This document shows positions 1 through 47,472 of a stretch of 47,472 bases of DNA, in pieces (positions within the stretch are counted from its first letter, which is position 1; each line of letters starts with the position of its first letter). This DNA comes from a virus. Below the pieces are notes generated by a model. That model was not told where the DNA came from. It did no database searches and worked only from the letters and a program-made list of their open reading frames with translations. The stretch spans positions 1 through 47,472 of IMG/VR virus record IMGVR_UViG_3300020156_000039, one strand, 5' to 3'. The position numbers and the translations under genes were made by a program.

Positions 1-87
1 GATTACTTCGATCGGATCAGCGATGTTGACGGTCGAGTCTTGCTGGTGAAATGCGAAATACTCGACGCTAAGGGCGGAATCGATTAA
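1..87 (+). CDS. 3' fragment of the 62-aa gene (redundant copy of 47236-47424)
   Basis: The first 28 codons and the TAA at 85-87 are the C-terminal part of the gene that is complete at 47236-47424. It is in frame from base 1 and identical in sequence. It is not a separate gene, only the contig overlap. Confidence 0.95.
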   Translation, partial: DYFDRISDVDGRVLLVKCEILDAKGGID

Positions 88-92
88 AACGC

Positions 93-126
93 AAAAGGCC
101 GGAGCGAAAGCCCCGGCCTTTTTTTT
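93..126. terminator. Bidirectional terminator at the convergent junction (left copy)
   Basis: The 10-bp inverted repeat AAAAGGCCGG (93-102) and CCGGCCTTTT (113-122) is flanked by A-runs on one side and T-runs on the other. It can therefore act as an intrinsic terminator in both directions. It lies between the end of the rightward arm and the stop codon (131-133) of the leftward arm, exactly where convergent transcripts meet. Confidence 0.9.
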
Positions 127-130
127 GTGC

Positions 131-3100
131 CTACTCTACAGCAAGTGCCCCGTAAGCTCCGAATCGCCACGTCTCCAAAGCGGAACGCGTGGTCGAAAGT
201 GAACTCTTGAGGCCGTTGACGGCACGGGATGAGTCCGCATCACGAAGAAGATCGCGGAGCCAAGTTTTGAACAACCGTGGGTTTCCGCCAGCTTCAACAT
301 AGTCGTTGAAGTATTGAATCGGATTCACATCCGCGACATTCCCATTGTTGTTCCGAACTGCCGACCTAAACGATTCACGAAGCTTTTCTATCTTCGATGC
401 GTCGCGCTCGATCGCTCCCTTACCAGCATAGTACGCTTCAAGTTCACTCTGCTGGCGACTCGACCTGACACCGACAACTCGTGCAACGGTATCCATCCAA
501 GTCCGAGTCTCCGCCATGACCTGCCCGTAAGCGTCAATCTCTTGACCGCCATTGAGTAAGGTAAGCCACGACTTGAGAACTCGATTCGGCATCTCACGCT
601 GCACGACTTCCATCATCGCGTGAGTCCCTTCGCCCGGCATTGCATTGAGGAAGGCGCTGACACCGTCGACGAATCCACGAGCCACCTTAGTGCCGACTTC
701 AAGCGGAGCGAGTGTGCCACTCATGCCCGGCACTCGGAAGTTCGTGTCACCACGAGTCCAGAATGCCAGCTGACTGATCTCACTCACTGAGCCGTGTGCA
801 ATTGCCCCACCGAGAACCGGACCGAAGTGCTCGTAGATCAAGTCGATCGCAGTTGGTTCCGAGCCAGAAGCAGTCATCGAATCACGCAGGTCGAACAGGT
901 GCCCCATGCCATAGGTGCCGCCCAGACCAAACATCGATGCTTGCATACCAGCTTGGAGTCCCATCTTCCCGAACTCGCCATTCTCCATCCACCGGAACAT
1001 CTTGGTGTAATGGTTCAGAGCGTAGGACTGGAAGAGTCCAACCATAGAACCTAGTCCCGATTGGAACAGTTCCGGCCGGTTGATCGGAGCGTAGTCGGCG
1101 ATCATGGAATTGGCGATCTCGCGGGCGAAGTTATGCCGTGCGGTATCTCCAACGATTCCCTGATAGTCCGCAAGCCGCAGACCCACGAAGTGTGCGATCT
1201 GGCGACTCCAGCTCTCCGACTTATCGGACGCAATGCTGACCCACTTATCTGCCTCCTTCATCCACTTGAGCGCACCGGCCTGTGAATTGACCGCACCGAG
1301 AGCAGTGTGGTACTCCATCACAGACTGATTCGCATCGCCGTTTTTGACCATGATCTTAAAGTCATGACTGCCTCGCTTGGTGAACATGTCCTTCATGCCT
1401 TGCGACATGATCTTCACGCCATCGATGAATCCGATATTCTGCCCCTTCACATTCGTAAAGGTCGAGATCGGTGCTTTACCGGCCATGACTGCTGCCGGCA
1501 TGGTTGCGATGAGTCCGAGTCCGTTCATCACCGCGTGAGGCAACTCGAACCACCGCAACAGCACGCTTGCTGCCAGAGTGTTCATTGTTCGAGTCATCCC
1601 CTTGACCGTCGGTGGACGCTTGACACCACGGGACTCCAAATACTCCACCGCACTCGCATACGGAGTGTACTCGCCCATGGCCTCGGCGATCTGTTTGTAC
1701 GTCTTCTTTCCACTCAAGTCGGTCGGGTCCATGCCGATTCGTTGAGCAAGATCAACAATGTACCGAGCCGGATATGTGATCGCAGAGTTTGCAAGCACGC
1801 TGTCGATTCGCTCCTCGACGTGACGCAGCCCCTTGTCGAGGATGGATGTTTCGGCGAAGCGTGGACTCGAACCGAGGAGCGCAGCCTCGTACTCATCGAA
1901 AATCGTCCGCATCTTCTTGTTGCCGCTGACACTAGCTTCGGCGACACCAAGGACTCGCGCTTGGAGAATGGACTCTTCCATAATTTGTCGCAACGTGTCC
2001 TGACTCTGGGCGATCGTCTTGCGTTTGACCCAATCAAGTGCTTCCATAAACGCGCCCTGCCGAACGTAGGCTCCGACGAGTCCGCCCTTCTGACTCCCCA
2101 TTCCAGCCGTGGCCGTCGAGATACCCGGATCGATCCAGTCCATGCCTGCCTCGTCCCAGATGTCGCGAAGACTCGTGAGCTGGTCACGATCACGAATCGT
2201 GTAACCGCTGTTTTTCCCGAGGTCGGCCAGCGTGCGCTTCACCAGATTGCGATATTCATCTGGATTCCGAGCAACGATGGTACGCCCGGGAACGAGTTGG
2301 TCAGCAGGATCGAAAACGAATCCAACAAGTGCCCCTTTCGTATCAGCCGGTGGAACGTAGAACGGCCGATCGTTGATCTCCTTCTGCCCTTTGGCTTTGC
2401 GCAGGACGTTATCCGATTCACGTAGAGGCTTCGTTAAGTCACCAAATGCCTTGATGACCGCAAACGAGTCTGCGTCAACAGCGATCGGCTGGCCGAGTCG
2501 TTCATTGGGCATCATCGTGTAATCATCCCATTCATCACCCGCCGACATGCCAAGGCGGCGCCGGTTTGTTTCGGAATCCTTGAGGACGAATCCAAACATA
2601 CCGTCCTTGAGTTCCGCTACGTCCTCAATATCCCAGCCACTCCGAAGGCTGAAATACTGATCGAGCATCGCCCGCTGTGGAGCATGGCCGGCAGAAGTGA
2701 TGCGAGTCACAATGTCCTGCATGCCGGCACTCTCCATCATGGCCCGATACGTTTCGAGTCCATGCCGTTCCGTCTCTTCCTGCAAATGCGTGCCCGCAAG
2801 AATGTTCTTTTGGTCGCGACCCCGGAATCGTTTCGGCAGTACTTCACCGACAGCCTGAGTTGCGCCGCCACCGAGTCCAGTCATCTGGTCCGAATGCATC
2901 CCACGAACGTCCATCGCAATCGGCAGATTCGGCGACTTCACAAGCTTATCAGCGAGAGCGCTAACATGAGTCTTGCTATTGAGAAGTGTGTAAGTCTTTT
3001 CCGCTTTACGGAGAGTCATAGCAGTGCTATGTCCCTTCTGCGAAATCTTTTCAATCGCACTTGGCGGATCAAAGTAACCGATGATCGGACGAAGCCACTG

Positions 3101-5137
3101 CCCCTTTTGATTCCGGTTGAATTTCAAAGTGTCGCCACTAATGCTCGGCAGTGGGGCATCCTTCGGAGGCAGGAGATCGATCCCCTGAATCGTCCGGTAG
3201 TCCGAAAGCCCTTGCGCCAGCTCGCGATAGCTGCCTTCGTCCTTCGCCGCCCGCATCAGCCACTGACGGAATCCATCGCCAGCTGCATCTTCAAGTCGCT
3301 CCATTGCTGTCGGCGCCGGAAGGTTGTAACGAAAGCGAACCTCCGGAGTGATTCGTCCCATCGCGCCGACTTCAGCAAGTGCCGCCCTTGCCTTGAGTCG
3401 AAGCGACTGACGTTTGATATCTTCGGCATTGGCGAGAGTCGCTTTCTTCAGATTGAAATTGACTTTACCGCCAGCGTCCATAATCTCGGCTGCGAGATCA
3501 AGGGAATACCACGACTCGGTTGCCTTATCCGTGAGACTGAAGTGTACCTTCGCGTCCTTGCGAGCCAGCTTGCGAACAAGCTGATTCGACATTTCGTCAA
3601 GATGCAGTCTGTCCTTGATCGAGAGCTTGTGAACCTCGATCTTCTTGCTACCAGACAATGGAGTCAACGACGCGTCAATCATCACCTTACCGCTCTGTGG
3701 CAGGTCAATCGAGAGTCCTTCCGTTCCTTCGATGTTCTTGACCTGCCCGATGACGCGCTCCGGCTGATGTTCGACAACGGCCTTCGCCAGATCGGAATCA
3801 GGATTCATCCACGAACCATTGATGAGTACGTTCTCGTCCTGAAGCTTCAGTTGGCGCTGCATACGATTCAGTCGCTGAGCTTCCTTCGTCATTCCCTTCT
3901 CGCTGGCGACCGTTGCTTGAATCCGAAGCTGCTCGATGTGCGCTGCACGCTGTTCACGCGCATGCTTGATTGAGCCTTTCGCAAGGCCCATTGAGTCAAG
4001 TCCGTGGAACAGCCACGGATCAGTCTTAGCCGTCACGTCAACGATGTGGCGCGCTTCAGGAAGATCAGCGACTCGAAGCTTCAGCGTATCAACGCCGGGA
4101 ATGCCGTTGACGATTTGCTTCTGGATTGAATCGACTGCAAGCTGCTTGAACTCATCACGAATCTTGTGCAGACGCGTTGCGTTTTCGGCGGCCTCTTCGT
4201 AGCCGTTCGGATTCGCCGCACGACTCCCGATGAGAAACTCTGTCGTCTTCGCGCTCTCCTTGAGCTGAATGCCGTTCGGATCAATGCGATTCAGAACATC
4301 GAGATGGTTCGCCGACGTCAGATCATTGCTGACCCCGGCAGATGCGAATGGCGCTGCACGAATATCACGAATCTCCTGCGAGTTCGCCAGTTTACGAACT
4401 GCCGAACGGGCCGCTACCGTACCGAATGCACCGCCGGCAGCAGCTCCGACTCCGACCCAGAAGCCTTCACGACTCCATTCACCAGAGTTGAAAGCCTCGT
4501 TGTTCCACATGAGGGCATACTCGGCGGGCATGGTACGAGTCGCAACCGCAGCTCCGGCAGTAACACGATTGGCGAGGAATGCTCGGCCAGTTGCCGTCGA
4601 ATAGAGTCCGTATGCTTCGCCAGCTTCAGCCGCAGCTTTCTGTGCCCGCATCATGTTGACTCGGGACATGACATTCCATGCCTTTGTCGCACGCCATACA
4701 CTCGTACCAGTGAGTGCGGTGGAGGATGCGAGGGCGCCAGCGATACGTGGAATCACGAGAGCCTCAGCCGCAACTGCGAGACCAAGCCCGCCCACGACTG
4801 CGGACGACCCTTCGATGAGTCCTTTGTGCCGCTCGTAGTACGCCTTCTCTTCTTCGGACGCAAGAGACCAAACGTCGCCACGATCCCCAAAAGGATTCAA
4901 CGGTGTCGACCAAATCGAATCGGCGGTGTCAATCGCCACGCCAGCAGCATAACGGCCGACATGCTCCCATGGGCTAACGCCGACATCCGACTCATTAACC
5001 CGATTGAAGACCGACATGGATATGGCGTCGAACTTCTCGCGGCTAATCGGGCTGGCTGCCGGAGTCACCTCCGGCAGAATTGTTCTCGTCGAAGCGTCTA
5101 CCATCGACGGCGAACCAGTTGGCATCATTATAGGCAT
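131..5137 (-). CDS. Giant putative internal virion (ejection) protein, 1668 aa
   Basis: This is the last and largest gene of the leftward structural block. The ATG at 5137 follows a good ribosome site, TAAGGAG, with GAGTC inside the spacer. The protein has hydrophobic, alanine-rich stretches near residues 115-150 and 225-245. A long charged helical region follows, then more hydrophobic stretches in the C-terminal third. Its size, position next to another large helical protein (5148-7469) and downstream location to tail genes match the ejection proteins of podoviruses such as T7 gp15/gp16. That role is inferred from context. I see no lysozyme or transglycosylase motif and no RNA polymerase motif in it. 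Confidence 0.6.
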   Translation of the reverse strand: MPIMMPTGSPSMVDASTRTILPEVTPAASPISREKFDAISMSVFNRVNESDVGVSPWEHVGRYAAGVAIDTADSIWSTPLNPFGDRGDVWSLASEEEKAYYERHKGLIEGSSAVVGGLGLAVAAEALVIPRIAGALASSTALTGTSVWRATKAWNVMSRVNMMRAQKAAAEAGEAYGLYSTATGRAFLANRVTAGAAVATRTMPAEYALMWNNEAFNSGEWSREGFWVGVGAAAGGAFGTVAARSAVRKLANSQEIRDIRAAPFASAGVSNDLTSANHLDVLNRIDPNGIQLKESAKTTEFLIGSRAANPNGYEEAAENATRLHKIRDEFKQLAVDSIQKQIVNGIPGVDTLKLRVADLPEARHIVDVTAKTDPWLFHGLDSMGLAKGSIKHAREQRAAHIEQLRIQATVASEKGMTKEAQRLNRMQRQLKLQDENVLINGSWMNPDSDLAKAVVEHQPERVIGQVKNIEGTEGLSIDLPQSGKVMIDASLTPLSGSKKIEVHKLSIKDRLHLDEMSNQLVRKLARKDAKVHFSLTDKATESWYSLDLAAEIMDAGGKVNFNLKKATLANAEDIKRQSLRLKARAALAEVGAMGRITPEVRFRYNLPAPTAMERLEDAAGDGFRQWLMRAAKDEGSYRELAQGLSDYRTIQGIDLLPPKDAPLPSISGDTLKFNRNQKGQWLRPIIGYFDPPSAIEKISQKGHSTAMTLRKAEKTYTLLNSKTHVSALADKLVKSPNLPIAMDVRGMHSDQMTGLGGGATQAVGEVLPKRFRGRDQKNILAGTHLQEETERHGLETYRAMMESAGMQDIVTRITSAGHAPQRAMLDQYFSLRSGWDIEDVAELKDGMFGFVLKDSETNRRRLGMSAGDEWDDYTMMPNERLGQPIAVDADSFAVIKAFGDLTKPLRESDNVLRKAKGQKEINDRPFYVPPADTKGALVGFVFDPADQLVPGRTIVARNPDEYRNLVKRTLADLGKNSGYTIRDRDQLTSLRDIWDEAGMDWIDPGISTATAGMGSQKGGLVGAYVRQGAFMEALDWVKRKTIAQSQDTLRQIMEESILQARVLGVAEASVSGNKKMRTIFDEYEAALLGSSPRFAETSILDKGLRHVEERIDSVLANSAITYPARYIVDLAQRIGMDPTDLSGKKTYKQIAEAMGEYTPYASAVEYLESRGVKRPPTVKGMTRTMNTLAASVLLRWFELPHAVMNGLGLIATMPAAVMAGKAPISTFTNVKGQNIGFIDGVKIMSQGMKDMFTKRGSHDFKIMVKNGDANQSVMEYHTALGAVNSQAGALKWMKEADKWVSIASDKSESWSRQIAHFVGLRLADYQGIVGDTARHNFAREIANSMIADYAPINRPELFQSGLGSMVGLFQSYALNHYTKMFRWMENGEFGKMGLQAGMQASMFGLGGTYGMGHLFDLRDSMTASGSEPTAIDLIYEHFGPVLGGAIAHGSVSEISQLAFWTRGDTNFRVPGMSGTLAPLEVGTKVARGFVDGVSAFLNAMPGEGTHAMMEVVQREMPNRVLKSWLTLLNGGQEIDAYGQVMAETRTWMDTVARVVGVRSSRQQSELEAYYAGKGAIERDASKIEKLRESFRSAVRNNNGNVADVNPIQYFNDYVEAGGNPRLFKTWLRDLLRDADSSRAVNGLKSSLSTTRSALETWRFGAYGALAVE

Positions 5138-5147
5138 TGGACTCTCC

Positions 5148-7469
5148 TTACTTCTTAAGCCAAGGCAACTTGACTTCGAGTTGTTCTGCTGCGAGCTTCG
5201 GATTGTTTGCGACCTTCTGCCCTCGGATCGGGTGTGGCTGACCTTGAATCATCAACGTCGACCACATCGTTTCAAAGCGATCGAGTTCATCAGGCAGACC
5301 ACGCTGCGTAGTTTTGATGGCCGACATTAGAGTCGGATCATCAGACTTGAAGGCATTCAACGCATCGAATACCGCCCCGGTTGTGGCTTCATCATTGGCG
5401 CCACGAGCACGTGCCTGTTGAATCGCCGGCATAATGACATCACGATAAATTGTTGCTTTCTGCGAATCGGCAAGATTCTTCTGCATGTGCAACAACACCG
5501 GCCACATATTCTCCGGTCTACGCGCGCCGGTAGCCTGTTCTGTGGCCAGTCGCCGTCCGCGATTTGTGGCTGATTCATCTGCCATCGTGTACATCTGGGC
5601 CAGCTTTTGTGCCTCGATGAGCACACTGTCGCCAGTAAGCACACGCTGCATTGAATCGAGATTGTTGGTATAGGTCTTCGCCAGCTCTGGAAGAGTCGAC
5701 GCATACCACTGCTGCATTTCGTAGCCGAGACCGGGGCGCTGCTGCTCGTACAGATCATATTCAGTCATCACTGACTCAATATTCACCGCCTGTGCAATCA
5801 TCGCAGCTTTCTCGTCCGTGATGCCAGCGTCGTTCGGCCGGCCAGATTTGAGTGCGAGGATCTGATCTTGACTCAAACCTTCTGCGTGTCCCACTGTCTC
5901 AAGCGCAATGGTGTGAGCGCGCATTTGGATTTCCTCAAGCTGCCCCGGCACCATGCCTGCCTTCACCGCCGGGTTATCCTTGCGCTGCCCTACAACGCGC
6001 TGGATAGTGTTAATGCCGATGACTCCCGCTTCGTTACGCTCCTGCTCAATGGCAAGGTTGATAGCCTCTTCCTTGAGTTCCTTGTCGCTCTTGTTCGGCG
6101 CAAGCGGGTCTAGGTTGCCAGCGGCCGCCTGTTTCAGCTTGAGGTAATTCGTGTCTGCGTTCTTGCGAACACGAATCGACGACTCATTCGGCAAGATTTC
6201 AGAGAATCCGGCACCACGCATGTAACGCTGACGCACAACATCTTCAACTTGAGCCGGCGAGATTGGCTGCCCAAGCATTTGACTCCGATAGATATCAGCG
6301 AGTGCTTTATCGCCGGCAGCCTTGAACGTCGCTTCCTTATCAACAGCTTTGATGAGTCCTTCCTGCGCCTTCTGCAAGGCCGTAACCTGCACGAGCTTCC
6401 CCTGCGGAGTCTTATCACTTGCCGCCAGCGTAGCAACGCCGTTTGCCGCAACGAGGAAGTTGTTCTTCGCCACAGAAAGTGGACTCCCCGGTGTCACAAA
6501 CTTGTCGATATTCTGCACCATCGTCTGTGATTCCTGAAGCATCATCGGAACCTGTTGCTCCAATGTGGCTTCATTCATTTGACGAGTCAGCAGATCCTGC
6601 TCCAGTGTGTTCTGTCGGTTGTAATGTGAATCCCAAATGCCGGGTTCAACTTGAGTACCGTCCGGCATAACATACCCATTGGACCGCAGCTGATCCAAAT
6701 CGGCACGCGAGTAGTTCGCTAGTTGCATGTCATGGTGGACTCGCATCTTCTGCGCGAAATCAGGATCAAGTGCTTGTGGGGCAAGCATCGCTAGCTTTTC
6801 GCGATTGAGAAGTTGAGTCTCACGCTGCTTCAATTCATACGGAGTGTAGGTCATGCCCTGCAAGGCGATCTTGCCTTTCAGTTCGGGATTCTCCGGAGCC
6901 GCCAAAGCTTGTTGAACCGTGGCAAGGTCAACCGTAACAAGGGCGTTCTGCCGCAGCGTCTCCGTCTGCGCGATGGCGTTGTTCATCAAGTTGAGTCCAT
7001 CAACTTGCGCACGAAGAATATTCATCTTCGTATCGACGCCAATCGTCTGCAACGTCTCCTTCGCGAGCTGTTCGTCGATTCGCGCTGCCGACGCATTTAC
7101 CTCAATGTTGTGAATTTGTCCCTGTGCGGCGAGACTCTGGCTCATCTCACTGATCTGACGCGATCGACCCTCGGCTGTATAGTTCCGTGGGTCGAGAATC
7201 TGGTCGCCGATCAGAGTGACACGATCGATGATGTTAAGCGATTCAGCCTTGGCGCGAGCATCCTCACCCTTAGCATTCACCGTCTGTAAACGGCCGAGTG
7301 CTTTCTGCGCTTCCTGCTGGTACTGTGTTGCGGAGTCAGCAATCGCTGCCTTCTCCGTAAGAGCCACTTCGGCGGTCTCTTTTGCGGCGACGGCCTTTTG
7401 GTTGGCAGCTTGAGTCATTGTGCTCAAGAAGTTGCCGATGCCGCTCATATCGAACAAATTGTCGGACAT
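5148..7469 (-). CDS. Putative internal virion protein, 773 aa
   Basis: The predicted protein is almost wholly helical and rich in Gln, Ala and Glu. It has coiled-coil-like stretches around residues 25-160 and 180-330 and no signal peptide or clear membrane span. The ATG at 7469 follows AAGAAGGA about 11 nt upstream. It ends 10 nt before the ribosome site of the 1668-aa gene, so the two are surely co-transcribed. In podoviruses, adjacent large helical proteins at the end of the tail module usually form the internal core or ejection tube. I infer the same here but recognise no named domain. Confidence 0.55.
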   Translation of the reverse strand: MSDNLFDMSGIGNFLSTMTQAANQKAVAAKETAEVALTEKAAIADSATQYQQEAQKALGRLQTVNAKGEDARAKAESLNIIDRVTLIGDQILDPRNYTAEGRSRQISEMSQSLAAQGQIHNIEVNASAARIDEQLAKETLQTIGVDTKMNILRAQVDGLNLMNNAIAQTETLRQNALVTVDLATVQQALAAPENPELKGKIALQGMTYTPYELKQRETQLLNREKLAMLAPQALDPDFAQKMRVHHDMQLANYSRADLDQLRSNGYVMPDGTQVEPGIWDSHYNRQNTLEQDLLTRQMNEATLEQQVPMMLQESQTMVQNIDKFVTPGSPLSVAKNNFLVAANGVATLAASDKTPQGKLVQVTALQKAQEGLIKAVDKEATFKAAGDKALADIYRSQMLGQPISPAQVEDVVRQRYMRGAGFSEILPNESSIRVRKNADTNYLKLKQAAAGNLDPLAPNKSDKELKEEAINLAIEQERNEAGVIGINTIQRVVGQRKDNPAVKAGMVPGQLEEIQMRAHTIALETVGHAEGLSQDQILALKSGRPNDAGITDEKAAMIAQAVNIESVMTEYDLYEQQRPGLGYEMQQWYASTLPELAKTYTNNLDSMQRVLTGDSVLIEAQKLAQMYTMADESATNRGRRLATEQATGARRPENMWPVLLHMQKNLADSQKATIYRDVIMPAIQQARARGANDEATTGAVFDALNAFKSDDPTLMSAIKTTQRGLPDELDRFETMWSTLMIQGQPHPIRGQKVANNPKLAAEQLEVKLPWLKK

Positions 7470-7518
7470 TATGAGAAAATCCTTCTTGTCTTCGAGTCGA
7501 GTTGAAATTTAAGTACGA

Positions 7519-7546
7519 AAATGTCCCGAGCGAACCCGGGACATTT
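7519..7546 (-). terminator. Hairpin between two internal-protein genes
   Basis: A perfect 10-bp inverted repeat, AAATGTCCCG (7519-7528) and CGGGACATTT (7537-7546), has an 8-nt loop. It starts 3 nt past the stop of the 320-aa gene on the leftward transcript. Only a short T-run follows, so it may be a leaky terminator or an mRNA end-stabilising or processing hairpin that lowers expression of the two large downstream genes. Confidence 0.6.
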
Positions 7547-7549
7547 GAC

Positions 7550-8512
7550 TCAAGCGGCTGCAGCGGAAGAACCGAAAGCTTTCAGAATCTTGTTGAAGAG
7601 ATCGCCTTCGTTTTCGCTGACGCTCCCCTTCTGGGAAACCTTGCCTTCTTCCGTCGCCTGTGTGATTCCAGACTGCGACGTCTTGCCGGTCTCCGTCGTT
7701 GTCCCAGTCGAAGAGATGTTCTCCTTCGTCGTGGACTGCGTTGTGCCGGTCTGTTGATTCGCCTGCGTCGATGTGCCTGTCGCGCTCCCTACCGTAGACT
7801 GAGCACCGCCCTTGGCTGCACCCAACAGGTTGATGAGCTGACTCGATAGACCTCCGGAGAGATTGCCGATCTGATCAGTGATCGACTGTTGCTGTTGAGT
7901 CGCGAGCTGCTCGCCAGTTGCTCGGGCATTTGCCGAGATTCCAGCAAGGTTCGCAGCAGCGTCATTCCGAAGCTTGTTACCGAGCAACGCACTCATCGAG
8001 TTCCCGCTTTCGCTCGATCCTGTCGCGGAGAGAATCGAGTTGATTCGGGAATCCAAATCATTCTGTGTTGCTGCGGTAGCGGCCTCAGTGATTCCGGAAG
8101 CGTAGCCCTCAACGTCAAAAGCTGGCTTCGCAGCTAATTCTTGAATCTGCTGAAGGCGACCAGCGAGTGCGTCGGATGCTTGCTGCGCCGAGCCGACGCC
8201 ATTGCCTGCGCCAAGCTGTTGAGTCAATAACGCATCCAACGAGGCAAGTACGTCAGACGAGTAATTCGTCGTCTGGCCTACAGTTTTACTCGATTCGGTT
8301 CCGGTCGCGGTACCTGTTTGCGTGGTCGAGCCGGTCGAAGTCGAAGTGCCGGAACTCGTTTGAGTCTGCTTTCCGGTCTTCGTTGATTCTTCGGATGCCG
8401 TCGCCGCTTGCTCCGATTTTCCGCTTGAATACTGATTCGTCGAACTCGACGAGCCCTTGTCACTGCCCCCAAACAAGGAGGCAGCCCCGGTGACGAAACT
8501 CATGAGGCTCAT
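7550..8512 (-). CDS. Ser/Thr/Gly-rich putative virion protein, 320 aa
   Basis: The ATG at 8512 follows TAAGGAG with spacer AGTCCA, a site identical to the one of the 1668-aa gene. The upstream in-frame ATG at 8545 has no ribosome site and overlaps the previous gene. Residues 15-80 and 215-310 are low-complexity tracts of Ser, Thr, Gly and Gln. The middle (about 90-200) is helical and Ala/Gln-rich. This composition and the position between the fibre-associated gene and the two large internal proteins suggest the smallest member of an internal/ejection protein set. No family was recognised. Confidence 0.5.
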   Translation of the reverse strand: MSLMSFVTGAASLFGGSDKGSSSSTNQYSSGKSEQAATASEESTKTGKQTQTSSGTSTSTGSTTQTGTATGTESSKTVGQTTNYSSDVLASLDALLTQQLGAGNGVGSAQQASDALAGRLQQIQELAAKPAFDVEGYASGITEAATAATQNDLDSRINSILSATGSSESGNSMSALLGNKLRNDAAANLAGISANARATGEQLATQQQQSITDQIGNLSGGLSSQLINLLGAAKGGAQSTVGSATGTSTQANQQTGTTQSTTKENISSTGTTTETGKTSQSGITQATEEGKVSQKGSVSENEGDLFNKILKAFGSSAAAA

Positions 8513-8522
8513 TGGACTCTCC

Positions 8523-9134
8523 TTAGGTGAGTGGAGCGGATTCACCGCTCGAGTTTGCGCTTTGTGGCATTGGCGCCATGACTTCGGCCGTTCGAGTTTC
8601 TCCGATTGCGCCGGTCATGACTCCTTGCGTGAAGACAAACAACTCAGTTCCTTCAGTTAACGAAGTTGCTGAATTGAATGCCATGCGGAGTCTGAAAGGT
8701 GCCGCCGTAGACATAGCATTGTAAAACGACTCAGCTTCTGGGTCTGTCATGCGTGACCAAAGTGCGGACACGCTGATTACATAAGGAATCGGAGGCGGTG
8801 GCGGAGGCATTGCCAAGGCACCGTTTTCATAAATCATGCCAACTTGTACGTCGGCAAGAACAGCTGAGTCAATTCCGAGGACAGTACTTTCTGCAGGCAC
8901 CAGTCGCGAAGGATCTGATTCAACATTGGTAACAATGCTATCGGAATTAACTACGCACCAAACAGGATGAATCGAACTGATGAAGTCGCCATTGAAAGCG
9001 AGTTCAACCAGCTGCGGGATTCCTTCTACTTCGCCACGCAGCATTTGGTACCAGTCCTGCCCTTCGGCATTTACGAAGTAAAGTAGCTGACTCGTTTGCA
9101 CCACAGCAAAGGTGCCATAATTGTGGATATCCAT
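8523..9134 (-). CDS. Putative tail-fibre accessory or assembly protein, 203 aa
   Basis: Start ATG at 9134 with TAAGGAGTCG upstream; that TAA is also the stop of the fibre gene, so the two are tightly coupled. A run of six prolines near residue 110 separates an N-terminal domain from a C-terminal part with the pattern LWSRMTDPEAESFY. In many phages a small protein with such a two-part layout directly downstream of a tail fibre is a fibre chaperone or assembly protein. The assignment rests on position and this layout, not on a confident family match. Confidence 0.45.
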   Translation of the reverse strand: MDIHNYGTFAVVQTSQLLYFVNAEGQDWYQMLRGEVEGIPQLVELAFNGDFISSIHPVWCVVNSDSIVTNVESDPSRLVPAESTVLGIDSAVLADVQVGMIYENGALAMPPPPPPIPYVISVSALWSRMTDPEAESFYNAMSTAAPFRLRMAFNSATSLTEGTELFVFTQGVMTGAIGETRTAEVMAPMPQSANSSGESAPLT

Positions 9135-9145
9135 TTTACGACTCC

Positions 9146-10429
9146 TTAGCCTGAGATAGTTGCCCAGCCATCGACTGGGTTGTAAATTTGCAGATAGTGG
9201 CGCAGGACCGCAGTGATCTCGCCGCCGCCTCGTCCGCGAATCCCGGTAAGCACTGCTCCAGCAGGGGCAAGGTAATCGCCAGCAGCGTTTACGTCTTCAA
9301 TCCACGCTGCGGATGTTCGCCGAAATGTTATAGCGCCTACAGCACCATTTGCATAAGATGCCGCCCGAGCTTCGATTCGAGCATTAATCGCACTGTATGC
9401 AGAAGTCGACCCCCATGCGGCCCAAACTGGACCATAAGGTGAACCATTCTCATACATAAATGCCCCATCACCACCGACATTGATTCTGTCGTCCGTGACT
9501 ATGGCGGCTGCAAAAGTTTGAGTCCCGCCCCAAACATTCGATGCGGCTTTATTTACTGGCGTATAACCGTAAATAGCGTTCAATTTCGCGGCAGTTAGAT
9601 TCCCGGCATGGAAAACATCTTGACCGTGAAACTGAAAAATTCCATCGCCTGCCGCTAAATTGAGTCTAAGTGGAACCGTTCCAGCATAAGTGCCGTCGGC
9701 ATCTGCATCCTGCAGTAGATAGAGGTCGCCGCTGTTGAGTCCAAAGAAAAACGCTGCTACGCCAGTCGCCGAGGTATCTTTGAAATAAATTGACGGGGCT
9801 GTGCCTGAAATAGCAAAGGCTCGATTCCAATTATTGGAGCCAGTGATTTCCAAGTTTGTTGCGGTGTCACCAGCTTTGTTGACTGGTGTGTAACCTAGTC
9901 GGTCTAGAATTGCCGTGTAATACGCTGGCAACTGACCACCGAGTCGAGATGCATCATATGCTTTAGCTGCTGGATTACCTGTCAGATATGGCAAATCGAT
10001 AAGTCGAATCCAGGCACCCCAAACCTCTGCATTGTCTCGGATTCGCCGATAGGCTGATGTGCCATTCGCACGAGTCCAAGTTTGGATAATATACGCATTG
10101 CCAAGGTTTTCGACAAGGATAGTGCCGGCACTGGCCTCAGGCGACTCAAGAACAGCTCCACTCGTCGTGTAATACCAGCCACTGTCAATAGCCTCGTTCA
10201 ATGAGTGGTCCGCGCCGGCGATTTCTACGCCAGTTGTACTTAATCGATTCGGCAGCGTGTAAAGCTCTGCGATCTGGTCTGCGTTCAGAATTTCATAGCC
10301 ACCCATGACGATGCCGTCAAAGAGTCGCAAATTATTCTTCTCGCTGTTGACTGCGAGCAGGCCGGCCAGACCGATTACCTGATCCAGTTCGACCGTATTG
10401 CCTCTGATTTTTTGACGACGTTCAGCCAT
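9146..10429 (-). CDS. Tail fibre protein with pyocin-knob domain, 427 aa
   Basis: Residues about 60-145 carry the pattern of the pyocin knob fold: an SGWYYTTSG turn, then QTWTRANGTSAYRRI and WGAWIRL. This small domain is found in R-pyocin and phage fibres. Two repeats of the form GYTPVNKA follow (near residues 179 and 290), typical of repeated fibre shafts. The C-terminal quarter is Gly/Ala-rich and likely the receptor-binding tip. The ATG at 10429 has AAGGAT upstream. The gene sits between the large tail protein and its likely accessory protein. It probably sets host range. Confidence 0.85.
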   Translation of the reverse strand: MAERRQKIRGNTVELDQVIGLAGLLAVNSEKNNLRLFDGIVMGGYEILNADQIAELYTLPNRLSTTGVEIAGADHSLNEAIDSGWYYTTSGAVLESPEASAGTILVENLGNAYIIQTWTRANGTSAYRRIRDNAEVWGAWIRLIDLPYLTGNPAAKAYDASRLGGQLPAYYTAILDRLGYTPVNKAGDTATNLEITGSNNWNRAFAISGTAPSIYFKDTSATGVAAFFFGLNSGDLYLLQDADADGTYAGTVPLRLNLAAGDGIFQFHGQDVFHAGNLTAAKLNAIYGYTPVNKAASNVWGGTQTFAAAIVTDDRINVGGDGAFMYENGSPYGPVWAAWGSTSAYSAINARIEARAASYANGAVGAITFRRTSAAWIEDVNAAGDYLAPAGAVLTGIRGRGGGEITAVLRHYLQIYNPVDGWATISG

Positions 10430-10444
10430 CTTCTTATCCTTGAA

Positions 10445-12115
10445 TCAGCTAATGTTCCCACTGTAGGAAACGGAGAGGTCCATTGAGTTCACTCGGAAGA
10501 ACTCATCTGCTTCAGTCGCGATGAATCGCAATCTGTAGTAAAGAGCCGGCGCCAATATGACCCAAAGGTCAGAACGCCGATTCTGTCGAACAAGTTCTGC
10601 GTCGAATACGTATTGATCCGACTCATCTTCATCGAGATTAATCAAGTCAGTAATAACTTGCAATCGATAGTTTGTAACTTCTTCGCCGTGAACGATGAGT
10701 CCTTCATCGACTGCGGTAAACACTGCGTCTGTGATTAACCCTTCGTCCACAATGTCGAAGACTGCATCGGCGATTCCAGCCTCGTCGAAATACGTGATGC
10801 CAATCGTTCCAAATGGAATCAACCGATTAATCAGTATCTCGTTGAGTTCCTGCACCACATCCGAGTGCGGCACTAGATTCTCAGCACGAATCCAGCCAAT
10901 GGTAATCTCTGATGAAAGCCCGATATATGTTCCCGGGCTGTCGGGGTCTTCGCGATTCTTCCGACTGTCGAGTGACGAAAGGAAAAAGCTAGTGACTCCA
11001 CGAGAGTTTGCATAGGCAAGTTGCCCACGTGTTTGCCCGTACGTGAAGAATCCGATATGCGGCTCACTGAAGATTCCCCAACGGTCGAGCATAATATCGA
11101 GAGCGAATGTCTCGCTAAATGCTGCGGTACTAGGACGCATCGCCAAATAGAGTCGATTATCGTTGATCGAATACCACGCATGGCCCGCTTCAGTCGGCTT
11201 GTTCCGCAGATACTCACGCAGGAACTCATTGAAGAGTGGCGTGATCGGCTGCGGCTGACTCAGGTTGTTGAACATAAAGAGTCCAAGCCGAGTGAGAATG
11301 ATGTAGTCGTCATCTGGCATCCGCGTGATAGCGAAGGCGCTAGTCGGCAAAGCTTGAGTCGACAAGTTCCAAAAACGAAACACACTGTCGCCGCCGATGA
11401 ACTCACACACGAGCGCGCCTGTCGTGGTCCACACAATCGCGCCCTGCGAAGTCGCAGTCAATGCAATCGGTGTTCCACTGATTCGTTCCGCAATGACCTG
11501 AAAACCAGCGCCACCGAGTGCAGGAGTCAGGTTTTTCGGCGCGTTCGCCGCACTCCAAAAGAATAACGTCTCGGTGATATACACCATACGGCCGTTGGTT
11601 TCGGCGATTGCGATGACAGGGGACGAGTCTTCAGTGAATCCCGGCACGGTGGTGCTGGTGAGACGCGTATAGGTGGGCGGGTCGACGGTGAGATCGACTT
11701 CGAAGACTCCGTGATTCCAGGCGCACGCGTAAGGCTTTCCACCAAGATACGCCGTAGTCCAGCGACGAAAATCGTAAGGAACATCCGCAAGTTCAGCCTC
11801 CACCAGAGTCGCAAGCGTCGTAACTTCATCCCACTCACCTACGGGAGAGCCGGGACTCGACGGGATCATCCGCCAAATCTTGCCCTCAACCGCAACGTGC
11901 GTGGCATCTTCGAGATCGAGAGTCTGTACCATTGAAGGCGCAAGGCCAAGCGAAGCACTACCGGCGATCAATCGACTCGCATAAGCACTATAAACGCCAG
12001 AAGCGTCCCAAGCGAAATTGCTTCCGCCGAGAACGCCGATTCTTCCGGATTTGCGGTAATCGACTGCGGGCTGATAAGACTCAAGCCCGGCGATTCCAAT
12101 ATTTGTTGTCGGCAT
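10445..12115 (-). CDS. Large tail tube or nozzle protein, likely beta-propeller, 556 aa
   Basis: The sequence is almost wholly beta-strand in pattern, with spaced W, Y and F residues, and repeated blocks such as VYITETLFFWSAA, AIVWTTTGALVCEF and IILTRLGLFMFN. This fits the propeller-like tail proteins of podoviruses (T7 gp12 nozzle or P22 gp10-type stabilisation protein). Near residues 455-480 two copies of a short acidic repeat, DAVF.(I/T)VDEGLI, are seen. ATG at 12115 with AGAGGTAA upstream. It lies between a 184-aa gene and the fibre gene, as expected for the part that carries the fibres. Confidence 0.65.
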   Translation of the reverse strand: MPTTNIGIAGLESYQPAVDYRKSGRIGVLGGSNFAWDASGVYSAYASRLIAGSASLGLAPSMVQTLDLEDATHVAVEGKIWRMIPSSPGSPVGEWDEVTTLATLVEAELADVPYDFRRWTTAYLGGKPYACAWNHGVFEVDLTVDPPTYTRLTSTTVPGFTEDSSPVIAIAETNGRMVYITETLFFWSAANAPKNLTPALGGAGFQVIAERISGTPIALTATSQGAIVWTTTGALVCEFIGGDSVFRFWNLSTQALPTSAFAITRMPDDDYIILTRLGLFMFNNLSQPQPITPLFNEFLREYLRNKPTEAGHAWYSINDNRLYLAMRPSTAAFSETFALDIMLDRWGIFSEPHIGFFTYGQTRGQLAYANSRGVTSFFLSSLDSRKNREDPDSPGTYIGLSSEITIGWIRAENLVPHSDVVQELNEILINRLIPFGTIGITYFDEAGIADAVFDIVDEGLITDAVFTAVDEGLIVHGEEVTNYRLQVITDLINLDEDESDQYVFDAELVRQNRRSDLWVILAPALYYRLRFIATEADEFFRVNSMDLSVSYSGNIS

Positions 12116-12125
12116 CGCTTACCTC

Positions 12126-12680
12126 TTATTCCGTAACTTGATAGAATCCCGAAGCCGTGATCCAAGCATTGTCAAGAATGTTTGCATCAGAGACACTCGA
12201 AGTCTGGGCATCATATGCTTGGCGAAGACTCATTGCTTTCCCGTCAAGATAACCAAGCCCGAGTAGCCTCAGCACACGATTTGTGGGCAAAGCGAATCCT
12301 TGATAATGCCCAATCGCCATATTCAACGGCGTCCCATTGACAGGGAATGGCAGGTCCGCGATGTAAGCTGTGCCTGCCGATGTGCCCTTCGAACTGATTC
12401 GAAGCGAAAACTCGACCAGCACCAAGGAACCTATTTTTTGATAAGCCCCAGTTTGAGCGGTATACGTGACTCCGATGTCACCGTCGAGAGCACCAAAAAC
12501 CAGACGCGGTGCCCAAGTACCATATTGAATCGAGGCTGCCGCTTGTTCAGCGGACGCTTCTTCGAGGCTCGTGAATCGAGCCTCGATCTCTTGAGCGTAC
12601 TCAATGAGGTCGCGGACCAACATCGCTTGCGTATAGTCTTTCGACTGCCGAAATTTGAGACGAAGGTCCGCGAGACTCAT
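12126..12680 (-). CDS. Conserved-looking protein of the tail module, 184 aa
   Basis: The N-terminal 45 residues form a charged helix (residues 3-42, with a coiled-coil look). The rest is beta-rich, including the stretch YTAQTGAYQKIGSLVLVEFS, a strand-rich pattern often seen in short phage fibre or tail-tip head domains. This suggests a trimeric helical stalk with a beta head, but I do not recognise the family. ATG at 12680 with TAAGGAGTGAATCA upstream. It starts 12 nt past the stop of the tail lysozyme gene. Confidence 0.5.
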   Translation of the reverse strand: MSLADLRLKFRQSKDYTQAMLVRDLIEYAQEIEARFTSLEEASAEQAAASIQYGTWAPRLVFGALDGDIGVTYTAQTGAYQKIGSLVLVEFSLRISSKGTSAGTAYIADLPFPVNGTPLNMAIGHYQGFALPTNRVLRLLGLGYLDGKAMSLRQAYDAQTSSVSDANILDNAWITASGFYQVTE

Positions 12681-12691
12681 TGATTCACTCC

Positions 12692-14455
12692 TTAGTAAAG
12701 GCCTACACCACCGCTATTAACCGCGTCGGCAAAGTCGCCACCCTTGCCATACTCAGACTGACCGCGGTCATTAAGATTCCCAGTTGTGGCTGGGCTATAA
12801 CCAGTACCGCCACCTTTGCCAGGTGCGTTAGGGAAATCATTGATTCCCCAGCCGCCTTTCGGCATTCCTGCACGCTTGTCAGGGCTACCGCCGAATAGAT
12901 TCCCAAGTCCTCCGAAGAAGCTGTCCATGGCTCGCCCGACTCCACCAGCAAGGCCAGCGGCCTCTTCTTCTTCGGTTAGCGACTGCTTCGTGGCTGGGGT
13001 GCCAGTGACAGCTTGATTCAAGCCTTGCCCCAAAAGCCCGCCAACCACAGCGCCCACAGGACCAGCGAAATAACCACCGAGCATAGCTCCAGCGAATCCA
13101 CCAAATGTGGTGTCGGCTTCCATGAAGCCCTTGATACCGCCGCTTGTGGTTTGTGCTTGCGCTTGTGCACCGGCCGCCACCTCTTGACTCGTCTGTGGAT
13201 TCGGTTTGCCATCCAAGGCTCCGAATGCTCCGCGAACATCACCGTTGTTCAATGCTTTGCCAGCTTGACTCAGATCAGAAGTCATACCAGAAATAGCATT
13301 GGTGATGCCCGAGAACATCGTCTCCATTGGACCCATAGCCTTACCAGCCGGGGTTGACGCAGGAGTCGACGCAACTTGCACCGGCGCTGTAGCAAACGAT
13401 CTCGTCGGTGCTGCCGCTGGAGTCGAAGCTGGCTGCGTCGTCACCATCGGATCGGTATACGCAACTTCCGGGCGAGTCATTGTAAACGCTTCCGGCGTAG
13501 TCGTTGCCGCCGGTGCCGCAAAAGCTGCCAGTGCCTCAACCGCCGTTTGTGTCGGAGCTGGAGTCAATCCTAGCGCAGCCGCCAATGACGTATTCGGCGT
13601 TGTCGTCGTAGCCAGAGCAGGGGCAAACCGCTCCATATCGAATCCAGCAACTTCCGGCGCCGGGGCATCCATCATCGCCACTGACATTGATGGCGCCGGA
13701 GCCGGCGCACCGAATCGCGAAACGTCAAAGCTGGCATTCGGCGTTGGGGCGCTGATTGCCGGACCGAATCGACTCATGTCGAACGATGCAACTTCCGCAG
13801 GTGCGGTTGCCGCCGGTTGAATGGCATCGGGACGAGCCATCGGAGTCGGTCCGGGCCTTGCAGCAGGAGCAGGGCCAATTTCCGGAGTCGCAGCAAACGC
13901 CATCAACTGTGCGCCAGTCAGACTCTTGCCGGCAATCGAATCCGTTGCAGCTTCAATAGCCGCCATCGCATCCGGCGGTTGCGCGACATTCGGATTCTTT
14001 GCAGCGGCAACGTGAGCCTTAGCAAGTTTGTCGGCATATTGAGTCCGAAGCTCAAGCTTCTCGTACTGCTTTGCCGGCACCTCGTACTGCTTCGTCCATG
14101 TGCGGACTGCTTGCGCACGAGTGATATCCGGATTCCGCAAACGGTCAGCCACATTTCTGTGCGTCGTCTGTAACTCATGGACGATGTAGTCGACCTGAGT
14201 CTTGTACGACTTGTAATCGGCCCTGTTCTTCGCGGCGAAGTCTTTCAGACCATCAAGCCGTTCCGAGTGCCACTGGCCGATTCCAAAAGACCCACCATTC
14301 GGATCCTCTGGGTTGTGCGCGCTGGTATCAAGGCCGAGTCCAGACTCACCGGCAAGCGAGCCGAGCGCGCCATAAGCGGCTTCACGACCGATTCCAATCG
14401 AACCGAGAGCGGAGACCGCGTAGCCAACTTTATCATTCAGACTAAGCGACTTCAC
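12692..14455 (-). CDS. Tail-associated lysozyme with long linker, 587 aa
   Basis: GTG start at 14455, supported by TAAGGAGG nine bases upstream. Residues 8-130 resemble the phage tail lysozyme domain: GSLAGESGLGLD, with Glu37 the likely catalytic acid, then GGSFGIGQWHSERL. A long Ala/Pro/Thr linker (about 165-380) contains three spaced copies of FD(M/V)(S/E)RF. Residues 450-490 are a Gly-rich hydrophobic zipper that may insert in membrane. Such a protein would make a local hole in peptidoglycan during DNA entry rather than lyse the cell. It overlaps the holin candidate by 14 nt. Confidence 0.8.
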   Translation of the reverse strand: MKSLSLNDKVGYAVSALGSIGIGREAAYGALGSLAGESGLGLDTSAHNPEDPNGGSFGIGQWHSERLDGLKDFAAKNRADYKSYKTQVDYIVHELQTTHRNVADRLRNPDITRAQAVRTWTKQYEVPAKQYEKLELRTQYADKLAKAHVAAAKNPNVAQPPDAMAAIEAATDSIAGKSLTGAQLMAFAATPEIGPAPAARPGPTPMARPDAIQPAATAPAEVASFDMSRFGPAISAPTPNASFDVSRFGAPAPAPSMSVAMMDAPAPEVAGFDMERFAPALATTTTPNTSLAAALGLTPAPTQTAVEALAAFAAPAATTTPEAFTMTRPEVAYTDPMVTTQPASTPAAAPTRSFATAPVQVASTPASTPAGKAMGPMETMFSGITNAISGMTSDLSQAGKALNNGDVRGAFGALDGKPNPQTSQEVAAGAQAQAQTTSGGIKGFMEADTTFGGFAGAMLGGYFAGPVGAVVGGLLGQGLNQAVTGTPATKQSLTEEEEAAGLAGGVGRAMDSFFGGLGNLFGGSPDKRAGMPKGGWGINDFPNAPGKGGGTGYSPATTGNLNDRGQSEYGKGGDFADAVNSGGVGLY

Positions 14456-14714
14456 TTGTAGCCTCCTTAACCTCGTGGGCGAGTTCAGTTAGCCGCGCGA
14501 GTCGATTAATCTCTAGCGCTTGCTGCTGAAGTTTGAAATTTCGATTCCCGTTCCAGACCGTATAGGCTAGACCGCAGATCGCCGACATTGCACCAAGTGC
14601 CGAGAAGATCAGGAGCATAGCTGACTCCATTGTATATGCTGCTGGCGCCGAGCAAGATGTGACGATTCCACCGCCGTACATTGCGGTGCTGCCAAGCAAC
14701 TCATTCTTCTCCAT
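14442..14714 (-). CDS. Putative holin, 90 aa
   Basis: The protein is small. One or two weak hydrophobic segments are seen: a short Gly/Ala-rich stretch near residues 12-28 and a clear membrane span at about 30-51. A charged helix follows, rich in Gln, Arg and Glu. This layout resembles HP1-type phage holins (class II). Start ATG at 14714 behind CTGGAGTC, a modest ribosome site. It is first in its transcript, after the terminator that closes the endolysin-spanin group, so it may be expressed separately from the endolysin. A tail-related membrane protein is the alternative. Confidence 0.55.
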   Translation of the reverse strand: MEKNELLGSTAMYGGGIVTSCSAPAAYTMESAMLLIFSALGAMSAICGLAYTVWNGNRNFKLQQQALEINRLARLTELAHEVKEATSEVA

Positions 14715-14823
14715 CAGTGACTCCAGTCTGATTTTTAGCTTCCGGAATTTGCGTCTTGGCTTAGTCTAGGTGATCCCGAAAAGCCATCGCAGTCAAGCGC
14801 GTTTTATGCGCCAGATAAAAGAA

Positions 14824-14849
14824 AGGCGAGTCGTTGTTACGACTCGCCT
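14824..14849 (-). terminator. Terminator after the spanin genes
   Basis: A 10-bp inverted repeat, AGGCGAGTCG (14824-14833) and CGACTCGCCT (14840-14849), has loop TTGTTA. On the leftward strand it is followed by TTCTTTTATC. The stop codon of the outer spanin (14837-14839) lies in the loop. It would end the capsid-to-lysis transcript or part of it. No convincing promoter was found between here and the holin candidate. Confidence 0.75.
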
Positions 14850-15058
14850 CCACACTTAAACTCTTTGACACGCCCCTGATTGCGTGCGATTCCGACTGCA
14901 GCATTCCGATCATTCTTGACCAAATAAGCATTAGTCGTCTGCAGAGTCGGAATGTCGATTAGCACATCACAGGGTGTAACAAGTTGAGTCGTCGTGCAAC
15001 TAGCAACCGCCAAGGATATCGCAGAGAGCAGCGTCATCCGCATTAAAGACTTCTTCAT
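14837..15058 (-). CDS. Outer-membrane lipoprotein, o-spanin (Rz1-like) candidate, 73 aa
   Basis: ATG at 15058 with AAAGGTGG nine bases upstream. The alternative GTG at 15073 lies inside that ribosome site. The N-terminus is a classic lipoprotein signal: basic MKKSLMRM, a hydrophobic core, then lipobox LAVASC with the acylated Cys. The mature part is about 53 aa. Its start overlaps the end of the inner-membrane gene (15000-15215) in another frame, the usual arrangement of Rz/Rz1 pairs, directly after the endolysin. Unlike many Rz1 proteins it is not proline-rich. Confidence 0.75.
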   Translation of the reverse strand: MKKSLMRMTLLSAISLAVASCTTTQLVTPCDVLIDIPTLQTTNAYLVKNDRNAAVGIARNQGRVKEFKCGGES

Positions 15059-15215
15059 CGACTTGTTTCCCACCTTTGAGAATCACAATTTTGTCTGCCG
15101 CAGTACGAGCTGCGACAGTTTCTTTGTGGTGTTTGACTCCCCAGACGAAGCCAACGCCGAGAGAGATAATGGCTGCCGCGACAGCCATCGCCCCGAGTTT
15201 GAGGTAGCTAAGCAT
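15000..15215 (-). CDS. Inner-membrane protein, i-spanin (Rz-like) candidate, 71 aa
   Basis: One N-terminal membrane span (about residues 7-26, GAMAVAAAIISLGVGFVWG) is followed by a short charged periplasmic part. It overlaps the endolysin gene by 8 nt and the lipoprotein gene by 59 nt. By position it is the i-spanin partner, but at 71 aa it is much shorter than typical Rz (about 150 aa) and lacks a long coiled coil. It might instead be an accessory membrane protein. Ribosome site weak (AGAGG). Confidence 0.6.
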   Translation of the reverse strand: MLSYLKLGAMAVAAAIISLGVGFVWGVKHHKETVAARTAADKIVILKGGKQVDEEVFNADDAALCDILGGC

Positions 15216-16071
15216 GATTCAGCTTTAGCCTCTGATAGAAGGTGTAGCCGGCGATGCCGACTCCCACGATCATCGCAGCGCCCAGTGCATAACTGAGAAC
15301 GCTGTTGCCCTGCACGGCACTGACGAGTCCCGTAACGGCGACAAGCAAGCCCGCAAGACCTTCCGGCTTCTGCACGATCGAAGGGATCGTGACTTGCGAC
15401 GAGTCGTCCGTCTTCGCAACAGCCTCGGTCTCGACCTGCTGCGGAACCTTCGGCATCGAAATGGATGCGCCGGAGTTAACCATCTTCAGCGCGGTGCCAA
15501 CGACTCCAGGAACCGTAGCCCACTCGCCCTTAGGATCAACGCCGGTAACACGAATCGTCCAGCCACGACCGTTCGAGGCAAAGCCCTTCTTGCCCTTGAG
15601 GCTGCGCATGAATCGCATCCGCTCAGCACAGAATGCACGAATCAATTCACGCGTGCCGCCGGGGTAACGGCTAATCGCATTGAGGGTCTGCGTGCCGATG
15701 TTGCCGTCGATAGCAAGCGGAGTACCGTCTGCATTCGTGAGTCCAGTCTCCTTGAGCACCTTCTGCAACATACGGATCGTGCGGTTCGCCCCGGAGGTAA
15801 CATTCGAGTCGAACAGCGCGTAATCGAGACCGGCAGGCAGTTCGTCGCCACGAATCGTGTGCCAGTACTCTTTGGCGTAGATGTCGTAGGCTTCACGCTT
15901 CGTGAGCTTCCGAACATCTTCGACGGTGACTGCGTGACCACGCCAAGCCGACAGAGTCTTCTGCGTGATGCCCATATTCGTGGCACCACCGGCATCCGTC
16001 TTGGGCCGATTCACAAAGCCCTTCTCGTGACCGAAGACAAGTTCGATACACGTATCGCGATTCTGTTGCAT
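15208..16071 (-). CDS. Endolysin, GH108-type muramidase with C-terminal membrane anchor, 287 aa
   Basis: Residues 8-95 match glycoside hydrolase family 108: HEKGFVNRPKTDAGGATNMG, with Glu16 the expected catalytic acid. This is followed by a peptidoglycan-binding domain (about 95-185), the usual order in this family. Unusually, residues 235-285 add two hydrophobic segments ending in YQRLKLNHA. They suggest a membrane-held form controlled by holin or by membrane depolarisation. ATG at 16071 with TAAGGAG upstream. It overlaps the next gene by 8 nt. Confidence 0.9.
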   Translation of the reverse strand: MQQNRDTCIELVFGHEKGFVNRPKTDAGGATNMGITQKTLSAWRGHAVTVEDVRKLTKREAYDIYAKEYWHTIRGDELPAGLDYALFDSNVTSGANRTIRMLQKVLKETGLTNADGTPLAIDGNIGTQTLNAISRYPGGTRELIRAFCAERMRFMRSLKGKKGFASNGRGWTIRVTGVDPKGEWATVPGVVGTALKMVNSGASISMPKVPQQVETEAVAKTDDSSQVTIPSIVQKPEGLAGLLVAVTGLVSAVQGNSVLSYALGAAMIVGVGIAGYTFYQRLKLNHA

Positions 16072-16082
16072 GCTGGCTCTCC

Positions 16083-16769
16083 TTAGCTCGAAGCTTCGCT
16101 GTTCCAGATCGACGTGCGCATCGATTCAAATGCGCTGTATGCCAATCTGGTTCGTTCCATCTCACCAAGGCGCTTCCACGTCTTGGCTCTGACTCCCTCC
16201 TTGATGGTATCTCCCCAGCGCTGCAGAACCCAATTGGTTTCGAGTTCCAGCTGCGACTCAGTGGGAGCACCGCCGCCGATCAGGACGTATTCGTCCGCGT
16301 TCGGATCGAATCTGATTGTTCTCGCATCCGTGCCAGTCTTTGGCTTATACGCAAGTATGCGAGGGAACATGTGGTAGGAAATCTTCCCTGTCCAGCCGGA
16401 CGCGACTCCATGCATCGCGATCGTAGGGCCGCTTCGATACCAATACTTATCTGCATGAGGCTCGAAGGATTCCTTAAGGGCGATTCGCGGGTTTCGCCGG
16501 TCAAGGTAGATTCCGATATCGTTGATGAAAATTGCTTCAACATCTTGAAAACGCGTATTCGATGGAATCGACCAAAGATACGTTCCCTCGGTTGTGATGG
16601 CGAGTTCGTCTTCATAACGATTCGCATCGTACAATACCGGCGCATTCACTGCAGGACGGAAGTGTACATCGCGGATCGTTTGATTCGTATACGAAACGAT
16701 TGTGGCCTTCATATCTGGCCGCAAAAGTTCCATGACGATATCGTCAACCAACTGAGAGAACGTAGTCAT
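16083..16769 (-). CDS. Head-tail adaptor (tail tubular A / gp11-like), 228 aa
   Basis: Predicted N-terminal helices (MTTFSQLVDDIVMELLRPDM) carry the pattern of a short helical bundle. A beta region follows (YLWSIPSNTRFQDVEAIFI), then a C-terminal helix with WVLQRWGDTIKEGVRAKTWK. This is the layout of T7 gp11 / P22 gp4-type adaptor proteins that join portal to tail. ATG at 16769 with TAAGGAT upstream. The position after the capsid gene agrees. Confidence 0.75.
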   Translation of the reverse strand: MTTFSQLVDDIVMELLRPDMKATIVSYTNQTIRDVHFRPAVNAPVLYDANRYEDELAITTEGTYLWSIPSNTRFQDVEAIFINDIGIYLDRRNPRIALKESFEPHADKYWYRSGPTIAMHGVASGWTGKISYHMFPRILAYKPKTGTDARTIRFDPNADEYVLIGGGAPTESQLELETNWVLQRWGDTIKEGVRAKTWKRLGEMERTRLAYSAFESMRTSIWNSEASS

Positions 16770-16781
16770 TGGAGTCGATCC

Positions 16782-17231
16782 TTACGAATTGCCGCCGTTA
16801 TTGCCGGCGCCGAGATTCATCTTCGAAATGTCGAACGTTGGTTTCGGAGCACTGGGGGTCGGATTCAGACCGCCGGCGCTCTGGCCAGGCTTGGACGACA
16901 GATCATTGATTCGCTGTACGTCCTTCGCGGTCAGAATGTCACTGGCATTCATCGCGCCGCGAACGACAGAAGTGTCAGAACCATCGACCGAGGGCGATGG
17001 AGTCTGACTTTCGAGCACGGACCGTTCGGACTGCGCACGAGCTTCTTCATTAACTTCGACGATCTGAATCGCCTCGCGCTTGGGGAACTTCGGGTCGTTC
17101 ACCAGCTTGAGGAATTCTTCGCGGTCGGCGTTCGTCGTGAGTCGGAGATAGTTCTTCTTGAACTCGAAGCGGCCGATCCGATACCGGCGGTACTTCTTGT
17201 GGAAGAATACGGAAGTTCTTTCGTCAGCCAT
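16782..17231 (-). CDS. Hypothetical structural-block protein, 149 aa
   Basis: The ATG at 17231 is chosen because AAAGGAG lies just upstream. The longer frame back to 17306 would run through the capsid terminator hairpin. Residues 5-60 are basic and beta-rich (FFHKKYRRYRIGRFEFKKNY). They resemble short capsid-decoration or head-completion domains, but I do not recognise the family. The C-terminal third is low-complexity Gly/Pro/Ser/Asn with FDISKMNLG near the end. Confidence 0.5.
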   Translation of the reverse strand: MADERTSVFFHKKYRRYRIGRFEFKKNYLRLTTNADREEFLKLVNDPKFPKREAIQIVEVNEEARAQSERSVLESQTPSPSVDGSDTSVVRGAMNASDILTAKDVQRINDLSSKPGQSAGGLNPTPSAPKPTFDISKMNLGAGNNGGNS

Positions 17232-17274
17232 GATAGTCTCCTTTGCTGGCCCTACGTTTGAGTCCCCTACAAAT

Positions 17275-17328
17275 AAAAAAGGCGCCCTAGAGACCGGAAC
17301 CAGCAAGTAACGGAATCTCTAGGGCGCC
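17275..17328 (-). terminator. Strong intrinsic terminator after the major capsid gene
   Basis: A perfect 13-bp inverted repeat, GGCGCCCTAGAGA (17281-17293) and TCTCTAGGGCGCC (17316-17328), is followed on the leftward strand by TTTTTTATTT (17271-17280). It lies 73 nt past the capsid stop. It would make the capsid message short and abundant and pass only read-through to the adaptor and lysis genes. Confidence 0.92.
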
Positions 17329-17401
17329 CGAGAGTCGGACTATGGGGGCGTCTGCCATTTACCGGGAGGTGAGGACTGACAGACTAGTCCGACTCAAATC
17401 A

Positions 17402-18595
17402 TTATTCGGCCGCCGCCTGAATGTTCTTCATGATGCCCATGGTTTCAACACCCTGAGCCTGCCAGCCGGTTTCGATTGCGATGAATCCTTCCTCGGCGTC
17501 GATGCCGTTGTTGTTCGACGAAGAAGCGCCGAAGGTTTCTTCCCACGTATCACGAAGCACGCGCTTCTTGATGAGTCCAGGGTGGTAGACATGAAGTTCA
17601 TGTCCCCAGATCGCGTTCTCGTTGAACAGCGGGTGAGTCGCGAGACTCAGTTCGCCATTCACGCCGATGAGCTTCATCACCTTGATGCCGTAGGCCGACT
17701 CGCCCTGAGTGATCTGGTAACTGGTGTTGTTGAGCACCAGGTCCTGAATCGTCCGCAGAACGGGAGTGCCGGTGAACGTCAGACGCTCGTTGGGCATGCC
17801 CTTGACATTTCGGTCGAAGATGCGGGAGATGAATCCCATGAGATCGGACAACGACAGATCGCCGGCGACACCACCGGAGTTCGCCGACTCGATCAGGCCG
17901 CCGTAGGTTTCGACCTGATAGGCGATTCCGCCGGACATGCGCATCTGCTTGCCGTTGACCGAACGAATGTCGGGGCGACCGAAGATGAACGAGCGTTCGA
18001 GGTCTTCGACGTGGTAGCCGAGTGCCTGACTCCGGTTGTACGCAAGCTGCGAGCCGGTGTGGAACTTGACTGCCTTGGCGGTGCCGGTGATGGCCCAGCC
18101 ATTCTTGAAGATCTGGACGTAGTTGGTGCGATTCTCGCCCTTCTGAGTCACAGGCTGCGGTTTGCCGCCACCTTCTTCGAACGCGGTGCCGACATGCTGG
18201 AAGACGTCGCCGTCGGATACGGCCGCTGCCACCGTGCCACCGATTCCACGCAGAACCTCGACCGAGGTCTCCGAGTTGATCGCCGTGACGAACATGTATT
18301 CGCCGGTCGTCTGATTCATGATGACCGTGTGCGCGGTCCAGATGTTCGCATCTTCGACAGGGATGGTCGTCGCGCCGACGAGTGCACCAGCGGTTGCCGT
18401 GGTGTTACCGGAGATATGTGAATCCTCGGTCCAGCTGTAGCTGGTATCACCGGCAGCTTCCTTCGGCATACCGGACGACATGGCGAGCAGAGGCGCCGTG
18501 CCGGTGTATCCCATCTGCAGTACGCGACTCGCTAGGTCGCCAACACGCTCGCCAACGATACCGCTGTGCGAGGCAAAGATTCCACGAATGGACAT
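17402..18595 (-). CDS. Major capsid protein, SU10-like (DUF5309), 397 aa
   Basis: ATG at 18595 is preceded by AAAGGAGACTCAGA; the longer frame to 18736 has no ribosome site. The central block NYVQIFKNGWAITGTAKAV, then LGYHVEDLERSFIFG, is the pattern of the HK97-fold SU10-type capsid family. Residues 50-130 contain an inserted beta-rich region (GATTIPVEDANIWTAHTVI). It likely forms the T about 7 shell. It sits alone between a long structured leader and a strong terminator, as expected for the most abundant phage protein. Confidence 0.88.
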   Translation of the reverse strand: MSIRGIFASHSGIVGERVGDLASRVLQMGYTGTAPLLAMSSGMPKEAAGDTSYSWTEDSHISGNTTATAGALVGATTIPVEDANIWTAHTVIMNQTTGEYMFVTAINSETSVEVLRGIGGTVAAAVSDGDVFQHVGTAFEEGGGKPQPVTQKGENRTNYVQIFKNGWAITGTAKAVKFHTGSQLAYNRSQALGYHVEDLERSFIFGRPDIRSVNGKQMRMSGGIAYQVETYGGLIESANSGGVAGDLSLSDLMGFISRIFDRNVKGMPNERLTFTGTPVLRTIQDLVLNNTSYQITQGESAYGIKVMKLIGVNGELSLATHPLFNENAIWGHELHVYHPGLIKKRVLRDTWEETFGASSSNNNGIDAEEGFIAIETGWQAQGVETMGIMKNIQAAAE

Positions 18596-18623
18596 TCTGA
18601 GTCTCCTTTGAGTCCAAGTCAGC

Positions 18624-18644
18624 ACCGCTGACATGTAACAGCGG
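18624..18644 (-). promoter_or_regulatory. Hairpin in the capsid mRNA leader
   Basis: CCGCTG (18625-18630) pairs with CAGCGG (18639-18644) around an 8-nt loop. It ends about 10 nt before GGACTCAAAGGAG, the capsid ribosome site. Such 5' hairpins commonly stabilise abundant messages. Here this role is inference. Confidence 0.45.
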
Positions 18645-18823
18645 CTTACCTTTTGAGAATTGGCGAAATCATACGCGCGCGCAAGGGGTTGAATGCGGGC
18701 CTTATCAGAGAAATTGCGACCCCAATATGAGTCCATTTGGCTAGACCTCCGGGCAGAGCTACCCCAGATTAACTCGCTGATCCCTTGACTGCGAATCGGC
18801 GCTTCGTCCGCTTACGCTCCCAT

Positions 18824-18848
18824 CGAGGCGGGAGTACCTCCCGCCTCG
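18824..18848 (-). repeat. Perfect 11-bp inverted repeat with 3-nt loop
   Basis: CGAGGCGGGAG and CTCCCGCCTCG flank TAC. This is the strongest structure in the terminase-capsid gap. There is no T-run on either side, so termination is doubtful. RNA processing, transcript stabilisation, or a DNA cruciform used as a pac/cos-type signal near the terminase gene are possible. Confidence 0.7.
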
Positions 18849-18952
18849 AGTCGCTATCGTACGGCGCCTCCCTGCCGTCAAGGGGCTCGTGAATCCGGGG
18901 ACCCCTCGCTCTTTTCGCCCTACGGTCCCGATCGTGAAACGGGACTATGGAG

Positions 18953-20488
18953 TCAATACATTGCGTGCTGCACTTCGCTGACATGTTCGCCACTCTCATA
19001 CTGACCCATGAGCATGCCGGCGATGTCGACTCGCCCTTGACTTTTTACGAGTGTTCCGTGCAATGCCCAGACGATAACACCGAATGCTGCGGAGTCGCAT
19101 ACGTCGTCGTGAGTTTTGCTATCAGGGGTGTACTCTTCTAGCTTTTGAACGAGTTCTTGTTCTTCTTCGACGATTCCGTAAGAGCCGTTGGCACATGCCG
19201 ATCTGAAGGCGACAATGCGTGAGGCTTTTGATTCCTTACCGCCGGTGATTGGTAGCATCAGGAACAGGTCCGCGCTCATGCCACGCTGCACGAGATATGC
19301 GCGGAATAGCGCGATCAAAAGACGTTGGGCCGCAACTGACTCAATACACCACGTCGTGATCCCCCAGCGATAGGACATGGCGAGAAGTTCGTCGAATACC
19401 CTTTCCTCTTTGACTCGCCCGTGCCACGTCTCCGCGACGAGAGGTATATCGCCCCCTTTCATTCGCACGTGCACCGTCAATGCTGATTCATCATTCCAAG
19501 CATTGGTCCCAAAAGCGGGATCGAGCGTAATGAATCCAGCTTCAATCTCTTCTGCCATCGGCCGTGGGGGACGCGGGCATTCCTCAAGTGATTCACCTAG
19601 AATCTGTTTCGAGGTCAGGTTCATCATTTCAGCTTCCCAGACGTGGCCGAGTCCGAGTCGTCGGAACTTGCCATAGTCTTCGAGAAGTGCTTCGAGACTC
19701 CATCGCTCAGGCCACAACGGACGCAGGTTGCCATCGGCCCCACGAATGATCGAACCGAAGACGACTGCTCGCCACTCGGGTTCTTTCGAGAGTCGAGCTA
19801 GTAGCGTCGTCTCTTTGATCATGTTGCCGATGAAGATGACGACTCCCATTTTCGCCATCGCCTTCAGAGCCGTACCCATGATATTCGTATCGAGCTTCGA
19901 CTGCTGAGCTATCGTAGATGCGGTCTCTTGCGACTCAACGTCATCGAATACCATCAGATCAGGCCGATCGCTGTCTAGGTTCATCCCTCGAATCTGAGTC
20001 TCTACACCGAAACCTTTCATGATCACACGCTTCAACCGAGTCTGCCCGGGAATGTGAATTTGCAAAATGAAAAGGGAATCCGATTCATTCTTCTTCTCGA
20101 CAATCGGCTCGCCGTAAAGCTGCTTCTCCTGTGGGCTCGTGAGCCAGTTGAAGATATCTCGAATCGCGTTAAGTGCCAACGGCCCCGTATTCGACACATA
20201 CGCAAGAAAGCGCAGCTTGCTGTAGCGGAAAAATAGAATCACCGCTAGCTTCGTGAGAGTCGTCTTGGCGTGTTCGCGCGGCACACCGAGCAGCTTGTGG
20301 AGGATACCAACGAGTCGATCTGGCTCATTCACTTCGTCGAGCAGGTGCAGAAACTCTTCCCAGATTTCTTTGTGAAATTCCGGGATTCCAAGATCGAGCT
20401 TGTCTCCCAGATAGAAACTGAGAAACAGCTCACAGTCACGCTGAATCAATTGAATCAGCTGTTGCTTGTCAAATTCATATTCGGCCAT
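18953..20488 (-). CDS. Large terminase subunit (packaging ATPase and nuclease), 511 aa
   Basis: A variant P-loop GVPREHAKTTL at residues 68-78 and Walker B plus catalytic Glu, VFDDVE at 180-185, mark the ATPase. The C-terminal RNase H-like nuclease shows TLDPAFG (about residue 327) and the late acidic motif HDDVCDSAAFG (about 475-485). The (R)EHAKTT form of the P-loop is the one used by T7-type and related terminases. ATG at 20488 with AGAGGTGAATC upstream. It drives genome packaging through the portal encoded upstream. Confidence 0.93.
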   Translation of the reverse strand: MAEYEFDKQQLIQLIQRDCELFLSFYLGDKLDLGIPEFHKEIWEEFLHLLDEVNEPDRLVGILHKLLGVPREHAKTTLTKLAVILFFRYSKLRFLAYVSNTGPLALNAIRDIFNWLTSPQEKQLYGEPIVEKKNESDSLFILQIHIPGQTRLKRVIMKGFGVETQIRGMNLDSDRPDLMVFDDVESQETASTIAQQSKLDTNIMGTALKAMAKMGVVIFIGNMIKETTLLARLSKEPEWRAVVFGSIIRGADGNLRPLWPERWSLEALLEDYGKFRRLGLGHVWEAEMMNLTSKQILGESLEECPRPPRPMAEEIEAGFITLDPAFGTNAWNDESALTVHVRMKGGDIPLVAETWHGRVKEERVFDELLAMSYRWGITTWCIESVAAQRLLIALFRAYLVQRGMSADLFLMLPITGGKESKASRIVAFRSACANGSYGIVEEEQELVQKLEEYTPDSKTHDDVCDSAAFGVIVWALHGTLVKSQGRVDIAGMLMGQYESGEHVSEVQHAMY

Positions 20489-20511
20489 TTTGATTCACCT
20501 CTGGATTCAGC

Positions 20512-20547
20512 GCAAAAAGAAGGGCGAGCCGCCGGAGCGCCCGCCCT
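20512..20547 (-). terminator. Terminator between scaffold candidate and large terminase
   Basis: AGGGCG (20521-20526) and CGCCCT (20542-20547) form the base of a GC-rich hairpin with inner pairs. On the leftward strand it is followed by TCTTTTTGCG. It lies 16 nt past the scaffold candidate's stop and ends before the terminase ribosome site. It should lower terminase level relative to scaffold. Confidence 0.75.
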
Positions 20548-20562
20548 AGTTACCGCTAACGC

Positions 20563-21387
20563 TTAACGATTCCGCTGCTGTTGCGGCGGTGTAAAGGAAC
20601 CGAAGAACGAATCGAGTGCCGCGTGTCCCGTCTTGATCGTGGCGTTGCTCTCACCGCCGCCTGGATTCGCCGTACGCCGATTGTTGCCGCTGCTCTGGAC
20701 GCCCATCTGGTTGAGCATTTTGCGAATCGTCGTCGCACGATCTTTCGCTTTCTTGCCCTTCGCCTTCAGCGTGGCGTCCATATTCTTCACGAGTCCAGCA
20801 TACTGTGGATCGTTGATCTCCGGCACGATGGACTCCAGGACCGTCGAGTCCCGCATCCCCGTCTGGCTCTCGGTGATCTTCGTGTCGATCTGGTTCTGCA
20901 GAGTCATCGCCATCTGCTTCATGGCGAGCTGCACCGGCTGGAACACGACGTTCATCGACTGCGCGATCGTGTGCTGCATTATGCGATTCATGACCTGAGT
21001 CAGCTGCCCACGATCATTCGGATCGAAGTCCTGCGGGATCATGTCATCAGTGATTCGCATCTGGCCGATGGCGTTCTGGACCGCCGTCTGCATAGCCGTC
21101 ACTTGTTCCTGCGGGATGGCAGGGGGCGCCGGTGGATTCGCCGGGTCGTCATCATCGCCGGGATCCTCGTCAGCGAATGCCGTCAGAATCTCGTTCAGGG
21201 GATTCTCTTCCTCTTCAGCGCCGCCAACACCGATCAGTGAACTCTGCTGCCCAGGGTTCTCGAATCCGTTGCCGCCACTGTTATCGTCGTTGCCGCCGCC
21301 AAAGCTGCCGATTCCAGTGAGTTCGTCCGGCGGGGCAAAGCAAACACTGGCCCGCAGTGAGTTCAGAAATCCAAGTCTCGTCTTCAT
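20563..21387 (-). CDS. Putative scaffolding protein, 274 aa
   Basis: Residues 28-95 are very acidic and Gly/Pro-rich (AEEEENPLNEI, EDPGDDDDPANPP). Residues 95-220 are helical and Gln/Met-rich. The C-terminus is basic and Gln/Arg-rich (PPQQQRNR). An acidic disordered head, helical middle and basic tail is the usual look of phage scaffolding proteins. The location between portal and terminase/capsid genes fits. No family was recognised, so this is by features and position. ATG at 21387, ribosome site CGAGGGT moderate. Confidence 0.6.
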   Translation of the reverse strand: MKTRLGFLNSLRASVCFAPPDELTGIGSFGGGNDDNSGGNGFENPGQQSSLIGVGGAEEEENPLNEILTAFADEDPGDDDDPANPPAPPAIPQEQVTAMQTAVQNAIGQMRITDDMIPQDFDPNDRGQLTQVMNRIMQHTIAQSMNVVFQPVQLAMKQMAMTLQNQIDTKITESQTGMRDSTVLESIVPEINDPQYAGLVKNMDATLKAKGKKAKDRATTIRKMLNQMGVQSSGNNRRTANPGGGESNATIKTGHAALDSFFGSFTPPQQQRNR

Positions 21388-21428
21388 CTTCCCATACCCT
21401 CGTTTGAGTTTATTGATGCGATTGCAGC

Positions 21429-21782
21429 TTACTGCTGCGGTTCTTCAGTCTGCGGAGTCAGCCGAGGGTGTCCCTCCCGCGCCTGCATCCCGTGCTTTAT
21501 CAGTGCTTCTTGCACCGACATGAGTGCGAACATTTGAGTCCGCACATGATCCAACGTCTTCGGATCGATACCTTCAAGCGCCGAAGTCGACAGATACACT
21601 TGCTGGCAATGTATGCGAATGACTCCAAAGAGCCCAGCCGCCCGCTCATCTTGCAGAAGATCAAGCACCGCCTTGAGATCTTCTTTGGAGAGTCGATCCA
21701 AAACCGACTCCATGAACGCATCGCCGATGTTCAGCACGGGGGAGAACATCCCCGCCACTTGTTGATTCGCTGGTTCCTGCAC
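21429..21782 (-). CDS. Hypothetical protein of the head module, 117 aa
   Basis: GTG start at 21782 behind TAGGAG. The mainly helical sequence includes VLDRLSKEDLKAVLDLLQDE and ends in a Pro/Gln-rich tail. It is in line with portal (22 nt upstream) and scaffold candidate. Function not recognised. It could be a head-assembly cofactor. Confidence 0.5.
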   Translation of the reverse strand: MQEPANQQVAGMFSPVLNIGDAFMESVLDRLSKEDLKAVLDLLQDERAAGLFGVIRIHCQQVYLSTSALEGIDPKTLDHVRTQMFALMSVQEALIKHGMQAREGHPRLTPQTEEPQQ

Positions 21783-21804
21783 ACTATTCTCCTAGGTTAC
21801 GCCG

Positions 21805-23748
21805 CTACGTTGCGGCTGGGGGTGGAACTTGAGTCCCGTCGGGAGCACCTTGGGGTGCGGGCGGCTGTTTCGCGAACGAGCCAAGATCGACGCTGAGATT
21901 CCCAACTCGGCCGAGATAGGACAGAATCTTCGGCACATCGAAGGTCATCATCGCTTCCTGATTCTGAATGATGGCATAGAGTAGCTGCCAGAGAATCTCC
22001 GACACACGCTCGGCTTCCATGGACTCAATACCAGAGCCCATCAGCTTCGCCACATCCTCGTCCGTTAGTCCGGCGATGCCTTCCTTGTCGTACCACTTCA
22101 GATTCCGATACCCGCCCATACGCGAGGGGAGCATCAAGCTCGAATCCAGTGTCCGCAGTACGGTGCGCAGACTCCGTGTCGCGCCCTGCACCACAGTGTG
22201 AACCTGACTCTTCACCGCACGGTCAATGCCTGCAACCTGCGAGGGCAGGGACTGACTCGGAAAGAACTGGTTCTTCAAGTTCATGCTGGAATCGACTGCA
22301 TTCAGCGACTCGCTGACGCCCGAAGCCACATTCAATTCCGTGATGGCGGTACGAACATCTCGACCCTGTTGTTTGGTCTTGATGATTCCGGCTACCTCCC
22401 CCGGTTTGACTTGGCTGTCGTCGATGGCGCTGGGGTCAATCACCTTCTGACCCCATACATTCTTCCGCATACCGGCGATATAGATGTTGTACATCGCCGA
22501 GCCGAACCGCTGGAATCCCTTCTGCAGTTCCATATAGGACCGCTGGGCTTCCTTAAGCTGATCCCGAGTCAGGAACGACAGATAGAACGGCAGCTCGATC
22601 TTCTCATTCTGAATCGCAAAGCTGCGCTCAACGTACGGCTTGGCGTCGACGAGGCAGTCATTGACCAGCTTGAACTTCCACAGCTCGATATACGTGTCGG
22701 GATCGATTCCCGCCTGCGTGAGTTCGCTTTCTTCCGCTTTCGTGAGAAGGCCGAACTGCACCGGAATCAACCAGCACATCATGTCCACGACTTCGAAGCC
22801 ATCGACTTCCGGCCCCAGATCGGTCGCGAGTCCAAGCCCGTACCCACCCCAGTCCATGCTGGCGCCCTGTTTGCTGCCGGCGGACGTACGCGAGTCCTGA
22901 CCTTCATCGCCCAGCTTGGCCTCGACTGCGGCTTCCTTGTAATAAGTGGCCTTGGCGCCGCTGTCGACTCCCTTTGCCACAATATCATCAAGCCCGACCC
23001 ACTGTCCGGAAACAGCTTGCCGCATGATCTCGAGTCGATTCTCCAACGTGACCGTTGCGGCCCACTCTCCCTTCGTAGAGAGTTCGTCGGGCACTCGAAT
23101 CGACGGATCCCACAGCGTGTTGTAAAGGTCGAGCGAGCGCCAGTGATTCCCCGCCGAACCAACTGTGCGCCCGAAACGCTTACCGTCGTCCCAGTCGAGT
23201 CGGAATCCACCGAGGTTGTACTTCAGGAGCGAGCGAATGGTGAGATTCAACTCTCCGAAGTAATTCCTCGCCGCAGCATCGCGATTGAACTTCTGAAGCA
23301 GCGGCATCATCTTCTGATCGCCGTCGGCAGAGAAGAACGGATTCGAGATCGGCGCCAATGCCTCCGCGAAGTAACTCGACATGTCCGAGAGCGAGGACGC
23401 GAGAATCGGCAGATTCATCGGCAACGCTGCTTGCCGACCCGTGTTGTCCTCGATGCGTTCGCGTTCCGAGTCATCTGGCCCCAGCTTCTGCCACGTCGAA
23501 ATCAACTTATCGATCTTCGCCATGCGAGTCGCCCTGCGATTCCGCGCAATAACGCCCGCACTGAGCCGGCCAGTGAGGTAACTCACCAACTTGAGTCTCT
23601 GCTCGTCGGTCAACTCGTTGAGAATGTGAGCCGCACCGGCAGCTTTGACTCTCAACTGATCAACAACCATCGGAGACATCGCGACTGAATCCGCAACACC
23701 TCCAGCACTCGCACCCACATAGGGCGCACCGCCCGTATTCGCGTTCAT
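21805..23748 (-). CDS. Portal protein (head-tail connector), 647 aa
   Basis: Size, helical N-terminus and the pattern of a T7/P22-class portal are seen. Residues 90-140 contain an Asp/Glu-rich linker, then PMNLPILASSLSDMSSYFAE. The clip/wing region has NYFGELNLTIRSLLKYNLGG and FRLDWDDGKRFG. The C-terminal part is a long helix (AERVSEILWQLLYAIIQNQE) and a Pro-rich tail. It lies directly after the small-terminase candidate and upstream of scaffold and terminase genes. ATG at 23748 with AAAAGGAG upstream. Confidence 0.82.
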   Translation of the reverse strand: MNANTGGAPYVGASAGGVADSVAMSPMVVDQLRVKAAGAAHILNELTDEQRLKLVSYLTGRLSAGVIARNRRATRMAKIDKLISTWQKLGPDDSERERIEDNTGRQAALPMNLPILASSLSDMSSYFAEALAPISNPFFSADGDQKMMPLLQKFNRDAAARNYFGELNLTIRSLLKYNLGGFRLDWDDGKRFGRTVGSAGNHWRSLDLYNTLWDPSIRVPDELSTKGEWAATVTLENRLEIMRQAVSGQWVGLDDIVAKGVDSGAKATYYKEAAVEAKLGDEGQDSRTSAGSKQGASMDWGGYGLGLATDLGPEVDGFEVVDMMCWLIPVQFGLLTKAEESELTQAGIDPDTYIELWKFKLVNDCLVDAKPYVERSFAIQNEKIELPFYLSFLTRDQLKEAQRSYMELQKGFQRFGSAMYNIYIAGMRKNVWGQKVIDPSAIDDSQVKPGEVAGIIKTKQQGRDVRTAITELNVASGVSESLNAVDSSMNLKNQFFPSQSLPSQVAGIDRAVKSQVHTVVQGATRSLRTVLRTLDSSLMLPSRMGGYRNLKWYDKEGIAGLTDEDVAKLMGSGIESMEAERVSEILWQLLYAIIQNQEAMMTFDVPKILSYLGRVGNLSVDLGSFAKQPPAPQGAPDGTQVPPPAAT

Positions 23749-23787
23749 TTCAGTCTCCTTTTGACTGTGAGTCGTAGGCCCATACGC

Positions 23788-24564
23788 TTAACCATTTTCC
23801 GCAAAGACGTCCGTGCCGTCTTGCGTTTCCTCGGTGGAATCCGCATCTGCTACACTCCGTTGAGCCTCAAGCGCGCCGCGCAACTCCTGCGCCGAGAGCA
23901 TCTGCCCATCAATGACTCGTCCACCGATCCCACTCGACGGCTCCCGTTTAGCCGCCAGTGCCCCAGCGACTCTAGGGCTGAGGTCAATGGTCATCTTCGC
24001 ACCAGCTGCGGGCAATCCGTTTTCGCCGTCCATTGACTCAGCTCCCATATTGATATTAACCGTCGTGCCGCCAACACCAGTGCCGGGACCACCTCCGGTC
24101 TTCGCTTCGTTAGCGCGTCGAGCATGACTCGCCACTGCCAACAACTCCCCGGGGTCCCGAATAAGGTTCTTCTCGGCCATGACCATCAAGCGATTCACCG
24201 CAAGAGCTTCAAGCTGCTCCCATGCGCTATCCCTAAAAATCTTCGCCGCTGAGGCCTTCTTGATTCTCGCCCCGAGAACCGCCTGCCAAAGCGCCCCCTC
24301 TTGATCCAGCAAAGCCGCCGCTTCCGCAAGAAACTCCGGCTGAGTCCCAAGCCTCTGCGCAAGCGGCCCCCACTTAACTTGGCTCAACTCGTACGCGCTG
24401 GTATAAGCCGCCGCATACTGAGTCAACAGATCCGCAAACTCCTTACTCACCCCTGTGGCGGCCACGCTCTTCTTCACCGCGCTCGTGTCCACCTTCGGAG
24501 TCCCAGCTGGCGCCTCAAAACCGAAGTCCGCAAGGAAAGATTCAGGGGTCGGGAGGGTTGTCAT
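23788..24564 (-). CDS. Putative small terminase subunit, 258 aa
   Basis: Residues 35-150 are a compact helical domain (LLTQYAAAYTSAYELSQVKW and QLEALAVNRLMVMAEKNLI) that could be the DNA-binding and oligomerisation core. Residues 155-258 are Gly/Ala/Glu-rich and likely flexible. The gene is first in the packaging/head block, directly before portal, a common position for small terminase. I see no certain helix-turn-helix, so a head protein is the alternative. ATG at 24564, ribosome site CAGGAAG. Confidence 0.5.
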   Translation of the reverse strand: MTTLPTPESFLADFGFEAPAGTPKVDTSAVKKSVAATGVSKEFADLLTQYAAAYTSAYELSQVKWGPLAQRLGTQPEFLAEAAALLDQEGALWQAVLGARIKKASAAKIFRDSAWEQLEALAVNRLMVMAEKNLIRDPGELLAVASHARRANEAKTGGGPGTGVGGTTVNINMGAESMDGENGLPAAGAKMTIDLSPRVAGALAAKREPSSGIGGRVIDGQMLSAQELRGALEAQRSVADADSTEETQDGTDVFAENG

Positions 24565-24637
24565 GAGTCAACTTCCTGCAAAAATCCGAAGCAATTTATT
24601 GGGCGATTATCTTAATACTGCGACGAGCGCCGCTTAA

Positions 24638-24704
24638 GGGGGGATACCCCCCCCGGTTGAATCGAAGGGGGTCCCACAACCTCCGGGAGTCCAGAGGTTG
24701 CGGG
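24638..24704 (-). repeat. Two GC-rich inverted repeats upstream of the packaging genes
   Basis: On the leftward strand, CCCGCAACCTC and GAGGTTGTGGG (24673-24704) form an 11-bp stem. A G8 run then faces C6 (24638-24654). Neither is followed by a T-run. They lie just past the stop of the 30-aa gene and before the small-terminase candidate. They may be a terminator with weak tail, a processing site, or a packaging-site structure. Confidence 0.5.
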
Positions 24705-24714
24705 CGGTTCTGGG

Positions 24715-24807
24715 TCAGACCGGCAGCGGCGGGGCTGGAATCGACCATGCCCAGATCGCGAGGATGAAGGCGAGCAGGGCGATGAGGGCGAGTGAGTCGC
24801 GGGCCAT
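24715..24807 (-). CDS. Small single-span membrane protein, 30 aa
   Basis: An ATG at 24807 follows GGGGGAGGCG, a strong ribosome site, 3 nt after the stop of the 70-aa gene. The product is nearly all one hydrophobic helix (DSLALIALLAFILAIWAW) and ends in a Pro-rich tail, SIPAPPLPV. The ribosome site, operon spacing and membrane pattern support a real micro-gene. Function unknown: a small holin/antiholin or superinfection membrane factor is possible. Confidence 0.55.
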   Translation of the reverse strand: MARDSLALIALLAFILAIWAWSIPAPPLPV

Positions 24808-24809
24808 GC

Positions 24810-25022
24810 TCACGCCTCCCCCATCGTGAACAGGCCAGCGTCATCAAGCGAGGCGAATGACTGGCGGGCGAAGCGTAGGTTCGTATTGAGCGATGCGCCG
24901 TAATCGATGTTTGCCAACGAGTCGTTACCGTTCGCCTCATATTCCGCTTGAATCAGCTTCGCAAACTCGAGCGCATTCGTCAGTTCAGAAATGATAAGGG
25001 TCAGGTCGCGGGTGACATTCAT
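24810..25022 (-). CDS. Hypothetical protein, 70 aa
   Basis: ATG at 25022 behind TACGGAGTT. Soluble and acidic, with an N-terminal helix (LTLIISELTNALEFAKLIQAE) and the downstream motif NLRFARQSFASL. It follows the terminator of the 333-aa gene, so it needs read-through or its own unseen promoter. Family not recognised. Confidence 0.6.
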   Translation of the reverse strand: MNVTRDLTLIISELTNALEFAKLIQAEYEANGNDSLANIDYGASLNTNLRFARQSFASLDDAGLFTMGEA

Positions 25023-25100
25023 GTGAGTAACTCCGTAGGTCAGGCGGGATTGCCTGATTCGTTATCCCACGATTTGCGACTGAATGCAATGCCTCATAAC

Positions 25101-25126
25101 AAAAAAGGCGCGGATTGCTCCGCGCC
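25101..25126 (-). terminator. Strong intrinsic terminator after the 333-aa gene
   Basis: GGCGCGG (25107-25113) and CCGCGCC (25120-25126) have loop ATTGCT. On the leftward strand the stem is followed by TTTTTTGTT. It lies about 25 nt past the stop of the 333-aa gene and makes that gene a single-gene unit. Confidence 0.92.
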
Positions 25127-25150
25127 TTTCGATTCGTCGTTGATGATTGG

Positions 25151-26152
25151 TTAGGCGTCCTTGCCTTCCGTCTCGCCGGTGTCGCCGGATTCCTCGCCGG
25201 TCTCGCCTTCGTCGCCATTGGCCACGCCGACTCCCGCCATGAATGCGCCGAAGTCCACGCTGGATAGGTCCGCCTCCGGCTTTTTCGCGGACGCGAAGAC
25301 TTTGGTGTCGCGGGTGGCAAGCCATCCCTTGATCTCGTCGGAATCCAGATCGAAGTCGGTCCCCTCCTGAATGGCAGCGGCGCGCATCTGGTCGATGATT
25401 GCCGCCATCGTCGTGGCCATCCACTTGAAGGAGCCCATGGATTCCAATTCCGGATAGGCTTCCTCCGCGTAGCTCTTGGAGCGAATCGCCTTGAGCACTT
25501 CCGCCTTCGACGGCAGACGAGCGACGAGCGCGGCCGTTGCCGGCGACTCGGAAAGCATCTTGCGGAACTGCTTCCACAGCGTATCAAACGCCGTGGTGTC
25601 CATGCTCTCGCGGGTGGATTCTTCGACGTAATCCGAAACCGTCAGCGGCATTTCCATGGCCGCTTGTGCCAGAGCGTCGGAACCAAGCGCCGGATTCACA
25701 TTGCGCAACTGGCGCAAGGCAACATGCGATGCTTCCTTCTCCGCGACCTTCCACAACCAATCGAGGCCGGACTCGTCGGACTGAATCGCGTCCAACGGGT
25801 GGAGCGGATAAAGCGCAAAGCCTTTCGCGCCGTTGACGTCCTTGCCCGGATTCTGTGGGTCCGGAATCCCACGAACGCCGATGAAGGTGATTGCAACCTT
25901 GACGCCTTCCGTGCGATATTCTTCCGGCCAATCGGCCAACGGCGGAATCGAATCCTCGCCGGTCACATCGATAAGGCCGATTCGGGCGCCGACAACGGGG
26001 AAAGCCTGCGGGAATCCTTCCGTGGCGAAGATGCCGCGAAGTGCCGCGATTGCGTCAGTCGTGGATTCAAAGACCTTCCGATAGTCGCCGAGAACCTTGC
26101 GGGCGTTTGCGTATTCGGCGGATTTGGACGTGATTGCGTTAACCTGAGTCAT
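25151..26152 (-). CDS. Leftward single-gene-unit protein, 333 aa, function unknown
   Basis: ATG at 26152 after AAAGGAAC. Residues 1-70 are helical. Residues 75-130 are a beta-rich part (GVKVAITFIGVRGIPDPQN and GAKGFALYPLHPLDAI). Residues 140-290 are mostly helical. The last 40 are very acidic and Gly-rich (GDEGETGEESGDTGETEG). The gene has its own promoter (26216-26245), operator-like palindrome and terminator, and is transcribed against the early arm, which suggests high and separately controlled expression. An acidic tail is common in ssDNA-binding proteins and in DNA mimics, but I do not recognise the fold. Confidence 0.55.
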   Translation of the reverse strand: MTQVNAITSKSAEYANARKVLGDYRKVFESTTDAIAALRGIFATEGFPQAFPVVGARIGLIDVTGEDSIPPLADWPEEYRTEGVKVAITFIGVRGIPDPQNPGKDVNGAKGFALYPLHPLDAIQSDESGLDWLWKVAEKEASHVALRQLRNVNPALGSDALAQAAMEMPLTVSDYVEESTRESMDTTAFDTLWKQFRKMLSESPATAALVARLPSKAEVLKAIRSKSYAEEAYPELESMGSFKWMATTMAAIIDQMRAAAIQEGTDFDLDSDEIKGWLATRDTKVFASAKKPEADLSSVDFGAFMAGVGVANGDEGETGEESGDTGETEGKDA

Positions 26153-26188
26153 TTTGCTAGTTCCTTTGATTCGTTAGCGGTTTGTTTC

Positions 26189-26208
26189 GTTAAGCGGAAT
26201 TGCTTAAC
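26189..26208. promoter_or_regulatory. Operator-like inverted repeat in the 333-aa gene leader
   Basis: GTTAAGC (26189-26195) and GCTTAAC (26202-26208) are a perfect 7-bp inverted repeat around GGAATT. It lies at the expected start of transcription from the leftward promoter. A near copy of one half with flank (CGTTAGCGG) lies at about 26172-26180. It could be a repressor-binding site or an mRNA hairpin. Confidence 0.55.
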
Positions 26209-26215
26209 TGCCATC

Positions 26216-26245
26216 ATCATGTGGGCCAAACGCTGCCGAAGTCAA
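26216..26245 (-). promoter_or_regulatory. Leftward sigma-70-type promoter for the 333-aa gene
   Basis: On the leftward strand TTGACT (26240-26245) is followed after 18 nt by CATGAT (26216-26221). That is 5 of 6 and 4 of 6 consensus bases. Transcription would start near 26209, inside the operator-like repeat. Confidence 0.6.
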
Positions 26246-26649
26246 TCCACAAAATGCATTCGCTGGAAATTATTTCACTTGAGCCGACCGACGGCCATCC
26301 GTGCGCGCTCGTGCGTGTAGGCGCGTCATGTGCGCTCGTGCCATTTCCCGCCGAAACGAGCCGGAGTCCGACCGGCGGTTGTGTTGCCGATTTGTCACAG
26401 GTCGGCCGGTTGGCAGGGGGTTGATTCGTTCGGCGCTGCGCAGGCTGGCATTCGAGAGGCAATCATGCGTTCGCCGGTCACATGGGGTTGAGTCGGCAGT
26501 GGTACGGCCTTGTGCACCAGTAGGGTGGAGTGCAGTAATAATGGGCGTATGTTTCCATACGAAGAATGGACTCATAAAACATGCGAAGGCTATAGTTGAT
26601 TCATCGAATGAACAACTTTTTCTCTTAGGCTATTGATCGTTCTTCCGAT
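26246..26649. other. Divergent intergenic control region
   Basis: About 400 nt between the leftward and rightward early promoters. The left part is GC-rich with a near direct repeat (TGCGCGCTCGTGC near 26299 and TGTGCGCTCGTGCC near 26330) and short palindromes such as GGCCGGTTGGC. The right part from about 26540 is AT-rich. Apart from a weak 31-codon frame I see no gene. Candidate replication origin or switch region. Confidence 0.5.
26541..26636 (+). CDS. Possible 31-aa micro-gene
   Basis: ATG at 26541 with GGAG ten bases upstream opens a 31-codon frame ending TGA at 26634-26636. The product is mildly hydrophobic at its end (NEQLFLLGY). It lies upstream of the main early promoter, so it would need another promoter. 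Weakly supported. Confidence 0.25.
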   Translation: MGVCFHTKNGLIKHAKAIVDSSNEQLFLLGY

Positions 26650-26678
26650 TGACATATAGGCTCATTTCTGCTACACTC
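26650..26678 (+). promoter_or_regulatory. Main early rightward promoter
   Basis: A perfect -35 TTGACA (26650-26655) is followed after 17 nt by TACACT (26673-26678). Transcription should start near 26685, about 35 nt before the first early gene. It needs only host sigma-70 holoenzyme. The -10 region GCTACACT is shared with the promoter at 43822. Confidence 0.88.
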
Positions 26679-26719
26679 TAGGGTACTGATGCACAAGCCC
26701 GAAGGAGGTCGGAGTCAAC

Positions 26720-27187
26720 ATGGAGAGACAACCGCTCAAGCCGTATAGTTCGGCGCTGCTCAAGGAGTTAAGGGAGCTTGCTGAATCAGAGCTTTATCAA
26801 AAGCGTGCACCAAGGGCTGACCTAGTGGGCAAGCGAGTTGGCAGGCTTGTGATTCAGCGAGCTGTTGGTCAGGGCAGTCATCGCCGTGTGAGAGTCCTAG
26901 TGCACTGTGATTGCGGTAATGCCAAGATCATGCTATATGATGGACTCAAAGCAGGCACCAAATCGTGCGGATGCTTAGACGAAGAGCGTAGGCCAGCACT
27001 CAAGAAGCAGCGCATATTCGGTGAGTTGTTGAATCGCACGATTCATAACAGCCGCACCGCGAAGCCGGTGGAGACCGAGACACGTGTTGCTGATGTTGAT
27101 AGCATCGATGTGCCTATGAGTCAGGCTGTTATCGCAACAGAGAATCTCGCCGCAAGCGCAACAGGAGGAAATGATGGAACAGGGTGA
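26720..27187 (+). CDS. First early protein with zinc-binding CxC...CxC domain, 155 aa
   Basis: ATG at 26720 behind a near-perfect GAAGGAGGT. Residues 34-90 carry VGKRVGRLVIQRAVG, then VHCDCGN and TKSCGCL. This four-cysteine domain is common in phage proteins and often found attached to HNH or AP2-type DNA-binding modules. Here it stands alone, without HNH residues. The tail is polar and contains ETETR, a peptide repeated in two nearby frames. As the first gene from a strong host promoter it is a good candidate for host take-over or transcription control. Confidence 0.65.
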   Translation: MERQPLKPYSSALLKELRELAESELYQKRAPRADLVGKRVGRLVIQRAVGQGSHRRVRVLVHCDCGNAKIMLYDGLKAGTKSCGCLDEERRPALKKQRIFGELLNRTIHNSRTAKPVETETRVADVDSIDVPMSQAVIATENLAASATGGNDGTG

Positions 27188-27443
27188 TGACGAAGCGGTC
27201 CCGCTCGTTGACGTGGAAGAACGATTCGCGCAGGCATTCCGCAAGGCTACCGCGCCAGAGCCGGACCCGCAAGAGCAGATGATGCGAGGAATCATTGCGA
27301 GCTTGCTATCCGAAGCTCCGCACTTGCGAGGTAGTAGTGAGCAGGAGCGATCGGGAGTCGAGAACAAAATGCTCGCTGCCTTCAAACAAGTGCAGTCACG
27401 AATTTCCCACAGTCGAGACTCGCCGGATGACGACCAATTATAA
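27174..27443 (+). CDS. Hypothetical acidic early protein, 89 aa
   Basis: AGGAGG at 27163-27168 fits the ATG at 27174 (5-nt gap) better than the one at 27171 (2-nt gap). It overlaps the previous gene by 14 nt. The product is helical and acidic at both ends (EQGDDEAVPLVDVEERF and SRDSPDDDQL). Family not recognised. Confidence 0.6.
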   Translation: MEQGDDEAVPLVDVEERFAQAFRKATAPEPDPQEQMMRGIIASLLSEAPHLRGSSEQERSGVENKMLAAFKQVQSRISHSRDSPDDDQL

Positions 27444-27528
27444 GGAACGCGCGCACGCGGAAAGGAGTCATTTGACTCGCCCGCATTGCGAAGCGATGGA
27501 AACCGAGACCCGCTGCGTCAGCTACTAA
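27427..27528 (+). CDS. Possible 33-aa early micro-gene
   Basis: ATG at 27427 overlaps the end of the preceding gene and opens 33 codons to TAA at 27526-27528. AAAGGAG at 27460 could also serve an 18-codon form starting with TTG at 27472. The product holds EAMETETR, shared in pattern with the 155-aa and 225-aa proteins. This conservation across neighbours is the main support. Confidence 0.35.
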   Translation: MTTNYKERAHAERSHLTRPHCEAMETETRCVSY

Positions 27529-27574
27529 CGCACGGTAACATACCGATGCTAACACAACCAATGGAGTTAATCAC

Positions 27575-27871
27575 ATGACACAAAAATGGAATCATCGCGA
27601 TATCCGCGACTACTGCATTTTGAGCTATTTCAAGATTGACAGTGAGAATCGATGGGCACCAACGCCTATGTCCATTGATGATGAATGGGATATGGTGCGG
27701 ATTCAATCGCGGAATCCAATGTCGCTAGTTCAGCTTGAATTTCTCAATACGGATGAAGAGCAAGAGCGATTCAAGCGAACAGTACAGCTTCTCGAACAAG
27801 CTTACGCGATGGCTGTCATTGACACGAAAAAAGCGATTCGAGAGGCTCTCGGTATAAAGGACCCGCGTTAA
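27575..27871 (+). CDS. Hypothetical early protein, 98 aa
   Basis: ATG at 27575 with TGGAGT upstream. Mixed beta then helix: N-terminal YCILSYFKIDSENRW, C-terminal helix RFKRTVQLLEQAYAMAVIDT. Soluble, with no recognised domain. The stop is followed by 39 nt to the next gene. Confidence 0.65.
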   Translation: MTQKWNHRDIRDYCILSYFKIDSENRWAPTPMSIDDEWDMVRIQSRNPMSLVQLEFLNTDEEQERFKRTVQLLEQAYAMAVIDTKKAIREALGIKDPR

Positions 27872-27910
27872 GCGGTCCCGCACCTGAAACACAACAGAAG
27901 GAATCAGCAA

Positions 27911-28588
27911 ATGACTATCGCCAGAATCAATCAGTGCATCGAATGCAACAACACGCTCACAGTTAACGGCCGTTGCTGGAATGCCGCGTGCAGGCTAGCT
28001 GGAATCGATCAAGGCAAAGCCGTTCGCGCTCACTTAAAATCATATCCGCCAAGCGAAGCGAGGGAGACCGAAACCCAAACCAAAGAAGTTAATGACTCCA
28101 ATGTTTCGCAGATCGGCGAGCGCGTTCGATTGCAATTGCGGGACAAGCAGCGAGTCGTTGATATGCACGAAGGCGAACCGCTCACCTTGCGGGAGGCGAT
28201 TGGGGTGAGGCGTGGAGTCGCGCAGGAACAGCTTGTGTTCTCATTCAATCGACGGCCCTCCGACTATGAGATGCAGGTGCTTCAGTTCCTGACTCATATG
28301 TTCCTGCGTGGCTACAACGATGCTGATTTGCGCGCTCAACATGAGGCGGAGCAGGAGCAAGCGAAAGAAGCGGAGTCGTCGCCGGATGTTGACGATATCA
28401 TGTATGCTTTGAAGAAGGCGTACACACTTGGCATCACTGTGAATCGTTACAGCGTGCAGTTTCGCGACCAGATCGTGCGCATGTATCCCGAACTTGAATC
28501 GTTTGCACCGGCGCTACTTAATAGTTTAGTTCAAAAGGTCACAGGGTTAACGCTAGAGCAGCACTTCTACAACCTCCAGCCACGCTAA
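27911..28588 (+). CDS. Early protein with N-terminal zinc ribbon, 225 aa
   Basis: ATG at 27911 after AAGGAATCAGCAA. Residues 9-27 have CIECNNTLTVNGRCWNAAC, a compact four-Cys (CxxC...CxxxxC) zinc-ribbon-like unit. The rest is helical, with an acidic region near 150-165. It also carries the repeated SEARETETQ peptide near residue 50. Zinc ribbons of this type bind nucleic acid or protein. A role in regulation is possible but unproven. Confidence 0.6.
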   Translation: MTIARINQCIECNNTLTVNGRCWNAACRLAGIDQGKAVRAHLKSYPPSEARETETQTKEVNDSNVSQIGERVRLQLRDKQRVVDMHEGEPLTLREAIGVRRGVAQEQLVFSFNRRPSDYEMQVLQFLTHMFLRGYNDADLRAQHEAEQEQAKEAESSPDVDDIMYALKKAYTLGITVNRYSVQFRDQIVRMYPELESFAPALLNSLVQKVTGLTLEQHFYNLQPR

Positions 28589-28600
28589 GGAATCAATAAA

Positions 28601-29881
28601 ATGTTGCAATTGCATAAAAACGTAGAGCGCCTGCTCTCACATGGATTCAAACCAGCGTGGGAACCGACTGGGCAGATGATTGACGCCATGACTCAACTCG
28701 TTCGAGAAGCGCATGGCATCGACGACTGCATCACCATTCCGGGCTTGCCGAATTTCATGCCGCCGCTGATTCCTGAAGATGCGAACTGGCTTGAACTCGT
28801 TCATGAAGTAGCCCACGTTTCATTCCTCGGCCTGATCGCAGATGTATGGACTCAACTCCTGATCGCAAAGCGAGACGCAAAGGAGAAGCCGCTCTATCTT
28901 TTCTGGGACGATGATATCCCAAAGCCGACTCGACTAACGTCTCTTGCATGGCTCCTTACGTGTGAGAGCTGGCCGATGCCGAATCATCGAGACGGCGCAA
29001 ACCTACCAATGTTCCCGCCACAGCCGTTCCTGCTCCCGCAATCAACACCCTATGGATTCGCAGGTACATCACCTCGCAATTACGCATGTGGTGAGAATCG
29101 AGTAGTCCCTGCAAATCGTTCCCTCAACTCGTTGTTCGGCGAGGTTCTGAACCGTGGTGATCGGGAGAACATGAATCAAGTCGAAGGCTTCGCTCCTGTC
29201 TACCGCCCGCCGATGAAAACGGCAACTGTTGTTGGATTCCACCTGCGCGACGACTTCGAACATCGATACAGCCAGTCGGAGAAGTGGCCACGAGTTACGA
29301 ATCGTCTCATCGATCATGGTCTTGCCTCGCATGAGATCTTCGACTCCTATATCTACCTAAACGAACTCCACGCGTTACGTGCCAGTGTGATGGAGCGACT
29401 TCTGACTCAACCGGGCATGCCCACACACCGCTCAACACTACACACACCGCCGGGCATGTCGATTCGCAACTGGTCCATCAACGGTATTATCGCAAAGCCG
29501 CTGGCACATGGGTCGAAACTGCAATGGACTCCTGACGGCGATCCGCTAAAACTCGAACACGGCGCGACACTCAAAACCGTACCAACTGCGGCGCCAAGAG
29601 TCTGGTTCGGATTCACTAGCCTCGGTCCACAATATGAAGAGAGTGCCGACGGACTCCGAGAAACCGCAAGCGAACGTTGGGTCGCCGCCTACTTGAAACA
29701 CCGAGAGTTCGCCATTCGCATGTTGTTCTCTCCCGAATCAATCGATCGAGAGCAACTGCTCCATGAAGCGTCCGCCGAGCGAGCGAAGCGACTCGAGAGG
29801 GCTGGACGCTTGAAGAAACAAACTGCTGCAGCTGTCGGATTCGCTGCTGCTTTCGCTAACATCGTGAAGAAGGAAAATTGA
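28601..29881 (+). CDS. Hypothetical early protein, 426 aa
   Basis: ATG at 28601 after AAGGAATCAATAAA. N-terminal 95 residues helical, with WLELVHEVAHVSFLGLIADV. The middle is Pro/Trp/Asn-rich without long helices (PNHRDGANLPMFPPQPFLLP). The last 80 residues are helical and Arg/Glu/Ala-rich (SAERAKRLERAGRLKKQ). HEVAH recalls metalloprotease HExxH but has V-A-H spacing (H-E-V-A-H) that does match HExxH; no third zinc ligand could be assigned, so this may be chance. Followed 3 nt later by the 163-aa gene, so the two are coupled. Confidence 0.6.
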   Translation: MLQLHKNVERLLSHGFKPAWEPTGQMIDAMTQLVREAHGIDDCITIPGLPNFMPPLIPEDANWLELVHEVAHVSFLGLIADVWTQLLIAKRDAKEKPLYLFWDDDIPKPTRLTSLAWLLTCESWPMPNHRDGANLPMFPPQPFLLPQSTPYGFAGTSPRNYACGENRVVPANRSLNSLFGEVLNRGDRENMNQVEGFAPVYRPPMKTATVVGFHLRDDFEHRYSQSEKWPRVTNRLIDHGLASHEIFDSYIYLNELHALRASVMERLLTQPGMPTHRSTLHTPPGMSIRNWSINGIIAKPLAHGSKLQWTPDGDPLKLEHGATLKTVPTAAPRVWFGFTSLGPQYEESADGLRETASERWVAAYLKHREFAIRMLFSPESIDREQLLHEASAERAKRLERAGRLKKQTAAAVGFAAAFANIVKKEN

Positions 29882-29884
29882 GTC

Positions 29885-30376
29885 ATGGCAGGTAAGCGAA
29901 TGAAACTGAAGATGGATATGCCGATCTTCTCCATGAGTCCAGTCGACCGCAAAGTCCTCGGCAACTGGGCGCTCGTGATCGACATGGAGGCGTTACAGAC
30001 TGCGCTCAAGAAGGAGATTCAAACAGCAACCGCACAAACAGTCTGGTTCGATTTCGTTGACCATCGGCAGGTTGGATCGGTTGTTGAGATTGTGAATCAG
30101 ATGATCCTCGGCCTACCTCTCCTGCTCCGCACGCGCAAGGGAGAGTTTGCGTTTCATGGATTCCCGATCGATGGAGTCCGCGAAGCAACAGTGAATGACG
30201 CGGCACAATCAACAATCGATCCCGGCTTGTGGCTCTTGATGATTCTCAACACGTGGCGATCGATGATCACGCAGTTGAGCGGTCCCGCCATTGGATTCGA
30301 TTTCAACATCACGATCGCCGGCATTGTAGCTACATGCTTGCGTCTCGGAGTCGACGTGCAGTTTGAAAGCGCCTGA
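29885..30376 (+). CDS. Hypothetical early protein, 163 aa
   Basis: ATG at 29885, with GAGTC just before it, 3 nt after the preceding stop. Mixed alpha/beta with hydrophobic C-terminal segments (LWLLMILNTWRSMITQL and FNITIAGIVATCLRLGV) that may touch a membrane. Family not recognised. Last gene of the first early unit, before an inverted repeat and a new promoter. Confidence 0.6.
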   Translation: MAGKRMKLKMDMPIFSMSPVDRKVLGNWALVIDMEALQTALKKEIQTATAQTVWFDFVDHRQVGSVVEIVNQMILGLPLLLRTRKGEFAFHGFPIDGVREATVNDAAQSTIDPGLWLLMILNTWRSMITQLSGPAIGFDFNITIAGIVATCLRLGVDVQFESA

Positions 30377-30402
30377 TTCGCTCATTTCAGAATGACGTTG
30401 CT

Positions 30403-30448
30403 GGCGGGAGAAAGTGTGACATTTTTGCAACACTAATTTTCTCCCGCC
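30403..30448. repeat. Inverted repeat between early units
   Basis: GGCGGGAGAAA (30403-30413) and TTTCTCCCGCC (30438-30448) form an 11-bp stem, with an inner GTGT/ACAC. It follows the 163-aa gene and ends 15 nt before the next -35 box. No T-run follows, so it may be a weak terminator, an operator, or both. Confidence 0.65.
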
Positions 30449-30463
30449 GGTTGTAAGAAAGAC

Positions 30464-30492
30464 TTGACACAACCTGCGAAATGTGGTGCAAT
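30464..30492 (+). promoter_or_regulatory. Second early promoter
   Basis: Perfect TTGACA (30464-30469), 17-nt spacer and TGCAAT (30487-30492), with TGG just before it, an extended -10 element. It serves the genes from 30549 on, including the helicase. The leader of about 50 nt contains GGAGTC and GACTC. Confidence 0.75.
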
Positions 30493-30548
30493 GGTCGGTG
30501 CGGGCGAATTGTGCCTAGCGTTACCTTTCCTTATGGAGTCTGACTCAC

Positions 30549-30770
30549 ATGCAAGTTTACAAAGAACATATCGAATTGTTATCGAAGGCTAAACTTTGGC
30601 CTGACTCAATCTGGGCGCAAGCTGCGAAATACGACCTGCTTGAATACCGTTCGCTTTATGAGCTGATTCAGATTACCTCGAAAATCGATGACCTTACTGC
30701 CGACGAGCAGGAAATGATTCGAATCACGAAAGAAGTCTTGGCAGCTTTTGAAAAAGAATGGGAGTTTTAA
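30549..30770 (+). CDS. Hypothetical early protein, 73 aa
   Basis: ATG at 30549 behind ATGGAGTC. Wholly helical and acidic (YSLYELIQITSKIDDL type pattern, AFEKEWEF end). First gene after the second early promoter. No family recognised. Confidence 0.6.
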   Translation: MQVYKEHIELLSKAKLWPDSIWAQAAKYDLLEYRSLYELIQITSKIDDLTADEQEMIRITKEVLAAFEKEWEF

Positions 30771-30772
30771 GC

Positions 30773-30973
30773 ATGTCACCTACCGCACGAATCGTTAAAG
30801 ACCTTCACGTCCACAAGCTAATCACGAAAATGGTGATGACTTATCGTGACGAATCAAACAAGGCCATCGCAATCATTCTGGAAATGAAGTCGGACGAGCA
30901 CATGACTCGTGCTATCCGCACATTGCGCTGGGCATCTCACCGGGGAATCGAAGTTACCTTCCGCCCTGTTTAA
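30773..30973 (+). CDS. Hypothetical early protein, 66 aa
   Basis: The ATG at 30773 comes 2 nt after the previous stop and nine bases after GGGAG. The upstream in-frame ATG at 30758 lacks a ribosome site. Small, basic, with a beta-helix-beta look (VMTYRDESNKAIAIILEM, AIRTLRWASHRGIEVTF), a pattern seen in small nucleic-acid-binding proteins. Confidence 0.55.
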   Translation: MSPTARIVKDLHVHKLITKMVMTYRDESNKAIAIILEMKSDEHMTRAIRTLRWASHRGIEVTFRPV

Positions 30974-31007
30974 CTGACTTAACCTCACTCCCAAAAGGAG
31001 ACTTATC

Positions 31008-32033
31008 ATGACTCTCGTTAACGAAACATTGGCCCAGATACAAGAGCGCGGACTCGACAAGATTCGTTGCTGCCTGACTGGCGCGCCCTATGCCACGCTT
31101 GAGGCTGGCGAAATTCTGATTGCCTTGCAAGGCGAAGTCGAAGCTGACTCCAAGATCACGCAAGAACGACTCATTGACACTTGGGAATTGCGTGCGCTCA
31201 CGTTCAATTCGCAGGTTCTTCCATCGCTGCGTGGGATTCGTGAGAAAGCTCTCGTGCCTATGCTCAATGCTGGCGCGACCGGGCAAGTTAAGGTTCTGAC
31301 CTACATGCTGACTCGCTTGTTCTATCCGCACATTGGCGCTGAACCATTGCCGTCGGATCAAGCGAAGGATCGCATGTTGTTTGCGATTCATATGTACGAT
31401 ACGGCGATGACATGGGATGCTATGCAGACCGCCGCGTATGTGCAGAAACTCGCAGTCATTGACTCGTACTGCTCGATGCCTTACTGGCACACGCTATGGG
31501 CATTTGACTCGGCATTCTCTAAACTCGGACTCGCTAAGTCGCCGCGTAAGGTACAAGATACCTTTGCCGACCCGCTCCGGATTACGGAAGATGTGACTCT
31601 GATTGATGCTGTCATCACCTATCTGTACGAGTTGATGATATACGTAACGGAGCGCGATGGAGTCGCTGGCAAGTCTGGTTCGAAGCTGGCGCAAGCCATT
31701 ATGGCCATGACTGCCGAGCATCTGCCGAAGATTGTGATTCCGCATTTCCAAAAAACTCTGTCGGAAGCTGACCGCATCCGGCTTGAGAACCGCCGTCGTA
31801 TGGAATCGCGTACGGAATTGCGCGTTGCTCACTCGGCCATTCACGGTAAAAAGACTCCGATTAACTACCATGAAAATGGCGCATGGCAAATGGCGCAAGA
31901 GTTGCGTCGGAATATGAAGGCGAAAACGGAGTCGCAGCCGAAGCCTAAATCTGAAACTAAAAAGCGCGAGAGCAAAACGCAGATCGATCCGCGATTCGCG
32001 GCAGCGTTCAATGCCCTCGTTCTCAAGAAGTAA
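31008..32033 (+). CDS. Hypothetical protein before the helicase, 341 aa
   Basis: ATG at 31008 behind AAAAGGAG. All-helical with many Trp and Met residues (YLYELMIYVTERDGV, AMTAEHLPKIVIPHFQ). The C-terminal 40 residues are highly basic (KPKSETKKRESK), which suggests nucleic acid contact. Twelve bases before the helicase gene, so likely a partner in replication. I do not recognise the family. Confidence 0.6.
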   Translation: MTLVNETLAQIQERGLDKIRCCLTGAPYATLEAGEILIALQGEVEADSKITQERLIDTWELRALTFNSQVLPSLRGIREKALVPMLNAGATGQVKVLTYMLTRLFYPHIGAEPLPSDQAKDRMLFAIHMYDTAMTWDAMQTAAYVQKLAVIDSYCSMPYWHTLWAFDSAFSKLGLAKSPRKVQDTFADPLRITEDVTLIDAVITYLYELMIYVTERDGVAGKSGSKLAQAIMAMTAEHLPKIVIPHFQKTLSEADRIRLENRRRMESRTELRVAHSAIHGKKTPINYHENGAWQMAQELRRNMKAKTESQPKPKSETKKRESKTQIDPRFAAAFNALVLKK

Positions 32034-32045
32034 GGAGTCACAATT

Positions 32046-33953
32046 ATGGCAACTATCTCACAAGAGCAACTTGCCCGCTTGATGGGCGGAATCAAAGTTC
32101 AACAGCGCGCGCAAGTGGCGGGTTTGCCGCCCGCGACTAAGCCGGAGGAAAAGCGCCTTGAGTCATACGTTAATGCGAGCAATACTGCCGTTGCTAAACA
32201 AGCTGCGGCGACTGCGCCCAGTCGAGTCAACGTCGGCCACATACTGCTCGGCGGTGCGCCTAAGACTCTCGCGGAATCAGGTCTCACTGCGGCTGGGTTC
32301 AACTTCGACGAAAGCCAGTTGAAGGCGCTCGACGTTCTGATTCGCGGTCGGCATGTGTGCCTGATTGGTGCTGCCGGTACGGGTAAAACCACCATGGTTA
32401 AGCACGCGTTGGCTCAAATGATCTACGGCGGCGAGGGAATCGAGAATGCTATCGGCATTCGGTCACTCACTGGCGATCAGGGTCCATCGATTGCGATCTG
32501 CGCATTCACTGGCATCGCGACTCAGGTCATCAAGAACACGCTGCCGCCGTGGTTGCATGGCGCATGCAAAACGATTCATCAGCTGCTCGAATACAAGCCA
32601 GCAGATCGCGACGGCGGCGATAAGGGAATGTTCGTCCCGACTCGTAATGCAACTGCCAAGCTGGATCACGATGTGATCGTCATCGACGAAGCATCGATGC
32701 TCGGACTCGACCTCTGGCACAACGTCGTCGATGCGCTTCGCCCGCACACGAGGGTGATCCTGATCGGCGATTTGAATCAGCTGAAGCCGGTGGCCGATGC
32801 AACCATGTTCGCCTATGCATTGAGCGCGGGCATTGACAACAAGGAGGATTGGAGCATTGCGGAACTCACGACGATTCACCGCCAGAAAGAGGCAGCCGCG
32901 AACAAGATCATCGACGGCGCGTACGCGATTCTTACGGGGAAGTTTGATCGGAAGCAATTCGACGACCCCACGAAGGACCCGGACTGGCGCTTCATCGGGT
33001 ACGAGATTCCGGCGAACGCTTCGCAAGCGCATGATAAAATCGTGGGCGCGATCGATTGGCTTCGGAAGCAACCGACTCCGGGTACTCCGGAGAGGCCGTT
33101 GTTCGATCCGTATCAGGATCTACTCCTGACTGCTGGGAACGGGCACGATGAGAATGACTCGTCGGCTTTCGTCCAACAGGTCCCGCTCAATGGTACGCTG
33201 TCTCGACTCATTGAGCCTCCATCGGAAGAGCACCCGCTCTACATCATCGACGCGGGCCGAGACGTGAAGCGGTTTGCGGTCGGCCATCGAGTCATGGCTA
33301 CGAAGAACGAAAGCCCGGACATGAAGGACCGCGTAACGAACGGTCTGACTGGACGGATCATCAAACTCGAATCGAATCCGAACTGGTCTGGCAATCGGAA
33401 CATGTTCGGTACCGAGAAGGAAGTGATGGAGTTCCGGCAGAGTCAAGCCAAGGCGGCAATGACGCAAGCCATGGCAGACTTCTCACTCGCGAGTGTGGAC
33501 ACGTCGAAGTTCACGGCAACGGAAACTTCATCGGAGAAGCAGGCGAGTCACGTCATTACCGTCAAGTTCAACAACGGGGCGGAACGGACCTATCGGACAG
33601 CAGCGGATGTTGGAGCGATTCAACTTGCGTATGCCGTCACGGTCCACAAGGCGCAGGGTTCACAGGCTGACACGGTTATCGTGATCGTGCATCAGGCGGT
33701 GAAGAAGCAACTGAGTCGTGAGTGGTTCTACACCGCAGTCACTCGTGCTCGACGGCGCGTGATTGTTCTGTATACGCCGATGGGACTCAGCACTGCTGTG
33801 GCTCGTCAGCAAATCTTCGGTAAGGATTTGCGTGAGAAGGTGAATCGTTACCGGCAGGTAATGCAGAACGGGAACGTGCTTGTTCGACTCCGTGCTCGTG
33901 ACGTAACTTACGTGGCCGGCGCAACTGCTGATGACGATGAAGAGGAGTATTGA
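32046..33953 (+). CDS. SF1 DNA helicase, RecD/Dda-like, 635 aa
   Basis: Motif I GAAGTGKTTMVKH at residues 106-118. Walker B VIVIDEASML at 210-219. Motif III LIGDLNQLKPV near 240. C-terminal YAVTVHKAQGSQADTV near 525 and FYTAVTRARRRVIVLY near 560. This is the full set of the SF1B 5'-3' helicases of the Dda/RecD2 group. Residues 1-90 are an Ala-rich extension outside the core. It probably unwinds DNA at the phage fork or in recombination with the nuclease and ATPase encoded at 36.7-39.1 kb. ATG at 32046 after AAGGAGTC. Confidence 0.93.
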   Translation: MATISQEQLARLMGGIKVQQRAQVAGLPPATKPEEKRLESYVNASNTAVAKQAAATAPSRVNVGHILLGGAPKTLAESGLTAAGFNFDESQLKALDVLIRGRHVCLIGAAGTGKTTMVKHALAQMIYGGEGIENAIGIRSLTGDQGPSIAICAFTGIATQVIKNTLPPWLHGACKTIHQLLEYKPADRDGGDKGMFVPTRNATAKLDHDVIVIDEASMLGLDLWHNVVDALRPHTRVILIGDLNQLKPVADATMFAYALSAGIDNKEDWSIAELTTIHRQKEAAANKIIDGAYAILTGKFDRKQFDDPTKDPDWRFIGYEIPANASQAHDKIVGAIDWLRKQPTPGTPERPLFDPYQDLLLTAGNGHDENDSSAFVQQVPLNGTLSRLIEPPSEEHPLYIIDAGRDVKRFAVGHRVMATKNESPDMKDRVTNGLTGRIIKLESNPNWSGNRNMFGTEKEVMEFRQSQAKAAMTQAMADFSLASVDTSKFTATETSSEKQASHVITVKFNNGAERTYRTAADVGAIQLAYAVTVHKAQGSQADTVIVIVHQAVKKQLSREWFYTAVTRARRRVIVLYTPMGLSTAVARQQIFGKDLREKVNRYRQVMQNGNVLVRLRARDVTYVAGATADDDEEEY

Positions 33954-33956
33954 ATC

Positions 33957-34142
33957 ATGGTGGACTTCGACGCAATGTTGCAGAAGAAACGGCAGGAACG
34001 TGTTCGACTCGGATGGGAGGCCATGATGAATGGCCAACCCATTCACGACAATCCGTTCAGCCATGCGCCGGAGTCCCAGTCTTACAAGGATTGGGAAGCC
34101 GGATGGGAAGCGGCCAGCAAGGCTGTTGAATTGGAGGGTTGA
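33957..34142 (+). CDS. Hypothetical protein, 61 aa
   Basis: ATG at 33957, directly after TATTGAATC and 3 nt past the helicase stop. The sequence WEAMMNGQPIHDNPF and SYKDWEAGWEAASKAV shows two copies of a WEA-type unit. Similar short proteins with a Gx..W..GW pattern (ribosome-modulation-factor-like) occur in many phages. Match moderate. Confidence 0.6.
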   Translation: MVDFDAMLQKKRQERVRLGWEAMMNGQPIHDNPFSHAPESQSYKDWEAGWEAASKAVELEG

Positions 34143-34145
34143 GTC

Positions 34146-34415
34146 GTGAAAGTTGTAGTCAACGAAGACGTTCATCCGGAAGAACTGTTTAACGTGGTGC
34201 AGTTCTTCGATGATGAGTCATCCGAGTATGTCCGTCGAGGTGTACCGATCGAGAACGCAATGGATGCAGCGAAACATTATACTAGCAGCGTCGCCGTGCG
34301 TATGGGTTGGGTAGTTCGAGTCATCATCACTGACATGCTCGATCGTACCTGCTTCGAGTGGATCAACGGCAAGGGAGTCACGTTCCCGCCGCTAACTCCG
34401 CTGCGAGACGGTTAA
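34146..34415 (+). CDS. Hypothetical protein, 89 aa
   Basis: GTG start at 34146 after GGAGGGTTGAGTC. Mixed alpha/beta with no Cys or membrane span except one Cys (RTCFEWINGKG). Ends just before a UUCG-type hairpin. Not recognised. Confidence 0.55.
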   Translation: MKVVVNEDVHPEELFNVVQFFDDESSEYVRRGVPIENAMDAAKHYTSSVAVRMGWVVRVIITDMLDRTCFEWINGKGVTFPPLTPLRDG

Positions 34416-34419
34416 TATG

Positions 34420-34440
34420 GAGGGGCTTCGGCCCCTCTTA
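34420..34440 (+). terminator. UUCG-loop hairpin after the helicase group
   Basis: GAGGGGC, loop TTCG and GCCCCTC (34420-34437), then TTA. Stable tetraloop hairpin but a very short T-run, so at best a partial terminator. Confidence 0.6.
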
Positions 34441-34460
34441 CAACGGGTTGGGGAATCCAA

Positions 34461-34652
34461 ATGCTTGTAAAACAAATAGCATACTTGCAGCTTCACATCA
34501 TGGCTCTGCCTTACGATGAGCGAGTCGAAGCTGCCGAACTGCTGAGACGGTGGCAAAGTGTTAAGCGTTTGTCACAGCTTCAACAGTTGCGAGTCGATCA
34601 ATTGATCGCAGCGATTGAAGAAACGAGAGCGCATCAAACGGCGAGAAAGTGA
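34461..34652 (+). CDS. Hypothetical helical protein, 63 aa
   Basis: ATG at 34461 behind GGGGAATCC. Almost wholly helical, Leu/Gln/Arg-rich (ELLRRWQSVKRLSQLQQL). A small coiled-coil or DNA-binding adaptor is possible. Not recognised. Confidence 0.5.
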   Translation: MLVKQIAYLQLHIMALPYDERVEAAELLRRWQSVKRLSQLQQLRVDQLIAAIEETRAHQTARK

Positions 34653-34660
34653 GGACGGTA

Positions 34661-34945
34661 ATGCCGGAGATGAGTCAATTAGAATGGCTGATGCATAAGT
34701 TGGAGCCGCACGAGGCTTTGGAGTTGAAGGCTGCATGTGATTCATTTCTGGCAGAGGGGCCAGAGGCTATGCCTTATTGTCCCGCCTGTTGGGTGAAACG
34801 GAACACCGCTGAATCGGCGTTGATCCACGAGATACTTGCCAGTGGGTTTATCTGGAAACGGAGTCCACAGGGACATGACTATTGGGCGGCTGTGCACGAC
34901 AAGTACAAGTCGCTCGCAGTTAGAAGGAGTCTGAGGGAACAGTAA
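34661..34945 (+). CDS. Hypothetical protein with CxxC, 94 aa
   Basis: ATG at 34661 is preferred; the GTG at 34649 overlaps the preceding gene and has no ribosome site. YCPACW gives one CxxC pair. N-terminal helix (LEWLMHKLEPHEALELKAA). Not recognised. Confidence 0.5.
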   Translation: MPEMSQLEWLMHKLEPHEALELKAACDSFLAEGPEAMPYCPACWVKRNTAESALIHEILASGFIWKRSPQGHDYWAAVHDKYKSLAVRRSLREQ

Positions 34946-35196
34946 TGTCTTTTCGGGCATTAATTTGCGAATCGTGTGGCGACTCAGCGCACCCGGAGTA
35001 CGGGCATCGCCGCATGATTGGTACAGTGGGCAGCATCTTGATTCATGACGACTGCTGCTATCATATGTACCACGCGCTATTGGAACTCGGCGATGGGGCT
35101 AATCCTATCGCCGAGCGATTCCGAATCCACGGGCCACATTGGCCTTCAACCAACGGAACCAGCAACGGAGTTACCAATGAACACGAACACATCTAA
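34945..35196 (+). CDS. Small Cys/His-rich protein, 83 aa
   Basis: ATG at 34945 shares a base with the previous TAA. CESCGDSAHPEYGHRR near the start and HDDCCYH near residue 36 give several possible zinc ligands. Likely a small zinc-binding protein. C-terminal 20 residues are Ser/Asn/Thr-rich. Function unknown. Confidence 0.5.
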   Translation: MSFRALICESCGDSAHPEYGHRRMIGTVGSILIHDDCCYHMYHALLELGDGANPIAERFRIHGPHWPSTNGTSNGVTNEHEHI

Positions 35197-35626
35197 CGTC
35201 GCTAACGACGAACGAGTCATTAATCAGGTGATCTTTGAGAAGTCTCTTCTCGGCGCCATCCCGAAATACTTCCGCGTTGAGGGCGATCCTCGACTCCATC
35301 CGGTGAAGTGGTACACTCACCCGCACCTGACGGAAGTTGTGTTCTCAGATGGCACGACGAGTCACGTTCAGGCCTTGAAGCCCACGGAGGAACTTGCCTC
35401 TGCGGTCGGCGCTGTTCCGATTCAGGAGGCGCAGGAGGTTGACGCGGAAGGGTACTATACCCATGCCGGCGCCGACTCTGCCAGAACGGAAGAGTCCGAT
35501 GTGGATGATGTGAACGGCGGAGAAGAGGCTGAATCGGAAACGTATCAGCCTCCGCAGATTTCGACACAAGCCCTCGCTCAACTGTTCGCCCACACCGACA
35601 ACGGCGACGAAACGCAGAAAGGATAA
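35177..35626 (+). CDS. Hypothetical protein with acidic tail, 149 aa
   Basis: The ATG at 35177, after CGGAGTT, is preferred over upstream in-frame starts that lie inside the Cys/His-rich gene. Residues 20-70 are beta-rich (KYFRVEGDPRLHPVKWYTH, LTEVVFSDGTTSHV). The rest is acidic and low-complexity (EESDVDDVNGGEEAESE). Not recognised. Confidence 0.5.
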   Translation: MNTNTSNVANDERVINQVIFEKSLLGAIPKYFRVEGDPRLHPVKWYTHPHLTEVVFSDGTTSHVQALKPTEELASAVGAVPIQEAQEVDAEGYYTHAGADSARTEESDVDDVNGGEEAESETYQPPQISTQALAQLFAHTDNGDETQKG

Positions 35627-35635
35627 GGAGGTATC

Positions 35636-36013
35636 GTGAATCAACTCCCGATCAGACAATATGATCCGGGCTTCATCGATTGCATGGTTCACTCTCTGAC
35701 TGGGGCGCAGATACTCTACTATCTGTTCCACACTTGGAGTCAGAATCAGACTCAATCCATTATCATCTGGTGCGAACGTGGTGAAACGGACGCCAAGGTG
35801 AATGCGATTCGAGTCGCACTCGCAAAAGAGAGGAAGGCTCGCGGCCTTCCTCGCACTTTTGAATTGAGGTTCTCGGAAAGCTGGCCTCATACCCACAACG
35901 GAATCAAGGGTGAGGCCATCAAAGTTGACCGCATCGGAGGCGGCGTGCAGACTCGCATGCGTGCCGCCTTCCTCACACTCACTCGCATGCCGGAGAAGTC
36001 CAATGGCAGATAA
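35636..36013 (+). CDS. Hypothetical protein, 125 aa
   Basis: GTG start at 35636 behind AAGGAGG. Alpha/beta pattern with SIIIWCERGETDAKVNAIRV, then a helix and a basic C-terminus. Overlaps the next gene by 11 nt. No family recognised. Confidence 0.55.
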   Translation: MNQLPIRQYDPGFIDCMVHSLTGAQILYYLFHTWSQNQTQSIIIWCERGETDAKVNAIRVALAKERKARGLPRTFELRFSESWPHTHNGIKGEAIKVDRIGGGVQTRMRAAFLTLTRMPEKSNGR

Positions 36014-36734
36014 GCCGAATCCATTCCTCAAGCTGCTCAATCAAGTCAAGGCTGATGCAGCTAAGACTGCGACTCCAAAGGTCGAGGAAAAAAATATTCC
36101 CGACTCGCCCAAAAAGGACTTGACAAACCCTTTCATTTCGGGCAAGGTCGTTTCTCCACCGACACAGGAGAAAACAAGTTTGCCTCAGGTGACTCCACAG
36201 GCGCAGCAACTTCTCGGCGCTGGCGTGGGCGAGACTACGCAATCGGAGTCGACTGACCTAGTTCCGTACGACACGCACGAATTGGCGAACATCAACACCG
36301 AGTCGATGGAGCCGGTCGAGAAGCGCGAGACGAACTTGAATGTGAAGGCCAAGCAGTTTGGACAGAAGCTCCAGCTTGAGTCGACGCAGTCGGTTCGTGA
36401 ACTGTGCGACACGCTGGACGCAATGATGGAGAGCGAGAACGCTGCGACTCTACAAGGGCCGAAGCTGATCGACATTCGGAACTACGTGCAGACGTTGATG
36501 ATTACGCTCAAGGCGCGGCCGGAGTTCGACTCCGTTATCATCGACAAGGATGTTCGCAATGTGATGAAGTTCATCCGTGCGACTCGGGAAGAAGCCCTCG
36601 CCTTGCGCGAGGTCAAGGTGGTGAAGAAAGCCACGCGTTCAGCGAAGAAGGAAACGACTTCGGTGAAGAACAAGGGATTCGAGGACGCCTTCAAGAACAT
36701 TATGTTCGGAGCGCCCAACCTCGGAGGGAAGTAA
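36003..36734 (+). CDS. Hypothetical replication-block protein, 243 aa
   Basis: ATG at 36003 behind GGAGAAG; the upstream frame to 35910 is only open sequence inside the previous gene. Residues 1-120 are Lys/Pro/Ser-rich and likely disordered. Residues 130-215 are helical (QSVRELCDTLDAMMESENAA). The tail is basic (VKKATRSAKKETTSVKNKG). Directly before the nuclease gene. Could be a DNA-binding or loader protein. Not recognised. Confidence 0.5.
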   Translation: MADKPNPFLKLLNQVKADAAKTATPKVEEKNIPDSPKKDLTNPFISGKVVSPPTQEKTSLPQVTPQAQQLLGAGVGETTQSESTDLVPYDTHELANINTESMEPVEKRETNLNVKAKQFGQKLQLESTQSVRELCDTLDAMMESENAATLQGPKLIDIRNYVQTLMITLKARPEFDSVIIDKDVRNVMKFIRATREEALALREVKVVKKATRSAKKETTSVKNKGFEDAFKNIMFGAPNLGGK

Positions 36735-36735
36735 C

Positions 36736-37776
36736 ATGGCGTTCCCATTCAAAGGCTCGAATACGTTGGAGGTGCAAGGTCTGAATCTCAGACCTATCGT
36801 CACCTCTCACTCGATCGACGGCACATTCGAATCGTGCCCGAGAAAGTTCGAGTTCATGCACGTGTATCAGCAGATGCCGGAGGGCGGGTCTACTGGATTC
36901 GCCGCCGAAGTTGGTACTGCTTTGCACGAGGCTGTTCAGGCATGGGCTCGACTCGCACTGTTTCCCGGCCGTGATCGCAAGGCACATCACGCCTTCGCAA
37001 TTGAAGAGGGTTATCGGACTCTCCTTCAATGGTGGCCGTGGGCGCTAGAACAGGTGTCGCTTGGGGAAAAGAAAACTGGAATCAAGCAACGCTCTCTCGG
37101 CGAAGCGATCCTGCTCTTTGAGCAGATTGTTAAGGATGAGTTCTGGGAGTCGTGGGAACTGATCGACATTGGCAACTTCGGTTTGTCTATCGAAGTGCCC
37201 TATCGAATCGTTCATGCTTCACTTGGCATTGTGCCGTTGCCGACAGGCGAGCATGGATTCTTCGTCACACAAGGTAAGATCGACTTCATTCTGAAGAATC
37301 GATACACCGGCGAGATACGAGTCTTTGACTTGAAGACAACGATCAAGGAAGAGCGCGCGCACGAAGCGGCGTTCAAGTGGTCGGGTCAGGGTCCGGGCTA
37401 TGCTATGATTCTATCACAGGCGCAAGGCTATGACTGGAAAGAACACGGCCTTCGAGTCAGCTATCTCGTGTCGAACTTCGCAGCTGCGGATGGTTCGACG
37501 CCAGCGATGGTGAATCTTCGGACGTACAATTATACGCCCGAGCAGGTGCAAGATGGAATCGATTTGAAGATCGAACGTCTTGAGCGCATGAAGAAATACG
37601 CCGAGAACCAGCACTGGCCTCGGCGGAGTCATGGCTGTGACGCATTCGGTCAGCCGTGCGCATACATGGGTATCTGCCCTCGGCGGGACTCAGACTACAT
37701 CCGCGCTTGGTTCGCCTTCGAAGGCTATCAAGAGAGCACTCGAATCTACGAACCGATCTGGGAGTTGATGGCATGA
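36736..37776 (+). CDS. Cas4/AddB-like PD-(D/E)XK nuclease with likely Fe-S cluster, 346 aa
   Basis: VGTALHEAVQAW (His motif, about residue 60), GKIDFILKN (Asp, about 180) and VFDLKTT (D-x-K, about 200) form the Cas4/RecB-type active site. Cys34 near the N-terminus and Cys301, Cys308 and Cys314 near the end are placed as in Fe-S nucleases of the Cas4, AddB and Dna2 group. ATG at 36736. Next to a RecA-like ATPase it probably trims ends for recombination or replication. No Cas1 or CRISPR array is present. Confidence 0.82.
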   Translation: MAFPFKGSNTLEVQGLNLRPIVTSHSIDGTFESCPRKFEFMHVYQQMPEGGSTGFAAEVGTALHEAVQAWARLALFPGRDRKAHHAFAIEEGYRTLLQWWPWALEQVSLGEKKTGIKQRSLGEAILLFEQIVKDEFWESWELIDIGNFGLSIEVPYRIVHASLGIVPLPTGEHGFFVTQGKIDFILKNRYTGEIRVFDLKTTIKEERAHEAAFKWSGQGPGYAMILSQAQGYDWKEHGLRVSYLVSNFAAADGSTPAMVNLRTYNYTPEQVQDGIDLKIERLERMKKYAENQHWPRRSHGCDAFGQPCAYMGICPRRDSDYIRAWFAFEGYQESTRIYEPIWELMA

Positions 37777-38186
37777 CGAATAACCGCACAGTCCGACTGG
37801 AAGATATCAACTTCCGCCAGCCGATTCCGCTCCCGCACATGCGGCCACACGGGCATCTGCCGATGACTCCCGAAGCGGCGGCGCTGTGGCAGTTCCTTGT
37901 CATGGCGATGCAGGCTCTCGATAAGGTCGAGAAGCAGGTGACTCTCGAAGGCGACGACGATCAAGTCGTTGACCTATTCCAGCTGGCTCACTCGGCTCGC
38001 AAGATGTTCGAGTTGAAGGAGCAGGATGGACTCGAAAAGATGTTCAACTCGAGCCTCATTGCAGCGGCGAAGGCGGAAGCCATTCGTTCGCGGCTGCCGT
38101 GGGATTCTAGAATCGACGCATGGTTCGCGACTGGTGGCAAGAGCTACCGAATCATGGACCGCGATGCAGACAAGGTAGGTCAGTGA
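37773..38186 (+). CDS. Hypothetical protein of the recombination cassette, 137 aa
   Basis: ATG at 37773 overlaps the nuclease stop (ATGA), so translation is coupled. Residues 30-85 are helical (ALWQFLVMAMQALDKVEKQV). Not recognised. Its tight coupling between nuclease and ATPase suggests a shared complex. Confidence 0.55.
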   Translation: MTNNRTVRLEDINFRQPIPLPHMRPHGHLPMTPEAAALWQFLVMAMQALDKVEKQVTLEGDDDQVVDLFQLAHSARKMFELKEQDGLEKMFNSSLIAAAKAEAIRSRLPWDSRIDAWFATGGKSYRIMDRDADKVGQ

Positions 38187-39100
38187 TGGCAAGCACACTC
38201 GACGAATTGCCAGAAGGTGACGACCCGGTTCATCTGCTGGCTATTGCTGACTCGAAAGCGGGCAAGTCCGTGTATGGTGCGCAGGCGGCGATCGACGGGT
38301 TTACGATGATCTACATCGACTCGGACAACGGCGCATCCGCTCTGAAGTACGCGATGAAGGACAAGCCGGAGGCTCGGAAGCGGACGTTCTACCTGCCTAC
38401 GAGTCGACCAATGACCTTCCTCACGAACTTCCTTCGCTCGACGCCAGCGCGTCCAATGGTTTGGATGCCGGATCGGAATCAACTTTGGTCGAAACTCCTG
38501 CCCGGTGTCGCCGACGACGAACGAGTCTGGAAGTTTGCGGCCTCGGAGATACCGAAACAGTGGCTCGTGAATATTGATTCGTGGACGTCCACATCTTCGG
38601 ATGCTCTTGGGATCGGCTCCGCAGAGCAGAAAGCGGAGTTGCTCGAAGGCACGAATCAAGGCATCTACGGGGAGGCCAACGCGAATCTGACGTACATCTG
38701 CAATCTTCTACAGAAGGTTCCATATCACGTCATGGTTCAAGCGCACGGCACCAAGTACGAGGTCTATGACAAGCCGCCGGGATCAACGGGAGTCGTCAAG
38801 CAGAAGGACTTGATTCTTCGCGAGACGAAAGAGGTTCCGGTGTCGTGTTCGCGCCCGCATGGGGAAACGATGGTTAGTCGATTCAATCATATCGGCTGGC
38901 TCTACGTCAACAACCTTGGCGGTACGGAGATTGACTTCACTCGGAAGCCCGGACGAGTCGGCGGTGGTCCACCAAACCGTAAGGCGAAGGTCGAGGATCT
39001 TCCGTTTTCGAAACTCACGAATGGAGTCCCGGAACCTGTCACGTGCGATACGTGGTGGATCGAGGGCACCCACGCTGAGTTCAAGGCAGGTGTGAAATGA
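38186..39100 (+). CDS. RecA/Sak4-like ATPase (recombinase or loader), 304 aa
   Basis: P-loop ADSKAGKSVYG at residues 21-31. MIYIDSDNGASAL shortly after. Switch-like NIDSWTSTSS near residue 130. This layout is that of the RecA-fold Sak4/AAA_24 phage annealing-recombination ATPases. ATG at 38186 on the last base of the previous stop. Together with the Cas4-like nuclease and SSB-like protein it forms a phage recombination cassette. Confidence 0.78.
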   Translation: MASTLDELPEGDDPVHLLAIADSKAGKSVYGAQAAIDGFTMIYIDSDNGASALKYAMKDKPEARKRTFYLPTSRPMTFLTNFLRSTPARPMVWMPDRNQLWSKLLPGVADDERVWKFAASEIPKQWLVNIDSWTSTSSDALGIGSAEQKAELLEGTNQGIYGEANANLTYICNLLQKVPYHVMVQAHGTKYEVYDKPPGSTGVVKQKDLILRETKEVPVSCSRPHGETMVSRFNHIGWLYVNNLGGTEIDFTRKPGRVGGGPPNRKAKVEDLPFSKLTNGVPEPVTCDTWWIEGTHAEFKAGVK

Positions 39101-39294
39101 CTCCGTTTGCTGTTTTCGCGTTGCTTGCGCTCGCGATTAGCTTCTGGTGGATTCGCACTTGCATCCCGAAGGACGGGCTTGTCGTGCAAGCGGCACTCAC
39201 CTTCGCACTCTGGGCGATAACGATGGGACTCTGGCTTATGATTCTGACTCCCTACGGTATCGTGCCAGTTCAAAGAATTGTCTCTGCCTACTGA
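39097..39294 (+). CDS. Small membrane protein, two spans, 65 aa
   Basis: ATG at 39097 overlaps the ATPase stop (ATGA). Two hydrophobic helices are seen: PFAVFALLALAISFWWI and VQAALTFALWAITMGLWLMI. A membrane protein inside a recombination operon is odd. It may be a late-added superinfection or host-membrane factor. No family recognised. Confidence 0.6.
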   Translation: MTPFAVFALLALAISFWWIRTCIPKDGLVVQAALTFALWAITMGLWLMILTPYGIVPVQRIVSAY

Positions 39295-39379
39295 GTCGGG
39301 CAGGGATCAATGCGCGGCCACGGGCGCTTCCGGTGGTCACAACCACGATCGTAAACCAGACAAACAAAAGGATGATTCC

Positions 39380-39955
39380 ATGTCTGATTCTTTGGAAATG
39401 AACTTCGCCAATCTGATGGACCTCGCTACCGTTGACACGAGCGACCTTTCCGCACAGACCTCGCGACTCCAACGCCAAGGCATCTATGTACTCGAACTGA
39501 CTGAACTGAAGTTCGTCGAACAGCCCCCGCAGGACCCGGCTGATCCGATGAACTACAATCTCACGACGAAGGGCACGGTCCTTGCGTTCGCGCCGCTCGA
39601 CCCGAACGAATCCGCCGAAGGTATGGAAGGCCGCGATCTTCGCGAGCGCATCTTCCTCTACGGCAAGGACGTGAAGGAAGGTATCCAGCTGCTCATGGGC
39701 CGATTCAAGATCGTCGGCTTCAAGCACAAGGGTATCATGGGCGGAGTCGAAGGTGCCCCGACAGGCTGGATCGATGAAGCTGTCGGCAAGCGAATCGCTG
39801 TTCGCGTTCGCCACTACACCAACAAGAACGGGCAGGACGTCGCCGCGTTCGATTGGCTGTCGCCGAAGCAGATGGAGAAGGCCGGACTCACCTGGGAAGC
39901 GCTCCAGCGTGACTTCCTCGACGAGAAGGGCGAAGTCGTCGATTTGGCGGCTTAA
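39380..39955 (+). CDS. SSB-like protein candidate, 191 aa
   Basis: ATG at 39380 behind AAAAGGATG; longer forms run into the membrane-protein gene. Residues 30-150 look like an OB-type beta barrel (IYVLELTELKFVEQPP, GTVLAFAPLDPNE, IAVRVRHYTNKNGQDV). It lies between the Sak4-like ATPase and the polymerase and is followed by a strong terminator, so it is expected to be abundant. Named by fold pattern and position only. Confidence 0.55.
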   Translation: MSDSLEMNFANLMDLATVDTSDLSAQTSRLQRQGIYVLELTELKFVEQPPQDPADPMNYNLTTKGTVLAFAPLDPNESAEGMEGRDLRERIFLYGKDVKEGIQLLMGRFKIVGFKHKGIMGGVEGAPTGWIDEAVGKRIAVRVRHYTNKNGQDVAAFDWLSPKQMEKAGLTWEALQRDFLDEKGEVVDLAA

Positions 39956-39976
39956 CCTTATCGACGAGTCTAAGAG

Positions 39977-40004
39977 GGGGAGGGCTTCGGCTCTCCCCTT
40001 TTTT
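39977..40004 (+). terminator. Strong terminator after the SSB-like gene
   Basis: GGGGAGGGC (39977-39985), loop TTCG and GCTCTCCCC (39990-39998), then TTTTTT. Classic UUCG-type intrinsic terminator. It separates the recombination genes from the polymerase group, which must rely on read-through. Confidence 0.92.
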
Positions 40005-40027
40005 ATAGAGAATCAAGGAACACAGCA

Positions 40028-40522
40028 ATGACCACTCTCTTCGATTTTTCCAATCCGGAAACGATTCTTGTGAAGGCGACTAAAGCGTCGGCGACTCGTC
40101 GTTCAGGCACGGTTGCGGAGACGGTGCGCCATTCGCTAGTGCACACTTCGAGTCCGGAGTCCACTCTCCATCATGTTATCATGGCAGCGTGCCCGCATCC
40201 GGAGCGCGCTAAGGCAAACGCCGGTGAGCATTACATGGTAGGGTATGTGTCGATTCCAATTGACTGGCTCAAGCACGTAACCGTCGAGTTCGCCAAGAAA
40301 TGGGATGTCTCGTTTATCGGTCCGGCTGGCACGATTCAACGCTTGCCTCCTACAATGCGAGACATGGAGGATTTGCTCCTTGATCGAGTCTACATCGGGT
40401 TCGATTGGCTCTGGCTCGCTCGGGCTGAGCCGCCGATTCAACAGCCACATTATGATAAGATCAAGCCGAAGCTGATTGAGTTCGTGTCGGCGCTGCGAGA
40501 AGTCGCGGAGGCATCGGAATGA
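40028..40522 (+). CDS. Hypothetical protein before the polymerase group, 164 aa
   Basis: ATG at 40028 behind AAGGAACACAG. Mixed alpha/beta (YMVGYVSIPIDWLKHVTVEF, VYIGFDWLWLARAEPP), no Cys cluster except MAACPHPE. The stop overlaps the next ATG (ATGA). Probably a replication accessory protein. Not recognised. Confidence 0.55.
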   Translation: MTTLFDFSNPETILVKATKASATRRSGTVAETVRHSLVHTSSPESTLHHVIMAACPHPERAKANAGEHYMVGYVSIPIDWLKHVTVEFAKKWDVSFIGPAGTIQRLPPTMRDMEDLLLDRVYIGFDWLWLARAEPPIQQPHYDKIKPKLIEFVSALREVAEASE

Positions 40523-41697
40523 TTGCTTGGTTTGTTGATCGATTCGGTCTGCCCGGTCAGTACCACCGCACATGGGTCAGGCTCATGCGGGATAACTACA
40601 TTCCGCTCAACGAAGTTCGAGTCTTGTCACTGCACAAGATCATGAACCGGCAGTTGCTCACGAAGTACATGACGAGGAAAGCCCCGACATGGATTCCGGA
40701 AGAGGAACTAAACATCACGCAAGTGATCGACAATGTGATTCGGGAACTAAAGCCGCGAGCTGTTGTGCTCACCGCTCCCGAGTCACTTGCATGCCTTGGA
40801 CTCGCACCTGAACATGCGACGCTCCACAATTTGCGTGGCTCTGTCTATTGGCGCTCAGGAGTCCCGCACCTTGTCATGCTTCCAATGAGCGCGTGGTTCT
40901 CAATGGTTTCGCAGAAAGAGATAGGAGCAGCAAATTATGGATTCGAAAGTCAAGACGCCTTTGCGGCGGGACGCCAAGGGCAGATTCCTCCCACGGGCGA
41001 AGGTGCCGCCGACATACGTAATGAATCCGGAACTGGCGGAGAAACTAGCTCAACACCACGCGGAGGAAATGTTGTGGCTAGAGGTGGACAATCGACAACC
41101 GCTAAGCTGGCTCCAGCCAGTGCCGACTCCGCAGGCAGCATCCGAAGCCAAGGAATGGGAGAGATCCGACGAGGAAGTTACGAGAGCGCGCCGACGGCTG
41201 ACTCTCTCGCACGTTCTCGCAATCGCATTTTTGGCAAGCCTGACGGCGGCAATCGCAGTCATGGTGTGGCCGAGGGTAGCGGCGAGTCAAGATTCTCCGG
41301 AGCAATACACGATGGACATTTGCAGGGCGAGAGTGGCTGGGGCGATGGTGACTCAGCAAGCCTTGACGATGAAGATCGTAGCGCCGGAGGAATACGAGGT
41401 GATTCAGAAGACGATCCTCGGTCGCTTGGCGAGGGCGGAGCCGATGACGATCTCGATAGCGGAGAGTCAGACAGTGACGACGGCGTGTCAGCTACTGACG
41501 GCGGATCTGATAATGATGGGAGTAGTGACTCCCCAGACCGTGAAGACGGCGAAGTAGATCAGTTTTTCTACGAACCTGTCTTGAGTCCAGTCGGACGTTT
41601 CGTTTTGACGGCGGACACACAAAAGCTGTTCCGGATTCTTCGGGACGGCAAAAATGCAGCTGGGCCAGCACGGCCTGTCGAGGTGAATTGGCGATGA
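40519..41697 (+). CDS. UDG-like accessory protein with low-complexity linker, 392 aa
   Basis: Residues 50-130 resemble the second half of the uracil-DNA glycosylase fold: LKPRAVVLTAPESLACLGL, then LHNLRGSVYWRSGVPHLVML. The catalytic N-terminal motif of UDG is not seen, so activity is doubtful. Residues 140-346 are nearly all Gly, Ser, Asp, Glu and Arg, a disordered linker whose DNA also encodes another protein. Residues 347-392 again look folded (SPVGRFVLTADTQKLFRIL). ATGA overlap with both neighbours. Phage SPO1 has a UDG-like part fused to its polymerase, and here it is a separate gene just before the polymerase. Confidence 0.55.
   Translation: MIAWFVDRFGLPGQYHRTWVRLMRDNYIPLNEVRVLSLHKIMNRQLLTKYMTRKAPTWIPEEELNITQVIDNVIRELKPRAVVLTAPESLACLGLAPEHATLHNLRGSVYWRSGVPHLVMLPMSAWFSMVSQKEIGAANYGFESQDAFAAGRQGQIPPTGEGAADIRNESGTGGETSSTPRGGNVVARGGQSTTAKLAPASADSAGSIRSQGMGEIRRGSYESAPTADSLARSRNRIFGKPDGGNRSHGVAEGSGESRFSGAIHDGHLQGESGWGDGDSASLDDEDRSAGGIRGDSEDDPRSLGEGGADDDLDSGESDSDDGVSATDGGSDNDGSSDSPDREDGEVDQFFYEPVLSPVGRFVLTADTQKLFRILRDGKNAAGPARPVEVNWR
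40937..41557 (+). CDS. Nested gene: single-span membrane protein, 206 aa
   Basis: The frame lies +1 inside the UDG-like gene. ATG at 40937 has its own ATAGGAG nine bases upstream. The product has a normal protein composition: a basic start (KTPLRRDAKGRFLPRAK), a charged region, and one clear membrane span at about 88-110 (LSHVLAIAFLASLTAAIAVM). A mixed C-terminal domain of about 90 aa follows, with two Cys. The outer frame over exactly this stretch is low-complexity. This is strong evidence that the nested frame is the constrained one. Function unknown. Confidence 0.75.
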   Translation: MDSKVKTPLRRDAKGRFLPRAKVPPTYVMNPELAEKLAQHHAEEMLWLEVDNRQPLSWLQPVPTPQAASEAKEWERSDEEVTRARRRLTLSHVLAIAFLASLTAAIAVMVWPRVAASQDSPEQYTMDICRARVAGAMVTQQALTMKIVAPEEYEVIQKTILGRLARAEPMTISIAESQTVTTACQLLTADLIMMGVVTPQTVKTAK

Positions 41698-43793
41698 CTC
41701 AAACGATCTGTGACCGTCCACAACTGATGCGCGAAGCCATCGAGTTCTGCCGTGAAGCTGAACTTCTCGGTGTTGACGTTGAGACGATTCCACATATCAC
41801 TAAGGCAAAGAAGCCGCAGCCGGAAGTCATGACCGTTGTGTCATACTCCGGTGTGCTGGCTGGTGAGATTCACTCATATGCCTTTCAGCTGACCAAGCAG
41901 AAATCTTCACTCGCGGGCGAACACCCGTATGCAGAGCAAGCGCTGCTGACGATTCACAACATCAACGCGAACCCCGTGCGTAAGACGCTGCACAACGGCG
42001 TTTACGATGCGGCGTGGTTTCTGCGCTATGCGGTTCCGATAGCGAATTACGCATATGATTCGATGACCATGTTCTGGTCTCGCTATCCTGATCTTCCGAA
42101 GACTCTGGACTTTGTGTCGTCGATTGTACTCGATGACCACAAGTACTGGAAGATGGGACGTAAGGAAGAGGACTTTACGAATCATACTCTCTATGCCATG
42201 AGCGACACGGAGACAACGCTACGAGCGACCTTCCGTCTCATGGAGTGGATGATGAATGATTCGGTAATGCGCCGCAACTTCTACTTCGCGCATCTTCGCT
42301 GTCTCTCGGCACTCGGTATGTCGATGAAGGGCATGCTTGTAGACGATCAGATGTTCGAGGAAATGGAATCGGAATTGCGAGCCAAGGCGGAGAAGGCACT
42401 TGACGATCTGCGTTATCTCATCGCCGATGACTCCTTTAACCCGAACTCTGCTCCTGCAAAAAAAGAACTGTTTTACGGACTCCTCGGAGCTAAACCTCGG
42501 AATGCAAAGGGACGCATTCTTAATCGAGTCGGAGGTAACGCAAAGGTATCGGTCGGGGCTATCGTACTCCGAGGTCTCAAGAGCGAACATCCGATCCTTC
42601 GTCGAGTCGTTACGAAACTTCAAGCCGCACAGGAACCAGCGAAGCAAATCTCGAACGTAATAGGAATCGAGAGGAGAGCGGAGCGTGTTCATACATCATA
42701 TGATGGTGTTGCGACAACCACCACACGACTCGGATCGAGAAAAGATGCTTTTGGGTATGGAGCGAACCTTCAAAATATTAGAAAGAAATTCAGGCGATTC
42801 GCTCGTGCTGAGAAAGAACGTTCCTTTATACTTGGTATCGACCTCTCTGCGGCTGACGATGTGTACGTATCGTATGAGTCCGAGGAAGCCAAAAAGATCG
42901 AAGTGATCGAGGCGGGCTACGATACACACTCATACAACGTCGCGCATGTGTTCTTTCCGAACTGGACTTATGAGCGTTGTGTCGCCGGTAAGAAAGAATT
43001 CCTTGACTCAGCAAAGACTATCCTGAATCCAGACTACGAACTTGTGACCCACCCAATCACAGGTGTGCGGCAGATCGTGAAGAAGACGACTCACGGTTGC
43101 AACTACCTGATGGCGGGTCACACTCTTCTCAACTCGGCTGGGCGCGAAGCTATCGTGGCCGCTGCGAAACATCTAGGACACGCTGATGCCGGACTCTGGT
43201 CAATCAACCAACTCGTCGAGTTCTGCGACTTCATGGACAGTCGATACCGTGCGTATTATCCGCGATTCGCCAGAGCAGGTAGTGGCTCGTTCTACGCGGA
43301 GCTTAGTCTGGGACTACGGGCGCACCGCAGTTTTACGACGGTCTTTGGGTACACACAGAGATTCCTTGCTGACCCAATGGAAGATTCGACTCTTCGAGCG
43401 TGCGCTGCTACTGTTGGTCAGGCTAACACGGCCGGCAGGATCAACATGGCAATTGCCGAGATCGACTTCGGGATTCGTCACAAGCGTTTCCGTGACGGTG
43501 ACGCGCCAGACTTCGACGACCCCGCCAGACCGATCAACGAGAGAGATCATGGATTCTCTCTCCGACTTCAGACACACGACTCACTTGACTCCGTCGTCGA
43601 CACTTCACACCCTAACTGGATTGAGGGCGTTGATCGTTTCTTCCGAGTCATGCGACGTCCCACCGTATGTAAGGGCCGCGTTGTACGAATGGGAATCGAA
43701 GCTGATATTTCCATCCACTGGGCACACCAAGCTGTGACAGTGAACTCGGTCGACGAAGTGATTCTCTGGGCTAGGTCACAGGGACTCGCCTAA
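41694..43793 (+). CDS. Family A DNA polymerase with 3'-5' exonuclease, 699 aa
   Basis: The ATG at 41694 overlaps the previous TGA (ATGA). Exonuclease motifs: VDVETI (Asp28, Glu30), LHNGVYDAAWF near 102 and LYAMSDTE near 165. Polymerase motifs: A, GIDLSAADDVYVS near 382; B, KKTTHGCNYLM near 463; C, LQTHDSLDSVV near 625. Motif A has Asp where most family A enzymes have the Glu of SQIE, and motif B has His where Tyr or Phe is usual. It replicates the phage genome, with the helicase and SSB-like protein as likely partners. Confidence 0.93.
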   Translation: MTQTICDRPQLMREAIEFCREAELLGVDVETIPHITKAKKPQPEVMTVVSYSGVLAGEIHSYAFQLTKQKSSLAGEHPYAEQALLTIHNINANPVRKTLHNGVYDAAWFLRYAVPIANYAYDSMTMFWSRYPDLPKTLDFVSSIVLDDHKYWKMGRKEEDFTNHTLYAMSDTETTLRATFRLMEWMMNDSVMRRNFYFAHLRCLSALGMSMKGMLVDDQMFEEMESELRAKAEKALDDLRYLIADDSFNPNSAPAKKELFYGLLGAKPRNAKGRILNRVGGNAKVSVGAIVLRGLKSEHPILRRVVTKLQAAQEPAKQISNVIGIERRAERVHTSYDGVATTTTRLGSRKDAFGYGANLQNIRKKFRRFARAEKERSFILGIDLSAADDVYVSYESEEAKKIEVIEAGYDTHSYNVAHVFFPNWTYERCVAGKKEFLDSAKTILNPDYELVTHPITGVRQIVKKTTHGCNYLMAGHTLLNSAGREAIVAAAKHLGHADAGLWSINQLVEFCDFMDSRYRAYYPRFARAGSGSFYAELSLGLRAHRSFTTVFGYTQRFLADPMEDSTLRACAATVGQANTAGRINMAIAEIDFGIRHKRFRDGDAPDFDDPARPINERDHGFSLRLQTHDSLDSVVDTSHPNWIEGVDRFFRVMRRPTVCKGRVVRMGIEADISIHWAHQAVTVNSVDEVILWARSQGLA

Positions 43794-43794
43794 G

Positions 43795-43803
43795 TTATCC
43801 ACA
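43795..43803 (+). promoter_or_regulatory. Perfect DnaA box
   Basis: TTATCCACA is the exact consensus DnaA box. It lies two bases after the polymerase stop and 19 nt before the -35 box of the next promoter. One exact match in 47 kb is not rare by chance (about 0.4 expected), so its position in a short regulatory gap is what gives it weight. Confidence 0.5.
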
Positions 43804-43810
43804 GTCATTT

Positions 43811-43849
43811 GTAGCCGGGGCTTGACAGAAAATCTGTTCCGGCTACACT
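43811..43849 (+). promoter_or_regulatory. Palindromic promoter of the dNMP kinase block
   Basis: TTGACA (43822-43827), 16-nt spacer, TACACT (43844-43849). The promoter lies inside nested inverted repeats: GTAGCCGG (43811-43818) with CCGGCTAC (43839-43846), and inside it ACAGA/TCTGT (43825-43837). The outer arms overlap the -10 box. This looks like a site where a repressor would block RNA polymerase. Confidence 0.78.
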
Positions 43850-43904
43850 GAAACGGTTATGCGCGCTAGACGCATGATCCTTCCAACGTGCAATGGAGAT
43901 TCGC

Positions 43905-44165
43905 ATGTCCGAACGTAACACCTACCTCGCGCAGCAGGCGGCCGTCTACGAGAGTCCACTAGCTTTCACCGAGTCCAGCGGCGCTGCCGACGTCGCCACA
44001 GCCAACACCACCATGGGCGCCAACATCGACTCGATCATCGACTTGATCTCGCTCGAAGGTGCCGACCCCGAGGTGAAGCGCCTGTTCCTCGATGAAATGT
44101 CCCCGCAGGCTCGAATCAGCCTGTACAAGATCCTCACGGATCTGAAGGCGTCGACCGTCGCCTAA
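43905..44165 (+). CDS. Hypothetical protein, 86 aa
   Basis: ATG at 43905 with TGGAG six bases upstream; the upstream ATG at 43893 lies in that site. N-terminal half polar, C-terminal half helical (DPEVKRLFLDEMSPQARISL). First gene after the palindromic promoter. Not recognised. Confidence 0.6.
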   Translation: MSERNTYLAQQAAVYESPLAFTESSGAADVATANTTMGANIDSIIDLISLEGADPEVKRLFLDEMSPQARISLYKILTDLKASTVA

Positions 44166-44183
44166 CCGCTTTCAAGCGGATTC

Positions 44184-44226
44184 AAGGAGGAACCAGCAAA
44201 TAACCTTCCTTGGGGACTGGAAATGA
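44184..44226 (+). promoter_or_regulatory. Leader of the dNMP kinase: mini-ORF with ATA at the start position
   Basis: AAGGAGG (44184-44190) is a full ribosome site but lies 33 nt before the kinase ATG. At normal spacing from it stands ATA (44200-44202), opening eight codons that end in TGA (44224-44226), which overlaps the kinase start (AATGA). AAGGAGG can also pair with CCTTCCTT (44204-44211). This suggests a coupled leader peptide with a rare or mutated start, or a masked ribosome site. Confidence 0.5.
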
Positions 44227-44849
44227 ATCAGAGATTACCAGCGGTGATTGGCCTCAATGGCCCGCCACACTCCGGCAAGACACCACTCGGCAAGCTATTG
44301 CAGCAACGGATTCCTGATGCTGTGATTGTTCAGCCGAGTCTGGTGCTGTACGAAATGATGCAGGAAGAGGGTGTGGCTCCGTGCAACATGCTCTACCACG
44401 ATTACAAGCGGCGGCCTGACTCGCGCGAACAGCTCATTCGTAAGAGCCGTGAGTATCGCGCGCGTGACTTGCATGTGTATGAGAAGCGCATTGTTGACTC
44501 CATTGAATACCGCGAGGCTCGCGTCGTCATCATTGACAACGTCGGACACATCGCGGACGAGATGGAGTTCTACGACAATCACGCAAGCGTGTCCATGCTA
44601 TTGCGACTCGACACACCTGTCCAAGAACTTGAGCCGCTGAAGTCGCGACGTCGACGACTGCGGACCTGTTGGGAAGGTGACAGTCGGACTCCGTTGGAGC
44701 ATCACACGATGCTGACGGCGTACGACTTACATCAAATGATACTTCTACTTCAATGGTTGGGACGGCCATTGACTCCAGAGGAAGCAGGCCCTTACTATGG
44801 AATACACTCCATCTGGACTCGATACTTCGCAGCCGGTGAATCCGCTTAA
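44223..44849 (+). CDS. Deoxynucleoside monophosphate kinase-like P-loop protein, 208 aa
   Basis: P-loop GPPHSGKT at residues 13-20, then LGKLLQQR. The middle has DLHVYEKRIVDSIEYREARV and Walker B-like VVIIDNVG. The C-terminal helix-rich lid is Arg-rich (LKSRRRRLR). This fits phage dNMP kinases and related P-loop kinases that supply dNTP precursors. No ribosome site directly before ATG 44223; translation probably depends on the leader described at 44184-44226. Overlaps the next gene by 53 nt. Confidence 0.7.
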   Translation: MNQRLPAVIGLNGPPHSGKTPLGKLLQQRIPDAVIVQPSLVLYEMMQEEGVAPCNMLYHDYKRRPDSREQLIRKSREYRARDLHVYEKRIVDSIEYREARVVIIDNVGHIADEMEFYDNHASVSMLLRLDTPVQELEPLKSRRRRLRTCWEGDSRTPLEHHTMLTAYDLHQMILLLQWLGRPLTPEEAGPYYGIHSIWTRYFAAGESA

Positions 44850-46194
44850 GTTCTTCACTGGCGCGCCGGAACTGCCGGGGAGTTGGGCGGACTGGGCCAA
44901 GCGATTGGCTACCTCCCCGGCAGTCGGTGAATCGGGAACAGTTTTCAAACTAGCCGAAGACCTCGCGCGCTCAGCTGCGATTTCAACAGAGGCGGCGACG
45001 TCGCTCCTGCTCTGGCTCGGCTCTGTTTGCATGATTCAACATGCACAAATCCAATGGCCCTCCGGCATTTGGCAGCCGGGCGGTCTCACTATGTCTATTG
45101 TGGAGGAAGACGGTGTTCCCATCGATTCCATCGTCAACGCTTTCATCACTCTCGCTCGAGACATTGGACTTGATCCAATCAACGACACGGTCAAAGAAGG
45201 ACCTGCCGGACTCATTGCTCGCTTGGAGTCTGCTGGCAACGTGGGACTACGACCCGGACAGGCAAGTCTCACGGTTGACTCTTTGTCTGCGTTGGCATCG
45301 CTCGACACACAAGAGGTGGAAACTAAGCACGTTACGAATCGCGGCAACGCACGTGCACTTATATACCCATCTGGCCGGGCGCTCTTGTCGTACCTCTATG
45401 ACACCTCATTTTTCAACGCGCTCGACGAACTGATTCAGCACGGCAACTTGAACCTTCGAGGCAAGGCATCTACGCACCAGCTTAGTCAGGTGCACATGTC
45501 GACTCTCGTGAGTTTCTATCAAGGCGCTCTCGTGACGATGACGAGCGACAATCGAGTCCAGAATAACATGACCGCGCTGCTACGGCAGATGCTGGTCTTC
45601 TGGCCGACGTCGGGCTCAAAGCGATTCCGCAAACCGGGCCGCATCGATATTGCATTGCATCGAATCCAACGCGTTGCGCAAACTGGGTTCGATACGCTCG
45701 GTGATCTGTCGGAGGGGATGCTTCGGATTCCAGAGATGCCCGCATCGGTGAGCAAGACCATGCTCGATGCAGATGGTGCTGGGATTCGTTATACGATCCT
45801 GAATCGTGAGCAGCGCATCGCCAAGCTGGCTGTTGCTGTGGCGTTCTGGAGAATCGCAGAGGGCGGGAAATTTGAGATCACAAATGGCGACCTAGCAGTA
45901 GCGGATTCAATTCTGCACCTGCACGAAATGGGTGGCCGTTTGTTCGAACTCACAATGGCTAAAGGTCGCATGGGTCATGAATTCATGCGGCTGTTCGTTC
46001 GACTCCTCGACGGGGAAACCCTAGAGCCGGGCGAGGAACTGGCTCAAGCGTCGGAGTTGAATGCAGGTGCTGCGGCACGTGGACGACTCGCAGACATGAG
46101 TGTGATCACGCCGGATGGTTTGCTAGCAGATGAATATAGATTCATCAAGGCAAGCATGATGGCGGAGCACAGGAAGCGGTGGAACTTAACATAG
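44797..46194 (+). CDS. Hypothetical DUF3987-like protein, 465 aa
   Basis: ATG at 44797 is inside the end of the kinase gene. Domains by pattern: residues 40-80 helical; 85-330 alpha/beta (WPSGIWQPGGLTMSIVEED, TMTSDNRVQNNMTALLRQML); 335-465 helical (EQRIAKLAVAVAFWRIAEGG, LTMAKGRMGHEFMRLFVRL). The middle and end recall DUF3987 proteins found beside primase domains, but there is no P-loop and the match is loose. A replication or host-take-over role is possible. Confidence 0.45.
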   Translation: MEYTPSGLDTSQPVNPLKFFTGAPELPGSWADWAKRLATSPAVGESGTVFKLAEDLARSAAISTEAATSLLLWLGSVCMIQHAQIQWPSGIWQPGGLTMSIVEEDGVPIDSIVNAFITLARDIGLDPINDTVKEGPAGLIARLESAGNVGLRPGQASLTVDSLSALASLDTQEVETKHVTNRGNARALIYPSGRALLSYLYDTSFFNALDELIQHGNLNLRGKASTHQLSQVHMSTLVSFYQGALVTMTSDNRVQNNMTALLRQMLVFWPTSGSKRFRKPGRIDIALHRIQRVAQTGFDTLGDLSEGMLRIPEMPASVSKTMLDADGAGIRYTILNREQRIAKLAVAVAFWRIAEGGKFEITNGDLAVADSILHLHEMGGRLFELTMAKGRMGHEFMRLFVRLLDGETLEPGEELAQASELNAGAAARGRLADMSVITPDGLLADEYRFIKASMMAEHRKRWNLT

Positions 46195-46204
46195 GAGAAC
46201 CAGC

Positions 46205-47026
46205 ATGAATCAGACAATTGGTGCAGCCAAGACTTACATTGGCACGAAGATCATCAAGGCGTTTCCGATGAATCGTCAGGACTACAACGATTATCGCGGG
46301 TGGCAGCTGCCGTCAAACGAGAACGGAGCCGATGATGGATACCTCGTGGAGTATCAGGACGGTGGCGTCCCCAACGACTCCCGTCACAACGGTTACATTT
46401 CGTGGTCGCCGAAGGAGCAGTTCGAGAACGCCTATCACTCGACTCACGGTGGAATGTCATTCGGGCATGCACTCGTTGCGCTCGAAACCGGCGAGCGAGT
46501 CTGCCGCTCTGGCTGGAACGGCAAGGGGATGTGGTTGGTATTAGTCCGCGCTGATTCGGATAAGGGTGATGCAGTTGTTGACTACACGCTTAAATTCTGG
46601 ATGACAGCTGGGCTCGATGCCACCAAATTCCTCCCATGGATCGGTATGAAGACCGCCGACGGTGGGTTCGTTCCGTGGCTCGCGAGTCAGACCGACATGC
46701 TCGCGAAGGACTGGGAGGTTGTACAGATGGAACATCAATCGATTCGTGATGATCGCGCTGCCGTTGATTATCACGTAGACGCCGCCGAGAATGCCACGCA
46801 ACTCGGCTACGATGCAGAGCTTAACGTTGAGTCACTTCCGTCGAAGATCACCGGCAACCACTTGCACGGCCTGATCTATAACGATCGCAAAGCGCGATTC
46901 ATCGACGGCACCTACGTCACGACATCTGTCGTGCGTGAATGGTATCCCGAAGAGGATATTGCTGTCACTGATAGCGGCACTCGCTATCTCGTCCGTCTGA
47001 TCGAATCGGGCAAGCGTAATGGCTGA
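46205..47026 (+). CDS. Tad2-like (DUF2829) protein with two extra domains, 273 aa
   Basis: Residues 84-172 are a clear DUF2829 domain: MSFGHALVALETGERV, SGWNGKGMWLVLV, WIGMKTADGGFVPWLASQTD, DWEVV. To my knowledge DUF2829 includes Tad2, which binds the Thoeris signal 1''-3' gcADPR and blocks that defence. Residues 8-75 are another phage domain (YIGTKIIKAFPMNRQDYN, YISWSPKEQFENAY). Residues 173-273 form a third part. Stand-alone Tad2 is about 90 aa, so this is a three-part fusion. ATG at 46205 behind AGGAGAACC. Confidence 0.8.
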   Translation: MNQTIGAAKTYIGTKIIKAFPMNRQDYNDYRGWQLPSNENGADDGYLVEYQDGGVPNDSRHNGYISWSPKEQFENAYHSTHGGMSFGHALVALETGERVCRSGWNGKGMWLVLVRADSDKGDAVVDYTLKFWMTAGLDATKFLPWIGMKTADGGFVPWLASQTDMLAKDWEVVQMEHQSIRDDRAAVDYHVDAAENATQLGYDAELNVESLPSKITGNHLHGLIYNDRKARFIDGTYVTTSVVREWYPEEDIAVTDSGTRYLVRLIESGKRNG

Positions 47027-47246
47027 ACGCACCAAGCCTGACACCTTCGATCCGATTCCAGAGCAATACGCCAAAGGCCAATGGCAGCCGATGGCCTACA
47101 CCACCGAGGAAGGTGGTAGCTGGAATCAAATCACCGGGCCGATGCCGAAGAACTACTCGGCAATCCGTTACTCCAACGGTTGGATTTACGACAATGTGCT
47201 TCGGCAGATGAACGTGAATCCGTGGCGGCACGCAGATGACAACTGA
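47019..47246 (+). CDS. Hypothetical protein, 75 aa
   Basis: ATG at 47019 overlaps the end of the Tad2-like gene by 8 nt. Beta-rich and polar with several Trp/Tyr (WQPMAYTTEEGGSW, YSNGWIYDNVLRQM). No recognised family. Might work with the Tad2-like protein. Confidence 0.55.
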   Translation: MAERTKPDTFDPIPEQYAKGQWQPMAYTTEEGGSWNQITGPMPKNYSAIRYSNGWIYDNVLRQMNVNPWRHADDN

Positions 47247-47424
47247 TTCGGCAAACGAACGGATTGTCGTTTACGAGATTAAGCATGGAATCAGCGGGCA
47301 AACTCTGAAATTAGCTGCTGATGAGAAAGCAGCCAGAGATTACTTCGATCGGATCAGCGATGTTGACGGTCGAGTCTTGCTGGTGAAATGCGAAATACTC
47401 GACGCTAAGGGCGGAATCGATTAA
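47236..47424 (+). CDS. Hypothetical protein, 62 aa
   Basis: ATG at 47236 overlaps the previous gene by 11 nt. Beta-helix-beta pattern (RIVVYEIKHGISGQTLKLAA, RVLLVKCEILDA). Last gene of the rightward arm. Its 3' end is duplicated at contig bases 1-87. Not recognised. Confidence 0.6.
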   Translation: MTTDSANERIVVYEIKHGISGQTLKLAADEKAARDYFDRISDVDGRVLLVKCEILDAKGGID

Positions 47425-47472
47425 AACGCAAAAGGCCGGAGCGAAAGCCCCGGCCTTTTTTTTTGTGCCTAC
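47338..47472. repeat. Right copy of the terminal redundancy
   Basis: 135 bases matching 1-134 with one extra T in the T-run. See the left copy. The last base joins to position 135 on the circular map. Confidence 0.95.
47430..47464. terminator. Bidirectional terminator at the convergent junction (right copy)
   Basis: AAAAGGCCGG (47430-47439) and CCGGCCTTTT (47450-47459), extended to nine T (47456-47464). Same element as at 93-126. It ends the rightward arm a few bases after the stop at 47424. Confidence 0.9.

Follow-up and report, generated by a model that had tools for sequence, protein, structure and literature searches.

SeqA is a host protein that reads hemimethylated GATC pairs over short distances, and DNA uptake sequences, Chi and KOPS are short sites enriched genome-wide by selection. 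Another short site, GANTC, is the exact specificity of CcrM and HinfI. In phage phi29 the viral genome is organised by a phage-encoded protein, p6, which binds at a step of 24 bp as dimers and 12 bp as monomers; this step varies among relatives, being 11 bp for the p6 of GA-1 (PMC10899789). In the chromosomes of Alphaproteobacteria, GANTC is depleted at least 2-fold (PMC3973325). Pelagiphage clades vary in GANTC density, and the bias there takes the form of depletion (PMC9516812), whereas the phage DNA described here combines a 4-fold enrichment of GANTC with ordered spacing. In the literature that we searched, regularly spaced GANTC had not been described for any phage.

GANTC excess in the window

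The window (the whole stretch of DNA analysed, 47,472 bp, one strand, positions 1 to 47,472 of IMG/VR record IMGVR_UViG_3300020156_000039) contains 768 GANTC sites, against 182 expected from base composition. These sites extend over its full length (1–47472) at a mean spacing of 61.8 bp. The 4.2-fold excess is real and exceeds the 3.5–4-fold (roughly 600–750 sites) put forward in the first-pass annotation, whose proposal of active enrichment is supported. Markov simulations of the window, run as a check on composition effects, gave 297 ± 15 sites at order 1, 332 ± 15 at order 2 and 571 ± 20 at order 3 (the last figure inflated by the GANTC sites themselves), all below the observed count. When z-scores were compared for all 1024 pentamers, the top four were the four GANTC words (6.0–8.6). 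Among words of 2+2 bases with gaps of 0–8 bases, GANTC stood at 2.6 times its dimer expectation, the runner-up word at 1.64 times.

Codon use had been judged insufficient as the cause, and this held: synonymous-codon shuffles of the coding DNA of the window yielded 277 ± 12 sites where 640 were observed (z 31). As also anticipated, sites occupy all codon phases and lie both inside and outside genes, at densities that we report as equal (16.0 per kb coding, 17.3 per kb intergenic). The variants at N are almost even (178, 180, 197 and 213), there is almost no flank preference, and extended motifs or flanks were weak only. No convincing companion motif was found at a constant distance from GANTC.

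Regular spacing of the sites

GANTC intervals in the window have a CV of 0.45, where random placement gives about 1, and the Fano factor of the sites is 0.18–0.36. Site pairs closer than 40 bp drop sharply, gaps above 125 bp are few, and intervals of about 41, 54, 67 and 78 bp are favoured. Counted by bases, 94% of the window lies within 40 bp of a site and 99% within 55 bp; an equal number of random sites would cover 73% and 84%. Neighbouring intervals are uncorrelated (autocorrelation about 0), the behaviour of a renewal process with discrete peaks. We refer to this ordered array as the GANTC lattice. For all other gapped words in the window the interval CV was 0.82 or more, and no convincing lattice of another 2+2 gapped word was found in the window or in roughly 85 compared loci. 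The first-pass annotation saw the excess in number and missed the site-to-site distance as the selected property (see below).

Phasing with 10.5-bp DNA turns was considered and rejected: the peaks misfit, and the best periods are 13 or 26–29 bp, depending on lineage.

The lattice has thin spots. The longest GANTC-free gap of the window, 196 bp (26168–26364), lies immediately upstream of the first late gene. Site density in the 200 bp preceding this gene is halved across 17 related genomes, at 8.8 instead of the usual 17 or so per kb. Four clade-1 phages have a recurrent gap of about 320–400 bp within their c13 gene.

Selection on distance

Positions in the window where GANTC is synonymously possible are used at 0.10–0.35 near the previous site and at about 0.8–1.0 when 75–108 bp away. 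Site use in genomes G011 and G013 is non-monotonic: about 0.6 at 24 bp, 0.1–0.25 at 39–45 bp, 0.7–0.85 at 48–60 bp, about 0.5 at 66–72 bp and about 0.8 at 81–87 bp. Because the use of synonymously possible sites depends on distance, the interval peaks are not caused by coding.

Homologues at ~70% identity show turnover of GANTC sites, with replacements 12–40 bp away that avoid positions less than 20 bp from kept sites. Since lost sites are replaced nearby in this way, the spacing itself is selected; what selection acts on is how far apart neighbouring GANTC sites lie.

The lattice in related phages

Relatives were found through the major capsid protein (17402–18736, minus strand), which also served, along with the terminase large subunit (18953–20488, minus strand), for tree building. 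Comparison with related phages, proposed in the first-pass annotation, revealed the lattice in at least 25 related contigs from uncultured phages. Some near relatives share the gene order but have no lattice. Fine structure of the intervals, measured against a jittered null, had z of 6–12 in 16 of 18 genomes; it was lower in G015 (z 3.4) and absent in G016. The two halves of one genome match in interval spectrum (r 0.49–0.86, again in 16 of 18 genomes). Mean spectrum correlation was 0.47 and 0.59 inside two subclades, versus 0.03 between them. The preferred distances are inherited, and they differ between lineages.

The TerL tree is consistent with the lattice having been gained once and lost once, the loss being in G004, where GANTC is avoided (0.36×, codon-shuffle z −7.4). 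Depletion of the kind expected for restriction-site avoidance was seen among relatives only in G004, in L162 (0.28×) and, more weakly, in G019, compared with the 4.2-fold excess of the window.

The first-pass annotation saw no methylase gene in the phage, and searches agree: PF01555, the CcrM family, was matched in 0 of 20 genomes, and Pfam, PHROG and NCBIfam scans of the window proteins found no methylase. As for host clues, the lattice phages have no tRNA genes, and the only match in a host search of genome contigs was a lattice-free contig from a binned metagenome assembly. Ten isolated phages of alphaproteobacterial hosts all lack the lattice, which argues that host CcrM alone is not its cause.

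Candidate proteins

No gene was found in every lattice phage yet missing from every lattice-free relative. A small basic protein (35636–36013, plus strand; families c31/c33), whose family ranked as the most basic among 45 gene families compared, has homologues in 18 of 18 lattice genomes. AF2 models of the family (pLDDT 84.7 and 91.3) have b-a-b-a-b-b order with a C-terminal helix, and Foldseek ranked Alba/SpoVS structures top for the two models (best E 0.016 and 0.0035; TM 0.35–0.48, no E below 0.001). Neither Pfam nor a PDB profile search matched it to Alba, so we call the predicted structure an Alba-like fold rather than Alba.

Family c16 (37656–38186, plus strand, true start probably 37773; about 135 aa) and family c15 (43893–44165, plus strand; 75–90 aa) are each present in 18 of 18 lattice genomes and in G004, and were not found in G020 or outgroups. 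The c15 gene directly follows that of DNA polymerase (41688–43793, plus strand, PHROG 17), and all 13 contigs found through c15 have the lattice. Both clade-specific families were gained where the lattice was gained. By predicted structure, then, the Alba-like protein would be the best candidate for a protein that organises DNA on the lattice; by gene distribution, c15 and c16 would be the best candidates.

Possible readings of the lattice

The lattice suggests that phage DNA is read, in the manner of a ruler, by some structure or mark. We tentatively favour, at something short of an even chance, GANTC sites as anchors for a genome-wide DNA-organising protein, like phi29 p6 in principle, spread over the whole phage DNA inside the cell or the particle. 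Such an organiser would bind GANTC weakly and link to the next anchor only at lengths that its assembly allows (about 24–26, 33–41, 50–60, 67 and 77–86 bp; several lineages show periods of 13 or 26 bp). The nucleoprotein so formed could compact the genome, or mark it and shield it from nucleases acting on host or foreign DNA, or do both. Since each phage lineage has a ruler of its own, the phage itself probably encodes the organiser. A wider claim, which we hold with more doubt, is that some phages write into their base sequence, atop the genes, an array of anchors that spans the genome and has a ruler specific to the lineage. A chromatin-like viral protein would read this array, organising the phage genome and distinguishing it from host DNA, and the sequence itself would offer an alternative to base modification.

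Several observations count against a nucleoprotein. The 13 or 26 bp period departs from the 10.5 bp of B-DNA, and no one geometry was found that explains all interval spectra. A bare GANTC, indifferent to flanks and to N, is also exactly what a methylase recognises. Alba proteins usually bind without sequence preference, and Alba-like homologues occur in the lattice-free G004 and G020, which counts against an organising role for this family.

A methyl mark is unlikely, though it has evidence behind it. Here a host CcrM-type enzyme would methylate GANTC, and methyl-GANTC within reach everywhere would block a nuclease or label the DNA as self. The motif with its random N and near absence of flank preference fits that enzyme, the scarcity of long gaps suits a coverage rule, and G004 and L162 avoid GANTC as if it were relevant to their hosts. 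Were the host alphaproteobacterial, its GANTC-poor chromosome (PMC3973325) would allow phage and host DNA to be told apart by GANTC density. Blocking alone, however, fails to predict lineage-specific intervals with dips at 39–45 or 60–66 bp, and the lattice-free phages of alphaproteobacterial hosts also speak against it.

It is improbable that a replication, packaging or ejection machine steps along the DNA and needs GANTC at preferred step lengths. The lattice does span the genome end to end, and the thin density before the first late gene and the c13 gap suggest local exceptions, but intervals are mutually independent and the core machine genes also occur in lattice-free relatives; motors are not known to need such sites. 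More improbable again is a decoy that titrates either CcrM, the host methylase, or the regulator GcrA. With about 770 sites, each genome copy might compete strongly with the host chromosome, yet a decoy needs number rather than spacing and leaves lineage-specific spectra and compensatory turnover unexplained. Mutation or biased repair that generates GANTC, as very-short-patch repair does at its site, could lift the frequency of one short site genome-wide; it gives no reason for suppressed close pairs, and its simple form is refuted by distance-dependent use and nearby replacement of lost sites, leaving it very improbable. Base pairing between GANUC sites, whether in RNA or in single-stranded DNA, is hardly credible: GANTC is self-complementary, but neighbouring N bases do not covary (complementary fraction 0.22–0.28, expected 0.24–0.27). 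A composition, codon or assembly artefact has next to no probability, being refuted by codon-shuffle z of 31–43 in three genomes and opposed by the 3.1–5.1-fold excess that recurs across many IMG datasets, in at least 26 contigs, and by near relatives that share gene order and lack the lattice.

Comparison with known systems

The lattice reverses the usual view of phages as avoiding short methylase or restriction sites. If it is read by a protein, as in the anchoring reading that we favour, it would be a second code over the whole viral genome, with a measurable grammar, and would give viruses a new means of organising or marking their DNA. Our procedure, in which interval CV and spectrum are computed for each short word, can be applied to all phage genomes to look for further lattices.

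Going by the DNA pattern, the likeness to phi29 p6 lies in spacings of about 24–26 and 13 bp that differ between lineages. By contrast, p6 makes use of bendable DNA, not of one fixed short site recurring throughout the genome, and the candidate here has a predicted Alba-like fold; general Pfam and PHROG scans of the window proteins did not name p6 among their matches. With SeqA the lattice shares a short palindromic methylase site, a putative protein reader and preferred distances between neighbours, whereas SeqA is a host protein acting on hemimethylated GATC, and no SeqA-like protein is found here. DNA uptake sequences, Chi and KOPS are alike in the selected genome-wide enrichment of short sites, but they are longer, often polar and spaced at roughly a kilobase with no fine interval spectrum, whereas the GANTC lattice is a palindrome every 62 bp.

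GANTC sites in the window are in excess and evenly spaced

The window holds 768 GANTC sites in its 47,472 bp, 4.2 times the 182 expected from base composition, which upholds the genome-wide over-representation reported by the first-pass annotation. The four N variants are nearly equal in number. Markov chains predicted 297 ± 15 sites at order 1, 332 ± 15 at order 2 and 571 ± 20 at order 3, a chain that is already trained on the four-letter parts of the sites themselves. When all 1024 pentamers are ranked by over-representation, the GANTC words take the first four places, and among gapped words of 2+2 bases GANTC reaches 2.6x, with the runner-up at 1.64x. Shuffling synonymous codons within genes gave 277 ± 12 sites, against 640 in the real genes (z 31). 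GANTC occupies about half of the protein-permitted positions. The excess is therefore confirmed.

N is random and the flanks are nearly neutral, the N bases of neighbouring sites do not covary, and a search for a partner motif found none; the element is the bare GANTC. CCWGG is strongly depleted over the whole window (CCTGG 2, CCAGG 9; z about -6), which suggests that a different restriction or methylase target is being avoided.

The main feature, absent from the first-pass annotation, is the spacing of the sites. Intervals average 61.8 bp with a CV of 0.45 (random, about 1; next most regular word, 0.82), and counts per segment are strongly under-dispersed (Fano 0.18–0.36). Gaps above 125 bp are rare, as are pairs less than 40 bp apart, whose density would be about that expected of unselected sites. 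The nearest site is no more than 40 bp away for 94% of bases and no more than 55 bp away for 99%; with equally many sites placed at random these figures are 73% and 84%. Preferred intervals fall near 41, 54, 67 and 78 bp. A search of 5.4 million open-access papers turned up no description of regularly spaced GANTC in phages; the published phage bias is depletion (PMC9516812), and GANTC is under-represented in alphaproteobacterial chromosomes (PMC3973325).

Other window genes include one for a Tad2-like domain protein (46205–47026, + strand; PF11195, E 2.7e-25), a probable Thoeris anti-defence protein, and one for an endolysin (15208–16071, - strand) that belongs to glycosyl hydrolase family 108 and has a peptidoglycan-binding domain.

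Distribution among related phages

Relatives, from a phage family of ~43–52 kb, were gathered by IMG/VR scans with the capsid protein. Regularly spaced GANTC, which we term the lattice, was present in 25 or more separate contigs in addition to the window (about 37–57% capsid identity), with GANTC excess of 3.1- to 5.1-fold and interval CV of 0.45–0.76. It was absent from four relatives at 36–49% capsid identity (G004, 0.36x; G019, 0.57x; G020, 0.78x; L162, 0.28x), from all relatives below 30%, and from the isolated phages PaP2, Tiera, EBPR3, P5 and Kuura. A scan with c15 in place of the capsid protein yielded 13 contigs, 13/13 with the lattice and 5/13 new, some of which may be fragments of genomes already counted. 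The terminase tree, where G004 nests inside the lattice clade with full support, fits one gain at the clade base and one loss in G004; the capsid tree requires three changes. G004 avoids GANTC (codon-shuffle z -7.4).

One tRNA-Leu gene each was noted in the lattice-minus G004 (L034–L036) and G020 (L155–L157), and none in the scanned stretches of lattice phages (most, not all, of each contig). In the lattice genome G007, a ~1.5-kb patch (11142–12687) over the c29 gene is almost without GANTC, perhaps as recently acquired DNA. A GANTC-free gap of ~320–400 bp recurs in c13, a primase/helicase-like gene, in clade-1 phages G002, G003, G008 and G009, possibly marking an origin or other binding region. 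Palindromes enriched without regular spacing were AGNCT in PaP2 (NC_005884; 2.8x) and CGAN5TCG in Caulobacter phage Kuura (OQ067476; 4.7x).

Preferred distances are inherited and under selection

Each lineage has its own heritable set of preferred GANTC distances. One subclade (G000, G001, G002, G003, G009) has peaks at ~24, 41, 54, 67 and 78 bp, the first of which the window lacks; the other (G006, G010–G013 and near relatives) has peaks at ~25, 33, 51, 59, 77, 85 and 109 bp. Within-subclade spectrum correlations averaged 0.47 and 0.59, the between-subclade correlation 0.03. Fine structure exceeded a jittered null in 16 of 18 genomes (z 6–12; G015, 3.4; G016, none), and independent halves of one genome correlated at r 0.49–0.86 in 16 genomes (G015, 0.28; G016, -0.23). 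Consecutive intervals are independent of each other. In clade-2 genomes a small but clear G+C excess (+0.02, ~7–8 standard errors) lies 28–31 bp from each GANTC.

Selection acts on the distance between sites. We scored usage of each protein-permitted position against distance from the preceding site, with a list built from present-day proteins and so partly shaped by the sites. Window usage was a scattered 0.10–0.35 below 36 bp and about 0.8–1.0 at 75–108 bp. In G011 and G013 it was non-monotonic: ~0.6 at 24 bp, 0.1–0.25 at 39–45, 0.7–0.85 at 48–60, ~0.5 at 66–72 and ~0.8 at 81–87. In homologous DNA of ~70% identity, 34–50% of sites were kept in place (most control words 4–30%, up to 36%). Phage-specific sites were matched by the other phage's specific sites 12–40 bp away, at pair densities mostly 1.1–1.9 of expectation, and avoided the first 20 bp beside kept sites (0–0.4 of expectation in most pairs). 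Losses are therefore compensated nearby, and spacing is conserved.

Candidate reader proteins

No gene was present in all lattice phages and missing from all lattice-minus relatives. Two small families of unassigned function, c15 (window 43893–44165, +) and c16 (37656–38186, +), occur in 18/18 lattice genomes and in G004, a secondary loss that still has both; neither was detectable in G020 or the outgroups. A small basic family (35636–36013, +), the most basic of 45 families checked, gave confident AF2 models (pLDDT 84.7 and 91.3), for both of which Foldseek ranked Alba/SpoVS proteins first (best E 0.016 and 0.0035; TM 0.35–0.48). Sequence searches gave no Alba/SpoVS placement, and homologues also occur in lattice-minus G004 and G020. 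This predicted Alba-like protein is a lead as putative reader, not an identification. Replication-region proteins of G002 (42354–43352, 43690–44523, 37925–38632) and their homologues have similar C-termini, approximately RFG[DN]..[IV][DN]F, which may serve as a common docking peptide.

Proposed mechanism

GANTC is the specificity of CcrM and HinfI, and the main rival explanation is that a host methyl mark protects or labels the phage. Such a mark accounts for the motif and for coverage of the genome by sites, but leaves the lineage-specific interval spectra unexplained. The earlier remark that no methylase gene is seen in the phage holds, the CcrM family being encoded in 0 of 20 genomes searched. 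A CcrM-bearing host is not a sufficient cause of the lattice, because ten isolated phages that infect Alphaproteobacteria contain 0–22 three-site matches each (0.15 per kb or less); the window has 134 (2.8 per kb) and G011 has 174.

These results are consistent with an array of GANTC anchors that spans the genome and would be read by a protein that organises the DNA and can assemble only across certain linker lengths. The reader would be phage-encoded and the benefit compaction or protection; where phage populations are very large, even weak selection on each site might suffice. In principle the proposed reader would work like phi29 p6, which has a step of 24 bp per dimer, or 12 bp per monomer, the step in phage GA-1 being different (PMC10899789).
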